A stretch of 51,558 nt of DNA, taken from contig CAMTKF010000012.1 in assembly GCA_947072905.1 (NCBI GenBank), forward strand, positions 1 to 51,558, given 5' to 3'. Source of the DNA: an uncultured Bacteroidales bacterium. Its GTDB lineage: Bacteria; Bacteroidota; Bacteroidia; Bacteroidales; Muribaculaceae. The position numbers were made by a program, and so were the translations under genes. The notes beneath the pieces were generated by a model that saw only the letters and a list, made by a program, of their open reading frames with translations, did not search any database and was not told the DNA's origin. This document shows positions 1-51,558 of the stretch, piece by piece (the first letter of the stretch is position 1; every line of letters starts with the position of its first letter).

Positions 1-120
1 GCACGGCCATTAGTTGGCGCTTATGCCGCTTGTCTTCGGTCGTTTGCGGCAAGCAAACTCCCTCATCCTCACGACATCATCGCTCAACTACTGACCGCCC
101 TGTCGTTAACATTTGTTGTT

Positions 121-142
121 AAACAAGCTCTAAACAAGCTCT
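121..142. repeat. tandem 11-bp direct repeat just upstream of a start codon
   Basis: AAACAAGCTCT occurs twice head to tail (121-131 and 132-142) and ends 8 bp before the ATG at 151. It resembles the arm sequences of the palindromic elements described elsewhere in this window, especially the hairpin at 26863-26890 that contains AGAGCTTGTTT. It may therefore be a solo or decayed element end. Bases 1-144 are open in frame 1 and could hold the C-terminus of an upstream gene, but the translation is not recognisable and no gene is called there. Confidence 0.55.
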
Positions 143-150
143 AACTAATT

Positions 151-1392
151 ATGAAAGATAACACACCTTCAGCAACACCTCGCCGTCGCGGTCCGCTGGG
201 CTGGTTCGACGCCATGGGGCGTGTTTTTGCCCGCGAGTTCCGTCTTGTGTTCAGCGATGTGGGAATAATGTTGTTCTTCATAGTCCTGCCATTGGCTTAC
301 CCGGTGACTTACACCTTGATATACAATCCCGAAATTGTCACCGAAATGCCGATTGCGGTTGTGGACAACTGCCGTACCTCGCTGTCGAGGGAACTTGTAC
401 GCACCGTAGATGCGTCGCCCTCGGTGTCGGTGTACACATATTGTGCAGATATGGCCGAGGCCAAGGATCTTTTCGGAAAGAACGAGGTATTTGCCATAAT
501 GGAGATACCGCGCGACTATGAGAAGAATATCCGCACCGGCGTGCAGGCCACTGTGCCCATGTACTACGAGATGAGCCTGCTGCTGCGCTACCGTGCCTTT
601 GTATCGGCTATGGCCGACGTGCAGCTCAAGCTTGCATCAGACATCACGCAGACCCGTATCGAAACCATGGGTATGGAATCGTTGACGGGCGGTGGCGACG
701 CCATGCCGCTCACCTCGCATAATTCGTTCCTCGGCGACCACGGCCAGGGATTTGCATCGTTCATCATGCCCGGTGTGCTCATACTCATTCTTCAGCAAAG
801 TATGGTGCTCGGTATCTGCATGCTCAGGGGTAATTCCAACGAGCGTCGCCGCCGCAACGGCGGTATAGACCCGCTGGCAGTCAACGCTCCCGCCGGTGCC
901 AGAATATGGGGTAAGGCTCTGTGCTACTTTGTCATCTACATTCCCATGACGCTTTATGTGGTGAAGTGCGTGCCCGAGATGTTCAGCCTGCCGCACAATG
1001 GCGATACTCTTGACTATATACTGTTCTTGGTACCCTTCCTGTTGGCCTCGGCCATGTTCGGCCAGCTGTTCAGCAATCTTTGCACCGAGCGCGAGAGCTG
1101 TTTCATCATAGTGGTGTTCACATCCATTATCTTCCTGTTCCTGTCGGGTCTTACCTGGCCGCGTTACGCCATGAGCAAATTCTGGTTGTGGCTTGCCGAC
1201 CTCGTTCCGGCCACATGGGGTGTGGAAGGATTTGTGAGAATCAATTCAAATGGCGCCACATTGGGCGAAACCTCAAAGCCCTATCTTATGCTATGGATAC
1301 TTGTAATGGTGTACTTCACGGTAGCATGGGGTGTAAAGGTGTATGTTAACCACAGAATGAAATTCAAGTCTGTTCCGGCTACCGCCGAATGA
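151..1392 (+). CDS. ABC-2 type transporter permease
   Basis: This 413-residue inner-membrane protein has the ABC-2 permease (YhiH/YbhR-like) layout. There is one N-terminal membrane segment near residues 34-55, a large periplasmic loop of about 150 residues, then five hydrophobic segments near 206-226, 252-272, 291-311, 319-340 and 381-399. Such permeases form the membrane half of efflux pumps, usually beside an ATPase, an HlyD-type adaptor and often a second permease. Those partners would lie left of the window edge. The ATG at 151 follows a short A-rich leader, as is usual in Bacteroidetes. No promoter is visible directly upstream, so it is probably the last gene of an operon. The substrate cannot be inferred from sequence. 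Confidence 0.85.
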   Translation: MKDNTPSATPRRRGPLGWFDAMGRVFAREFRLVFSDVGIMLFFIVLPLAYPVTYTLIYNPEIVTEMPIAVVDNCRTSLSRELVRTVDASPSVSVYTYCADMAEAKDLFGKNEVFAIMEIPRDYEKNIRTGVQATVPMYYEMSLLLRYRAFVSAMADVQLKLASDITQTRIETMGMESLTGGGDAMPLTSHNSFLGDHGQGFASFIMPGVLILILQQSMVLGICMLRGNSNERRRRNGGIDPLAVNAPAGARIWGKALCYFVIYIPMTLYVVKCVPEMFSLPHNGDTLDYILFLVPFLLASAMFGQLFSNLCTERESCFIIVVFTSIIFLFLSGLTWPRYAMSKFWLWLADLVPATWGVEGFVRINSNGATLGETSKPYLMLWILVMVYFTVAWGVKVYVNHRMKFKSVPATAE

Positions 1393-1412
1393 TTTAAGAC
1401 ACAACTAATACG

Positions 1413-1607
1413 ATAATCTGTCGGCTAAGAAACTGTTTAAATTTATTTGTCGCAGGATTTGAGAAGGATTGTCATTTGGATTTTTGATATTGATGATGGA
1501 GTTTAGTGGCTCCTAAATGACTGAATCCATATCTAAAATACATTGACAAAACTCTCAAAGACAAGATAAAATAAATTTTAAACAGTTTCTAAGAGGTCGG
1601 CAGATTA
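1413..1607. repeat. nested palindromic intergenic element A (about 195 bp)
   Basis: The outer arms at 1413-1448 and about 1572-1607 are imperfect inverted repeats; the best-matching part is AGAAACTGTTTAAATTTAT against its complement. Middle arms lie at 1466-1477 and 1515-1528 (GGATTGTCATTT against AAATGACTGAATCC). The apex carries GGAG followed by TTTAG, loop TGGCTC, CTAAA (1498-1517). An alternative GGAG/CTCC pairing is possible. The element fills most of the 309-bp gap between the permease and the DUF4954 gene and lies upstream of the latter's promoter box. It shares its layout and apical motif with elements at 11491 and 22142. Confidence 0.75.
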
Positions 1608-1659
1608 TTTTTTATGACTGTAATTGGTCATGATGGTTTCGCAAAACAATTTTTTGTTG

Positions 1660-1667
1660 TAACTTTG
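1660..1667 (+). promoter_or_regulatory. Bacteroidetes -7 promoter box for DUF4954-tilS
   Basis: TAACTTTG matches the Bacteroidetes -7 consensus TAnnTTTG. It lies 34 bp upstream of the ATG at 1702, giving a short leader of about 25-30 nt. Confidence 0.75.
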
Positions 1668-1701
1668 CACCTGCAAGATTCAGTAAAATAATTTAAGAAA
1701 T

Positions 1702-3693
1702 ATGTCTAATCAAAACTATCGACGACTTACAGCAGAAGAAATCAAGATTCTAGAATCGCGTGAATGCGTCTGCGCCGACTGGTCGGGCGTAATGGTTGCC
1801 CCCGGCTTCAAGTGTTCATCCATTGATCATGTGGAGTTTTCGGGTGAGGTGCGTATAGGTGTGCTTGACGGCACTTTCCAGCGCCCCGGCGGCTTGCAGC
1901 GCCGCTCGCATGTATCGCATGTGACACTTCACAACGTTACCATAGGCAACGGTGTATACATCCGTCACGTAGCCAACTACATAGCCAATTATGACATTGC
2001 CGACGGCGCATATATAGAGAATGTAGACTGCCTGGTGTGCAGCCTTGATTCCACATTCGGCATAGGTACGGAAGTGTCGGTGCTCAATGAAACCGGCGGT
2101 CGCGAGGTGCCCGTCTACGAGCGTCTTTCAGCCCAGACAGCCTATCTCATAGCTCTGTATCGCCACGAGCGCGAGACAGTTGCAAAGCTCATAGAAATGA
2201 TAAGAGCCCACGCCGCCGGCTTCCGTGGCCGTCGCGCAAGTGTAGGCAGATATGCCGAAATCACTAACTGCGGTACTATCAACGATGTGAATATCGGAGA
2301 TTATTCGCGTATAAAAGGTGCTACCCGCCTTAAAGACGGCACTACGGTATCGTCTGAGTCCGACCCCGTGTTCATAGGCCGGGATGTCATAGCCGAAGGC
2401 TTTGTATTGGCCTCGGGCAGCCGTGTTGACGACGGAGCTGTAGTGCGCCATTGCTTTGTTGGTCAGGCTACCAACCTGTCGCACCTGTTCTCGGCTCACG
2501 ACTCGCTGTTCTTTGCCAACTGTAACTGCGAGAATGGCGAGGCTGCCGCGATATTCGGCGGTCCCTATACCGTAACTATGCACAAGTCGAGCTTGCTCAT
2601 CGCCGGTATTTTCTCGTTCCTCAACGCCGGTTCCGGCTCAAACCAGAGCAACCACATGTACAAGCTCGGCCCCATACATCAGGGTGTTGTGGAACGCGGC
2701 TCAAAGACCACGAGCGATTCTTACATACTGTGGCCGGCACGTATAGGTGCATTCTCGCTGGTGATGGGCCGACATGTCAATCACCCCGACACCTCGCGTC
2801 TGCCCTTCTCATATCTTATAGAAAATCATTCTGGCTCGTACCTGGTGCCGGGTGTCAACCTGCGCAGTGTGGGTACCATACGCGATGCCCAGAAGTGGCC
2901 CCGTCGCGACAAACGCAAGGACAACGACAAGCTCGATTGCATTAACTTCAATCTGCTCAGCCCATATACAGTAGGAAAAATGGTGAGCGGACGTCAGTTG
3001 CTCAACGACCTCGAACGCACAGCCGGCGCCACTGCCGAACGTTTTGCCTTCCAGGCCATGACCATCGAGGCCCGTGCCTTGCGCAAAGGTCGCCGTTATT
3101 ACAGCATGGCCATTGACAAATTCATGGGAAATTCGGTTATACACAGGCTTGGCAACACCAAGATCACCTCAGATTCGCAGATATTGCAGGCATTGTCGCC
3201 TGTGCATCCTGCCGGACGTGGAGAGTGGGTTGACGTATGCGGTATGTTTGCCCCCAAGTCAGAAATCGACCGTCTGTGCCGTGAAGTGGCCGACGGCACT
3301 CTCGACACACTCGAAGCTGTAGAGGCTCGCTGGCACAAGCTGCACCAGGATTACTATGACATGGAATGGACCTGGGTGTACGACTATCTGCCCGAATGGT
3401 TCGGCAAACCCATCGAAGAGCTGACCATACAGGACCTGCGGGCTATAGTGACACGCTGGCACGACAGTGTGAAGCTGCTCGACAATATGCTGTATGACGA
3501 TGCACGCAAGGAATATTCACTGCAATCGCGCACCGGATTCGGCATTGACGATCCTGAAAGTTCGGCTCAGGGCGACTTCGTGAATGTGCGCGGCGCATTT
3601 GAGGATGACCCCTTTGTAAAGATGGTTCTTGACCACATTAATGTCAAGGGTGAGCTTGCAACCAAGACCCTCGACAATTTAGGCGGCAAATAA
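1702..3693 (+). CDS. DUF4954 family protein, left-handed beta-helix-like
   Basis: This 663-residue cytosolic protein resembles the Bacteroidetes DUF4954 family. Residues of about 30-330 show short repeating strands rich in Val, Ile, Gly and Asn (for example VTIGNGVYIRH and VNIGDYSRIKG). These suggest a left-handed parallel beta-helix of the kind found in acyl- and nucleotidyl-transferases that act on sugars. The C-terminal third is more helical and charged. No signal peptide is visible. A promoter box precedes it and tilS begins 1 bp after its stop codon, so the two are co-transcribed. No biochemical function is known to me for the family; a sugar-nucleotide-related role is only a fold-based guess. 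Confidence 0.85.
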   Translation: MSNQNYRRLTAEEIKILESRECVCADWSGVMVAPGFKCSSIDHVEFSGEVRIGVLDGTFQRPGGLQRRSHVSHVTLHNVTIGNGVYIRHVANYIANYDIADGAYIENVDCLVCSLDSTFGIGTEVSVLNETGGREVPVYERLSAQTAYLIALYRHERETVAKLIEMIRAHAAGFRGRRASVGRYAEITNCGTINDVNIGDYSRIKGATRLKDGTTVSSESDPVFIGRDVIAEGFVLASGSRVDDGAVVRHCFVGQATNLSHLFSAHDSLFFANCNCENGEAAAIFGGPYTVTMHKSSLLIAGIFSFLNAGSGSNQSNHMYKLGPIHQGVVERGSKTTSDSYILWPARIGAFSLVMGRHVNHPDTSRLPFSYLIENHSGSYLVPGVNLRSVGTIRDAQKWPRRDKRKDNDKLDCINFNLLSPYTVGKMVSGRQLLNDLERTAGATAERFAFQAMTIEARALRKGRRYYSMAIDKFMGNSVIHRLGNTKITSDSQILQALSPVHPAGRGEWVDVCGMFAPKSEIDRLCREVADGTLDTLEAVEARWHKLHQDYYDMEWTWVYDYLPEWFGKPIEELTIQDLRAIVTRWHDSVKLLDNMLYDDARKEYSLQSRTGFGIDDPESSAQGDFVNVRGAFEDDPFVKMVLDHINVKGELATKTLDNLGGK

Positions 3694-3694
3694 T

Positions 3695-5026
3695 ATGAAG
3701 TTTTTAACCAAGGTAAAACAAAGCATTGACAGGCACAGCCTGCTGCGAGCGCAGGGTAAGGTGATTGTAGCTGTCAGCGGCGGCGCCGATTCGGTGGCTC
3801 TGCTGGCTGCCCTTACCGACCTTGGTTATGACTGTGTGGCCGCACATTGCAACTTCCATCTGCGCGGTGCCGAATCTATGCGCGACATGCGGCATGTGGA
3901 GGACATCACCGCTCAGATAGGGGTTGATCTGTATATTAAGGATTTTGACGTGGATGCCCGGCGCAAACAAACCGGCGAGTCGCTTGAAATGGCCTGTCGC
4001 GAATTGCGCTACGACTGGTTTATGGAGCTGCTCGACCGCGATTTCGCGCAGGCCATAGCCGTGGGACATCATAAGGAAGACCAGGCCGAGACTTTTTTTC
4101 TGAACCTGATGCGCGGCTCGGGTGTGGCCGGACTGTCGGGAATGCGCTTCCGCAATGGTCCGGTGGTGCGTCCGCTGCTCGATACCTCGCGTGCTGAGAT
4201 TGAAGAGTATCTGCGCGAGAAAGGCCTTGACTGGATTGTGGATTCAAGCAACGCCTCCGATGATTTCGCCCGTAACCGATTGCGCAACCATCTGCTGCCC
4301 ATGCTCGAGGAATTGTTTCCGGGAGCCGTCGATTCCGTGTTGAAATCAATGGAGATATTGCGCGAGAACAATGACGTGTACTCCTGTGCCGTGAGCAATG
4401 GTATAAATCCGTATGTGGATGAGAAGACAGACGAGGTAGACCTCTCGGCTTTGCTCGAAAAGGAAAGCTTTGCCGGTGTATATCTGTTTGAATATCTGCG
4501 CAGTGAGGGTTTCAACCGCAGCATGACCAATTCGATGCTCGAATGCTCAGGGCGAAGCGGAGGAACGTTCACAAGTCCCTCGGGCACAATACGCGATGTA
4601 GACCACGGCATACTGCGTGCCCCGCGCGCCAAGCGGACTGTAGGCCTTGATGTCACCGAGGTAAACATTTCGCGCGATATTTTCGAGCCGCTGCGCATTG
4701 AAGTCAGCCACCATGACGTGAGCGAATTCCGTCCCGAACGCGATGCCGGCGTAGCCTATATTGATGAAAAAGTGCTCGGCGAGAAGCATCGCTGGGCCGT
4801 GAGACACTGGCGGCGCGGCGACCGTATGATTCCATACGGCATGAAGGACAGCAAACTGCTTAGCGACATTTTTGCAGACGCGCGTCTGAGCACTGCGTCC
4901 AAGCACGCTATATGGCTGCTTACATGCGATGACGAGATTGTATGGGTGGTAGGATTGCGTGCATCAGCCCTTTTCACCATCGGCCCCGGCACCAAGCGTT
5001 TCATCAAACTTAAGTATTTGGGATAA
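3695..5026 (+). CDS. tilS: tRNA(Ile)-lysidine synthase
   Basis: TilS attaches lysine to C34 of the CAU-anticodon tRNA-Ile in an ATP-dependent reaction, changing its codon from AUG to AUA. The N-terminal PP-loop ATP-pyrophosphatase motif SGGADS is at residues 28-33. The family motifs VGHHKEDQAET and RNRLRNHLLP follow, and a C-terminal substrate-binding domain ends at residue 443. This is the full length for the bifunctional-domain form. The ATG lies 1 bp after the DUF4954 stop, so expression depends on the upstream promoter. The protein is essential in most bacteria. Confidence 0.96.
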   Translation: MKFLTKVKQSIDRHSLLRAQGKVIVAVSGGADSVALLAALTDLGYDCVAAHCNFHLRGAESMRDMRHVEDITAQIGVDLYIKDFDVDARRKQTGESLEMACRELRYDWFMELLDRDFAQAIAVGHHKEDQAETFFLNLMRGSGVAGLSGMRFRNGPVVRPLLDTSRAEIEEYLREKGLDWIVDSSNASDDFARNRLRNHLLPMLEELFPGAVDSVLKSMEILRENNDVYSCAVSNGINPYVDEKTDEVDLSALLEKESFAGVYLFEYLRSEGFNRSMTNSMLECSGRSGGTFTSPSGTIRDVDHGILRAPRAKRTVGLDVTEVNISRDIFEPLRIEVSHHDVSEFRPERDAGVAYIDEKVLGEKHRWAVRHWRRGDRMIPYGMKDSKLLSDIFADARLSTASKHAIWLLTCDDEIVWVVGLRASALFTIGPGTKRFIKLKYLG

Positions 5027-5065
5027 TTTGGCATGTAAAACGCAGAAAATGAATAATTTTTTGTT

Positions 5066-5073
5066 TAACTTTG
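5066..5073 (+). promoter_or_regulatory. -7 promoter box for the glycoside hydrolase operon
   Basis: TAACTTTG lies 26 bp upstream of the ATG at 5100, in the short gap after tilS. It gives the secreted glycosidase and the small protein behind it a promoter separate from tilS. Confidence 0.75.
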
Positions 5074-5099
5074 TGCGTTGAATCAAATGCTTACTTATC

Positions 5100-7391
5100 A
5101 TGAAAAATTTCAAACGTATTGGGCTGTTGATGGTAGCGGCATCAGTCGGAGCCGCAGTCAACGCCGCCAATCCTATTGTGGCCACAGATGCCTACAGCTG
5201 GCACGGCGACACAATAAGCCAGGGCGAATACATGGCTTTTTCGCCTGATGGTACAGAGCTGATATCAACTTATTCAGCACAACCCGGCTATTTTATGCCG
5301 ATTAACAAACATTGGAAACTGTCCAAGGACATTTCGCCATATCCACAGCTCATCACCCCCAACAAGCTTCATACTGCCATCTACAATCTCGGCCTTGAAG
5401 AAATGATAAATGCCGTGGAGCCGGATACCACACTGCGCACAGGCAAGGAGTGGGCCGGAGTATGGACCCGCGACGTATCGTACTCGATTCTGTTGTCGAT
5501 GGCCTATCTGCAGCCCGAGGCTTCAATGATTTCGCTGATGCGCAAGGTAACGCCTACAGGCCGCATAATTCAGGATACCGGCAGCGGCGGCGCATGGCCT
5601 ATAAGCTCCGACCGCATGATCTGGGCTCTTGCGGCTTACGAGGTGTATAAGGTCACAGGCGACAAGGAGTGGCTCGAATACATATATCCAATCATTGCCA
5701 ACTCTATGAGCGATGATGAGAAGATTACAGCATCGGCCGACGGACTTGTCAAAGGCGAGACGTCATTCATCGACTGGCGCGAGCAGAGCTATCCAAAGTG
5801 GATGCAGACCGCCGACATCTATAATTCTGAAGCGCTCGGTACCTCTATAGTTCACGCACAGACATACCGTGTGCTGTCGGAAATAGCTTCGGAACTCGGC
5901 AAGAAAAAAGAGGCAAGTATGTATGAAGTCAAGGCTGATGCAATTGCCGAAGCCGTAAACAACCGCCTGTGGCTCGATGACAAGGGCTACTACGCCATGT
6001 ATAATTACGGGCGCAACTTCCCTGTAGTCAATCCACGTGCCGAAACCCTTGGCGAATCGCTCGCCATACTCTATGACGTGGCTCCCGAAGACCGTGCCCG
6101 CAGCATTACCGAGAACAATCCCACAACTCCCTACGGCGTTGGTATTTTTTTCCCGCAGATTGCCGATATGCCTGCCTATCACAACAATTCGCTGTGGCCT
6201 TGGGTAGCCTCATACTGGGCGCTTGCCAATGCCAAGGTGGGTAATGAACAGGGGCTGCTCGAAGCCATAGGTTCGGTGTATCGTCCGGCGGCTCTGTTCA
6301 CCACAAACAAAGAAAACTTTGTGCTCGACAACGGCGACATTGCCACAGAACTCAACTCGTCGAATATGCTGTGGTGCCTGGCCGGAAACCTTGCCATAAC
6401 CCAACGAATACTGTTCGGTATAACATTCGAAAAAGACGGGTTGGCATTCCACCCCGTAGTACCCAAGGCTCTTGGACAGACTCGCTCGCTCAATAATTTC
6501 ACCTATCGCAATGCCAAACTCAATATCACCGTAAAGGGTTATGGCAACAAGATAAAGGAATTCACACTCAACGGCAAGCCACACGAACCCTTTGTGCCCG
6601 CCAACATAAAAGGCGAGAACAACATCGTTATCACCATGGCCGACAATGACTTCACCCCCATGCAGGTGGCTCATACCGCCAACAAGAAAGCGCCGCTTAC
6701 GCCCATAGCACGTCTGTCGCACTCGCCCGAACTTGCCGCTGAAGGCGCGCCGGTCAACAACCTGCTCGAATGGCAGCCGATAGAGTATATTGGCAAATAC
6801 ATAGTGCTGCGCGACGGACAGCCGGTGGCCGAGACACGAAACACATCTTTCGAAGCCGTGGTGCCCGGCGAATATCAGGTGATAGGCGTCAGCACCGACG
6901 GCGTGCAGTCGTTCGCGTCAGAGCCGCTCAACAACTTCCCAACCACCGTACTGGAGATGCCCGGCGAATCAACGGCATTGAAGTCGGCCGAGGTGAGCTA
7001 TCAGCCCGCCGAGGGTATTAACGGCTACCACGGTCTTGGGTTTGTAGAAGTTGACCACTCTGCTGCCCCGATAAATATCAAACTGCCTGTGGCTGAAGAC
7101 GGCACTTACTCTATCTCGTTGGTTTACGCCAACGGTAACGGTCCGGTGAACACCGAGAACAAATGTGCCATACGCACACTCACCGTCGACGGCAATAAAG
7201 CCGGCACCATAGTGATGCCTCACCGCGGGGTAGGCAACTGGAGCGACTGGGGACGAACCAACAATGTGACAGTACCCCTCACGGCCGGAAATCATGAGAT
7301 AGGAATAGCATTCTTCCCCGAGGATGAAAATATGAACCTCAATACCAACCATGCGATCATCGACCGTGTGATTGTCCAAAAAATAAAGTAA
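5100..7391 (+). CDS. secreted six-hairpin-type glycoside hydrolase with C-terminal carbohydrate-binding-like domain
   Basis: The 763-residue protein starts with a Sec signal peptide (about residues 1-22, ending VNA-AN). The central part, about 90-480, has the aromatic- and acid-rich helical pattern of (alpha/alpha)6-barrel glycosidases, with WAGVWTRDVSYS, SFIDWREQSYP and NSSNMLWCLAGN as conserved-looking motifs. A fibronectin III-like segment follows (about 530-620). The last 150 residues form a beta-sandwich resembling CBM6/35 modules (NGYHGLGFVEVD to NHAIIDRVIVQ). It probably acts on glycans in the periplasm or at the surface. The GH family and substrate cannot be fixed by reading alone. 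No SusC/SusD pair is nearby, so this is not a classical utilisation locus. The next gene begins 1 bp after the stop. Confidence 0.8.
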   Translation: MKNFKRIGLLMVAASVGAAVNAANPIVATDAYSWHGDTISQGEYMAFSPDGTELISTYSAQPGYFMPINKHWKLSKDISPYPQLITPNKLHTAIYNLGLEEMINAVEPDTTLRTGKEWAGVWTRDVSYSILLSMAYLQPEASMISLMRKVTPTGRIIQDTGSGGAWPISSDRMIWALAAYEVYKVTGDKEWLEYIYPIIANSMSDDEKITASADGLVKGETSFIDWREQSYPKWMQTADIYNSEALGTSIVHAQTYRVLSEIASELGKKKEASMYEVKADAIAEAVNNRLWLDDKGYYAMYNYGRNFPVVNPRAETLGESLAILYDVAPEDRARSITENNPTTPYGVGIFFPQIADMPAYHNNSLWPWVASYWALANAKVGNEQGLLEAIGSVYRPAALFTTNKENFVLDNGDIATELNSSNMLWCLAGNLAITQRILFGITFEKDGLAFHPVVPKALGQTRSLNNFTYRNAKLNITVKGYGNKIKEFTLNGKPHEPFVPANIKGENNIVITMADNDFTPMQVAHTANKKAPLTPIARLSHSPELAAEGAPVNNLLEWQPIEYIGKYIVLRDGQPVAETRNTSFEAVVPGEYQVIGVSTDGVQSFASEPLNNFPTTVLEMPGESTALKSAEVSYQPAEGINGYHGLGFVEVDHSAAPINIKLPVAEDGTYSISLVYANGNGPVNTENKCAIRTLTVDGNKAGTIVMPHRGVGNWSDWGRTNNVTVPLTAGNHEIGIAFFPEDENMNLNTNHAIIDRVIVQKIK

Positions 7392-7392
7392 T

Positions 7393-7878
7393 ATGAACAG
7401 AATACTTGCCTCAATCGTAGCCATAGCCCTGGGGCTGTGTGCCGTAGCCCAAACTCAGTTGTCTACTACCGAAAAAGCCAATCCCAACGATGATACGTTC
7501 ATCGACATGGCCGTATCGGCCGGCAAACAGGCCAAGGCCGCCGGCGAAAAACCGTGCGGAACGGTCGTAATACTCAACGGCGCATGGAAAGCCACCGGCA
7601 CCCCCTCGGCCACTGCCACCGCCGAGGAAAACGCCATAAGCAAGAGCCGCCTGAAATCGCTGAAGGGCGCCCGTGTGTACACCGTATTTGAGCCTACAAC
7701 ACGCGCATTGGTTGCCCTTACCAAGGCCGGTGCTGATGCAGTGTACTATGCCGTTACCTCCGATGATGCGGTAGAGGCCGGTATATACAAGCAGGAAGAA
7801 TACGTTCCGAGCGACTCGGCCACTATCCCGGCTATATGGGTCGACTACATTCCGGCTCTTGACCTCATGGCCAAATAA
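7393..7878 (+). CDS. small secreted protein resembling a zinc-less cytidine/guanine deaminase fold (pseudoenzyme)
   Basis: The 161-residue protein has a signal peptide (about residues 1-19). The rest lines up with CMP/dCMP and guanine deaminases: FIDMAVSAGKQA, PCGTVVILNG, AEENAI, then YTVFEPTTRALVAL and ADAVYYAVTSDDA. In active enzymes these are HAExNAI and xCEPCPMC. Here the zinc-binding His is Thr76 and the two Cys are Thr102 and Ala105, while Glu78 and the Glu-Pro pair at 100-101 remain. The alignment is by eye. If correct, the protein cannot bind the catalytic zinc and is exported, both odd for this family. It is tightly coupled to the upstream glycosidase and followed by a terminator, so it may be an accessory or ligand-binding protein. 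Confidence 0.7.
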   Translation: MNRILASIVAIALGLCAVAQTQLSTTEKANPNDDTFIDMAVSAGKQAKAAGEKPCGTVVILNGAWKATGTPSATATAEENAISKSRLKSLKGARVYTVFEPTTRALVALTKAGADAVYYAVTSDDAVEAGIYKQEEYVPSDSATIPAIWVDYIPALDLMAK

Positions 7879-7898
7879 GCCCGGTGATTGTTAATACA

Positions 7899-7942
7899 AA
7901 AAGCCCGCAACCATGCTGATACGAAAGCAGTTGCGGGCTTTT
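7899..7942 (+). terminator. intrinsic terminator
   Basis: AAAAGCCCGCAA at 7899-7910 pairs perfectly with TTGCGGGCTTTT at 7931-7942. It ends the glycosidase operon and may also work for the tRNA gene reading the other way. Confidence 0.85.
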
Positions 7943-7946
7943 CATG

Positions 7947-8018
7947 TACCCCGAAGGAGAATCGAACTCCTATCTAAAGTTTAGGAAACTTCTATTCTAT
8001 CCGTTGAACTATCGGGGC
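7947..8018 (-). tRNA. tRNA-Arg (anticodon CCT)
   Basis: A 72-nt cloverleaf can be drawn on the minus strand. The acceptor stem is GCCCCGA against TCGGGGT with a G-U first pair and discriminator A. The anticodon loop TTCCTAA sits on stem GAAGT/ACTTT, and the T arm contains GTTCGATTC. The loop gives anticodon CCT, reading AGG. CCA is not encoded. Confidence 0.93.
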
Positions 8019-8025
8019 GATGATG

Positions 8026-8033
8026 CAAAGTTA
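8026..8033 (-). promoter_or_regulatory. -7 promoter box for tRNA-Arg
   Basis: On the minus strand this reads TAACTTTG, placed 8 bp before the first base of the mature tRNA. Confidence 0.7.
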
Positions 8034-8081
8034 CGACATTTTCCTCATTCGGCAAAATGTGTATGAGTCATATTTAGCTCT

Positions 8082-8873
8082 TCAAGCGCTTTTCTTATAT
8101 TTCTGATAGGCTGCTGCGAGCTTGCGGTGATATCCACGGGCGGCATAGCTCGGGCCATTGTATCCACGGGCAAATGCACTCCAGTTTTTTGATTTAAGGG
8201 CCGGAAGCAGACCTGCACGGGTTATGAATTCGGCGAAAAGCTCAAGCTGGTCACGCTCTGAGCGCGACATCAGACGGTAAAATTCCTGAGGCGACTTGGT
8301 GCCGCACTGGCGCCAGTTGAATCCGCCTACCTGGAACATTCCCCAGAATGTACCTTCTATCGCCGAAACAGAGTCGATGCTCATGGCCTGGTCGAGTCGG
8401 GCCTGAACGGCGGCCTGCTGCGAGCCGTATTTAGATATATTGGGGCGTGAGAATATGGCAGGATGGCTTTTGGTATACTTCGACAGGTTGATCTTGTGTC
8501 GGGCGGCCATTTTGCGGTATACACTTAAGTCGAAGTTAATCAACGGCTTGTTTGTGTCCCAGAATCCTTGGTGAGAGCGTCCGGCCTCGATATCCACAAC
8601 AGCCTTGACCGCGGCAACTTCAACACCGAGCTGCGCAGCCACTTCCTGAAAATCTTTTTCGGTAAGTGGGCCGTAGTTTACCGAGTCGGGTTCTTGAAAA
8701 CGCAGACGTACGGTATCTTCTCCGATTACAAAATACTGCCGGTCGGGATCAATGTATCTGATAGAGTCGGGCGGTGTCAGGATAAACTGAGGCTCGGCTT
8801 GCGATTTGCTTGATGTACAGGCTATGAATATGAGGAGAGGAAGAAACAGTATCCCCGTTCGGGTAAAATGCAT
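8082..8873 (-). CDS. N-acetylmuramidase-domain lipoprotein
   Basis: The 263-residue protein has a lipoprotein signal with a likely lipobox Cys19 (LIFIACTSS). From about residue 70 on it resembles the N-acetylmuramidase (DUF3380) family. The family-like features are the acidic segment VVDIEAGRSHQGFW, the YGSQQAAVQARLDQAM helix, and the GTFWGMFQVGGFNWRQCG motif. These enzymes cleave the beta-1,4 bond between MurNAc and GlcNAc in peptidoglycan. As a lipoprotein it would be anchored at the membrane facing the periplasm. Related domains are often found in phage endolysins, but here the lipobox and the housekeeping setting argue for a cellular cell-wall enzyme. It stands alone, between tRNA-Arg and pepD. 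Confidence 0.85.
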   Translation of the reverse strand: MHFTRTGILFLPLLIFIACTSSKSQAEPQFILTPPDSIRYIDPDRQYFVIGEDTVRLRFQEPDSVNYGPLTEKDFQEVAAQLGVEVAAVKAVVDIEAGRSHQGFWDTNKPLINFDLSVYRKMAARHKINLSKYTKSHPAIFSRPNISKYGSQQAAVQARLDQAMSIDSVSAIEGTFWGMFQVGGFNWRQCGTKSPQEFYRLMSRSERDQLELFAEFITRAGLLPALKSKNWSAFARGYNGPSYAARGYHRKLAAAYQKYKKSA

Positions 8874-8899
8874 ATTATGTTTTATTGGTTATAAAATAC

Positions 8900-8942
8900 T
8901 ATAAGCATAAGGACAGGCTTTTGCCATGTCCTTATGCTTATA
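8900..8942 (-). terminator. strong intrinsic terminator after pepD
   Basis: A 16-bp perfect stem (8900-8915 with 8927-8942, AT-rich with a TAAGGACA/TGTCCTTA core) lies 10 bp beyond the pepD stop codon. The loop is 11 nt. Confidence 0.8.
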
Positions 8943-8952
8943 GGGAATAATT

Positions 8953-10413
8953 TTAAGCCTTGAGGTCGGCTACTTTTTCGAGAGTGCGGGTGAGCTGTCC
9001 CCAGAAGCGTTCAACTGCGGGGATGTGCATGCGCTCGTTGGGCGAGTGTACGTCCTTGAGTGTGGGTCCAAACGAAACCATGTCGAGGTGAGGCAGTTTT
9101 TCTTTGAACAGACCGCATTCGAGTCCGGCGTGAATGGCCTTGATGGCGGGTTTGATGCCGTAGAGTTCTTCGTAGGCGTCGCTGGCAAGGTGCATGATTG
9201 TAGAGTTGAGGTTGGGCTTCCAGCCGGGATATCCGTCGCCGTGGCTTACCTTGGCACCTGCAAGTTCAAATACAGCTTCAACCTGGTGGGCGATGTCCCA
9301 CTTGCGGCTTTCTACCGACGAACGCTGCGAGGTTGTTACCAGGATGGTGTTATCGGGCTGCATCTTTACAGAAGCGAGGTTGGTTGAGGTTTCAACGAGG
9401 CCTTCGATGTCGCGGCTCATTGATACAACTCCGTGAGGAGCGCAGTAGAGAGCACCAATCAGGTGATGTGCTGTGGTGGTGTCGATGCAGAAGTCGGGAC
9501 GTTCAACCGATTCGATATGCAGTTCGAGGGTGGGTTCGATACCTTCGTATTCGCCCTTGATGTCGGCTACATAGTTGTTGAAAGCCACTACAATATCTTC
9601 TTTCTTTGAGGTATGCACGCCGAATACTGCGTGTGCAGCGCGGGGAATGGCATTGCGCAGGTTACCGCCCGAGATTTCTACCAGCGAGAGCTCGTGCTTC
9701 TTTGTCATGAGCCACAGGAAGCGGGCCAGAAGTTTGTTGGCGTTGGCGCGTCCGAGATGAATGTCGCCGCCCGAGTGTCCGCCCAGACCCTTTTCGATGT
9801 CAAACTTGAAGTAGTGGAAGTCGGTGGGAGCCATAGAGCGTTCGTAGTGGAATGTGCAGGTGGTGTCAACGCCGCCGGCGCAACCTACGAAAATCTCGGC
9901 ATCGTCTTCAGAGTCGAGGTTGAGCAGCATCTGTCCGCTGATCATGCCGTCGCCGAGGTTGTTGGCGCCGGTAAGGCCGGTTTCTTCGTCAACGGTGAAG
10001 AGGCATTCGATGGGGCCGTGAACGAGGTCCTTGTCAACGAGCACAGCCAGCGCGGCGGCCATACCTATGCCGTTGTCGGCGCCGAGAGTGGTGCCGTTGG
10101 CGCGGAGCCATTCGCCGTCTACGATAGTTTCGATGGCTTGGTTCTCGAAGTCGAAGTCCTTATTGTTTGATTCGCACACCATGTCCATGTGTGCTTGCAG
10201 AATTACGGTGGGAGCGCCTTCTTTGCCGGCTGTGGCGGGCTTGGTCATCACGACATTGCCTACAGCATCGGTCTTGGCAAAAATTCCGTGTTCAGCTGCG
10301 AAATCGAGGAGGAACTTACGGATTTTTTCTTCCTTTTTAGAAGGACGGGGCACCTGGGTAATCCGGTCGAAAATACCAAAAATGAGTGCCGGTTTGAGGT
10401 CTTTGATTGTCAT
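8953..10413 (-). CDS. pepD: aminoacyl-histidine dipeptidase (M20C family)
   Basis: This 486-residue cytosolic metallopeptidase hydrolyses Xaa-His and other dipeptides. The di-zinc site motifs of the M20 family are visible in order: QAHMDMV, LGADNGIG, VDEETGL, NLDSED, HAGLECGLF and DVHSPNERM. The start at 10413 (MTIKDLKPAL) is preferred over an upstream in-frame ATG at 10464, since it fits the family's N-terminus and usual length. A putative minus-strand promoter box is at 10509. The gene is monocistronic and ends in a strong terminator. Confidence 0.95.
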   Translation of the reverse strand: MTIKDLKPALIFGIFDRITQVPRPSKKEEKIRKFLLDFAAEHGIFAKTDAVGNVVMTKPATAGKEGAPTVILQAHMDMVCESNNKDFDFENQAIETIVDGEWLRANGTTLGADNGIGMAAALAVLVDKDLVHGPIECLFTVDEETGLTGANNLGDGMISGQMLLNLDSEDDAEIFVGCAGGVDTTCTFHYERSMAPTDFHYFKFDIEKGLGGHSGGDIHLGRANANKLLARFLWLMTKKHELSLVEISGGNLRNAIPRAAHAVFGVHTSKKEDIVVAFNNYVADIKGEYEGIEPTLELHIESVERPDFCIDTTTAHHLIGALYCAPHGVVSMSRDIEGLVETSTNLASVKMQPDNTILVTTSQRSSVESRKWDIAHQVEAVFELAGAKVSHGDGYPGWKPNLNSTIMHLASDAYEELYGIKPAIKAIHAGLECGLFKEKLPHLDMVSFGPTLKDVHSPNERMHIPAVERFWGQLTRTLEKVADLKA

Positions 10414-10508
10414 AGTATCAATTGGTTTTATGGTCGATTGTGCTGTGAAAACGGCGCATATCAACGTATATATAACGCTTTAATGTTAAAATTGTTTATT
10501 TTCGACCC

Positions 10509-10516
10509 CTAAGTTA
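10509..10516 (-). promoter_or_regulatory. weak -7-like box for pepD
   Basis: The minus strand reads TAACTTAG, one mismatch from TAnnTTTG, about 95 bp upstream of the chosen pepD start. Confidence 0.4.
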
Positions 10517-10560
10517 CAAAATAAATTCGATAAAATGCAAAAAAATCGGCCAAGCTTTCT

Positions 10561-10568
10561 TATATTTG
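10561..10568 (+). promoter_or_regulatory. -7 promoter box for the small membrane protein and OmpH-like gene
   Basis: TATATTTG matches TAnnTTTG and lies 23 bp before the ATG at 10592. Confidence 0.7.
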
Positions 10569-10591
10569 CATTGTAAAAATCAGTAAGCCTC

Positions 10592-10807
10592 ATGAAATTG
10601 ATAATTTTGGCTGTAATACTGCTGTTTTTGGCAGTTGTGATGCTTGGCATAAAGGTGCTGTTTGTGAAGGGGGCAAAATTCCCTTCGGGCCATATCAACG
10701 ATTCAGAGGCAATGCGTAGCCGCGGTATTGGCTGCGCTGCTCATTCTAATAAAGAAAGAAATATAAATATTAATAATTTAAGGAGAAATCCAGAAATTAA
10801 CTCATGA
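10592..10807 (+). CDS. small single-span membrane protein
   Basis: The 71-residue product has one strongly hydrophobic N-terminal segment (residues 2-24, MKLIILAVILLFLAVV). A short hydrophilic tail follows, containing KFPSGHINDSEAMRSRGIGCAAHSN. Similar short membrane proteins with an FPSGH...RGIxCA tail occur in Bacteroidales, but I know of no function. It has its own promoter box. The last 18 or so residues are Asn- and Arg-rich, and the TGA overlaps the next gene's ATG in an ATGA arrangement, suggesting translational coupling. That C-terminal tail may be a recent extension into leader sequence. Confidence 0.7.
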   Translation: MKLIILAVILLFLAVVMLGIKVLFVKGAKFPSGHINDSEAMRSRGIGCAAHSNKERNININNLRRNPEINS

Positions 10808-11394
10808 AAAAACTTACCCTCGCCGTTGGAGTTTTGCTCGCCGTAGCCGGCGCAAGCTGCTCTGGTTCGGATAAAGCCCCCGTGAAGGCTGCTGTAACAA
10901 GCGACTCTACCACATCTACCTGCAACATTCGTTATATTGATATTGATTCAGTGCTGTCGGCTTATACTCTGGCACAGGAACTCGCTGCCGAGCAGCAGAA
11001 GGAAATGCTGGCCTTTGAAAGCGCTGCACGTCAGAAAGATACTGACCTCAACCGTCAGGCCACCGCTATTGAAAACAAGGCCCGCAGCAATGGTTACCTC
11101 ACCGAAGAATCTTACAAGGCTGATGTTAACAACCTGCAGCAGCGCCAGACCGAGGCCAACAACTGGGCCAACAACCACCAGAACCGTCTCGCACGTCTTG
11201 TGGCCGAGCAGAACCAGCGTCTCAACGATTCACTCCAGAGCTTCCTCAAATCTTACAACAAGGTTTACAACTACGATGCAATCCTCGATAAGAAAGTAGG
11301 CTTCTTCAAACCCGAGCTCGACATCACCGCCGAAGTCATCGAAGGTCTAAACTCGCGCTACACTCCCGCCAAGAAAGAAGAAGAAAAGAAATAA
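10804..11394 (+). CDS. OmpH/Skp-family periplasmic chaperone-like lipoprotein
   Basis: The 196-residue protein has a lipoprotein signal with a likely Cys19 (AGASCSGSD). After it comes the family's N-terminal strand (IRYIDIDSVLSAY). A long Gln/Glu/Asn/Ala-rich coiled-coil hairpin spans about residues 60-140, and a short C-terminal strand region follows. This is the Skp/OmpH layout, in which trimers hold unfolded outer-membrane proteins in the periplasm. Classical Skp is soluble, whereas this one appears lipid-anchored, which is common in Bacteroidetes. Its ATG overlaps the stop of the small membrane protein, so the two form an operon that ends at the terminator at 11431. Confidence 0.85.
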   Translation: MKKLTLAVGVLLAVAGASCSGSDKAPVKAAVTSDSTTSTCNIRYIDIDSVLSAYTLAQELAAEQQKEMLAFESAARQKDTDLNRQATAIENKARSNGYLTEESYKADVNNLQQRQTEANNWANNHQNRLARLVAEQNQRLNDSLQSFLKSYNKVYNYDAILDKKVGFFKPELDITAEVIEGLNSRYTPAKKEEEKK

Positions 11395-11430
11395 TACGCA
11401 CGACGGTTAACCGTCAATTGCTAAAATACC

Positions 11431-11488
11431 ATGACAACCACAACCGGCGTCGCTTGATTGACGGCTGATGTGGTTGTCATTTTTTTTT
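11431..11488 (+). terminator. intrinsic terminator
   Basis: ATGACAACCACA (11431-11442) pairs with TGTGGTTGTCAT (11469-11480), with further pairing inside (GGCGTC/GACGGC), followed by eight T at 11481-11488. Confidence 0.88.
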
Positions 11489-11490
11489 AG

Positions 11491-11694
11491 AGTGTGTTTG
11501 AATTTAACTCGTATTAAGCTTGAGAGTCAATTACGAGAGATTTTTTCAGCGTGAAGAAGGAGCGTAGCGAGCTACGTGAATGATGAACGATGGAAAAAGC
11601 ACCGTAATTGGCCTCAAGATTAATGCGAAACATATCCTTATAATTTTCAATTCCTCAATATAATCATTTTTTGTGTGTTAAATCCAAACACACT
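11491..11694. repeat. nested palindromic intergenic element B (about 204 bp)
   Basis: The outer arms AGTGTGTTTGAATTTAAC (11491-11508) and GTTAAATCCAAACACACT (11677-11694) match at 17 of 18 positions. Middle arms lie at about 11509-11535 and 11602-11627, with a CTTGAG/CTCAAG core and ending in CAATTACG/CGTAATTG. The apex is GGAG followed by CGTAG, loop CGAG, CTACG (11559-11576). The right end, GTGTGTTAAATCCAAACACAC, can also form its own local hairpin. The element fills the gap between the OmpH-like terminator and the transporter, and ends 10 bp before that gene's ATG. Confidence 0.8.
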
Positions 11695-11704
11695 GTTAGG
11701 AACT

Positions 11705-12661
11705 ATGAAAGCTGTACAATTCGTTAAAGACTGGGCGCTGATAATAGCAATCCTTACCGGAGTACTGGGCTATTTCGCCTATGTAAACATACCCTTTTTG
11801 AATCCAACACATGCGTTTGTCAACACAGCTGTCAATATACTGCAACCGCTGCTTATCTTCTGCATGCTGTTCATGACCTTTTGCCGCATCAATCCCACCC
11901 ACTTGCGCCTGAGCCCGTGGCACGGGTGGCTGCTGCTCATACAGGGCGGACTGTTTGTAGCCCTCGGCCTTGTGCTGGTTGTCAGGCCTACGTTTGCAGC
12001 GAGGATAGAGGTGGAGGGCGCCATGCTGTGTCTGCTCTGTCCCACCGCCACGGCTGCGGCTGTGATAACCAAGAAACTCGGCGGCAAGGTGGCTGCCATA
12101 ACCTCCTACACCATACTTATAAATCTGCTTGTGGCAGTGCTGGTGCCCGCCATGGCTCCGCTGGTACATCCCAATGCCGAGCTTGGATTTCTGTCGTCCT
12201 CGGCCATCATCCTTGCCAAGGTATTTCCCTTGCTTCTGCTGCCGCTGATAGCTGCGCTGCTCATACGTTATATGTCGCCCAAACTTCATTTTTTCTTCAG
12301 CCACTATTCCGGCATTTCATTTTACCTGTGGGCGGTTGCCTTGACCCTTGCCATAGCGGTGACCACACGCAGCATAGTTCACAGCAATGTACCGGCGTCT
12401 ACTCTGTGGTGGCTCGTAGTCATATCGCTGGTGTGCTGTATATTCCAGTTCTGGCTCGGACGCAAGATAGGCGAACGCTATGGAGATAAGGTAACAGCCG
12501 GCCAGGCTCTTGGACAGAAAAATACAGTGATGGCAATATGGATGGGCTACACATTCTTCAGCCCGGTTACCTCAATGGTAGGCGGCTTTTACAGCATCTG
12601 GCACAATGTATTCAACTCGTATCAGCTCTACAGGCACAAACGCCTTGAAAAGAAAAGTTGA
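11705..12661 (+). CDS. BASS-type (bile acid:sodium symporter-like) transporter
   Basis: This 318-residue inner-membrane protein has about nine to ten hydrophobic segments. It carries motifs resembling the bile acid:sodium symporter superfamily: PLLIFCMLFMTF, LCPTATAAAVITKKLGG on the first half, and GQALGQKNTVMAIWMGYTFF with SMVGGFYSIWHN near the end. Members move organic acids or other small anions with sodium; the substrate here is unknown. The start is taken as the ATG at 11705. A GTG 30 bp upstream lies inside the palindromic element and adds a poor N-terminus. Translation begins just after the element's right arm. A terminator shared with rpsA follows. Confidence 0.75.
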   Translation: MKAVQFVKDWALIIAILTGVLGYFAYVNIPFLNPTHAFVNTAVNILQPLLIFCMLFMTFCRINPTHLRLSPWHGWLLLIQGGLFVALGLVLVVRPTFAARIEVEGAMLCLLCPTATAAAVITKKLGGKVAAITSYTILINLLVAVLVPAMAPLVHPNAELGFLSSSAIILAKVFPLLLLPLIAALLIRYMSPKLHFFFSHYSGISFYLWAVALTLAIAVTTRSIVHSNVPASTLWWLVVISLVCCIFQFWLGRKIGERYGDKVTAGQALGQKNTVMAIWMGYTFFSPVTSMVGGFYSIWHNVFNSYQLYRHKRLEKKS

Positions 12662-12679
12662 GAATTGATTATACAATAA

Positions 12680-12718
12680 AAAAATACCCGTGCAATCATT
12701 GACTGCACGGGTATTTTT
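12680..12718. terminator. bidirectional terminator between the transporter and rpsA
   Basis: A perfect 15-bp stem (12680-12694 with 12704-12718, core ATACCCGTGCA) has A-tract and T-tract ends. It can serve both convergent genes. Confidence 0.88.
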
Positions 12719-12741
12719 ATGATTTATATAATCGTGTAAGA

Positions 12742-14532
12742 TTATTTGCCTGCGAGTTTGTCGCGGAGAGCGGCAAGAGCTTCGAGGTCGCCGAGAGTTG
12801 TCTTCTCGATAGCGGGAGCAGCAACGGGAGCTTCTTCAGCCTTGCGGGGAGCACGCTTGTTGCTCTTGCGTTCGGTAGCTGCGGCAGCCTTTTCAGCGCG
12901 AACTTCGTCTTCGAATGTGCGGCTGTGAGAAAGGATGATGCGCTTGGCGTCCTTGTTGAATTCGATAACCTTGAAGTTGAGCTTTTCGTCAACCTTGGCG
13001 GTTGTGCCGTCTTCCTTGGTGAGGTGCTTGGGAGTTGCGAAGCCTTCAACACCGTAGGGGAGAGCAACAACAGCGCCCTTTTCGAGCATTTCGATGATAG
13101 TACCTTCGTGGATTGAACCAACGGTGAAGATGGTTTCAAATACATCCCAGGGGTTTTCTTCGAGCTGCTTGTGGCCGAGGCTCAGACGACGGTTGTCCTT
13201 GTCGATAGCGAGAACTTCAACTTCGATGTCGTTGCCAACCTGAGTGAATTCGCTGGGGTGCTTGATCTTCTTGGTCCAAGAAAGGTCAGAGATGTGGATG
13301 AGACCGTCAACGCCTTCTTCAATTTCAACGAATACGCCGAAGTTGGTGAAGTTGCGTACGCGGGCTGTGTGACGAGAGCCAACGGGGTACTTTTCTTCGA
13401 TATTTTCCCAAGGATCGTTCTTGAGCTGCTTGATACCGAGGCTCATCTTGCGGTCTTCGCGGTCGAGGGTGAGGATAACGGCTTCTACTTCGTCGCCTAC
13501 CTTCATGAAGTCCTGAGCTGAGCGGAGGTGCTGGCTCCAAGACATTTCGCTTACGTGGATGAGACCTTCTACGCCGGGAGCGATTTCGAGGAATGCGCCG
13601 TAGTCTGCCATAACGACAACTTTACCCTTGACGTGGTCGCCAACCTTGAGGTTGGGATCAAGAGCATCCCATGGATGGGGCTGGAGCTGCTTGAGACCGA
13701 GGGCGATGCGCTTCTTTTCGTCGTCGAAGTCGAGGATAACCACGTTGAGCTTCTGGTCGAGTTCAACAACTTCGCTGGGCTTGGTAACACGGCCCCAAGA
13801 GAGGTCGGTGATGTGGATAAGACCGTCAACACCGCCGAGGTCGATGAATACACCGTAAGAAGTGATGTTCTTGACAGTACCTTCGAGAACCTGACCCTTT
13901 TCGAGCTTGGCGATGATTTCGCGCTTCTGCTGTTCGAGTTCGGCTTCGATGAGAGCCTTGTGAGAAATAACAACGTTCTTGAATTCTTCGTTGATCTTGA
14001 CAACTTTGAATTCCATTGTCTTGCCTACATAAACATCGTAGTCGCGGATGGGCTTAACATCAATCTGCGAACCGGGTAGGAACGCTTCGATGCCGAATAC
14101 ATCCACAATCATGCCGCCTTTGGTGCGGCACTTGATGAAGCCTTTGATGATTTCATCGTTGGCGAGGGCTGCGTTGATGCGATCCCATGAGCGGGCTGCG
14201 CGAGCTTTCTTGTGCGACAAAATCAGCTGGCCTTTTTTGTCTTCCTGGTTTTCGATGAACACTTCTACCACGTCGCCGATCTTGATGTCGGGGTTGTAAC
14301 GGAATTCGCTCATCGGGATGATGCCATCGCTCTTATAACCGATGTTAACCACTGCTTCGCGCTTGTTGAGTGCGATGATGGTACCTTCGATTACGTCTTT
14401 GTCCTTAACTGTGTTAAGCGATTCATCATAAGTGCGGGTGAGCTCTTCACGAGATTTTTCACCTGCGGTTTCGCCGTTTTCGTAGGCTTCCCAATCGAAG
14501 TCTGCGATGGCGGTTTTGGTTTCTTCTGCCAT
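12742..14532 (-). CDS. rpsA: 30S ribosomal protein S1
   Basis: The 596-residue protein contains six S1 RNA-binding repeats, recognisable from glycine-rich strand motifs such as GTVKNITSYGVFIDLGGVDG, GKVVVMADYGAFLEIAPGVEG and ARVRNFTNFGVFVEIEEGVDG. S1 binds mRNA at the 30S subunit. In Bacteroidetes, which rarely use Shine-Dalgarno pairing, it is thought to help recruit A/U-rich leaders. The N-terminal extension (about 40 residues) and the basic Ala-rich C-terminus are typical of the phylum. A promoter box at 14618 gives a leader of about 80 nt. The long reading frames on the opposite strand are codon-bias shadows. Confidence 0.96.
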   Translation of the reverse strand: MAEETKTAIADFDWEAYENGETAGEKSREELTRTYDESLNTVKDKDVIEGTIIALNKREAVVNIGYKSDGIIPMSEFRYNPDIKIGDVVEVFIENQEDKKGQLILSHKKARAARSWDRINAALANDEIIKGFIKCRTKGGMIVDVFGIEAFLPGSQIDVKPIRDYDVYVGKTMEFKVVKINEEFKNVVISHKALIEAELEQQKREIIAKLEKGQVLEGTVKNITSYGVFIDLGGVDGLIHITDLSWGRVTKPSEVVELDQKLNVVILDFDDEKKRIALGLKQLQPHPWDALDPNLKVGDHVKGKVVVMADYGAFLEIAPGVEGLIHVSEMSWSQHLRSAQDFMKVGDEVEAVILTLDREDRKMSLGIKQLKNDPWENIEEKYPVGSRHTARVRNFTNFGVFVEIEEGVDGLIHISDLSWTKKIKHPSEFTQVGNDIEVEVLAIDKDNRRLSLGHKQLEENPWDVFETIFTVGSIHEGTIIEMLEKGAVVALPYGVEGFATPKHLTKEDGTTAKVDEKLNFKVIEFNKDAKRIILSHSRTFEDEVRAEKAAAATERKSNKRAPRKAEEAPVAAPAIEKTTLGDLEALAALRDKLAGK

Positions 14533-14617
14533 TTAAAAAGTTAATAAATAATGTTAATTAATCGCGGCGCGACACACTCGCAGCCGCACATCTGTGGTTA
14601 AGCCACAAAATGCACTG

Positions 14618-14625
14618 CAAAGTTA
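14618..14625 (-). promoter_or_regulatory. -7 promoter box for rpsA
   Basis: The minus strand reads TAACTTTG. The leader of about 80 nt holds a small hairpin (TGTGG and CCACA around 14593-14607). Whether S1 autoregulates here cannot be seen. Confidence 0.75.
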
Positions 14626-14696
14626 CAACATTTTTGGTTGATTTGCAAGTGATTTGCGTCGGTATGACAGTTGAAATCCGCTGAATTTTAATGCAA

Positions 14697-15908
14697 TTAT
14701 TGCAACATAGGCGCTATGCGGGCCAGGGTGGAGATAAATGTGTCGACTTCTTCGGTGGTATTGTACACCGCAAACGAGGCGCGCACGGTGCCTTCTATGC
14801 CCAGCGATTCCATCAGCGGCTGGGCGCAGTGGTGGCCTGTGCGCACGGCTATGCCCATCTTGTCGAGCAGCATGCCGGTGTCGTAGTGGTGGGCATGGCC
14901 TATGAGGAATGATATCACGGCGCATTTGCCGGGTGCTGTGCCGTAGATTTTCAGGCCGGGAATTTCGAGCAGCCGCGGGGTGGCGTATTCGAGCAGCGCG
15001 TGCTCGTGGGCGGCGATGTTCTCGATGCCTGTGCGGTCCATGTACTCTACAGCCGAGGTGAATGCGGCCGCGTCAACGTAGTCGGGGGTGCCGGCCTCGA
15101 ATTTATAGGGGAGGTCGGCCCATGTGGTACCCGAGAAGCTCACATGGCCTATCATCTCGCCGCCGCCCTGATACGGAGGCATTTTCTCCAACAGTTCGCG
15201 GCGGCCGTAAAGTATGCCTATGCCGGTGGGGCCGTACATCTTGTGTGATGAGAAGGCATAGAAGTCGCATCCCAATTGCTGAACATCGACTTTGATATGA
15301 GGAACGCCCTGCGCTCCGTCAACGCAGATCACACAGCCGTGCTCGTGGGCGATTCGCGACATTTCGGCAATCGGATTCACGGTGCCGAGCACGTTTGAGG
15401 CGTGGCATACCGATACCAACTTGGTGCGCCGGGTGAACAGCGAGCGGTATACATCAAGGTCGAGCGAGCCGTCGGGAGTAATGGGCACCACCTTGATTTT
15501 TATGCGTTTGCGCTGTTGCAGCAATTGCCAGGGGACAATGTTGGAGTGGTGCTCCATTACGGTGAGTATAATCTCATCATCGTCCTGAAGCAAACGTCCG
15601 TAGCTTGAGGCCACCAGGTTGATAGCCTCGGTGGTGCCGCGGGTGAATATAATCTCGTCGGTAGACGGCGCGTTGATGAAGCGGCATGCAGTGCGTCGTC
15701 CGAGTTCCATTGCATCGGTGGCCTCCTGCGACAGGCAATGCACACCTCTGTGTACGTTGGCTTTGTGGTTGAAGTAGGCCTTTTCGATAGCCTCCACCAC
15801 ACTGCGCGGAGTCTGCGATGTGGCGGCGTTATCGAGATATATGAGCCTGCGGCCGTAAACCTCGCGCTCAAGTATTGGAAAGTCTTTGCGTATGGAGTCT
15901 ATATTCAT
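14697..15908 (-). CDS. sufS: SufS-type cysteine desulfurase
   Basis: This group II cysteine desulfurase (403 residues) removes sulfur from cysteine as a persulfide for iron-sulfur cluster assembly. The PLP-binding lysine is K223 in SSHKMYGPTG, and the catalytic cysteine is C361 in RTGHHCAQP. The DNAATSQTP motif near residue 26 is the usual N-terminal signature. It is the last gene of cvpA-sufB-sufC-sufD-sufS, beginning 6 bp after sufD ends. No SufE or SufU partner is in the window. No clear terminator is seen between its stop and the rpsA promoter. Confidence 0.95.
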   Translation of the reverse strand: MNIDSIRKDFPILEREVYGRRLIYLDNAATSQTPRSVVEAIEKAYFNHKANVHRGVHCLSQEATDAMELGRRTACRFINAPSTDEIIFTRGTTEAINLVASSYGRLLQDDDEIILTVMEHHSNIVPWQLLQQRKRIKIKVVPITPDGSLDLDVYRSLFTRRTKLVSVCHASNVLGTVNPIAEMSRIAHEHGCVICVDGAQGVPHIKVDVQQLGCDFYAFSSHKMYGPTGIGILYGRRELLEKMPPYQGGGEMIGHVSFSGTTWADLPYKFEAGTPDYVDAAAFTSAVEYMDRTGIENIAAHEHALLEYATPRLLEIPGLKIYGTAPGKCAVISFLIGHAHHYDTGMLLDKMGIAVRTGHHCAQPLMESLGIEGTVRASFAVYNTTEEVDTFISTLARIAPMLQ

Positions 15909-15914
15909 TTTTAC

Positions 15915-17255
15915 TTATTTTTCTAAGGCCGCGCAGCTTTGGCAGGTGGATTCGCTACCACGCAGGCGCTTGTCGACAAGGCAGCGCAGGCGTTCGCGCA
16001 GGGCTTCGTGTTCTATGCCTTCGAGCACATCGTTCATGAAGGCGTTTATCAGCATCATGCGTGCCTCGGCCTCGGGGATGCCGCGCGAGCGCATGTAGAA
16101 CAATGCTTTCTCGTCGAGCTGACCGGTAGCCGAGCCGTGAGCGGCCTTCACTTCATCGCAGTAGATAATGAGCTGGGGCTGGCTGTGCATGCGTGCGTTC
16201 TCCGATGCCAGCAGATTGCGGTTTGACTGATGTGCGTTGGTGTATGCGGCACCTTCTGCCACGGTAACCTTGCCTTCAAACGCTCCTTGCGATGAATCAA
16301 ACAAGGCATATTTGAACAGCTGCTCGCTGGTGCAGTGCGGGTGGTCGTGAGTCAGGAATACTGCGTTGTCTATAATCTGGGCACCTCCGCCTATCACCAT
16401 GCCGCCAAGACGGGTGGTGCACTGCTCGCCGCGGTATACTGGCAGATATTCGTTGCGGGTCATGCCGCCGTTGAGAAACAGCGATACAAGGTTGAGATTT
16501 GAACCGTGGTGCTGAGCCACAGCCGTTACCGATGCACGGCGGGTGCGCGGGGTAGACTCTTCGAGGTCGTATAATTCGAGCGATGCGTTGCGGCCGGTCT
16601 CGGCTTCGATGACCCTGCAGTTAAGATAGTCGAAGTCGTTGACGCGCGGATGGTCGCACAGCAATATGGATGCCTTGGCATCGTCTTCCACCACAATCTT
16701 TATGCGGCGGGCAGCCATCATGGGCGCAGAGGCATTGAAGATAGACAGTACCTGAACGGGCTTCTCGAGCCTTACACCTTTGGCTACACGTATAAATACG
16801 CCGTCCTGAACGAAGAGGTAGTTGAGCGCCACTACCGGATTGCTCACCGGTGCAATGCTGTCCTTGAACAGTTCGGGATAAAGGGTCGCAGCCTTGGCGA
16901 GCGACATTACCTCTACGCCGTCGGGCAAATTGTTTTCGAGGCCCGGAAGTGCCACAAAAGCATCGTTCACCATCAATACCGACATGCGGCTCACGTTGGG
17001 TATGTCGCAGGTGAAGGCTTTCTGCGCATCGGCGGGGAAATGCACGCGCGATATGTTCAGGCCATAGTCGGGCGCAAACATGTCGTTGAGCGATATCATC
17101 TCAAAGCCCTCATCGCCCTTTTCGGGCAACTTTTTCAGTTGCTTCAGAGCCTCCAGCGCGGCCTGCCGACGTGCGTTCAATGCCTCGGGGGCATTGGCGT
17201 CGATTGTAGCCTGTTGGCTTTCAAACAGCTCTATATATTGATTTAAAGCATTCAT
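15915..17255 (-). CDS. sufD: Fe-S cluster assembly protein SufD
   Basis: SufD (446 residues) partners SufB and SufC in the SufBC2D scaffold that builds iron-sulfur clusters. The C-terminal half has the beta-helix repeats of the family and the conserved closing segment HGSATGQLDEKALFYMRSRGIPEAEARMMLINAF. The N-terminal part is the less conserved helical region. It lies 12 bp after sufC and 6 bp before sufS in a tight operon. Confidence 0.94.
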   Translation of the reverse strand: MNALNQYIELFESQQATIDANAPEALNARRQAALEALKQLKKLPEKGDEGFEMISLNDMFAPDYGLNISRVHFPADAQKAFTCDIPNVSRMSVLMVNDAFVALPGLENNLPDGVEVMSLAKAATLYPELFKDSIAPVSNPVVALNYLFVQDGVFIRVAKGVRLEKPVQVLSIFNASAPMMAARRIKIVVEDDAKASILLCDHPRVNDFDYLNCRVIEAETGRNASLELYDLEESTPRTRRASVTAVAQHHGSNLNLVSLFLNGGMTRNEYLPVYRGEQCTTRLGGMVIGGGAQIIDNAVFLTHDHPHCTSEQLFKYALFDSSQGAFEGKVTVAEGAAYTNAHQSNRNLLASENARMHSQPQLIIYCDEVKAAHGSATGQLDEKALFYMRSRGIPEAEARMMLINAFMNDVLEGIEHEALRERLRCLVDKRLRGSESTCQSCAALEK

Positions 17256-17267
17256 TACGGGCTTTTG

Positions 17268-18035
17268 TTATTGGTTGTCAACCTGTTCTTTAATCCAGTC
17301 GTATCCTTTTTCTTCAAGCTCAAGGGCGAGTTCGGGGCCACCTGAGTGTACAATGCGACCTTTATAGAGGATATGGACGAAGTCGGGTTTGATGTAGTCG
17401 AGCAGGCGCTGGTAGTGGGTTATCACGATGGTGGCGTTGCGGTCGGTCTTGAGCTTGTTAACACCCGATGCCACAATGCGCAGGGCGTCAATGTCAAGGC
17501 CCGAGTCGGTTTCGTCGAGAATCGACAGACGGGGTTCGAGCACGGCCATCTGGAATATCTCATTTCTTTTTTTCTCACCGCCCGAGAAGCCTTCGTTCAC
17601 CGAGCGCGAGGCCAGTTTGTTGTCGAGTTCGACTATGGCGCGTTTTTGGCGCATCAGTTTCAGGAAGTCGCCGGCGCTCAGGGGCTGTTCGTCAAAATAC
17701 TTGCGCTTGGCATTTATGGCCGCACGCATGAAGTTGACCATTGACACCCCCGGAATTTCAACCGGATATTGGAAAGACAGGAACAGACCCTCGTGGCTGC
17801 GGTCTTCGGGTGAGAGCGAGAGCAGGTCAAGGCCGTGGAAGTCGGCCGAACCGCGGGTGACGGTATAGTGAGGATTTCCGGCCAATACGCCCGAAAGTGT
17901 ACTTTTGCCTGAGCCGTTGGGGCCCATTATGGCATGCACCTCACCGGGGCGTATGGTGAGGTTGATGCCGCGTAATATTTCTTTTCCTTCGATGCCCGCG
18001 TGGAGGTCGTCGACTTTAAGCAGTATTTCGTCCAT
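17268..18035 (-). CDS. sufC: Fe-S cluster assembly ATPase SufC
   Basis: SufC (255 residues) is the ABC-type ATPase that drives conformational change in the SufBC2D complex. The Walker A motif GPNGSGKST spans residues 38-46. The signature is FSGGEKKR, and the Walker B region ends LSILDETDSGLD, a SufC-type sequence. There is no membrane segment, as expected for a soluble ATPase. It sits between sufB and sufD. Confidence 0.96.
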   Translation of the reverse strand: MDEILLKVDDLHAGIEGKEILRGINLTIRPGEVHAIMGPNGSGKSTLSGVLAGNPHYTVTRGSADFHGLDLLSLSPEDRSHEGLFLSFQYPVEIPGVSMVNFMRAAINAKRKYFDEQPLSAGDFLKLMRQKRAIVELDNKLASRSVNEGFSGGEKKRNEIFQMAVLEPRLSILDETDSGLDIDALRIVASGVNKLKTDRNATIVITHYQRLLDYIKPDFVHILYKGRIVHSGGPELALELEEKGYDWIKEQVDNQ

Positions 18036-18059
18036 TTTTCAGGTTTGTTTTTTACGATT

Positions 18060-19550
18060 TTATCCGACTGAATTTTCAAGAGTTATCTGAAGCAGTTTCT
18101 GAGCTTCTACGGCAAACTCCATAGGCAGCTTGTTCATCACCTCCTTGGCATAGCCGTTTACAATAAGTCCTACGGCCTCTTCGGTGGGGATGCCTCGCTG
18201 GTTGCAGTAGAAAAGCTGGTCTTCAGATATTTTGGAGGTGGTGGCCTCGTGCTCTACAATAGCACTTTCATTCTTTATGTCGATGTAGGGGAATGTGTGG
18301 GCTCCACATGTAGACGACAGCAGCAGCGAGTCGCACTGTGTATAGTTGCGGGCGCCCTCGGCCTGAGGTGTCACCTTCACCAGTCCGCGGTATGCGTTCT
18401 GGCTATGGCCGGCCGAGATACCTTTCGACACTATTGTAGAGCGGGTATCGCGTCCTATGTGTATCATTTTTGTACCGGTGTCGGCCTGCTGGCGGTTGTT
18501 GGTAACGGCTACCGAGTAGAATTCGCCTACCGAGTTGTTGCCCTTGAGCACGCACGAGGGGTACTTCCAGGTGATGGCCGAGCCGGTCTCAACCTGGGTC
18601 CACGACAGCTTGGAGTAGTCGCCGCGGCACAATCCGCGCTTGGTGACGAAGTTGTACACACCGCCACGACCCTCGGCATCGCCGGCATACCAGTTTTGTA
18701 CGGTTGAATACTTTACTTCGGCCCTGTCTTCAACTATAATCTCGACAATGGCCGCGTGCAGCTGGTTCTCATCGCGCATGGGGGCTGTGCAGCCTTCGAG
18801 GTAGCTGACGTAAGCGTCGTCGTCGGCCACAATGAGTGTGCGCTCAAACTGGCCGGTGCCCGAGGCGTTGATTCTGAAGTAGGTAGACAACTCCATGGGG
18901 CAGCGGACGCCCTTGGGAATGTAAACGAATGAGCCGTCGGAGAATACGGCTGAATTGAGTGCCGCGAAGAAGTTGTCGCGGTAGCTGACCACCGAGCCGA
19001 GATATTTCTTCACGAGGTCGGGATAATCCTTTACGGCTTCAGAAATCGAGCAGAAGATTATACCGAGTTTCGCAAGTTTCTCTTTATGGGTGGTTTTGAC
19101 CGAAACAGAGTCCATGACGGCGTCAACGGCCATGCCCGACAGCTGTTTCTGTTCCTCCAGGGGTATTCCGAGCCTGTTGAACGTGTCGAGCAGCTGAGGA
19201 TCAACCTCGTCAAGGCTTTTGGGGCCATCTTTCTTGCGGGGCTCGGCATAATAGCTTATTGCCTGAAAGTCTATTTCAGGAATGTCGAGATGTGCCCAAC
19301 GGGGCATGGTCAGGGTCTGCCAGTATCTGAAAGCCTGCAGGCGGAATTCGAGCATCCACTCGGGCTCGCCCTTGCGCTGTGAAATCAGACGCACCACATC
19401 CTCATTGAGGCCCGCCTCAATGATATCTGTATCTATGTCGGAGACAAATCCGTATTTATATTCGCCTGAGGTGGCATTGCGCAGAGTCTTGTCGTTTTCC
19501 GACTCTTCGTCGCTGTTGCTGCTGCAAGGCGTTTCGTTATTCTCAATCAT
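18060..19550 (-). CDS. sufB: Fe-S cluster assembly protein SufB
   Basis: SufB (496 residues) is the main scaffold subunit of SufBC2D. Family motifs include the [18 protein letters not shown] segment, the YLEGCTAP cysteine, and the C-terminal [20 protein letters not shown] stretch. Residues 1-25 are acidic and variable. The start ATG lies 8 nt inside the preceding cvpA-like gene, an overlap suggesting coupled translation. Confidence 0.96.
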
Positions 19551-20073
19551 CGTCAGTTGTTTTAGTCTTAACGTTTTTGGAGTCTTTGTTGTTGTGGTGG
19601 TCCTGCACTAATTCAGACAGATAGCCCAGTGTGGCGGGTGCAAAGCTTACCATGGCTTCGCGCCAGGGCTTGTCGGGTTGGTGCAAGTCTTCGTCGTCGC
19701 CCGAGACGAGCAGCACGAAGTTGATTGCAAGACTCAGTACCAGCGCCCATTGCGCAATCTTGAACAAAGCTCCGGCCAGGCGGTCGATTATACCGAGGTG
19801 AACGGTGTGTATAACCTTACGTACCATGCGCACCACCAGCCATGTGAGGAAGTAAGCGCCGATAAAAGCCAATCCGTAGCCGCATACGGTGTCGAATGCG
19901 CCCGGAGCCTCGGAGCCTGAAAAAACATCAGCTATTCCCCGGCCGAACAGGCGGGCAGCTATTATGCCCGCTATTATGCCGAGAAGCTGGCCGGCCTGGC
20001 TCACGATTCCTTTGTTGAAACCGATTACACCGCCTATTACCACTATTACGAGTATGATGATGTCTATGGCCAT
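19543..20073 (-). CDS. CvpA family membrane protein
   Basis: This 176-residue inner-membrane protein has four hydrophobic segments (about residues 2-20, 25-45, 66-85 and 105-125). It carries the CvpA family pattern: an N-terminal [20 protein letters not shown] and a glycine-rich [17 protein letters not shown]. The tail is charged (Asp, Asn, Lys). CvpA proteins have been tied to colicin V production and envelope stress tolerance, but the molecular role is unclear. It leads the suf operon, sharing its promoter and overlapping sufB by 8 nt. Confidence 0.88.
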
Positions 20074-20098
20074 TTTAACTTGTATATTATTATATTTG

Positions 20099-20106
20099 CA
20101 AAATTA
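20099..20106 (-). promoter_or_regulatory. -7 promoter box for the cvpA-suf operon
   Basis: The minus strand reads TAATTTTG, 25 bp before the cvpA start. No IscR-like or Fur-like palindrome was recognised nearby. Confidence 0.7.
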
Positions 20107-20133
20107 CTAAAAATGGTTGTCATGGCAAAAAAA

Positions 20134-20172
20134 ATTAACCGGGATTCCGCTGTTGACGAAATCCCGGTTAAT
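20134..20172 (-). terminator. intrinsic terminator after pckA
   Basis: A perfect 13-bp stem (ATTAACCGGGATT at 20134-20146 with its complement at 20160-20172) lies about 22 bp beyond the pckA stop. On the minus strand the stem is followed by a T-run. Confidence 0.88.
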
Positions 20173-20194
20173 ATTATTTATGACTGATCAAGAA

Positions 20195-21841
20195 TTACTT
20201 GTCGAGGTGAGGACCTGCGGCAACGAGAGCCTTACCGGCTTCGTTGTTTTCGTATTTCTTGAAGTTCTTGATGAAGCGGGCTGCGAGGTCTTCTGCCTTT
20301 ACTGTCCATTCTTCGGGCTTGGCGTAAGTGTCGCGGGGATCGAGGATCTTGGGATCTACGCCGGGCAGTTCGGTAGGAATCTGGAAGTCGAAGATGGGGA
20401 GTTCCTTGGTGGGAGCGGTGAGGATGGCGCCGTCGAGGATAGCGTCGATGATACCACGGGTGTCGCGGATAGAGATACGCTTGCCTGTGCCGTTCCAGCC
20501 GGTGTTCACGAGGTATGCCTTGGCACCGCTCATCTGCATGCGCTTAACGAGTTCTTCAGCGTACTTGGTGGGGTGGAGTTCAAGGAATGCCTGGCCGAAG
20601 CAAGCCGAGAAGGTGGGAGTGGGTTCGGTGATACCGCGTTCTGTACCGGCGAGCTTGGCGGTGAAGCCGCTCAGGAAGTAGTACTTGGTCTGCTCGGGGG
20701 TAAGGATAGATACGGGAGGAAGAACACCGAATGCGTCAGCGCTGAGGAAGATAACGTTCTTGGCAGCGGGACCGTGGCTGATGGGCTTAACGATGTTTTC
20801 GATGAAGTCGATGGGGTAGCTTACGCGGGTGTTTTCGGTAACGCTCTTGTCGGCGAAGTCGATCTTGCCTTCAGCGTCAACAGTAACGTTTTCGAGAAGG
20901 GCGTTGCGACGGATAGCGTTGTAGATGTCGGGTTCGCTTTCCTTGTCGAGGTTGATAACCTTGGCATAGCAGCCGCCTTCGAAGTTGAACACACCGTTGT
21001 CGTCCCAGCCGTGTTCGTCGTCACCGATGAGCAGACGTTTGGGGTCGGTAGAAAGGGTGGTCTTACCTGTGCCTGAGAGACCGAAGAAGATAGCGGTGTT
21101 TTCGCCGTTCTTGTCGGTGTTGGCAGAGCAGTGCATTGAAGCGATGCCCTTGAGGGGGAGGAAGTAGTTCATCATAGAGAACATACCCTTCTTCATTTCA
21201 CCGCCGTACCATGTGTTGATGATAACCTGTTCGCGTGAGGTGATGTTGAATACAACGGCAGTTTCAGAGTTGAGGCCGAGTTCCTTGTAGTTGGTGAGTT
21301 TGGCCTTTGAAGCGTTGTAAACGATAAAGTCGGGGGTGAAGTCCTTGAGTTCTTCAGCGTTGGGGCGGATGAACATGTTCTTTACGAAGTGAGCCTGCCA
21401 AGCAACTTCCATGATGAAGCGCACAGCCATGCGGGTGTCCTTGTTGGCACCGCAGAAGCCGTCTACAACATAGAGCTTCTTGCCTGAGAGTTCTTCGATT
21501 GCGAGTTCCTTGCAAGCCTTCCAAGCTTCCTGGCTTGCGGGCTTGTTGTCGTTCTTATATTCTTCAGTTGTCCACCATACGGTATCCTTTGACTTTTCGT
21601 CGAGAACGATGAATTTGTCTTTAGGAGAACGGCCGGTGTAAACGCCGGTCATAACGTCAACTGCGCCGAGTTCGGTAACAGCACCCTTTTCATAACCTTC
21701 GAGGGTGGGGAGGGTTTCCTGTTCGAAGAGTTCTTCGTAAGTGGGGTTGTAAACCACTTCTTTGACGTCCTTGATGCCGTAGGAAGCGAGGTCGGCCTTG
21801 ATGCCTGCCAGACGCTCTTTCTTAACTTCTTCTAAATTCAT
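20195..21841 (-). CDS. pckA: ATP-dependent phosphoenolpyruvate carboxykinase
   Basis: PckA (548 residues) interconverts oxaloacetate and PEP with ATP/ADP. In Bacteroidales it often runs in the carboxylating direction, feeding the fumarate/succinate pathway. The kinase P-loop [11 protein letters not shown] is preceded by [18 protein letters not shown] and followed by the metal-binding [23 protein letters not shown]. These are diagnostic of the ATP-dependent class. A promoter box at 21956 gives a leader of roughly 110 nt. The gene is alone in its transcription unit. A 319-codon open frame on the opposite strand is a codon-bias shadow. Confidence 0.97.
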
Positions 21842-21955
21842 GATGTGTAGAAAAAATTTATGAGTAAATGATATAATTTGCTGAAATATTGAATTTCTAA
21901 ATCATTAACCTAACGTTTGTGTCAGTTAAAAGTTATCTATGTTTTAAATCAACTG

Positions 21956-21963
21956 CAAAGTTA
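21956..21963 (-). promoter_or_regulatory. -7 promoter box for pckA
   Basis: The minus strand reads TAACTTTG, about 115 bp upstream of the pckA ATG. The 505-bp gap between pckA and glnS holds this promoter, an AT-rich middle (about 21964-22110) where I see nothing definite, the glnS promoter box and palindromic element C. Confidence 0.7.
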
Positions 21964-22122
21964 TAACTTTTTTTAGTGTTTAGAAAATAAAATATGGAAA
22001 AATTTCCTTAATCTAAATCTTAAAAAATCTTTTCGGGGCTTAATTGCCCCTGCATAGGCTGTATTGTATGTTTTTTCGCTAAAAAAGTTACAAGGTGTTA
22101 AAAGCGTTCACAGAAAAATTTA

Positions 22123-22130
22123 TAACTTTG
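22123..22130 (+). promoter_or_regulatory. -7 promoter box for glnS
   Basis: TAACTTTG ends 11 bp before element C begins. A transcript from it would start around 22136-22138, so the element makes up almost the entire leader of about 210 nt. Confidence 0.7.
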
Positions 22131-22141
22131 CACTTTAAAAT

Positions 22142-22338
22142 TAAGTAACTCTTTAAAATTAGCTTAATTTCAGCTTATGCAGGATTTTTGAGTGGATTTT
22201 AAATCAGAAAGAAGGAGTTTGGCGAGCTAAACGACTGATTGAAAATTTGAAATATACCAAAAAGACACATAAGAAGATATAAGCCCGAGGGGTTACTGAT
22301 AAAATTTCAATTCTAACTAATTTTAAAAGAGTTACTTA
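22142..22338. repeat. nested palindromic element C, forming the glnS leader (about 197 bp)
   Basis: The outer arms TAAGTAACTCTTTAAAATTAG (22142-22162) and its near-complement at 22317-22338 differ by one inserted base. Middle arms are GGATTTTAAATCAG (22194-22207) and CTGATTGAAAATTT (22235-22248). The apex is GGAG followed by TTTGG, loop CGAG, CTAAA (22214-22231). The element begins about 5 nt after the predicted transcription start and ends 8 bp before the glnS ATG, so the RNA could fold into one long interrupted hairpin directly before the start codon. Confidence 0.8.
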
Positions 22339-22346
22339 TATACAAT

Positions 22347-24050
22347 ATGGCCGAAATCAAAGAAACCGAAACCAATGAAGCCCGCGGGCTCAATTTCGTC
22401 GAGCAAGAAGTGTATTCCGACCTGCAGGCCGGAAAGAATGGCGGACGCCTGAATACCCGCTTCCCTCCGGAGCCTAACGGTTATCTGCATATAGGTCACG
22501 CCAAGGCTATCTGCATGGACTTTGGAGTGGCTGAGAAATTCGGTGGTACTTGCAACCTCCGTTTTGATGATACCAATCCCGTGAAAGAAGATGTGGAATA
22601 CGTAGATTCCATACGCGAAGACATCCACTGGCTGGGATTTGACTGGGGCGACCGCGAATACTATGCCTCCGACTATTTCCCCAAGCTGTTTGATCTGGCT
22701 TGCCGTCTGATCAAGGAAGGCAAAGCATACGTGGACGACCAGACCTCAGAGCAGATTGCCGCACAAAAGGGTACACCTACCGAACCCGGTACCGAAAGCC
22801 CCTTCCGCAACCGTACTCCCGAGGAAAATCTCGACTTGTTCATGCGTATGAATGCCGGCGAGTTTGAGGAAGGCTCCCGTGTGCTGCGTGCCAAGATAGA
22901 CATGGCTTCGAGCAATATGCACTTCCGCGACCCCATCATGTACCGCATCATCAAGCATCCGCACCACCGCACCGGCACTACATGGAAGGTATATCCCATG
23001 TACGATTTCGCCCACGGTCAGAGCGACTACTTCGAGGGCGTCACTCACTCTATCTGCACACTCGAATTCGTACCTCACCGTCCGCTTTACGACTATTTTG
23101 TAGACGAGCTGGCCGACGAGACATACCGTCCGCGTCAGATTGAGTTCAACCGTCTCAATATCACCTACACCGTGATGAGCAAGCGCAAGCTTCTCGCACT
23201 GGTCAAGGAAGGTCTTGTAGCCGGATGGGACGATCCCCGCATGCCTACTATCTGCGGTATGCGTCGTCTGGGCTATACTCCCAAGAGCATACGCAAGTTT
23301 ATCGACACCATCGGTTACACCAAGTATGAGGCTCTCAACTCGGTGAGCCTGCTCGAACATGCCGTGCGCGATGACCTCAACGCCATCGCCACCCGTGTGA
23401 TGGGTGTCATCAACCCCGTGAAGGTGGTCATTACCAACTATCCCGAGGACAAGGTGGAAACCGTGTGCATGGAGAATAATCCCGAACAGGAAGGCAGCGG
23501 CACACACGAAATGCCCTTCTCGCGCGAGCTTTACATCGAACGCGAAGACTTCATGGAAAATCCGCCCAAGAAGTTCTTCCGTCTGGCTCCCGGCTCGGAG
23601 GTACGTCTCAAGGGCGCATATATCATCAAATGTGAGGACGTGGTGAAGGATGCCGACGGCAATATCACCGAGCTTCACTGCACCTACGACCCCGACACCC
23701 TCAGCGGCATGCCCGGCGCAAACCGCAAGGTGAAGGGTACACTGCACTGGGTATCGGCCGCACATGCCATTGATGCCGAAGCCCGCCTGTATGACCGACT
23801 CTTCGACGTGGAAAATCCCGCTGCCGAGCCCGACCGCGATTTCCGCGATATGCTCAACCCCAACTCCCTGGAGGTTCGCAAGATAAAGGTTGAACCCTTT
23901 GTGGCTCAGAATGCAGCCCAAGGCGCCAAGTTCCAGTTCCAGCGTATAGGATATTTTACACCCGACTACGACTCGACCCCCGAACATCTGGTATTCAACC
24001 GCACCATAGGTCTGCGTGATACCTGGGAAAAGGAGCAGAAAAAGAAATAA
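22347..24050 (+). CDS. glnS: glutamine--tRNA ligase
   Basis: GlnRS (567 residues) charges tRNA-Gln directly. The class I signature appears as [15 protein letters not shown] near residue 40, and the KMSKS-type motif as VMSKRKL near 275. The C-terminal beta-barrel anticodon-binding domains are present and the length is normal. It is monocistronic, with its own promoter, a very unusual palindromic leader (22142-22338) and a terminator at 24070. The 413-codon open frame on the other strand is a shadow. Confidence 0.97.
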
Positions 24051-24069
24051 TCACATAAAAATAATTAAA

Positions 24070-24106
24070 GGGGTCGGGCAGCCCTGATAAGGATTGCCCG
24101 GCCCCC
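24070..24106 (+). terminator. intrinsic terminator after glnS
   Basis: GGGGTCGGGCAGCC (24070-24083) pairs with GGATTGCCCGGCCCC (24091-24105) around a CTGATAA loop, with A/T-rich flanks. Confidence 0.85.
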
Positions 24107-24131
24107 GATTATATAATTTCCGATTATATAA

Positions 24132-25574
24132 ATGATGGAATCAGACGACACCGGTCGCGATGACCTTGTAGAACGTTTCAGGGAAGACTTGAGCCGTCCG
24201 GTAGGTGAACGCTTCTACTCAGAAGAAGAGTTGATATATGTATTTGACCTCGCCGGCGACTCGTACGATGACTACCTGAGGACAGAGGCCCTGTTGCTGG
24301 GTATGCGCCTGTATCCCGAAAGCGAAGAGCTCTTGGCACGACGTGCCATTTTTTATCGCGATACAGATCCCAATTCTTTTCAGAGTTTCTTGAAGTACAG
24401 CACATTTGATGAGCATGCTGTGATGTTTGACATAATGCGCCTTTCAAATCTGGGCAAGGGAAACGATGAAGCCCTCGGGCAAGTGGAGCGTTTTATTGAA
24501 AATCATCCGCGGCTTGAAGAGGATGAATATGTAATACAGTTTGTGCAGGCGCTGCATGGCATAGGGCTTGACAGATGGATTGTGGACAATCTTGATGACC
24601 TGAAGTCGAGAGTGGCTTATCTGCCTACGCTGCTGTATGAAATTGCCATTCTGTCGGATGAATCCAAGGAATTTTCGGAAATAGCCGTTCAGGTACTTGA
24701 GGAGCTTACCGAGCTTGAACCCTACACCTCGGAATACTGGACTTTGCTCTCGCTGGTGTATTCGCGCCAAAATCGTGATGAAGACGCACTTAACGCAGTG
24801 GAATACGCCCTGGCCATAGACCCCGATAATATAGAGGCGCTGAAAGCCAAGCTGCGCACTCTGGCCAACAAGCCCGATAGTACGGAGATTGACGCATTGT
24901 TGCAGCGTATAGGCGATGCCGACCCCGACGACGCCGACTTTGCTTATATTCGCCTGACACGTGCCGAGGAATTGAACGATGTGGAGCTGATTCACCGCTT
25001 GCTCGATTCGTTTACACCTGCTGTGATGTCGTCGCGCCCCGTGTTTGTGAAAGCTATCCAATACGGATACGAAGGCATAGAGCAGTGGGCCGAATGTCTT
25101 TATGAAAACGGTATAACCGACATAAGCGACTGGAACGAGCTGGCCGATTATGCCTTCTCATGCGATAATATTGCAGCTTTGACTGCACTGATTAAAGTGT
25201 ATGAGAAAAAGTCGGGCTCATCGCTCGACCATTCGTTCATTGACCTGAGGATGCTCTACCGCATGCACAAGTATGATGTGGCTTTGGCTCTGTTCACCGA
25301 CAATGATGTGACGGGCGCCATACGCAGTCCCGAGAATCTGATGGAATGCTATGCTATGTATGTGATGTCGTTGCTGCGCACCGGTTATCTCAAAGAAGCC
25401 GCCGAAGCTTGTGATGCCATGCTGGGCATGATTGCCAAAGAGCCTATGTTGCCCGGTTCTAAAATCGAGAAGCTGGGCATGCAGAAGTTCCTTGAAGATG
25501 TCAAGAAACGTTTGAAATCGGTACGGAAAACCGATTGGATGAAATACGACCCTATAGGTCTTGACAGGAAGTAA
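24132..25574 (+). CDS. TPR-like repeat protein
   Basis: The 480-residue protein is acidic and all-helical in appearance, with no signal peptide or membrane segment. Tetratricopeptide-like repeats are clearest around residues 190-250 (YWTLLSLVYSRQNRDEDALNAVEYALAIDPDNIEALK) and continue with lower similarity to both sides. Such proteins are adaptors, but no partner is suggested by the neighbours. A glnS terminator precedes it and a bidirectional terminator follows, so it is a single-gene unit. MMES offers two adjacent start codons; the first is used here. Confidence 0.75.
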   Translation: MMESDDTGRDDLVERFREDLSRPVGERFYSEEELIYVFDLAGDSYDDYLRTEALLLGMRLYPESEELLARRAIFYRDTDPNSFQSFLKYSTFDEHAVMFDIMRLSNLGKGNDEALGQVERFIENHPRLEEDEYVIQFVQALHGIGLDRWIVDNLDDLKSRVAYLPTLLYEIAILSDESKEFSEIAVQVLEELTELEPYTSEYWTLLSLVYSRQNRDEDALNAVEYALAIDPDNIEALKAKLRTLANKPDSTEIDALLQRIGDADPDDADFAYIRLTRAEELNDVELIHRLLDSFTPAVMSSRPVFVKAIQYGYEGIEQWAECLYENGITDISDWNELADYAFSCDNIAALTALIKVYEKKSGSSLDHSFIDLRMLYRMHKYDVALALFTDNDVTGAIRSPENLMECYAMYVMSLLRTGYLKEAAEACDAMLGMIAKEPMLPGSKIEKLGMQKFLEDVKKRLKSVRKTDWMKYDPIGLDRK

Positions 25575-25603
25575 GCGACTCTGTAAGAGTGCTTGAAGTA
25601 TAC

Positions 25604-25645
25604 AAAAAACCGGTGGACAATTTCTGTGATGTCCACCGGTTTTTA
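25604..25645. terminator. bidirectional terminator
   Basis: AAAACCGGTGGAC (about 25606-25618) pairs perfectly with GTCCACCGGTTTT (25631-25643), flanked by A and T runs, between convergent genes. Confidence 0.88.
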
Positions 25646-25655
25646 TATGCTTTGT

Positions 25656-26084
25656 TTACTTCTTCAGATCTTCGGCTGTAAACTCGAGGGTATACAGATA
25701 TTCATCATCAACCGAATAGTAGTCGTAATGGAAGGTAAACCCTTGCTCCAACAGTTTTTTCTCTCTTGGCTGGGTGTTCAGAAAACCGCCGGCGTTTTCT
25801 TTTACCGATTTTATTTTCTCTTCGCTCGGCTTTTGCACTTCGGGCACAGTATATTTATACTTGTACTTTATGGTGTTGGTGTCATCATCGTAGTCCACAT
25901 CTGTGATGACCAGGCCATATCCGGCCGGTACGGGAAGCTGCCCTTTGGCCATTGAAAGTTCAGCCTTGACTTCGTCTACAGCGTCCTTGGGTGGAGTGGG
26001 GGTGTTTCCGTTGCCTGAGCAAGCCGACAGCAGCAAAAGGATGGCTGCGATAAAAGAGAAGAGAGAGATAGATGTGTACTTCAT
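25656..26084 (-). CDS. small lipoprotein of unknown function
   Basis: The 142-residue product has a lipoprotein signal with likely Cys22 (LLLLSACSGNG) and a Pro/Thr linker. A compact acidic domain follows, with alternating strand-like segments (YGLVITDVDYDDDTNTIKYKYKY, FTFHYDYYSVDDEYLYTLEF). The pattern suggests a small beta-rich periplasmic or surface domain, but I do not recognise a family. It has a minus-strand promoter box (TAACTTCG at 26114-26121) about 30 bp upstream and is not linked to the neighbouring acetyltransferase, whose stop lies 171 bp away. Confidence 0.7.
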   Translation of the reverse strand: MKYTSISLFSFIAAILLLLSACSGNGNTPTPPKDAVDEVKAELSMAKGQLPVPAGYGLVITDVDYDDDTNTIKYKYKYTVPEVQKPSEEKIKSVKENAGGFLNTQPREKKLLEQGFTFHYDYYSVDDEYLYTLEFTAEDLKK

Positions 26085-26113
26085 AAGGTATGATGATTTA
26101 GATTATTACTGCT

Positions 26114-26121
26114 GCGAAGTT
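26114..26121 (-). promoter_or_regulatory. -7-like promoter box for the lipoprotein
   Basis: The minus strand reads TAACTTCG, one mismatch from TAnnTTTG. The remaining sequence up to 26255 shows nothing definite. Confidence 0.55.
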
Positions 26122-26255
26122 ACGAAAATATCTGAAGATTACAAATTAAACTTGCCATTTGAAGGGGAATAGGCAGAGCCGGTAAGCGTGTTTACTTGTA
26201 GCTGCGGAATTGTGAGTGCCTGCAACAGTGTTGTACCGGTGATAGCAGCATTACG

Positions 26256-26861
26256 CTATTTGTCGATGAATTTTAAGTCGAAGAAAAGAATACGACTTTT
26301 GAGATCTTCCTCATCGGGAATACCAAAAGATTTTTTCTCGCTCTCTATTGATTTATACAGAGGTTTGAAGCCGTTCTTATAATAATAATGCAGGGTAGGC
26401 TCAGCATTGTAGGCATCGACAAGCATATATCTGCAAGCAGCTTTATTGTTCTCGTCAACGAATGAATGTTTCAGCACATTCATAATCTGTGTGCCGATAT
26501 TCAATCCTTGACCTTGATATTTTGAGTTAACACCCAAGCGACCGATAAGGACTGCCGGATAACTGCGATGATGCTTTTTGTATGGTATCTTGCGTTGGAG
26601 AGCATTGCGCGAAGAATTATCGAGAGTGTTGGCCTTTATACCATCAAAAGATAAAGTAGCAATAGCCACGATTTCACGGGGATTTTCTTTGCTAATCCAA
26701 CAGAACGCCTTGCTCAATAACTCTTTTTCGTAGAGAAAAACATCATATTTGAAAAACTCGTCCAAATCCTTATCTCCACAACAAAAGGGGGCACAGTAAT
26801 CTGCGACCTCCTTAGTATAACTCACCATAAAGGATTTCTCAACGAGGCTGAATTTATCCAT
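26256..26861 (-). CDS. GNAT acetyltransferase, probable toxin of a GNAT-type toxin-antitoxin pair
   Basis: The 201-residue protein has the GNAT fold signature. The acetyl-CoA-binding loop is visible in IGRLGVNSKYQGQGLNIGTQIM (about residues 110-131). The late YYYKNGFKPL motif matches the conserved aromatic region. The N-terminal CGDKDLDEFFKYDVFLYEKELLSKAF segment resembles TacT/AtaT-like toxins that acetylate aminoacyl-tRNA. The length is near that of these toxins. A 59-residue gene lies 26 bp upstream on the same strand, as expected for an antitoxin. Its base composition is more A/T-rich than the neighbours, consistent with horizontal gain. Toxicity is inferred, not shown; a housekeeping GNAT is the alternative. 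Confidence 0.75.
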   Translation of the reverse strand: MDKFSLVEKSFMVSYTKEVADYCAPFCCGDKDLDEFFKYDVFLYEKELLSKAFCWISKENPREIVAIATLSFDGIKANTLDNSSRNALQRKIPYKKHHRSYPAVLIGRLGVNSKYQGQGLNIGTQIMNVLKHSFVDENNKAACRYMLVDAYNAEPTLHYYYKNGFKPLYKSIESEKKSFGIPDEEDLKSRILFFDLKFIDK

Positions 26862-26862
26862 C

Positions 26863-26890
26863 TTAGAGCTTGTTTTTAAATAAGCTCTTA
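26863..26890. repeat. short palindrome between antitoxin-like and toxin-like genes
   Basis: AGAGCTT (26865-26871) pairs with AAGCTCT (26882-26888) around a 10-nt A/T loop. On the minus strand it covers the antitoxin-like stop codon and ends 1-3 bp before the toxin-like ATG, so it could limit initiation of the second gene. Its sequence (TTAGAGCTTGTTT) resembles the repeat at 121-142 and the arms of element A. Confidence 0.65.
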
Positions 26891-27067
26891 ATCCTTACGG
26901 GGAGGGAATACGGTATTTTTAACGCTCTCCCACATATCGGAGACAATCTTACGTTGAGCTTCTGTAAGTTTAGGTGTCGGCAATTTGCCATTGCGCTCCG
27001 CTTCTTTAATGAAGCTCCGTGCATCTTCGCCCCAAAGTTCAGGGGTAGTTTTAATAGTCATTGCCAT
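26888..27067 (-). CDS. 59-residue probable antitoxin of the GNAT pair
   Basis: A short frame on the minus strand encodes 59 residues, starting MAMTIKTTPELWG and ending NTVFPPRKD. It has a promoter box 22 bp upstream, good codon use and Bacteroidetes-like composition, and sits 26 bp ahead of the GNAT gene. The segment ERNGKLPTPKLTEAQRK looks like a conserved linker and helix. I do not see a clear ribbon-helix-helix DNA-binding domain, so it differs from the classical GNAT antitoxins. A second ATG two codons in (MTIKTT) is also possible. Its antitoxin role rests on gene order and size. Confidence 0.75.
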   Translation of the reverse strand: MAMTIKTTPELWGEDARSFIKEAERNGKLPTPKLTEAQRKIVSDMWESVKNTVFPPRKD

Positions 27068-27088
27068 ATCTTAAAGTATTAATGTGTA

Positions 27089-27096
27089 CAAAGTTA
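27089..27096 (-). promoter_or_regulatory. -7 promoter box for the toxin-antitoxin-like pair
   Basis: The minus strand reads TAACTTTG, 21 bp before the antitoxin-like start. Confidence 0.72.
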
Positions 27097-27184
27097 CAAC
27101 ATTATAACAAATAAAACAATAGTCAAGATGTTAATGTGCTGAAAATATTCGCAATACACTGCCCATTGATAGCGAAAAAGAGTT

Positions 27185-27273
27185 GTGGTAAGTGATTTTT
27201 TGCAGCTGATGCTAGAGGGACCTCGACCACGAAGTAGCTTCGACCGAATGGGAGAAAAAGCGTCGGTTACCAC
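27185..27273. repeat. 89-bp palindromic element D
   Basis: The arms GTGGTAA (27185-27191) and TTACCAC (27267-27273) continue inward with partly complementary GA...TTTTTT and AAAAA tracts. The centre has CGAAG, TAG, CTTCG (27230-27242). Inner flanks resemble element B: GATTTTTTGCAGC against GATTTTTTCAGC, and GGAGAAAAAGC against GGAAAAAGC. Its right arm supplies the stop codon of the MBL-fold gene. Confidence 0.5.
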
Positions 27274-27914
27274 TTGAAGGGGTTTGTCTGTTTTTCGTGG
27301 CCTATGGTAGTGGCCTCGCCATGTCCGGACAGTACCAGTGTATCGTCGGGGAGCGTGTTGAGCAACTTGTTGTTGACACTTTCAACCAACTGCGAGTGGT
27401 TGCCTCCGGGGTGGTCGGTGCGGCCTATGGTGCCTTTGAACAGAGTATCGCCCGATATGAGGAACTTGCCCTCGGGGCTGTACAGGCATATTCCGCCCTG
27501 TGTATGGCCGGGGGTGTGTATCACCTGCAGTTTTTCCTTGCCTATTTCTATGGTGTCGCCCTCGGCCAGCGGTGCGTCAATCATAACATTGGCATGCTCA
27601 CCGCGTATGCCGAACATGCGTGCCTGGGCGGCGATATTGTCGCCCAGTGTGGCATCGTTGATGTGTGCGGCAACCGGTACACCGTATTTATCCTTCACAT
27701 AATTTGCACCGAAGCAGTGGTCAATGTGCAGATGGGTGTTCACTATTTCTTTTATCTTGATATGGTTTTCAGAGATAAAGTCGTCAAATCGTTTGATTTC
27801 GGCAGGCGATGCCATGCCCGGGTCTACAACTATGGCTTCGAGTGTAGCTTCATCTGTCACAAGATAGGTGCATTCACCGAAATCGTTGAATATGAATTGT
27901 TTGATTCTAAGCAT
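27267..27914 (-). CDS. MBL-fold metallo-hydrolase, GloB-like
   Basis: The 215-residue protein shows the metallo-beta-lactamase metal-binding motifs in order: THLHIDHCFG (HxHxDH), HTPGHTQGG, SGDTLFKGTIGRTD and a late SGHGEATTIGHE. This set fits the hydroxyacylglutathione hydrolase (GloB/YcbL-like) group, which hydrolyses thioesters. Bacteroidales generally lack glutathione, so the natural substrate is uncertain. It starts 8 bp after rsmG ends and is co-transcribed with it. The last codon and stop overlap the arm of element D, so the exact C-terminus may have been reshaped by it. Confidence 0.85.
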   Translation of the reverse strand: MLRIKQFIFNDFGECTYLVTDEATLEAIVVDPGMASPAEIKRFDDFISENHIKIKEIVNTHLHIDHCFGANYVKDKYGVPVAAHINDATLGDNIAAQARMFGIRGEHANVMIDAPLAEGDTIEIGKEKLQVIHTPGHTQGGICLYSPEGKFLISGDTLFKGTIGRTDHPGGNHSQLVESVNNKLLNTLPDDTLVLSGHGEATTIGHEKQTNPFKW

Positions 27915-27922
27915 AGTTCTGT

Positions 27923-28567
27923 TTATTTAGAAAATGGAACATATACGAGCTTCTTTGTGTCGAAGAAAGGCTCGTTTATAAATTCATCTACATTAAATTC
28001 TATCACAGGAAGGCGCACACCGGCCGATTCGGCCGACAGGTCGCCACCCTTAAGGCATATCAGTCCGTTGGAATACGTATTGCCTTCGGGAGTTGCCTGA
28101 GCTATGTTGTGCGATATGAGCTTAACGAGCTTGTCGAGTGGCATAACGGCGCGGCTCACCACGTAGTCGTACTTCTGATGGCACTCGCCTACATCGCCGT
28201 GCTGGAAGGTGACATTTTCAAGACCGATTTTTTCTGCTATATCAGCCGCCACCTTAAGCTTCTTGGCTATGCGGTCGATGAGATGGAATTTACAATCGGG
28301 ATACATCACAGCCAATGGTATGCCGGGGAAGCCGCCGCCGGTACCCAGGTCCATAAATCTGGTGCCGGGTGTCAGTTCCTTGAGAAACGAAGCTATAACC
28401 AGCGAATGCAGTATGTGGTTGGGATACAGATTGGCTATATCCTTGCGCGAGATAACATTGATGTTTGCATTCCACTCAGGGTACAGCTCGCCCATCATGG
28501 CAAATTGTTTAAGCTGAAGCTCCGACAGACCCGGAAAATGTTTTTTTATCAGTTCTATGCCTTCCAT
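27923..28567 (-). CDS. rsmG: 16S rRNA (guanine(527)-N(7))-methyltransferase
   Basis: RsmG (214 residues) uses S-adenosylmethionine to methylate G527 in the 530 loop of 16S rRNA. The SAM-binding motif is FMDLGTGGGFPGIPLAVMYPD near residues 68-90, followed by LIDRIAKKLKVA and a YDYVVSRAVMPL motif, all typical. A promoter box at 28602 gives a short leader. The GloB-like gene follows after 8 bp. Confidence 0.94.
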   Translation of the reverse strand: MEGIELIKKHFPGLSELQLKQFAMMGELYPEWNANINVISRKDIANLYPNHILHSLVIASFLKELTPGTRFMDLGTGGGFPGIPLAVMYPDCKFHLIDRIAKKLKVAADIAEKIGLENVTFQHGDVGECHQKYDYVVSRAVMPLDKLVKLISHNIAQATPEGNTYSNGLICLKGGDLSAESAGVRLPVIEFNVDEFINEPFFDTKKLVYVPFSK

Positions 28568-28601
28568 ACGAGAAATAACACTTTAGAATCAAATTTTTTT
28601 G

Positions 28602-28609
28602 CAAAGATA
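28602..28609 (-). promoter_or_regulatory. -7 promoter box for rsmG
   Basis: The minus strand reads TATCTTTG, 34 bp before the rsmG start. Confidence 0.7.
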
Positions 28610-28661
28610 ATCAAATATTGGTAGAAAAGTGTTTTCTTTGTAGTTTAAAACATAACTGACT

Positions 28662-29498
28662 ATGCTTAAAATAGGAAAATATAACACATTGAAAGTATCA
28701 CGCGAGGTTGATTTCGGATACTATCTTGCTACCGACGACGGCCGTGAGATATTGCTCCCCCGCAAGTATATGCCCGAAGACAAGGGCGTTGACGACGAAA
28801 TAGAGGTATTTGTATATACCGACTCTGAAGACCGCCTGATAGCCACCACCGAGGTGCCGTATGCCACTGTGGGCGAGTTTGCTTACCTACAGGTATCTGA
28901 TGTCAACTCGGCCGGAGCATTCCTTGACTGGGGCATCTCTGGCAAAGATCTGCTGGTGCCGTATTCACAGCAGAAATCGCGCATGAAGCAGGGCGGAATA
29001 TATCTTGTATACGTTTATCTCGACGATGTGAGCAAGAGGGTGGTAGCCACGGCCAAGATAGAGCATTATGTGGGCAACACAATCCCTGAATACCGCCCCG
29101 GACAGAAAGTGAGAGCTCTCATAGTTGAACATACTCCCATAGGCTACCGTGCCATAGTGGATAACTGCCACTGGGGCATGATTTACGATAATGAGATATT
29201 TCAACCCCTTGAGATTGAATCTACTGTCACCGCTTTCGTCAAATCTGTACGCGAGGACTGCAAGATAGACCTTACCCTGTCAGACAAGGCTGTGAAGCGC
29301 GTGGGCGACCTGAGCGAGCGCATTCTTGAAGCCATTGATGCCGCAGGCGGAGAACTGCACATAACCGATGCTTCAACTCCCGACGAGATACGCGAGGTAT
29401 TCCATTGCTCTAAAAAAGACTTCAAAAAAGCCGTGGGACACTTGTACAAGGAGCAGAAAATACTTCTTGGTGAAGGAATTATAACCCGAGCAAAGTGA
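28662..29498 (+). CDS. CvfB/YitL-like S1-domain RNA-binding protein
   Basis: The 278-residue cytosolic protein matches the CvfB family, made of S1-type OB folds and a C-terminal winged-helix domain. Visible features are the first OB fold (YLATDDGREILLPRKYMPED), a second S1-like repeat (SAGAFLDWGISGKDLLVPYSQQ), a third near residue 150 (YRAIVDNCHWGMIYDNEIF), and a C-terminal helical part (EIREVFHCSKKDFKKAVGHLYKEQKI). In Staphylococcus CvfB affects virulence gene expression; here it is probably a general RNA-binding regulator. It is divergent from rsmG with a 94-bp gap. Confidence 0.85.
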   Translation: MLKIGKYNTLKVSREVDFGYYLATDDGREILLPRKYMPEDKGVDDEIEVFVYTDSEDRLIATTEVPYATVGEFAYLQVSDVNSAGAFLDWGISGKDLLVPYSQQKSRMKQGGIYLVYVYLDDVSKRVVATAKIEHYVGNTIPEYRPGQKVRALIVEHTPIGYRAIVDNCHWGMIYDNEIFQPLEIESTVTAFVKSVREDCKIDLTLSDKAVKRVGDLSERILEAIDAAGGELHITDASTPDEIREVFHCSKKDFKKAVGHLYKEQKILLGEGIITRAK

Positions 29499-29593
29499 TT
29501 GTAAATTAATGATATATAAATTTGACTGACCTCAGTTTAAAATTTTTAACAAAAAAAGTAGATGTAAAATTTGGAAGAGCCCACAAAAGTGGC

Positions 29594-29601
29594 TAACTTT
29601 G
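29594..29601 (+). promoter_or_regulatory. -7 promoter box for tRNA-Glu
   Basis: TAACTTTG lies 12 bp before the mature tRNA 5' end. Flanking GTAGATG and GCATCTAC form a small inverted repeat around it. Confidence 0.7.
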
Positions 29602-29613
29602 CATCTACAAAAA

Positions 29614-29686
29614 GGCGATTTAGTGTAGTGGCCTAGCACGCCACCCTCTCACGGTGGAGACCAGGGTTCGATTCCCTGATTCGCTA
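29614..29686 (+). tRNA. tRNA-Glu (anticodon CTC)
   Basis: A 73-nt cloverleaf has acceptor GGCGATT against ATTCGCT (one T-T mismatch and a G-U pair), D arm TAGTGTAGTGGCCTA, anticodon arm CCACC-CTCTCAC-GGTGG, and T arm CAGGG-TTCGATT-CCCTG. The anticodon CTC reads GAG. CCA is not encoded. Its last base is the first base of a 22-bp terminator arm. Confidence 0.9.
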
Positions 29687-29735
29687 CACAAAGCAAAAAG
29701 AGCTGTCCATGCAGACAGCTCTTTTTGCTTTGTGT
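29686..29735. terminator. bidirectional terminator, 22-bp perfect stem
   Basis: The arm at 29686-29707 (core AAAAAGAGCTGTC) pairs perfectly with 29714-29735 around a six-base loop. A T-run and an A-run serve the tRNA gene and the response-regulator gene respectively. Confidence 0.88.
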
Positions 29736-29741
29736 ACGGTG

Positions 29742-30404
29742 TCAAGACAGTATGTAACCCTTTTTCTTTATGGAGCTTATGGTGACCGACGGGTCTGCCA
29801 ACAGCTTGCGTATGTAGCTTATCTGTACGTTGAGGGCCAGAGAGTTGGCATAGCTGCTGTCGCCCCACACGGCGTTGAGGATAGTGTCGCGGTCGACAAC
29901 TTTGCCGGAATTCTCGGCCAGAATAGCCAGAATCTCGGTCTGGCGTACTGACAGCGAGTGCGTCTCGCCATTATATGTCAGTGACGCGAGATTTGGTCTG
30001 AAAACGGTTTGACCTAATTGATACTCAATATCCTGCGAAGTGATGTCGCTCTCAAACCGTTCGTTGATTTTGGCTATCAGTTCTTCGGGATAGAATGGTT
30101 TGGGTATATAATCGTTGCCTTTTAGTTTGAATCCATACAGACGGTCTACCTTGTCGGTACGGTCGGTGAGAAAGAAGATAATCACACGGCGATCGGTACG
30201 GCGTATTGCTTGCGCCACCTCAAATCCGTTCATCTCGGGCATGTTTATGTCGAGCAAAATCAAGTCAGGATTAATCTCGCGGTATAGTTCCAGTCCAACT
30301 TTTCCATTTGGCGCATAAGTCACCTCATACCCCTCGGCCTCAATGAAGCGTCTGAGCAGCATGGAGTTCTTCAGATCATCGTCAACAAGCAGTATCTTTT
30401 TCAT
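29742..30404 (-). CDS. OmpR-family response regulator
   Basis: The 220-residue protein has a receiver domain (residues 2-115) with the acidic pair D8-D9, phosphorylation site D52 (LILLDINMPEMNG), T80 and K102 (PKPF). A C-terminal winged-helix DNA-binding domain follows (LSVRQTEILAILAENSGKVV to SSIKKKGYIL). Its ATG overlaps the last 4 bp of the sensor gene, so the pair is translationally coupled. Likely targets are the phased repeats at 31931-31973 upstream of the GLPGLI and TonB-like genes. It does not resemble RprY closely, so that name is not used. Confidence 0.92.
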   Translation of the reverse strand: MKKILLVDDDLKNSMLLRRFIEAEGYEVTYAPNGKVGLELYREINPDLILLDINMPEMNGFEVAQAIRRTDRRVIIFFLTDRTDKVDRLYGFKLKGNDYIPKPFYPEELIAKINERFESDITSQDIEYQLGQTVFRPNLASLTYNGETHSLSVRQTEILAILAENSGKVVDRDTILNAVWGDSSYANSLALNVQISYIRKLLADPSVTISSIKKKGYILS

Positions 30405-31870
30405 TGCGGCAGTTTTATGGTGAATACAGAGCCGATGCCTTCAGAGCTTTCCACCGAGATTTCACCTCCGTGGGCATCTACGAGCAGTTTTACGTATGAA
30501 AGGCCAAGCCCCATGCCCGGGATGTCGGTAGCAGATGCCTTGCCACGGTAGAAACGGTTGAATATGCGGCTGCGGTCGGCGGCAGATATGCCATTGCCGT
30601 TGTCGGCAACGTTTATCTTCACGCCCTCGGGCGTTGACTCTGAATTTATCCTTACAACAACATCCTCGCCCGAGTATTTCAGTGCATTCTCAATCAGATT
30701 GGTGATGATATTGGTCAAGTGAGAAGGGTCGGCTGAAATTTCCATATCCCCGGCGATGTCGTTCTCAAACGTAACACGCTTTGTGCTTGGTATTGCAACA
30801 GACTTCAATATTCCGTCAACCATATTAGAGAGGTTAAAGGCAGTTACATTCAACGGAATTTGCTCCACATTATTGAATGTTATGTCGCGCAGTTTTGAGA
30901 AGTAGGCCGAAAGATTGTCGAGAGCTATACGGGTTTCGGCTGTAAGTTCATGTCGCAGCCGGTCATCCTCCATCAGCTTGTCGTTGTCTATTCCCGAAAC
31001 ACACATCTTGAGAGTGGAGATAGGACGTTTAAGCTCATGAATCATCGTGGTTATGAACGAGTTGCGCATCTTGTCAAGTCGTGTGAGTTTGACTATGGTC
31101 TTTATCTGCCACAGCAAACAAATAATCAGGAATACAGAGAGAATAAAAGCCAATGCCAATGTCCATCCCATGTTGCGTAATATTTCTGAGCGTGGGATTT
31201 CGCATTCAATCACAACCGCTTTCCTTTCGAGTTCGGAATAAGGGGTGATGACCTTGAAGCGGGGTGAGATTACAGATGAATGGCGTATGGTGATCGGCTC
31301 CCATGTCACGCTGTCCTGCAAAATCAAAGTGATTTCGGCATTGAGATTGTTCATCCTTAATATAGAGTCTATCCCCTCGGTAGTGAAAGGCGATTGTATC
31401 TCATTGTCGAAATTCCTCATGGCGTTCCATGCAATACCGTCGGAGGGAGCAGTCGAAGCATCGACTGTGGCAACCTTTTCATCAACCATATCAAGTGAGT
31501 CGAGAATCAGATCCTGGAGTGTCTTCATTTCTTCGGGCGTAAGGTCTCGTTTCTCGGATATACCTAAAATCTTACGGCCATCAATTTCTTTTGTGGTTAT
31601 AGATACCGTACGTCGCCGGATTCCGACAGAGTCAATATCGGTGTTCATCTGATATGACGACTGGGTACGGGCTATCTTCTTTACGGCTGAATGTTTTGCT
31701 CTTTCATTATTATACTCGACAATGGCTTTTGAAATCTTCTCGCACGAAATATTCTCATATTCAGATATAGAATATTCATAGCGACCATACAGCCAATATA
31801 CCTGCATGACGAGGAAGGCAAGTATGGCTGCTATAGAGAGTATGTAGAGTATCTTTATCTTCTTTTCCAT
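30401..31870 (-). CDS. sensor histidine kinase
   Basis: The 489-residue inner-membrane kinase has a first membrane span (residues 8-28), a periplasmic sensor region of about 200 residues and a second span (about 235-255). Its HisKA domain has the phospho-accepting H278 in MIHELKRPIS. A HATPase domain follows, with N box (NLIENALKY), G1 (DNGNGIS), F box and G2 (GMGLGLSYVKLLV). The periplasmic part matches no sensor I recognise. It is the first gene of the operon and divergent from the GLPGLI/TonB-like genes it probably regulates. Confidence 0.93.
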   Translation of the reverse strand: MEKKIKILYILSIAAILAFLVMQVYWLYGRYEYSISEYENISCEKISKAIVEYNNERAKHSAVKKIARTQSSYQMNTDIDSVGIRRRTVSITTKEIDGRKILGISEKRDLTPEEMKTLQDLILDSLDMVDEKVATVDASTAPSDGIAWNAMRNFDNEIQSPFTTEGIDSILRMNNLNAEITLILQDSVTWEPITIRHSSVISPRFKVITPYSELERKAVVIECEIPRSEILRNMGWTLALAFILSVFLIICLLWQIKTIVKLTRLDKMRNSFITTMIHELKRPISTLKMCVSGIDNDKLMEDDRLRHELTAETRIALDNLSAYFSKLRDITFNNVEQIPLNVTAFNLSNMVDGILKSVAIPSTKRVTFENDIAGDMEISADPSHLTNIITNLIENALKYSGEDVVVRINSESTPEGVKINVADNGNGISAADRSRIFNRFYRGKASATDIPGMGLGLSYVKLLVDAHGGEISVESSEGIGSVFTIKLPQ

Positions 31871-31874
31871 GATG

Positions 31875-31882
31875 CAAATTTA
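31875..31882 (-). promoter_or_regulatory. -7 promoter box directly at the sensor-kinase start
   Basis: The minus strand reads TAAATTTG and ends only 4 bp before the ATG at 31870. If used, the transcript would have almost no leader. Confidence 0.45.
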
Positions 31883-31930
31883 TATATAATTATGTGATAA
31901 AACGCTGCCGGCGACGTCTATTTTGCTGAC

Positions 31931-31973
31931 AGTAATAATTTAGTAATAATTCCATAATCTTTGAGTAATGATT
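31931..31973. promoter_or_regulatory. 11-bp phased direct repeats, probable response-regulator site
   Basis: AGTAATAATT occurs at 31931 and 31942, and AGTAATGATT at 31964. The phase position at 31953 holds CATAATCTTT, which keeps the TAAT core. The register of 11 bp, one helical turn, is typical of OmpR-family binding sites. The array ends just upstream of the expected -33 region of the rightward promoter, a suitable position for activation. Confidence 0.65.
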
Positions 31974-32001
31974 ATTTTCGTTGTGAGGTGAGGGGCGGTT
32001 G

Positions 32002-32009
32002 TAACTTTG
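32002..32009 (+). promoter_or_regulatory. -7 promoter box for the GLPGLI-TonB-like operon
   Basis: TAACTTTG lies 27 bp before the ATG at 32037 and about 28 bp downstream of the phased repeat array. Confidence 0.75.
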
Positions 32010-32036
32010 CAGCACAAACCAAAAACAGAATTTGCA

Positions 32037-32918
32037 ATGAAAAAATCACTAATCATCATCCTGGCTATTTCCTCATTGGCTGTGGCCGTATCGGCAAGAG
32101 TAATGCGACGCACTCTCAGCATTCTCCAACATAATGTACCCGAAACCGAGACCATCGCTCCTGAGACCATGGAGTTTGTCTACGAATATTCGTGGTGCAA
32201 CGACACTACAGGGCAGCTGAAAGACAACTACACAGCAGATCAGATGCTTCTGCAAATAGCTGCCAACGGTATGTCGAAATTCTCCAGCTACAAGAATCTC
32301 ACGGTAGACTCGATACTGATGAGCATAACTCCGGAACAGGTGGCGGAAGCTGCCATGGACGGGAAGCTGGACAACGGAGAGTTCATGACTATCTTCAAGA
32401 ACTACCCTGAGGGAAAGCTGACGCATACTGAGAAAATCTGTATGGATTGGTTCCGCTACGAGGAAGAGATGCCCACGCTCGAGTGGGAGCTGACCGACAG
32501 TGTGATCAACATACTGGGCTATGAATGCCGTTCGGCGGTATGCAACTTCCGCGGTCGCCGGTGGACTGCCTTCTATACCGATGAAATTCCTCTGATGGAA
32601 GGCCCGTGGAAGCTGCACGGTCTGCCGGGCCTGATTATGAAAGCCGAGGATAATGACGGTCACTACAGATTTGAGCTTATAGGTATAAAGTCCAAAGCCG
32701 ACCGCCCTATAACCATGTATAAGGTTCCATATAACGCAACATCCCGCGCAAAATATTATGATGCAAAACACCGCTATGACGTAAATCCATACGCTTATTA
32801 TGAAGCGGGAGGCCACGGACATATAACTGTCTCTGACGAAAACGGCAACCCGATGCTCGATGCTTACGACCCTATGGAACTGACATTTGATTACATCGAA
32901 CGCGATTGGACAAAATGA
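32037..32918 (+). CDS. GLPGLI family protein
   Basis: The 293-residue secreted protein has a signal peptide (MKKSLIIILAISSLAVAVSA). It carries the family-defining motif LHGLPGLIMKAEDNDGHYRFEL near residue 200, preceded by the typical GYECRSAVCNFRGRRWTAFYTDEIPLMEGPWK segment. GLPGLI proteins are common in Bacteroidetes next to TonB-dependent-receptor-like genes; their function is unknown. The start is the ATG at 32037 rather than a TTG at 32007, which would lie inside the promoter box. Its stop codon overlaps the next gene's ATG (ATGA), so the two are coupled. Confidence 0.88.
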   Translation: MKKSLIIILAISSLAVAVSARVMRRTLSILQHNVPETETIAPETMEFVYEYSWCNDTTGQLKDNYTADQMLLQIAANGMSKFSSYKNLTVDSILMSITPEQVAEAAMDGKLDNGEFMTIFKNYPEGKLTHTEKICMDWFRYEEEMPTLEWELTDSVINILGYECRSAVCNFRGRRWTAFYTDEIPLMEGPWKLHGLPGLIMKAEDNDGHYRFELIGIKSKADRPITMYKVPYNATSRAKYYDAKHRYDVNPYAYYEAGGHGHITVSDENGNPMLDAYDPMELTFDYIERDWTK

Positions 32919-35470
32919 ACAGACAATGCTTTTTTATACTATGCCTTTTTCTCGGACTGCTGTCAAGCGTGGCGGCAGTCCCCGAAATGGCAACCGGAAC
33001 CATTGTTGATGGAGAAACCCGTCAACCGGTATCGGGTGTGGTGGTGCAGGCTCTCGACAGCCGTGGTAAAGCCACAGCGTTTGCCTCGTCGGATGCAAAC
33101 GGTGTTTTCAAAATCAGGATTTCTGCCGCTACCGATTCAATTTCATTCCGCCGTATGGGGTATGAATCATTGAAATTTCCGGTCGATCACGACTTTGCAA
33201 GTACTGTGGCGATTTACCCCAAAGCCACTGTACTGAAGGATGTTATAATTGAAGCTCCCGACATATATGCCCGGGGCGATACACTCGTGTTCAACGTAGC
33301 ACGCTATGCCAATGCCACCGATAATGCCATAATAGACGTTATCAAGCGTCTGCCGGGCATCAAGGTGGAGGAGGACGGTACAATAAAGTATCAGGGAAAG
33401 CCCATCAATAAATTCTATATTGATGGCGATGATTTTCTCGGCGGCCAGTATGGATTGGCCACCAACAATATCTCGCACAAGGATGTTAAGTCGGTTGAAG
33501 TAATGGAGAATCATCAGCCCGTAAAGGCTCTTGAAGGGATTGACTTTCCGGAGGAAGCAGGTATCAATATCAAGCTCAACGAGGGCGCCAAAGGCAAGTG
33601 GGTAGGGGTTGCCAAGGCCGGCAGCGGGGCGCAGCCGTGGCTCTACGACGGCTCGTTGTACGCCATGCGTATTGCTCCAAAAATCAATAACATACTGACT
33701 CTGCGCGGCGGCAACACGGGCTGGAATCCGGAGGAACAGATCATGGAACATGATTTCAGCGATATATCTTTCACCGGCTATTCAGAGTCGTTATGGCCCG
33801 AATATATTGCCGCCGATATTGTGAACTCTCCGCTCAACGAGAAGCGTACGCGTGATAACCTCTCGTGGATTGCAAACTCAATAACTGCCCTGACACGTGG
33901 CGATACTTCGATACGATTCAAACTCAATTATGTGGGCGACAGACTCGATTATAACTCAGGATTACGGACAGATTATTTCAGCCCGACAATCCCTGAGTTT
34001 ATTCAAAACAACAGTCTCCGCACACAGAGCCACGATGTGTCGGCTCAGTTTAACTTGCAGATAAACAAGCGCGGATATTTTCTGAAAGACAAGTTTACTG
34101 TAAATGGTGTTTGGGAAAAATCACACTCAGCAATTACCGGCTCTTTTGACCTTGACCAGCGTATACAGCGACGCAATATGCAGGCTTGCAACGACCTCAA
34201 GCTCGTGAAGCGCAATGACAAGAAACTTTTTGAGCTTACTTCGCGAAACTCGTTCTCGCACAGACCCGACAGACTGTTTGTAAATGGCGAGGAAAATGCG
34301 GTTCAAAATGTAGGTGCGACTGATTTACGAAGCACCACCGAATCGCGCTGGGGCACGTTGGGCCGTTTCTGGAAATTCTATCTCAACGGTGGTATTGATC
34401 TGAATTATCATCGCATGAATCTTTCTTTGACAGGAATGGGAGATTTTGACAATTCACAACATTTCGATACATTTCTCTCAAATCTATATGCCACCCCGCA
34501 GCTCGACTACGAACGCAACGGATGGCTGATGTCGGCCAAGATACAGACCAAATGGCTTCATTATAGTGTAAACAAACGACATGACTATATTAATATCTTC
34601 CCGAGAGTTTATGTACGCAAGAAGACTTCGGCCAAAAGCGAGCTTTCGGCATCGCTTTCATATCAGCTCGGCTCACCTCTGGCTTATATGAATATAGATG
34701 TGCCCGTGATGTCGGACTACCGCAATATTTTCATAGCCAAGGATATTGACCGGTATTCGCAAAATGCAGCTGCCACGGCAAGCTATAAATACCGCAACCC
34801 TCTTACATCCTTCTTTGCCAACGTCTCAATCACATACAATTACAGCCGCAGTTCATTTATGTCAAACCAGCTGTTTATTGAAGATTTCATCATATCAACA
34901 TATTGTGACATGCTTTCTGACCGCAATTCATGGTATGTAAGCGGAGGTGTGAGCAAGGGGCTTGGCCACAGCCGCATGGTAGTGGGTTGCGATGTGAGCG
35001 CGTCAACAAGCTCGGCTTCATCAATGCGCGACAACATAGTGGAAGATTACAGTCAACAGACTGTTACAGTTAAGCCCTATTTCAGGGGAAGTCTGTGCAA
35101 GTGGCTTTCTGTGAACTATGACGCAGATTATGGATTCTCACAGTTGAAAATCGGAAATATTGACAATTTTACCCATTCATTCAATCAGAAATTTTACGCA
35201 ACCATAATACCTCACGACCGTTGGCAATTCACTTGTGGCGCAGAGCATTTTCTTACCAAATTTCCTGAAGGCAATACCGAGAACCTTGTTCTGCTCGATG
35301 CCTCGGCTGCGTGGCATGTAAGCAATAAGGTGCGACTGTCGCTTACGGCAAACAACCTGCTCAACAAGCGATATTACCAATATGTAACCTACGGTACTCT
35401 CTCACGGTCGGAACGTTCATTCCGCATACGGCAGCGAAATATACTTGCCACTATTCAGTTCAGGTTTTGA
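32915..35470 (+). CDS. TonB-dependent receptor-like outer-membrane beta-barrel protein
   Basis: The 851-residue protein has a signal peptide (about residues 1-21) and a CarboxypepD_reg-like domain (ATGTIVDGETRQPVSGVVVQAL, about 25-105). A plug-like region follows (IDVIKRLPGIKVEEDGTIKYQGKPINKFYIDG), then a long beta-barrel ending in an aromatic residue (ATIQFRF). The ATG overlaps the GLPGLI stop; a TTG 9 bp upstream is less likely. This family differs from SusC and is usually paired with GLPGLI proteins. Transport substrate is unknown. The operon lies divergently from, and is probably controlled by, the two-component system. Confidence 0.88.
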   Translation: MNRQCFFILCLFLGLLSSVAAVPEMATGTIVDGETRQPVSGVVVQALDSRGKATAFASSDANGVFKIRISAATDSISFRRMGYESLKFPVDHDFASTVAIYPKATVLKDVIIEAPDIYARGDTLVFNVARYANATDNAIIDVIKRLPGIKVEEDGTIKYQGKPINKFYIDGDDFLGGQYGLATNNISHKDVKSVEVMENHQPVKALEGIDFPEEAGINIKLNEGAKGKWVGVAKAGSGAQPWLYDGSLYAMRIAPKINNILTLRGGNTGWNPEEQIMEHDFSDISFTGYSESLWPEYIAADIVNSPLNEKRTRDNLSWIANSITALTRGDTSIRFKLNYVGDRLDYNSGLRTDYFSPTIPEFIQNNSLRTQSHDVSAQFNLQINKRGYFLKDKFTVNGVWEKSHSAITGSFDLDQRIQRRNMQACNDLKLVKRNDKKLFELTSRNSFSHRPDRLFVNGEENAVQNVGATDLRSTTESRWGTLGRFWKFYLNGGIDLNYHRMNLSLTGMGDFDNSQHFDTFLSNLYATPQLDYERNGWLMSAKIQTKWLHYSVNKRHDYINIFPRVYVRKKTSAKSELSASLSYQLGSPLAYMNIDVPVMSDYRNIFIAKDIDRYSQNAAATASYKYRNPLTSFFANVSITYNYSRSSFMSNQLFIEDFIISTYCDMLSDRNSWYVSGGVSKGLGHSRMVVGCDVSASTSSASSMRDNIVEDYSQQTVTVKPYFRGSLCKWLSVNYDADYGFSQLKIGNIDNFTHSFNQKFYATIIPHDRWQFTCGAEHFLTKFPEGNTENLVLLDASAAWHVSNKVRLSLTANNLLNKRYYQYVTYGTLSRSERSFRIRQRNILATIQFRF

Positions 35471-35474
35471 ACTG

Positions 35475-35522
35475 AAACAGAAATCCCGCACCGGCCGATT
35501 GGCAGATGCGGGATTTCTGTTT
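35475..35522. terminator. bidirectional terminator
   Basis: A perfect 16-bp stem (35475-35490 with 35507-35522, core AGAAATCCCGCA) with A and T flanks lies between convergent genes. Confidence 0.88.
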
Positions 35523-35533
35523 TATTGTATGCG

Positions 35534-36466
35534 TTAGTCCTCGTACACGTGGTCAGCTTTTTTAAGAGTCATAAGAATCTTGCCTTCGCTGTTGAGCAGT
35601 ATCACCTTGTCGGCACCGTCGTTGATGGCCGAGGCGCATTCTTCAAGAGCCACGAGCATGGCGGTCTGTTGGGTTTCGTAGGGGCAAGCCATGCGGGTTG
35701 TCATCATATTGTTGAAATCAACCGAGTTGGGGCGGCGATGATCCAGATAAATGTCGCCGTTAACGATGTTGCAACCGGTGTTGCCGTGGAGTTTCAGCTC
35801 GGTGATGTCAAAGAAAATGCTTGCGGGAGTATCGAGCTGCTTGAGTCCGTTGATTGACTCCACGTCCCACTGGCCGTTGAGGTATTCAAGATTACCGCGG
35901 CGCATACGCATTGCCGACTGACCGTCCTTGTTGAGGAAGTCGATGAACGATTCAGAGCCTATTTCGCTGAATTTGATGCGTACGGGATTCTCTGAAATCA
36001 AGGCATTGATAGCGGTCTCGTATTCCACATCGGGGCAAGCGCGCAGGGTTGACAGCACGTTGTGGAATGATATCTGCTGCAGGCTGTCTACAGTGTATGA
36101 ACCGTTGAGAGTGTTGCATCCGTTAGAGGCATAGAAACGATGCTTTGAAGGCTCGAAAATAACGTAGGGCATATTTTCGTCGCGGTCTATGCTGATTTTA
36201 CCTACCTGTATAATGGTCCATTCTCCACCGATACGGCTGTCGAAGTCAGATATGGTTTTTGCCTGGGCTGTCTTGTCGGGAGTTGTCTGGGCTTGATTTC
36301 CGGCGGAAGTTGTTTCCTGCTTTCCGGGCTGCGGAGTGGTTGTTTCCACACGTGTGGCCTCACCACCGCTTATGGTATTGTCTTTTTTCTTGTTTGAATT
36401 CAAAACAGAACAAGAACTTATTGTAGCCATGAGAGTGAGAGTCGTGATTAAGTTGATAATTTTCAT
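35534..36466 (-). CDS. META domain lipoprotein (two META/HslJ-like domains)
   Basis: The 310-residue protein has a lipoprotein signal with likely Cys19 (ISSCSVL), a Thr/Gln/Lys-rich linker (about 25-70), and two tandem META domains. Each META domain carries its hallmark Gly-Cys-Asn motif: SNGCNTLNGSY near residue 115 and GNTGCNIVNGDIY near 235, each followed by a second conserved cysteine. The HslJ/META group is linked to outer-membrane or heat-shock-related functions with no known reaction. A promoter was not clearly seen. The gene lies behind the rpsO terminator and is probably independently transcribed. Confidence 0.87.
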   Translation of the reverse strand: MKIINLITTLTLMATISSCSVLNSNKKKDNTISGGEATRVETTTPQPGKQETTSAGNQAQTTPDKTAQAKTISDFDSRIGGEWTIIQVGKISIDRDENMPYVIFEPSKHRFYASNGCNTLNGSYTVDSLQQISFHNVLSTLRACPDVEYETAINALISENPVRIKFSEIGSESFIDFLNKDGQSAMRMRRGNLEYLNGQWDVESINGLKQLDTPASIFFDITELKLHGNTGCNIVNGDIYLDHRRPNSVDFNNMMTTRMACPYETQQTAMLVALEECASAINDGADKVILLNSEGKILMTLKKADHVYED

Positions 36467-36543
36467 ACTGCGTTTGATAAAATAGTTATGCTAATAAGAC
36501 ATTCAAACAGGGGTAAAGGTTTAATCAGGGCTTAGAGTTTAAA

Positions 36544-36585
36544 AAACAAATCGGGTTGCTCGCAAAAGAGAGCAACCCGATTGTT
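36544..36585 (-). terminator. intrinsic terminator after rpsO
   Basis: AATCGGGTTGCTC pairs with GAGCAACCCGATT within 36544-36585, with A and T runs. The rest of the gap up to 36466 shows nothing definite. Confidence 0.85.
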
Positions 36586-36609
36586 GTAATCGTTAAGCGA
36601 GCTCGAGGC

Positions 36610-36885
36610 TTACTTGCGGATACCAAGCTCTTTCTGGGCGATGATATCGCGGTAGCGGTTGATGTCCTTCTTCTTGAGGTAGTCGAGAAGACGACGACGC
36701 TTACCTACGAGCATCTTAAGAGCGCGCTCTGTTGTATGATCCTTGTGATTTGACTTAAGGTGCTGAGTCAAATGAGCGATACGGACCGAGAATAATGCAA
36801 TCTGTGCTTCAGGTGAGCCAGTGTCAGTCTTGCCCTTACCGTACTTCTCGAAGATCTGTACTTTTTCTTCAGAATTTAAGTGCAT
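36610..36885 (-). CDS. rpsO: 30S ribosomal protein S15
   Basis: uS15 (91 residues) is a primary binding protein of the 16S rRNA central domain. The core motifs TDTGSPEAQIALFSVRIAHLTQHLKSN and GKRRRLLDYLKKKDINRYRDII are fully conserved. It has its own promoter box (TAAATTTG at 36933-36940) and a terminator, and is separate from the rpoZ-bamD genes upstream. Confidence 0.97.
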   Translation of the reverse strand: MHLNSEEKVQIFEKYGKGKTDTGSPEAQIALFSVRIAHLTQHLKSNHKDHTTERALKMLVGKRRRLLDYLKKKDINRYRDIIAQKELGIRK

Positions 36886-36932
36886 TCTTTAGATAAATTT
36901 AAGTAGTTAGTAAAATATTTTGATTTCGGGTG

Positions 36933-36940
36933 CAAATTTA
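36933..36940 (-). promoter_or_regulatory. -7 promoter box for rpsO
   Basis: The minus strand reads TAAATTTG, about 47 bp before the rpsO start. Confidence 0.7.
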
Positions 36941-36999
36941 CGAAAAAAAATTGATATGGCAATGAGCCATGCCGCTGTTTTTTCGTGTATTTGCGTTGA

Positions 37000-37335
37000 T
37001 TAGTTGAGGTTTGAACGATCCTTTGAGGGATTGCGGTAGTAGAGCTTACCGTCGATGTATTCCTGAGTCGCGATGAGAGTGGGCTTGGGAAGTTTTTCGT
37101 AGTAACGTGAGATTTCGATCTGTTCTCTGTTCTCGCTTACTTCTTCAAGTGAATCGTTGAGCGATGCGAATTCCTGAAGCTTTTTTTCAAGGTCGTGGCG
37201 CATTTCGGCTGCAATCTGATTTGCGCGCTTGCCCATGATACATACGGTTTCGTAAATATTGCCTGTGGGTTCTGCGAGTTCAACAAGGTCGCGTGTTACG
37301 GTGTTGAGCGGTGCGTTGGATTTCTTGTAGTCCAT
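37000..37335 (-). CDS. rpoZ: RNA polymerase omega-like subunit (Bacteroidetes type)
   Basis: The 111-residue protein resembles the Bacteroidetes RpoZ/K/omega family: VTRDLVELAEPTGNIYETVCIMGKRANQIAAEMRHDLEKKLQEFA, where the GKRANQI segment is the omega hallmark. Omega stabilises the beta-prime subunit of RNA polymerase. The start MDYKKSNAP at 37335 is preferred over an upstream in-frame ATG at 37353. It follows bamD by 29 bp and is likely the last gene of that operon. Confidence 0.85.
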   Translation of the reverse strand: MDYKKSNAPLNTVTRDLVELAEPTGNIYETVCIMGKRANQIAAEMRHDLEKKLQEFASLNDSLEEVSENREQIEISRYYEKLPKPTLIATQEYIDGKLYYRNPSKDRSNLN

Positions 37336-37364
37336 AGCTTTATGTTGTATCAATTATAATCTTT

Positions 37365-38165
37365 TTATTCCTGAATGTACTTTCGGGCGATATTGTAAAT
37401 GTTCTCGGCCTCTGATTTGTATGGCGAATCCGGATAGTTGTTGATGAATGAGTAGTATTCATCGGCCACTTCGCGGAAACGGTCCTGCTTGCGTTCGTCG
37501 ATACTGAGGTCGGCCTCCTGGAACTTGGCTTTAAGAATCAGCATTTCGAGGTCTTCCTTGTATTTTGAATAGGGATAGTCGCGCACGGCGTTTTGTGCTA
37601 CAATCACGCAGCTTTCGTAGTTGTTGCCCATGTAGGTGCCCAGGTTGTAGTACAGCTGGGCGTTCTGCAGCTGCTTGAGAGTGAGCTTGTCCTGCAACTC
37701 AAATATGGCGTTCTGAGCCTGCGCCACCTTGTCGCTCTTGGGAAAATAATCGAGGAATGCCTGCAACTCTTCTATACCCTTGATGGTGGGTGTCTGGTCG
37801 AGCTGCGGGTCGGGCGAGTCGAGGTAGTATCCGTAGCCGCAGTAGAATCGTGCGGGTTCTACGAATTTGCCTTTGGGATAGCGCTGGTAGTATGTCTTGA
37901 AATATGCGCCTGAGCTGATGTAATCCTTGTTCTCATAATTGCTCATGGCAAGGAGATACATGGCTTCCTCGGCCTTGTCAGTGCCTTTGAATACGGTTGA
38001 ACAGTCTTTAAACAGTGTTGCCGCCTGCACATACTGCTTGCGGTCAAAGGCTTGTTTGGCGTATTCAAATTTATAGTTATAGTCTGTGCTCTTGAGTGCT
38101 TTCTGATATTCGCCGCAGGAGCAAAGGAGAAAAGTGAGTATAGAGAGTATGATGAATTTGCGCAT
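37365..38165 (-). CDS. bamD: outer-membrane assembly lipoprotein BamD
   Basis: The 266-residue lipoprotein (signal with Cys17, LLCSCGEY) is made of TPR-like helices in the BamD/ComL layout: YAKQAFDRKQYVQAATLFKD, then FKTYYQRYPKGKFVEPARFYCGYGYY, and a final SFINNYPDSPYKSEAENIYN. It helps BamA insert outer-membrane barrels. The ATG at 38165 is chosen over one at 38174, because the promoter box at 38183-38190 would put the upstream ATG at or before the transcription start. Promoter and leader lie at the 3' end of the upstream acyltransferase gene. Confidence 0.92.
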   Translation of the reverse strand: MRKFIILSILTFLLCSCGEYQKALKSTDYNYKFEYAKQAFDRKQYVQAATLFKDCSTVFKGTDKAEEAMYLLAMSNYENKDYISSGAYFKTYYQRYPKGKFVEPARFYCGYGYYLDSPDPQLDQTPTIKGIEELQAFLDYFPKSDKVAQAQNAIFELQDKLTLKQLQNAQLYYNLGTYMGNNYESCVIVAQNAVRDYPYSKYKEDLEMLILKAKFQEADLSIDERKQDRFREVADEYYSFINNYPDSPYKSEAENIYNIARKYIQE

Positions 38166-38174
38166 ATTTGTCAT

Positions 38175-39221
38175 TTAACGTGCAAAGTTACGAAAAAAAG
38201 AGTGAATCGCGGAGGGCGTATTGAATAATTTACATATTTTAACATCAAGAAACCGTCTTGCTATGTCTACTGCCATAGCTGCTGAGTAGATTGCTGCCAT
38301 GAGCGCTATTGCAAACAGGCTGAAGACGGCGGTGGATAATCCGCGCCATGCCTCTATGACGGCCGGCTTCATTATTCCGCCGAAAATCTGGGGCTGCTTG
38401 TGGATGAGGTAAACAGCAAATGCCGACCGGGCCACATAGTTTATGGTTCGCGATTCTATACGTATGAACCTGAATGTGAGGAACAGCAGGATTGATTCGG
38501 CTATTACAAGCGGTGAGTTGTATGCAAATGCTTTGGGCAGGTTGTAAATGGCCGAGAGCATAACAGCGGCGGCCGAGAGCAGATATGCCGTGCCAAAGGT
38601 AAGCGCCGGACGTCTGATGCTGAGCGTATCAAAGTCGCATACGCTGATAAATCGGCCTGTGAGATACATCATTATCAGTTGTACCAAGGTGTAGCCTGTG
38701 GGGTTGAAACTGCCGCCCCACAGCCACCCGCACCATACATTGAATATGATGAATGCCAGTAGTATGCAGCCCGATTGCCTTTTGCCCAAAGTGTCGGCAG
38801 CTATGTTGAGGAATGGGCTGAGCAGCATCAGTCCGAAATAAGCCGGTACATACCACAGGTCGGTGTGGGTGAGCACCATGAAGCTTTCGAGCAAACCGTC
38901 GATGCTGCCCGCTGACGGCTTTACAACCAATAGCAGAGCATAAAGCCCCACGGCATAGAACATGCACTGAAACAGGTATGAGAATACGCTCTTGATTCTG
39001 AGCCTGATTCCGAAATATCCTGAGATGAGTGTGAAGCAGTTCACGCCCACTATGGTGAGCGATTCCACTGCGAGTTGCCATGCCGAGCGGCTGTCGAGGG
39101 CCCACAGGTTGCCTCTGAGGTCAGGAAGCCCCAGCGACGCGCCATCTATATGCACTGCCAGCACCATAAGCATGCTTATGATACGCAGCAATTCAAAGTT
39201 TGACTGTCGCCGGGGTTTCAT
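38175..39221 (-). CDS. acyltransferase 3 (OafA-like) membrane protein
   Basis: The 348-residue protein has about ten hydrophobic segments and the acyltransferase-3 pattern: N-terminal RQSNFELLRIISMLMVLAVHIDGA with the conserved His22, then ISGYFGIRLR and YVARSAFAVYLIHKQPQIF. Such enzymes O-acylate envelope polysaccharides or lipids at the inner membrane. It follows DUF4301 by 25 bp. Its last codons (Asn-Phe-Ala-Arg-stop) also spell the bamD promoter box. Confidence 0.85.
   Translation of the reverse strand: MKPRRQSNFELLRIISMLMVLAVHIDGASLGLPDLRGNLWALDSRSAWQLAVESLTIVGVNCFTLISGYFGIRLRIKSVFSYLFQCMFYAVGLYALLLVVKPSAGSIDGLLESFMVLTHTDLWYVPAYFGLMLLSPFLNIAADTLGKRQSGCILLAFIIFNVWCGWLWGGSFNPTGYTLVQLIMMYLTGRFISVCDFDTLSIRRPALTFGTAYLLSAAAVMLSAIYNLPKAFAYNSPLVIAESILLFLTFRFIRIESRTINYVARSAFAVYLIHKQPQIFGGIMKPAVIEAWRGLSTAVFSLFAIALMAAIYSAAMAVDIARRFLDVKICKLFNTPSAIHSFFRNFAR
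38183..38190 (-). promoter_or_regulatory. -7 promoter box for bamD, inside the acyltransferase coding end
   Basis: The minus strand reads TAACTTTG, using the codons for the last Asn and Phe of the acyltransferase. It gives bamD a leader of about 10 nt. Confidence 0.65.
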
Positions 39222-39246
39222 GTGATTTAATTAAGCCTGATGGTAA

Positions 39247-40773
39247 TTAAGCCTGGTGGGCGGGACGCAGAAGGTCGTTGACGGTCTTCACGGGGTTGAA
39301 AGTCGACGACGGAACTTCCACAAAGATTGTATTCCAGTCGCTCATGGCACCGTTCCACAGGCCGGGCAGTTCGAGAGCACGCAGGTCTTTGCCTCCGAGC
39401 GATTTAGATGAGATGAAGCCTGTGTTGTGGTCTATGTAGTCGGTGAGGTCAAATCGGTCGCCTTTATAATCCTTGATGTAGCATACGAGGTCTACGGGAT
39501 TGAAGTGAGTGGCCGAATTCATCATGGCCATGTATGCGTCGTTGGCAGTGTCGATCTGGGTTGATTCGAGAATCTGCGGTGAAACCGAGCCGTCGGCGTT
39601 TGCTGCTATGAACGGGCCGCCACCGGGTTCGCCGTCGTTGCGTACCATGCCGCATACCCTTACCGGGCGGTTGAACTTCTTTTCGAGATAGTCGGCGAGT
39701 TCTGATTCGCTGAGCGAGTCGAAGAGCGGTGATTCGGTGCACAGGGTGGTGCGCATGAATTCAACCATATCCTTGAGGTCGTCGGCGCTGTAGCAACCCT
39801 GATGCAGCATGTCAAGATAATATGCAATCTTGTCGTGCGCGAGGATGAGTGTGCCGGCAAGCACCTGTTTGTAGCGCACGGTTGACTGGCGGAGCGAGTC
39901 GGGAACCACATTGTCGATGTTCTTTATGAATACCACGGCCGAGTCCATGTCGCCGAGATTGGCGATGAGGGCACCGTGACCGCCGGGGCGGAACACGAGC
40001 TTGCCGTCGTCGGTGCGGAAAGGCTTGTTGTCGAGGGTGGCGGCGAGGGTGTCGGTCGAAGGTTTCTGTTCAGACAGTGAGATATCGTACTTCACGCCAT
40101 AGCTGTCTTCCATGCCCTTTTGCACTTCTTTGATTTTGTCCTCAAAGAGCTTGCGGTGGTCGGCCGATACGGTGAAATGCAGATTCACCTTACCGTTGGT
40201 AGCCGCAGTCTGTGCGCCTTCGGCAAGATGTTCTTCAAGCGGTGTGCGTGTATCGCCGTTTTCATATTTATGGAAAGTGAGCATGGCCTTGGGCAGAGCG
40301 CCGTAGTTCATGCCTTCGTTACCTATGATCGCACTGATGATTTCTTTCTGGCGGCCGGCGGCAAGCAGGGCATCGGCCGGCATGCCGTAGAGCTTTACGG
40401 TAGTGGCGTTGAGCTCGTTGATAAACGGAAGATTCTTAAGATTGGCGAGCAGTGCTGCCACCGGGCTGCCTTCCTTGGCTGTGTCTTCGTCGCCGTTGAC
40501 AAATGAGAACAGAGCCTTGAACATGCGGGAAGCCGCACCCGAGGCCGGTACGAATTTGGCAACCTCGCCGCCATCGGCAAGATATTGCTGCCAGCGGGCT
40601 ATTGCCTTGTCTTCGCTGTCGGCATCAAGTTTGCAGATGCCTTTGCCGACTGTTGCGCTGCCTGCAAGTTTTAAAAACGGGAATCCGTCGGCAAAACGGG
40701 CCATTTGAGATTCGGCTGTGTTAAGGCTGATGCCGTGAGCTGTGAGTTGCTCTAAATCTTGATTGTTGAACAT
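39247..40773 (-). CDS. DUF4301 family protein, nucleotidyltransferase-like motifs
   Basis: The 508-residue cytosolic protein resembles the Bacteroidetes DUF4301 family. Motifs that recall UDP-sugar pyrophosphorylases are visible: VPASGAASRM at residues 75-84 (like the nucleotide-binding Gly-rich loop), FRPGGHGALIANL near 260, VFIKNIDNVVP near 280 and GEPGGGPFIA near 385. No biochemical function is known to me; a sugar nucleotidyltransferase-like activity is a hypothesis. It lies 45 bp after the large TPR gene and 25 bp before the acyltransferase, in one transcription unit. Confidence 0.82.
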   Translation of the reverse strand: MFNNQDLEQLTAHGISLNTAESQMARFADGFPFLKLAGSATVGKGICKLDADSEDKAIARWQQYLADGGEVAKFVPASGAASRMFKALFSFVNGDEDTAKEGSPVAALLANLKNLPFINELNATTVKLYGMPADALLAAGRQKEIISAIIGNEGMNYGALPKAMLTFHKYENGDTRTPLEEHLAEGAQTAATNGKVNLHFTVSADHRKLFEDKIKEVQKGMEDSYGVKYDISLSEQKPSTDTLAATLDNKPFRTDDGKLVFRPGGHGALIANLGDMDSAVVFIKNIDNVVPDSLRQSTVRYKQVLAGTLILAHDKIAYYLDMLHQGCYSADDLKDMVEFMRTTLCTESPLFDSLSESELADYLEKKFNRPVRVCGMVRNDGEPGGGPFIAANADGSVSPQILESTQIDTANDAYMAMMNSATHFNPVDLVCYIKDYKGDRFDLTDYIDHNTGFISSKSLGGKDLRALELPGLWNGAMSDWNTIFVEVPSSTFNPVKTVNDLLRPAHQA

Positions 40774-40818
40774 CGTATCAGGTTTTGAGAGTTAGTTTGG
40801 ATGTATTCAGTTAAGTTA

Positions 40819-42894
40819 TTACCTGGATATTCTCTTTATGAGGTTGTATGCCGGAAGAATACCGAGCTGTCCGGCCCGCGAGAGATCGGCAATGCCAAGT
40901 CGTTCGTTTCCAAGACGCAGATACACGAATCCGCGGTTGTAGAAAGCCTCGCCCATTTCGGGTTTCAGTTCTATGGTGCGGTTTAGGGCGGCCAGTGCCG
41001 AGGTATAGTCTTCGGTGGCTATGTAGGTCACGGCCTTGTTATACCAAGCTTCAGCCATTGAGGGCGATAGCTCCAGAGCCTTGTCGAGGTCGGCCAGGAT
41101 GTCGTCTGTGGCCTTACGGCTGAGAGTGGCTGCTGTCATCGAATCCATCTTGTCTATCGCCGCTCCGTCCCGGGTTGCAGGTTTCTTCTTCTCAAGTTGC
41201 CAGTTGTGGTATCCGGCCTGCGCTCTCATCAGGTATGCCACGGCAATGTCGGGTGTCAGGGCTATGGCGCGGTCGATATCGCGCAAGGCCGAGGAGTAGT
41301 CGTGCACGGTCATGAAGTCCATGGCACGGCCTATGTAGTCGATGGCGCGCGGAGCGTGCGAGGCAATGTATGAATTGTAATACTCGATAGACTGCAGATG
41401 TTTGGCGGTGCTCGATTCGTCGAGGGTAGGTATCTCCGGTGTGACACGTATGGTGAATCTCAGCACTCGGGTGGCGTTGAGATCATCGACTTCCTTAATA
41501 TAATATGTGTTCGGGCGAAGTTCTGACGACGAAGCGTAGTATGCCAGCTCAATCCACGGTTCGGGTTCGATGTTGAGCTTGCGGTCCTGTATCTTGCCGC
41601 GAATGGCCGAGTTGTTGTATTCCTCGTGTATCTCGGCGTTGTCGTTCACAGTGAGCAAAGTGGCGAATCGGCGTGCGGCTTCCTCGCTGGCCTCGGGAGT
41701 CTGGCCGAGCTGCGGATTCTTGTTGGTATTGTTGTTGTCGTTGCGCGAGGCGGCATCGTTGGCCGGCGTAATCATACCGGGATTGAAGTCGTCCTTTAAG
41801 CTCTGAGCCTTCTTTGACAGAGCCAACCCCTTGTTGTAGTCGCGTTCGGCGCTCGCCATATTTCCCATTGCATAGTAGAACTGGCTGCGCATGAAGTAGG
41901 GGTCGGGCAGGTCGGGAACGGCTTCAGAAACTCTGGTGATATCCTCGATAGCCTCTTTGTTGCGTCCTTTCAGGCTGTTGACAATGGCTCGGTTATAATA
42001 TGCGCGGGTGTTGTCGGGATTGAGCGAGATTATGCGGTCGAGGTCTACAAGAGCCTTGTCGTTGGCGGCAGTCTCCATCTCAAGCAGCGAGCGGTTGAAG
42101 ATGGCGGTTTCGTTGATGGGGTCGAGTTCTATTGCATAGTCATAGTCGGCCATAGCGCCGAAGAAGTCATCAAGGCGGTAGCGCAGATAAGCGCGGTTCA
42201 CGTACAGTCCGGCCATGTGGGGCTGCAGACGTATAGCCTCGTTCATGTCGGCTACGGCGCGTTCAAGGCTGTCGCCCCGGTTTATGGCTATGTCGGCTCG
42301 CATGATGTAGGCGTTTATGGCATTTTTGTTTATGCTAAGGGCCTTGTCGATGTCGGCAATGGCGTTTACGGTGTCAGACTGTTCCAGTCGCAGACGTGCG
42401 CGGCCAAGGTATCCCGAGTCAAATCCGGGATAGAATTTGAGCAGTTCGTTGAATGTGGAGTCGGCTTCGTGCAGATTGTTCACATCCTGCTGTGCGAGAG
42501 CCATGTTGAACATGAGCTGCCTGTTGCGCGGCAATAGCTTTAGGGCGTGCTTGTAGTCCTCGATGGCGCCTTCGTTGCGGCCGAGGTTCTGACGTGCCAC
42601 GCCGCGCACTTCCCAAGCATCGGTGAGGTAGGGGTTCAGTTCAATAGCTTTGGCGGCGTCTTGTTCGGCACCGGTATAATCTTCAAGATTCAGTTTTGCT
42701 ATTGCACGGAAGAAGTAAGGCTGTGCGAGGTATGGCTTGGCTTGGATAACTCTGTTGAAATACTGAATCGACACCATGTAGTCTTCAAAGTACAGGGCAT
42801 TCTGGCCTACACGGAGCACCTGGTCGGTGTTGATCTGAGCATTGCTGCCTACCGACGCTACTAAAATCATTAAAATGAACAAAAATCTCTTCAT
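40819..42894 (-). CDS. large periplasmic TPR protein
   Basis: The 691-residue protein has a signal peptide (MKRFLFILMILVASVGSNAQ) and about ten tetratricopeptide repeats in two blocks (about residues 25-370 and 500-680), with the canonical A..P spacing (for example AYIMRADIAINRGDSLERAVADMNEAIRLQP). A non-repetitive middle region (about 375-490) carries Asn-rich sequence and YYIKEVDDLNATRVLRFTIRV. It leads the operon DUF4301-acyltransferase. The start at 42894 is chosen because the box at 42900-42907 would leave an upstream ATG (42912) untranscribed. No specific function is recognisable. Confidence 0.82.
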   Translation of the reverse strand: MKRFLFILMILVASVGSNAQINTDQVLRVGQNALYFEDYMVSIQYFNRVIQAKPYLAQPYFFRAIAKLNLEDYTGAEQDAAKAIELNPYLTDAWEVRGVARQNLGRNEGAIEDYKHALKLLPRNRQLMFNMALAQQDVNNLHEADSTFNELLKFYPGFDSGYLGRARLRLEQSDTVNAIADIDKALSINKNAINAYIMRADIAINRGDSLERAVADMNEAIRLQPHMAGLYVNRAYLRYRLDDFFGAMADYDYAIELDPINETAIFNRSLLEMETAANDKALVDLDRIISLNPDNTRAYYNRAIVNSLKGRNKEAIEDITRVSEAVPDLPDPYFMRSQFYYAMGNMASAERDYNKGLALSKKAQSLKDDFNPGMITPANDAASRNDNNNTNKNPQLGQTPEASEEAARRFATLLTVNDNAEIHEEYNNSAIRGKIQDRKLNIEPEPWIELAYYASSSELRPNTYYIKEVDDLNATRVLRFTIRVTPEIPTLDESSTAKHLQSIEYYNSYIASHAPRAIDYIGRAMDFMTVHDYSSALRDIDRAIALTPDIAVAYLMRAQAGYHNWQLEKKKPATRDGAAIDKMDSMTAATLSRKATDDILADLDKALELSPSMAEAWYNKAVTYIATEDYTSALAALNRTIELKPEMGEAFYNRGFVYLRLGNERLGIADLSRAGQLGILPAYNLIKRISR

Positions 42895-42899
42895 CGGTG

Positions 42900-42907
42900 C
42901 AAACTTA
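42900..42907 (-). promoter_or_regulatory. -7 promoter box 5 bp before the TPR gene start
   Basis: The minus strand reads TAAGTTTG. With the usual spacing the transcript would begin at or within a few bases of the ATG, so the mRNA may be leaderless. Confidence 0.55.
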
Positions 42908-43035
42908 CTCAAAAAAATGCACTTGTCAATAAACGACAGTCACAAAATATAGTAAAAACTATAAAAAAGTAGAAAAAATGTTTGAAACCGAGGGAGGCAA
43001 GGCGTGCTTCCCCGATTAGACGAAACCAAATAAAC

Positions 43036-43064
43036 AACCCGCCCATGAAAAACAAGGGCGGGTT
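43036..43064 (-). terminator. intrinsic terminator of the rpmB operon
   Basis: AACCCGCCC (43036-43044) pairs with GGGCGGGTT (43056-43064), about 27 bp beyond the DUF4295 stop. Bases 42908-43035 are otherwise A/T-rich with nothing definite. Confidence 0.82.
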
Positions 43065-43090
43065 GGTATGGTAGTAATGTTTTGTGGAGC

Positions 43091-43240
43091 TTATTTAAGT
43101 GCGTCCTTAACGGCGTCGTTAGGAACCATTTCTTCTTTGAAAATGTAAGCACCGGTTTTGGGCGACTTCACCATTTTGATTACCTTAGAGTAGGTACGGC
43201 CTTCGCCCTTCTGAAGTGATGCAACGGTTTTCTTTGCCAT
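43091..43240 (-). CDS. DUF4295 small protein
   Basis: A 49-residue basic protein starts MAKKTVASLQKGEG and ends NDAVKDALK. It matches the Bacteroidetes DUF4295 family, nearly always found after rpmB and rpmG. The size, basic charge and operon suggest a ribosome-associated small protein; no function is established to my knowledge. It begins 12 bp after rpmG and ends the operon. Confidence 0.9.
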   Translation of the reverse strand: MAKKTVASLQKGEGRTYSKVIKMVKSPKTGAYIFKEEMVPNDAVKDALK

Positions 43241-43252
43241 ATCTCAGAGGTA

Positions 43253-43441
43253 TTATTTAATTTCTTTGTGAACAGTTACACGCTTGAGGATGGGATTGTA
43301 TTTCTTGAGCTCAAGACGTTCGGTTGTATTCTTGCGGTTTTTGGTAGTGATATAACGTGAGGTACCGGGCATACCGCTGGCCTTGTGTTCGGTGCATTCG
43401 AGAATCACCTGAACGCGATTACCTTTAGCTTTCTTTGCCAT
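43253..43441 (-). CDS. rpmG: 50S ribosomal protein L33
   Basis: bL33 (62 residues): [19 protein letters not shown]...[32 protein letters not shown] is the complete family pattern. Most of the paired zinc-ribbon cysteines are missing (only one Cys), so this is the zinc-independent form. It lies 6 bp after rpmB. Confidence 0.96.
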
Positions 43442-43447
43442 AGTTGG

Positions 43448-43711
43448 TTAGAATCCTAAAATTTTAATGTCTTTTTCTGTGAGGTATCCTTTTTCGGCTG
43501 CCTGGATCATAGCGGCGTTAAGGCCGATTTTGTTGATGGTACGAAGACCGGCGGCAGAAATAGTAAGAGAAATCCAGATGCCTTCCTCAACCCAGAAGAA
43601 CTTCTTGTTGAAGAGATTGACATTGAATTTGCGCTTGGTGCGACGCTTTGAGTGTGATACATTGTTGCCCACAATCGCTTTTTTGCCGGTAATTTGACAA
43701 ATCTTTGACAT
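43448..43711 (-). CDS. rpmB: 50S ribosomal protein L28
   Basis: bL28 (87 residues) begins [33 protein letters not shown] and ends DIKILGF. The start at 43711 is the family N-terminus; an in-frame ATG 105 bp upstream would add an untypical extension. The operon continues with rpmG and DUF4295. The promoter box at 43845 gives a leader of about 130 nt containing a nine-T run on the minus strand. Confidence 0.96.
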
Positions 43712-43844
43712 GGCTTTGTACGGTTTATCTTTTGTTTTCTTCTTTGTTAAAAAAAAAGTGTCGGCGGCGTCCATCGCAGGTCTCATATCGTCGTTGGAGT
43801 GCATCTTTCTCCACAACTTTCAAGGATGAGCCACAAAACGTCCG

Positions 43845-43852
43845 CAAAATTA
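43845..43852 (-). promoter_or_regulatory. -7 promoter box for the rpmB operon
   Basis: The minus strand reads TAATTTTG. The 376-bp gap between rpmB and ftcD contains this promoter and its leader, an A/T-rich centre, and the ftcD promoter and leader. Confidence 0.65.
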
Positions 43853-43948
43853 CAAAAATTCCTCCACCCGCACAAATATTTCAAAAAATAATTTCAATTT
43901 TTTTATTAACATAGTTTTATCCATGTTGCTTTTTTAATTAAAAGTGAT

Positions 43949-43956
43949 TAACTTTG
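43949..43956 (+). promoter_or_regulatory. -7 promoter box for the hut operon
   Basis: TAACTTTG lies about 130 bp before the ftcD ATG, leaving a long leader (about 43963-44087) in which no clear riboswitch or operator was recognised. Confidence 0.7.
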
Positions 43957-44087
43957 CCAAAGAGTCCCGCCGTTATGCGCCCCCAAGTGCAACCATGCTT
44001 GCCGCGTTTGTGGGCAGATTGGTTTTATAACTGTTTTTGAACGTCGGGAACTCTTATTTCGGATTGAACTCTAACAATCTTATATAC

Positions 44088-45794
44088 ATGGAAAAACGCC
44101 TGATAGAATGCGTGCCCAACTTCAGCGAGGGACGCGACCGCGCCATTATTGACGCTATTACTGATTCGATTATCGCAGCCGGTAATGTCAAACTGCTTGA
44201 TGTGGACCCCGGTGAAGCCACCAACCGCACCGTCGTTACATTTGTGGGAGAACCCGAAGAGGTGGTGAAAGCAGCCTTTGCCGGAATAAAGAAAGCCGCA
44301 GAGCTTATTGATATGCGCCAACACCACGGCGCTCATCCGCGTATGGGCGCTACCGATGTGTGTCCGCTTATCCCCGTCAGCGGTATCAGCCTTGAAGAAT
44401 GCGCCGAGCTGGCCCGCGGCCTGGCTAAGAAAGTGGCCGACGAGCTGGGTATACCCACTTATTGCTACGAAGCCGCCGCATTCGTGCCCGAACGCAAGAA
44501 TCTTGCAGTATGCCGTGCCGGCGAGTACGAGGCTCTGCCCGAGAAGATGAATCAGCCCGGCAAAGGTCCCGACTTCGGCGATCGTCCGTTTGACGAGGCC
44601 GCAGCGCGTACCGGCGCAACCACCATCGGTGCCCGCGACTTCCTTATCGCTGTGAATTTCAACCTCAATTCCACCTCTACCCGCCGCGCCAATGCCATAG
44701 CATTCGACGTGCGCGAGAAGGGCCGTCCGATGCGCGAAGGCGGCAAGCTCACAGGCAAACCCCTGAAAGATAAGGACGGAAACACCATCATGCAGCCCGG
44801 TACGCTCAAAGGCACCAAGGCTATAGGATGGTATATAGATGAATACGGCATAGCACAGGTGTCGATGAATATCACCGACATGAACCTCGCTCCGCTGCAT
44901 GTGGCATTTGACGAAGTGACCCGTGCAGCCGCCGCCCGCGGCATTCGTGTCACCGGTACCGAGATTGTAGGCCTGGTGCCCAAGCGTGCGCTGATCGAGG
45001 CCGGCAAATACTTCCTGCACAAGCAGCAGCGCTCTACCGGCCTGCCCGAGCAGGAAATCATGCGCATTGCCGTAAAGTCAATGGGCCTTGACGAACTTAA
45101 GCCTTTCAATCCCGAAGAAAAGGTGATAGAATACATGCTTGCAGCTGAGGAAAAGGGCGAGAAGAAGCTCGTGGACCTCACTTGCAAGGACTTTGCCGAT
45201 GAAACCGCATCCGAGTCGCCTGCGCCCGGCGGTGGCTCTATTTCGGCATATATGGGTGCGCTTGCAGCAGCCCTCGGCACCATGGTGGCCAATCTCTCGT
45301 CACACAAGCCCGGATGGGACGACCGCTGGAAAGAATTTTCAGACTATGCCGAGCAGGGTCGTCGCTCGCTCGACACCCTTAGAGCTCTTGTCGACGAAGA
45401 CACAGCCGCATTCAACCGCATCATGGCAGCCATAGGCATGCCCAAGTCAACCGAAGAGGAAAAAGCGTCCCGCGCCAATGCACTCGAAGCCGCCACACTC
45501 TACGCCACAGAGGTGCCCCTGCACACCATGGAAGCCGCCTTTGACGTATATCCGCTGCTCGAAGCCATGGCTTCCAAGGGTAATCCCAATTCGGTGAGCG
45601 ATGCCGGTGTGGGCGCTTTGGCCGCCGATGCCGCCGTTCACGGTGCATATCTCAACGTGCGCATCAATGCCGCCGGCCTCAAAGACCGCGACGCCGCCAT
45701 GCGCCTGACATCCAAGGCCAAGGAGATTGCCGAGCTGTCAACAGCCCGCAAGGACTCCATCATCAATATCGTAAACAATATCATAGATAAATAA
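44088..45794 (+). CDS. ftcD: glutamate formimidoyltransferase / formimidoyltetrahydrofolate cyclodeaminase (bifunctional)
   Basis: The 568-residue cytosolic enzyme transfers the formimino group from formiminoglutamate to tetrahydrofolate (residues about 1-330). It then releases ammonia to give methenyl-tetrahydrofolate (residues about 365-568, starting at DFADETASESPAPGGGSISA). Start motif ECVPNFSEGRD and RQHHGAHPRMGATDVCPL are diagnostic. The two domains are fused as in the mammalian enzyme. The ATG at 44088 is the family start; an upstream in-frame ATG is not. It is the first gene of ftcD-hutU-hutH-hutI. Confidence 0.94.
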   Translation: MEKRLIECVPNFSEGRDRAIIDAITDSIIAAGNVKLLDVDPGEATNRTVVTFVGEPEEVVKAAFAGIKKAAELIDMRQHHGAHPRMGATDVCPLIPVSGISLEECAELARGLAKKVADELGIPTYCYEAAAFVPERKNLAVCRAGEYEALPEKMNQPGKGPDFGDRPFDEAAARTGATTIGARDFLIAVNFNLNSTSTRRANAIAFDVREKGRPMREGGKLTGKPLKDKDGNTIMQPGTLKGTKAIGWYIDEYGIAQVSMNITDMNLAPLHVAFDEVTRAAAARGIRVTGTEIVGLVPKRALIEAGKYFLHKQQRSTGLPEQEIMRIAVKSMGLDELKPFNPEEKVIEYMLAAEEKGEKKLVDLTCKDFADETASESPAPGGGSISAYMGALAAALGTMVANLSSHKPGWDDRWKEFSDYAEQGRRSLDTLRALVDEDTAAFNRIMAAIGMPKSTEEEKASRANALEAATLYATEVPLHTMEAAFDVYPLLEAMASKGNPNSVSDAGVGALAADAAVHGAYLNVRINAAGLKDRDAAMRLTSKAKEIAELSTARKDSIINIVNNIIDK

Positions 45795-45796
45795 AT

Positions 45797-47815
45797 ATGA
45801 CCCTCGAAGAGTTTAAAAAAGACATCGCAGCCGGCATACCTGATCCGCTGCCTGCCCCCCGCGAATATGACCATAGTGTCAACCACGCGCCGCGGCGCAA
45901 GGATATACTGACTCCCGCCGAGAAGGAGCTGGCTCTGCGCAACGCATTGCGTTACTTCCCCGCACATCTGCATGCCGAACTGGCTCCGGAGTTTGCCCGC
46001 GAACTCGCCGAGTACGGTCGTATATATATGTATCGTCTGCGTCCGCACTATGCTATGCACGCGCGTTCCATCGACGATTATCCCGCAAAGTCGCGTCAGG
46101 CCGCTGCAATCATGATGATGATACAGAACAACCTCGACCCGGCTGTGGCTCAGCATCCACACGAACTCATAACCTACGGTGGCAACGGCGCCGTATTCCA
46201 GAACTGGGCGCAATATCGCCTTGTTATGAAATACCTCAGCGAGATGACCGACAACCAGACACTGGTGATGTATTCGGGCCATCCGCTCGGGCTGTTCCCG
46301 TCGCATCCCGACGCTCCGCGCGTGGTGGTTACCAACGGTATGGTTATTCCCAACTATTCCAAGCCCGACGACTGGGAACGCTTCAATGCTCTCGGTGTGT
46401 CGCAATACGGCCAGATGACTGCCGGCTCATATATGTATATAGGTCCGCAAGGCATAGTGCATGGCACAACCATAACCGTGCTTAACGCCGCCCGCTCGCT
46501 TGCCGGCGGTGGCGACATAGGCGGTATGCTGTTTGTTTCGGCCGGTCTCGGCGGCATGTCGGGCGCACAGCCCAAGGCTGCCAAAATCTCGGGCGTGGTG
46601 AGCATCACAGCCGAAATCAATCCCTCGGCTGTTGAAAAACGTCATGCACAGGGCTGGGTTGATGAGGTATATACCGACCTCGACGCTCTGATTGACCGTG
46701 CTGTTGAAGCTCAGAAAGCCCGTGAGGCCGTGTCGTTTGCATACCTCGGAAATGTGGTTGACCTGTGGGAACGCCTTGCCGAGCGCGGCGTGAAGGTAGA
46801 CCTCGGCTCTGACCAGACCTCGCTCCACAATCCGTGGGCCGGCGGATACTATCCCGCAGGCCTAAGCTACGAGGAATCGCTGACAATGATGGCCGAGAAG
46901 CCCGAAGAGTTCAAGGAAGCCGTGCGCGAGTCGCTGCGTCGTCAGGTGGCAGCCATCAACACCCTTGCCGAGCGCGGAATGTACTTCTTTGACTACGGCA
47001 ATGCCTTCCTGCTTGAATCATCGCGAGCCGGTGCGGATATTATGACTGCCGACGGCCTTTCGTTCCGCTATCCGTCGTACGTACAGGCTATTATGGGCCC
47101 GCGCTTCTTCGACTATGGTTTCGGCCCCTTCCGCTGGGTATGCACATCGTGCAATCCCGAGGACCTGGCCGAGAGCGACCGCATAGCCGGCGATGTACTT
47201 GAAGAAATGCTCAAGACAGCTCCCGACGACATACACGGTCAGCTCGCCGACAATCTGCACTGGATACGCGAGGCCGGACCCAACAAGCTGGTGGTAGGCT
47301 CGCAGGCCCGCATACTCTATGCCGATGCCGAGGGACGCGCCAAGATAGCGCTTGCCTTCAACAAGGCCATACGCGACGGCGTGATTTCGGCTCCGATAGT
47401 CCTTGGACGCGACCACCACGATGTGTCGGGCACCGATTCGCCTTATCGTGAGACAAGCAACATCACCGACGGCTCGCAGTTCTGCGCCGATATGGCCGTG
47501 CACAACGTAATAGGCGATGCCTTCCGCGGCGCCACCTGGGTATCGCTGCACAACGGCGGCGGTGTAGGCTGGGGCGAAGTGGTAAACGGCGGCTTCGGCA
47601 TGGTGATTGACGGTTCGGAAGAATGCGACCGCCGCATACGCGAGATGCTGCTGTGGGATGTGAACAACGGTATAGCCCGACGTTCATGGGGCCGCAACCC
47701 CGGCGCCATTGATGCCATCAAGCGCGAGATGGCCCGCACTCCCGGCCTTCAGGTAACTCTGCCCAATATTGCCGACGACTCTTTAATTCATAATTCAATT
47801 CAGCAAATCTTATAA
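45797..47815 (+). CDS. hutU: urocanate hydratase
   Basis: HutU (672 residues) hydrates urocanate to 4-imidazolone-5-propionate with NAD+ as electrophile. Conserved motifs include YGGNGAVFQNW, QYGQMTAGSYMYIGPQGIVHGTT, SAGLGGMSGAQ and the cysteine-containing CTSCNPEDLAESD. It is longer than the typical 550-560-residue enzyme, which is common for the Bacteroidetes form. It starts 2 bp after ftcD and its stop overlaps the hutH ATG by 1 bp. Confidence 0.95.
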   Translation: MTLEEFKKDIAAGIPDPLPAPREYDHSVNHAPRRKDILTPAEKELALRNALRYFPAHLHAELAPEFARELAEYGRIYMYRLRPHYAMHARSIDDYPAKSRQAAAIMMMIQNNLDPAVAQHPHELITYGGNGAVFQNWAQYRLVMKYLSEMTDNQTLVMYSGHPLGLFPSHPDAPRVVVTNGMVIPNYSKPDDWERFNALGVSQYGQMTAGSYMYIGPQGIVHGTTITVLNAARSLAGGGDIGGMLFVSAGLGGMSGAQPKAAKISGVVSITAEINPSAVEKRHAQGWVDEVYTDLDALIDRAVEAQKAREAVSFAYLGNVVDLWERLAERGVKVDLGSDQTSLHNPWAGGYYPAGLSYEESLTMMAEKPEEFKEAVRESLRRQVAAINTLAERGMYFFDYGNAFLLESSRAGADIMTADGLSFRYPSYVQAIMGPRFFDYGFGPFRWVCTSCNPEDLAESDRIAGDVLEEMLKTAPDDIHGQLADNLHWIREAGPNKLVVGSQARILYADAEGRAKIALAFNKAIRDGVISAPIVLGRDHHDVSGTDSPYRETSNITDGSQFCADMAVHNVIGDAFRGATWVSLHNGGGVGWGEVVNGGFGMVIDGSEECDRRIREMLLWDVNNGIARRSWGRNPGAIDAIKREMARTPGLQVTLPNIADDSLIHNSIQQIL

Positions 47816-49299
47816 TGAAAGTCCATCATATATCCCCCGAATGGCTGACAATCAGCCGGCTCAACGAAATCATAAGCGAAGGCTACAAACTCGAACTCAG
47901 CGACAGGTCGAAATCGCTCATCACCGCATGCCGCGAATATCTCGACGATAAAATGGCTACAGCCACCGAGCCTATCTACGGCATAACCACCGGTTTTGGC
48001 TCATTGTGCAATATCAGCATAGACCGTGAGCAGCTGTCGGCCCTGCAGAAAAATCTGGTGATGTCGCACGCATGCAATATAGGTGAACGTGTGCCGGCCG
48101 AGATAGTGAAGTTGATGCTTCTGCTCAAGATCCAGTCGCTCAGTTACGGCAATTCGGGGGTACAGCTCATCACCGTCCAGAGACTGGTGGACTTCTACAA
48201 CAACGATATCCTGCCGCGTGTATGTCAGCAGGGTTCGCTCGGAGCATCGGGCGACCTTGCACCGCTTGCCTGCCTGTCGCTGCCGCTCATCGGCCTTGGC
48301 GAAGTTGAATATAAGGGACAGCTGCGAGAGTCGGCCGAGGTGCTTGCCGAAATGGGTTGGGAGCCTATATCATTGCAGTCAAAGGAAGGCCTTGCCCTGC
48401 TCAACGGCACCCAGTTCATGAGCGCGCACGCAGTATGGAGCCTTATCCGCGCCGAACGTCTGAGCGCGCTTGCCGATAAAATCGGAGCGCTTTCGCTCGA
48501 TGCCTACGACGGCCGCATAGAACCCTTCTGCGCTCCCGTCAACGAGGTACGCCACCAGCAGGGACAGATTGACACCGCAAAGGCTGTGAGCGAATGGCTC
48601 GCAGGCAGCGAACTGATAAAACGTCCCAAAAAACACGTTCAGGACCCGTACTCATTCCGCTGCATGCCACAGGTACACGGCGCTGCCAAGGATACCCTGA
48701 ACTACGTGCGCGGTATAATTGAGAATGAAATCAATTCGCCTACCGACAATCCCACCGTATTCCCCGAACTCGACATGATAGTATCGGCCGGAAACTTCCA
48801 CGGCGAGCCTATAGCCCTGCCCATGGACTTCCTGGCCGTGGCTCTCACCGAGCTGTCCAGCATATCAGAGCGCCGCATATTCAAACTTATATCCGGCACA
48901 CGCGAGCTGCCCTCGTTCCTGGTGGCAAAACCCGGTCTGAATAGCGGCTTCATGATTCCGCAGTACACAGCCGCATCTATCGTCAACCAGTCCAAAGGCT
49001 ATTGCTGGCCCAACAGCTGCGACACCATTCCCTCGTCGCAGGGTCAGGAAGATCACGTGTCGATGGGTGCCAATTCGGCTACAAAACTTACCCGAGTGGT
49101 AAACAATACCGAGCGTGTGCTGGCCATAGAGCTGTTCAATGCCGCCCAGGCACTCGAATTCCGCCGTCCGGCCACTACATCGCCCGCCCTTGAAGAATGG
49201 GTGGCCGAATACCGCAAGCATGTACCGTTTATAGAGAACGATATAGTGATGTATCCGCTGATCGAAGCATCGGTAGAATTTATACGCTCAAATCCTTGA
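47815..49299 (+). CDS. hutH: histidine ammonia-lyase
   Basis: HutH (494 residues) removes ammonia from L-histidine to give urocanate. The Ala-Ser-Gly triad at residues 144-146 (GSLGASGDLAPLA) self-cyclises into the MIO cofactor. Other family motifs are YGITTGFG near 50, QDPYSFRCMPQVHGA and SSQGQEDHVSMGANSA. The gene is complete and tightly packed between hutU and hutI. Confidence 0.96.
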   Translation: MKVHHISPEWLTISRLNEIISEGYKLELSDRSKSLITACREYLDDKMATATEPIYGITTGFGSLCNISIDREQLSALQKNLVMSHACNIGERVPAEIVKLMLLLKIQSLSYGNSGVQLITVQRLVDFYNNDILPRVCQQGSLGASGDLAPLACLSLPLIGLGEVEYKGQLRESAEVLAEMGWEPISLQSKEGLALLNGTQFMSAHAVWSLIRAERLSALADKIGALSLDAYDGRIEPFCAPVNEVRHQQGQIDTAKAVSEWLAGSELIKRPKKHVQDPYSFRCMPQVHGAAKDTLNYVRGIIENEINSPTDNPTVFPELDMIVSAGNFHGEPIALPMDFLAVALTELSSISERRIFKLISGTRELPSFLVAKPGLNSGFMIPQYTAASIVNQSKGYCWPNSCDTIPSSQGQEDHVSMGANSATKLTRVVNNTERVLAIELFNAAQALEFRRPATTSPALEEWVAEYRKHVPFIENDIVMYPLIEASVEFIRSNP

Positions 49300-49300
49300 A

Positions 49301-50536
49301 ATGAAACTTCTCGTTAAGAATATTTCATCGCTCATGGGCATTCACCCTGCAGGCACTGCCCGCCTGCAGGGCGAGGCCATGAACGCCGTGCCATGTCTCG
49401 AAAACGCGTGGCTCCTTGTGGAAGATGAGCGCATAAAGGACTTTGGCCCTATGGATAACTGCCATGTCGAAGCCGATAAGGTTATCGACGCAGGTGGTGG
49501 GGTGGTGATACCCGCATTTTGCGATTCCCACACACATCTGATATGGGCCGGCGATCGTTCCGGCGAGTTTATCGACAAGATAAAAGGTCTGTCGTATGAG
49601 GAAATCGCTGCCAACGGAGGTGGAATACTGAACTCTTCAGACCGCCTGAACGCCGCTACCGAAGACGAATTGTACACAGCTTCCCTGCGCCGCCTCAGAC
49701 AGGTGATGGCAATGGGCACGGGCGCTGTTGAAATCAAAACCGGCTATGGCCTTACACTTGAGGGCGAGCTGAAAATGATGCGTGTTATCAAGCGTCTCAA
49801 GCGCGATGTGCCGCAAGTGGAGATACGTGCCACTTTCCTTGGAGCACACGCCGTGGGTCGTGAGTTTGCCGGCCGTCAGGGCGAGTATGTCGACCATGTG
49901 ATAAACGATATGCTGCCTGCTGTGAAGGATGATGCCGATTTTGTGGATGTATTCTGCGACAAAGGCTTCTTCACGGTAGAGGAAACCGACCGCATAATCA
50001 AGGCCGGTGAGAAGTACGGCATTCGTGCCAAGATTCATGCAAATGAACTCGACTTTTCGGGCGGCGTGCAGATAGGCGTTGCCGACAATGCCCTTTCGGT
50101 AGACCATCTCGAACGCATAGGCGGTGAAGAAATAGCCCTGCTGAGCCAATCAGACACTATAGCCACCATGCTGCCCGGAGCGTCATTCTTCCTCGGCATG
50201 CCATACGCCCCTGCCAAAGAGGCCATAAAGGGCGGCTGTGCAGTGGCTTTGGCTTCGGATTACAATCCCGGTTCATCGCCATCCGGCTCCATGCCTTTTG
50301 TGATGTCGCTGGCATGTATAAAGATGAAACTGCTGCCTGAGCAGGCTCTCAATGCCGTAACGGTAAACGGAGCCGCCGCCATGGGACTTTCGGATGATTT
50401 CGGCTCGATAACCCCCGGTAAATACGCTTCGTTCATAATATACAAACCTTACGCTCCTTCGTTGCCTTACATAATCCACGCATACACTGAGCCAACCATC
50501 AGCAAAGTGATTCTGAAAGGTGTGGAGGTAAGTTAA
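49301..50536 (+). CDS. hutI: imidazolonepropionase
   Basis: HutI (411 residues) opens the imidazolone ring to yield N-formimino-L-glutamate, the substrate of FtcD. The amidohydrolase metal site appears as CDSHTHLIWAGDR, the EIKTGYGL motif and a later IHANELDFSGG and ALASDYNPGSSPSGSMP. It begins 1 bp after hutH and ends the operon. No permease, HutG or regulator of histidine use is within the window. Confidence 0.95.
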   Translation: MKLLVKNISSLMGIHPAGTARLQGEAMNAVPCLENAWLLVEDERIKDFGPMDNCHVEADKVIDAGGGVVIPAFCDSHTHLIWAGDRSGEFIDKIKGLSYEEIAANGGGILNSSDRLNAATEDELYTASLRRLRQVMAMGTGAVEIKTGYGLTLEGELKMMRVIKRLKRDVPQVEIRATFLGAHAVGREFAGRQGEYVDHVINDMLPAVKDDADFVDVFCDKGFFTVEETDRIIKAGEKYGIRAKIHANELDFSGGVQIGVADNALSVDHLERIGGEEIALLSQSDTIATMLPGASFFLGMPYAPAKEAIKGGCAVALASDYNPGSSPSGSMPFVMSLACIKMKLLPEQALNAVTVNGAAAMGLSDDFGSITPGKYASFIIYKPYAPSLPYIIHAYTEPTISKVILKGVEVS

Positions 50537-50605
50537 CATAATCCTTTTATACTTAATTCTACAAAATAATCATTTTTGTGTGTTAAATTAAAACACACTT
50601 TTAAA
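50534..50605. repeat. partial copy (right end) of element B-type sequence
   Basis: This 72-bp block, starting in the hutI stop codon, aligns with 11628-11700 of element B: AACATA(A)TCCTT, AATTC, then ATAATCATTTTT(T)GTGTGTTAAA and AACACACT. It forms the local hairpin GTGTGTT/AACACAC. No matching left half is present. Confidence 0.7.
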
Positions 50606-50607
50606 CC

Positions 50608-50696
50608 TTGTTCCGGTTTAATTATCTAATAGAGTAGATATTGAAAAATATCATGCTCAATTAAAAACCTGTTATTAGATAATTAAACCGGAACAA
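50608..50696. repeat. 89-bp element F with perfect 24-bp inverted repeats
   Basis: The arm at 50608-50631 (TTGTTCCGGTTTAATTATCT and four more bases) is exactly complementary to 50673-50696. The 41-bp centre contains GATATT-GAAA-AATATC (50637-50652), a hairpin with a GNRA-type loop. The right arm ends 2 bp before the next gene's ATG. The GTTTAATTAT core resembles the GTTTAAATTTAT of element A. A small inversion switch is an alternative reading. Confidence 0.8.
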
Positions 50697-50698
50697 TT

Positions 50699-51508
50699 AT
50701 GAAGAGATTTTTTAAATCAGTAGGCATAGTGCTGTTGTGCATGGCTCTGTTTGCCCCCGGTGCTGAGGGTAGAGGTCGCAATAATGGAAATGAGCGCAAA
50801 ACTACCCAGCAAACTCAGAATCATTCTTCTCGTCCCGGCAATATGGGACGTCCCACTCATGGTTCAACCCGTCCGGGTAATAACGGTGGCAATGTGAACA
50901 ACCGTCCTTCGGGTAACAACCGCCCCGGTAACGGTGTACGTCCCGGCCATAACGGTGGCAATGTGAACAACCGTCCTTCGGGTGACCATCGTCCGGGCAA
51001 CGGTGTACGCCCCGGCCATAACGGCGGCAACGTGAACAACCGTCCCTCGGGTAATCATCGTCCCGACCACGGTGTCCGTCCCGGCCATAACGGCGGCAAC
51101 GTGAACAACCGTCCCTCAGGCAATCATCGTCCCGACCACGGTGTCCGTCCCGGCCATAACAATTTCGGCCCGGGTCATGCCCATCGCCCCAATAACCGCC
51201 CCGGCGCACATCGCCCCTCGCACATAGGTAATCGTCCCACCCATATTCCGCACTTTGCCGGTTGGCATCGTCCTGCGCCTCCCCGTCATTGGCGTCCCGC
51301 ACGCAACTGGCGTCCTTTCCGCAGCATTCTTGGAATAACTCTCGGAACAGGGTTTAACATCTCTCTCAATTTCTTGAATAATAACGGATATAACGTTAAT
51401 TATTACGGAGACAATACCATTTACCTGAGAGATGTGTCGATGCTGAATATGCTGTGGCCTGATGCCGTGTTGTATTATAATTATTACTGTCCGCTAAACT
51501 TTTTTTGA
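50699..51508 (+). CDS. secreted Asn/Gly/Arg/Pro/His-rich repeat protein
   Basis: The 269-residue protein has a signal peptide (residues 1-24, MKRFFKSVGIVLLCMALFAP). Residues 25-200 are low-complexity, rich in Asn, Gly, Arg, Pro and His, with four 23-residue repeats (61-152, unit NGGNVNNRPSGNHRPDHGVRPGH). A His/Pro/Trp segment follows (HWRPARNWRPF). The last 60 residues look like a small folded domain (LGITLGTGFNISLNFLNNNGYNVNYYG) ending PLNFF. The charge and His content suggest a surface or polymer/metal-binding role; nothing is certain. It begins 2 bp after the inverted repeat of element F. Confidence 0.75.
   Translation: MKRFFKSVGIVLLCMALFAPGAEGRGRNNGNERKTTQQTQNHSSRPGNMGRPTHGSTRPGNNGGNVNNRPSGNNRPGNGVRPGHNGGNVNNRPSGDHRPGNGVRPGHNGGNVNNRPSGNHRPDHGVRPGHNGGNVNNRPSGNHRPDHGVRPGHNNFGPGHAHRPNNRPGAHRPSHIGNRPTHIPHFAGWHRPAPPRHWRPARNWRPFRSILGITLGTGFNISLNFLNNNGYNVNYYGDNTIYLRDVSMLNMLWPDAVLYYNYYCPLNFF
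50879..51154 (+). repeat. four 69-bp in-frame tandem repeats
   Basis: Four copies of a 69-bp unit encode 23 residues each. Copies 3 and 4 are the most alike; copy 1 is the most diverged. The register stays in frame, so copy number could vary without breaking the gene. Confidence 0.88.
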
Positions 51509-51520
51509 GCGATTGAAAAA

Positions 51521-51555
51521 TTAGGGCTGGCACCTATTGCAGGAGTCAGCCCTAA
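51521..51555 (+). terminator. intrinsic terminator at the window edge
   Basis: TTAGGGCTG (51521-51529) pairs with CAGCCCTAA (51547-51555), 13 bp after the stop codon of the repeat protein. Confidence 0.75.
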
Positions 51556-51558
51556 ATG

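Follow-up and report, generated by a model that had tools for sequence, protein, structure and literature searches.

Bacteroidales MITEs related to an IS5-family transposon clade carry a covarying core hairpin predicted to act as a folded end module

The 51,558-nt contig analysed here (the window), from an uncultured Bacteroidales bacterium, contains three nested palindromic elements, W1, W2 and W3, together with a partial element at its start and a truncated one near its far end (Table 1). The layout, GGAG, apical stems and loops of the three were as described in the initial annotation, and its element bounds were roughly right, with corrected positions given in Table 1. The outermost arms that it assigned to the first element are indeed present, but they look like an older terminator stem; allowing G-T pairs, W1 looks like an insertion into the loop of this pre-existing structure. 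W3 lies between a putative promoter-like box, TAnnTTTG, and an ATG at 22347. As single strands, W1, W2 and W3 fold much better than shuffled sequences (z of -9.2, -7.7 and -6.0, with 0/200 shuffles as good for each), and an Rfam scan of the window returned only two tRNAs above the gathering threshold.

Table 1. Palindromic elements and core hairpins in the window
Feature	Position	Strand	Description	Basis
MITE W1	1429..1589	+	161 bp; TIR GAAACTGTTTAAATTTA; TAA flanks 1426-1428 and 1590-1592	sequence
W1 core hairpin	1473..1550	+	starts 44 nt from terminus	R1 59.5 bits, E 2e-10; W1 in R1 training set
Older terminator-like stem, W1 in loop	1415..1606	+	AATCTGTCGGC (1415-1425) with GTCGGCAGATT (1596-1606), then T-run	
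MITE W2	11490..11695	+	206 bp; subfamily A; TIR GAGTGTGTTTGAATTTAA; TTA flanks 11487-11489 and 11696-11698	
W2 core hairpin	11534..11609	+	44 nt from terminus	R1 80.4 bits, E 1.1e-15; W2 in training set
MITE W3	22145..22337	+	193 bp; TIR GTAACTCTTTAAAATTA; flanks TAA 22142-22144, TTA 22338-22340	
W3 core hairpin	22189..22264	+	44 nt from terminus	R1 70.8 bits, E 2.7e-13; W3 in training set
Partial two-core-type element, subfamily C1	1..130	-	TIR GAGCTTGTTTAACAACAAATGT; contig start cuts element	
Core hairpin of 1..130 element	10..86	-	44 nt from terminus	R1 63.5 bits, E 1.9e-11; in training set
Truncated right half of subfamily-A element, without core	~50535..50603	+		repeats (D5, D8) and locus L043

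The elements share a 76-nt core, in which an apical hairpin tops a nested stem containing tandem G.A mismatches. A covariance model of this core (R1, built from 28 sequences) identified at least 47 matches at E<=0.001 in the 2.69-Mb source genome, falling into several subfamilies, and 50 at E<=0.01, four of them inside the window; the subfamily of W1 has seven copies, W1 included. The covariance search proposed in the initial annotation thus extended its dispersed family well beyond three copies. Up to 150 candidates were scored per genome in this search and in those of relatives described below, so that the core counts are lower bounds. Similarly, a sequence pattern for the core occurred at 15 places in the source genome and at none with a reversed control. 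The two weakest of the 50 matches (C16:13324 and C32:2) were excluded from the subfamily, orientation, decay and core-distance counts; with one further copy dropped for too short a flank, the core starts 44 nt from the terminus in 42/47 copies. Among 39 elements that are 150 bp or longer and were chosen by their terminal inverted repeats (TIRs) alone, and so free of motif selection, 37 carry GANGGAG (at least 6/7) at 66+-2 nt from an end.

Judged by their sequences, the repeated palindromes are MITEs: they have TIRs, no coding capacity and many copies. Their probable parent is an IS5-type transposon. Target duplication was evident in 34/47 cleaned TIR pairs, whose two 3-bp flanks are identical and most often TAA or TTA, against 19.3 expected (0/20000 shuffles as high), with four pairs inverted. 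An earlier count had given 32/52 identical, 18.9 expected, five inverted and 15 neither; nine of its pairs, two among the 32, had an internal false end and were removed for the recount. Subfamily D differs in having TAA..TTA flanks in 12/14 copies. Elements of 47, 79, 111 and 131 bp have identical 3-bp flanks and no core, and the termini of subfamily C are matched by core-less ISs of 896-897 bp whose TIR is GAGCTTGTTTAAAAACAAATGT. No IS with GAGTGTGTTT ends was found; for GTAAGC ends, the search covered the source genome. No TIR pairs at IS length were present around single TIRs at 40 loci with up to two mismatches. This genome, a draft of 94 contigs, has four PF01609 hits and yielded no partner (0 matches at E<=1e-20).

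Two alignments were examined for covariation, one of cores (A3) and one of cores beside transposases (A5), and in both, judged by the main measures, the stems change together between subfamilies well beyond what slid or shuffled controls give. A3 is 86.2% paired, against 37-43% when slid, and the score is 0.670 against 0.224 when shuffled; the A5 values are 87.1% paired and 0.650 against 0.220 shuffled. Two of five measures were weak: double-change pairs were reached by 22/500 shuffles in A3 and 1/500 in A5, and further pair types by 87/500 and 32/500, respectively. The tandem G.A mismatches occupy their four A5 columns in 25, 25, 27 and 27 of 27 rows. The two strands are not equivalent, G.T cells outnumbering A.C cells by 44 to 13 in A3 and 50 to 12 in A5 (30 to 13 and 28 to 12 without the single mostly-G.T pair), in cells that come from related sequences and are not independent. 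The pattern that selected the rows of A3 fixed most of GANGGA and required a GACTGA-like motif and an apical stem of at least four pairs, so that columns 23-34 and 41-52, which include the invariant G.A, are biased, while columns 8-22 and 53-67 are free of this bias. A5 rows were picked with R1, itself trained on A3. Its list of 37 entries, from which L290 and the right core of L254 are absent, lost one with an N and eight near-duplicates; L287 of the remaining 28 stayed unaligned, leaving 27. Two A5 entries, L241 and the third core of L249, may be parts of adjacent MITEs. Hammerhead and K-turn readings were rejected since CTGATGA is not kept between subfamilies.

The joint change of the stems between subfamilies and its strand-specific pattern therefore point to selection on a folded single strand, much as the initial annotation had reasoned from paired changes in three copies. 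Within subfamilies its reasoning is not supported: there, 139 one-arm changes stand against seven pair-keeping double changes, and G.U and A.C errors are symmetric (29/28; the count excludes three copies outside any subfamily and four shorter than 150 nt). Since decay is one-sided and these errors symmetric, selection acts on one strand, and on mobile lineages rather than on individual loci. Comparing one-sided with paired change in this way offers a simple test of selection on mobile lineages against neutral decay of copies. The outcomes named beforehand as refutations, an ordinary MITE or no covariation, each came about in part, in that target duplications mark the elements as MITEs, yet the family covaries. 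In tandem contexts 14 copies were antisense and 10 sense to the neighbouring genes, with nine divergent and five convergent (48/50 copies, 10 without a flanking gene call, genes from a simple ORF rule), and a host cis-regulatory RNA was rejected for lack of a consistent orientation. Searching ten loci against Rfam at E<=5 gave two tRNAs and two sub-threshold matches, one of which, to MIR403 (L063, 732-944; 23.7 bits against 70), overlaps a MITE; with only tRNAs over the gathering threshold, a known Rfam RNA was rejected too.

Tracing the core led to transposons of the IS5 family (NF033580). Eight such ISs were delimited by a TIR and identical 3-bp flanks with ends at most 130 nt from a core: seven measure 1.02-1.28 kb and one 704 bp, their TIRs are identical at 12-14/14 positions, their flanks are 3-bp TNA, and their ends also carry a GTAAYTT motif. 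All 14 of their cores face inward at 43-44 nt from the terminus, and six of the ISs have a core at both ends. The transposase of one, L205, matches NF033580 (transpos_IS5_3) with 166.8 bits over a cut-off of 110, as well as PF01609 and PF13340; the others were assigned to the family by similarity to it. In a tree of 40 of 51 proteins, identical ones being used once, a single clade with support 100/98 holds the delimited ISs and has a core in 8/9 rows, core labels being R1 hits in the fetched stretch, which in some cases (L280) ends at a contig end. Both hairpins have been lost in L245, a member of this clade. IS5 relatives that lack a core are common, no core being found beside 31/40 transposases in the tree. 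Given these relatives and the core-less elements with 3-bp flanks, IS5 transposition in general does not require the core. An intrinsic terminator was rejected, as 13/14 IS ends have no U-run of five after the hairpin; neither a clear promoter nor a clear terminator was detected.

The core clade and its MITEs were found mainly in one Bacteroidales family, in a search across the order that scored up to 19 candidates per genome and so gives lower bounds. In ten chosen relatives, this IS5-clade hairpin accounts for at least 6 to at least 93 palindromes per genome; viral contigs, examined for eight relatives, had no core. Among 35 neighbouring core pairs listed in one complete genome (G135), 30 point inward, one outward and four the same way, and 28/30 inward pairs are spaced 105-108 bp. 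Two-core MITEs look like both IS ends with the middle gone, and one-core MITEs look as though they keep one end. At four G135 loci, chosen for a core beside a transposase, one-core MITEs abut a core-less IS and share 13-14/14 terminal bases with it; at least two more copies of that transposase (1837803 and 3021167) have no core nearby among the matches listed.

Taken from sequence comparison, then, the MITEs are related to an IS5-family clade, and the core is the subterminal hairpin of those ISs. We consider it probable that the core is a cis-acting, folded single-strand end module serving the mobile element, with RNA the likelier form, and would expect it to be kept for the success of that element and not of the host locus. 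The working form would be a folded single strand in which tandem G.A pairs flank a 6-bp apical hairpin; for RNA as that form we see about an even chance. A transcript that reads into the element from either side contains the folding strand, so the core could reduce read-through, whether into the gene for the transposase or past the far end, in the manner described for IS200. This reading is weakened by the MITEs, which lack a transposase gene that would need shielding. A bolder proposal, to which we give rather little credence, is that a single strand from both ends, folded as RNA or as ssDNA, works as part of the DDE (IS5-family) transposition machinery, recognised via the tandem-G.A helix; the module would then be portable between TIR types, and MITEs could switch transposases while keeping it.

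The main alternative form, which we hold to be somewhat unlikely, is ssDNA in a transposition or replication step, or a hairpin extruded in the transposition complex, where the transposase or a host protein would bind the folded non-transferred strand. A core at both ends and at a fixed distance would suit this reading, as would its retention in gene-less MITEs and the stability of tandem G.A pairs in DNA as well; single cores in G135 are also weakly biased, 20 to 8, against the leading strand (post hoc p 0.036, 5/33 being in zones not counted). However, IS5 DDE transposases are not known to use ssDNA, core-clade transposases are not obviously longer (open frames of 253-287 codons in L213, L218, L219 and L221, against 257-267 aa in the core-less L204 and L207), and core-less derivatives exist. 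The conserved mismatch columns, covarying helices and place in a non-coding end would fit a non-coding RNA acting in trans, for example as a cofactor of the transposase or of target choice, comparable in spirit to the IS110 bridge RNA; with a target that is merely TWA, no variable guide-like loop seen and no promoter found, we think this improbable.

Pairing might also be restored without any selection or function, by template switching at quasipalindromes. Long hairpins are known templates for such switching, and in one source-genome copy (L006) the right inner arm matches the left better than relatives' arms do, but switching acts on single copies, in which changes are one-sided, and it would neither keep the G.A mismatches nor favour G.T over A.C; we regard this as marginally less probable still. 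Most improbable is that these are elements of the REP/RAYT type mobilised by a Y1/HUH enzyme, the kind of mobiliser suggested in the initial annotation. Y1_Tnp genes occur in 9/9 genomes searched, two of them in the source genome, and the GGAG ahead of the hairpin is reminiscent of REP tags, yet the direct 3-bp repeats and the position of the core in IS5-family DDE transposons led us to reject this membership.

A folded end is a feature linked to HUH elements rather than to DDE ISs, which recognise duplex TIRs. The delimited ISs share with the IS5 family a DDE transposase, TIRs and TNA flanks, and differ in that their ends are structured, carrying GTAAYTT and a core hairpin that points inward. 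We found no description of these core hairpins in the literature searched, and a conserved folded end appears to be new for an IS5-type transposon. A strand-specific hairpin at both ends of the clade's ISs, retained in derivatives that have no gene, makes the use of folded RNA or ssDNA by an IS5 transposon testable. P. gingivalis belongs to the same bacterial order as the source organism. Its MITEs BrickBuilt, MITE293 and MITE700 are likewise non-coding, with TIRs matching IS5-family ISs and predicted stem-loops, though BrickBuilt stems derive from tandem direct repeats (PMC4596501), whereas here one covarying core sits at a fixed place and is traced to IS ends. IS200 (PMC3196728) and ISPpu9 (PMC8450116) also carry folded RNA near an IS end, described as controlling incoming transcription or transposase translation; these are other kinds of IS, and in our case the function is predicted and the hairpin is present at both ends and in gene-less MITEs. 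REP/REPIN elements and their RAYTs (PMC3733652) similarly comprise short tagged palindromes and inverted pairs, but depend on a Y1 transposase, in contrast to the target duplications, IS5 relatives and long nested stem found here. Palindromic candidate structured RNAs of Bacteroidetes (PMC8040213) are similar in size and phylum.

The three nested palindromic elements that the initial annotation had described in the window (W1, W2 and W3) are indeed present with the layout reported, and all fold far better than shuffled sequences (z of -9.2, -7.7 and -6.0, respectively). The outermost palindrome of the first copy does not belong to W1. Its arms, AATCTGTCGGC (1415-1425) and GTCGGCAGATT (1596-1606), with a T-run after the latter, resemble the stem of a terminator into whose loop W1 would have inserted at TAA. 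Elsewhere in the window, a separate 45-nt inverted repeat (50587-50717; 80% complementary, 41 nt apart) lies upstream of the ORF at 50699, beside the truncated end of a MITE, and the last ORF contains, at 50870-51214, four copies of a 138-nt direct repeat that overlap in steps of 69 nt.

Corrected limits of the palindromic elements in the window
Element	Position
W1 element	1429-1589
W2 element	11490-11695
W3 element	22145-22337

These palindromic elements are MITEs, and comparison of their copies and ends shows them to be mobile and IS5-related. An initial count found identical flanking 3-mers at 32 of 52 TIR pairs (18.9 expected), nine of which used an internal false end. Without false ends the flanks were identical in 34 of 47, mostly TAA or TTA, where shuffling predicted 19.3 and none of 20000 shuffles reached 34; the remainder were inverted (4) or neither (9). 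Derivatives of 47, 79, 111 and 131 bp also had identical flanks. The smallest derivatives seen were solo elements of ~28-47 bp with the family terminal sequence and TWA-like flanks (loci L034, L039 and L051). Subfamily D flanks differ: in 12 of 14, GTAAGC is preceded by TAA and TTAC is followed by TTA, a pattern that would fit TA duplication.

A pattern for the core, a 76-nt nested hairpin, matched 15 places in the source assembly and none for the control. R1, a covariance model built from 28 cores including those of W1, W2, W3 and an element at 1-130, gave 50 matches there at E<=0.01 and at least 47 at E<=0.001. Subfamilies differ in their termini: GAGTGTGTTT for A and B, GAAACTGTTT for W1, GAGCTTGTTT for C, in which two cores form an inverted pair, GTAAGC for D, and GTAACTC for W3. 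Ten genomes of the host's family (the source assembly included), chosen for carrying the TIR, the core or a related transposase, held from at least 6 to at least 93 cores each. In an order-level search for the core under stricter filters, at least 9 of 247 genomes matched. The TIR pattern was present in 84 of 397 family genomes.

All 28 pattern-picked cores (alignment A3) share a single register. G.A or A.G fills four inner mismatch columns in 28, 28, 26 and 26 of the 28 (these columns were in part constrained by the search pattern), and two further mismatch columns in 19 and 17. In A5, an alignment of 27 R1-picked cores beside transposases, the same four columns gave 25, 25, 27 and 27 of 27. 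Elements defined by TIRs alone are free of either choice, and GANGGAG (at least 6 of 7 bases) lay 66±2 nt from an end in 37 of 39 such elements of at least 150 bp. Helix pairs between the mismatches covary in A3. For example, column pair 22-53, which was not used in choosing cores, shows five pair types and is paired in all 28, and pair 25-50 comprises A-T 15, G-C 8, G-T 2 and T-T 3. Over the whole structure 86.2% of cells were paired versus 37-43% when slid (A5, 87.1% versus 38-44%), and the covariation score was 0.670 versus 0.224 for the control (A5, 0.650 versus 0.220). Two weaker measures in A3, both-sided change in 18 of 21 pairs and how many further pair types occur, were reached by 22 and 87 of 500 shuffles; in A5 double changes, again in 18 of 21 pairs, were reached by 1 of 500 and further pair types by 32.

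The initial annotation had placed paired change within individual copies, and here lies our main correction, as these copies decay one-sidedly. Among 41 copies of own-genome subfamilies A, B, C1, C2, D and W1 (2391 pair cells), 139 one-sided changes were counted, of which 95 break and 44 keep a pair; double changes were 7 pair-keeping and 4 non-pairing, and one-sided changes from Watson-Crick pairs gave G.T 29 times and A.C 28 times. This is the pattern that neutral decay predicts. Between subfamilies, G.T exceeded A.C by 44 to 13 in A3 and 50 to 12 in A5 (30 to 13 and 28 to 12 without one mostly-G.T pair). Therefore, inserted copies rot while spreading lineages keep a foldable top strand, and the alignments thus show selection on a one-strand structure at the level of the element. 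In one copy (L006, contig C24) the right inner arm complements the left better than in relatives, likely a template-switch (quasipalindrome correction) event.

PF01609 searches (60 of 119 family genomes) returned 30 loci. Three of these are core-less ISs of 896-897 bp, flanked by TAA or TTA and with TIRs resembling GAGCTTGTTTAAAAACAAATGT, whose termini match those of subfamily C. Another, L205, is an IS5 element with a core between its left TIR and its transposase (NF033580, transpos_IS5_3); 59 of 297 family genomes hold relatives of this transposase, and the same search found none in the source assembly. Across 60 transposase loci R1 located 25 cores in 17 loci, two being the same IS, and 8 of 16 examined loci could be delimited by TIR plus identical 3-bp flanks. 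The hairpin's place in these ISs is shown to be fixed, as far as their sequences define it: both ends bear a core in six of them and one end in two, and all 14 cores point inward and begin 43-44 nt from the end. Own-genome copies have 44 nt from terminus to core in 42 of 47, the five misses reflecting indel shift, truncation or unclear cases. In the five two-core ISs L215, L218, L219, L221 and L226, all 10 ends have GTAAYTT after the hairpin, ~135 nt in from the terminus.

Scanning the genome collection with four transposases yielded 61 loci, of which 22 matched the core; eight viral loci showed no match. A tree of 40 transposases contained one clade of nine (support 100/98), comprising six two-core, two one-core and one core-less IS, L245, which retains GTAAYTT though both hairpins appear deleted. 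Outside this clade L241 alone adjoins a core. In four loci of a complete relative genome, G135, picked for a core beside a similar transposase (L324-L327), the core belongs to a 161-bp one-core MITE abutting a core-less 868-bp IS5 element, in both relative orientations; the two share 13-14 of their first 14 bases. At least two further G135 copies of that transposase had no core nearby among the matches listed. The simplest reading is that the core entered an IS clade once and that core-bearing MITEs use the ends of several IS5 types.

The folded form would be RNA or single-stranded DNA. As RNA, the core would fold in inbound transcripts, which its inward orientation fits, and both one-core ISs (L213 and L231) retain it 5′ of the transposase. 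Precedents are the ISPpu9 leader (PMC8450116) and the stem-loops with which IS200 halts transcription coming in from outside (PMC3196728). Against an RNA role, 13 of 14 ends lacked a U-run of 5 after the hairpin, no clear promoter was found, and the core is also retained in gene-less MITEs; its main rival is folding of single-stranded DNA during transposition. Core orientation relative to genes was unbiased in the source assembly. Neighbouring cores among the matches listed for G135 form 35 pairs, of which 30 are oriented inward (spaced 105-108 bp apart in 28), 4 point the same way and 1 is outward. Single cores in G135, assigned from a GC-skew map of 16 samples, were 8 leading and 20 lagging (p 0.036, post hoc).

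Rfam gave no above-threshold match in the window or ten loci, and the accessible portions of the open-licence literature yielded no description of such IS5 ends, which does not establish novelty. In other families of the order, each genome has a weaker core match or two (L142-L147, L150 and L151), lying within long palindromes whose termini differ (GGTTCT..AGAACC and others), suggesting an older or wider family. Finally, a copy on own-genome contig C31 (L008) is a chimera with outer arms of subfamily A and inner arms of subfamily B, suggesting that ends are exchanged between MITEs.
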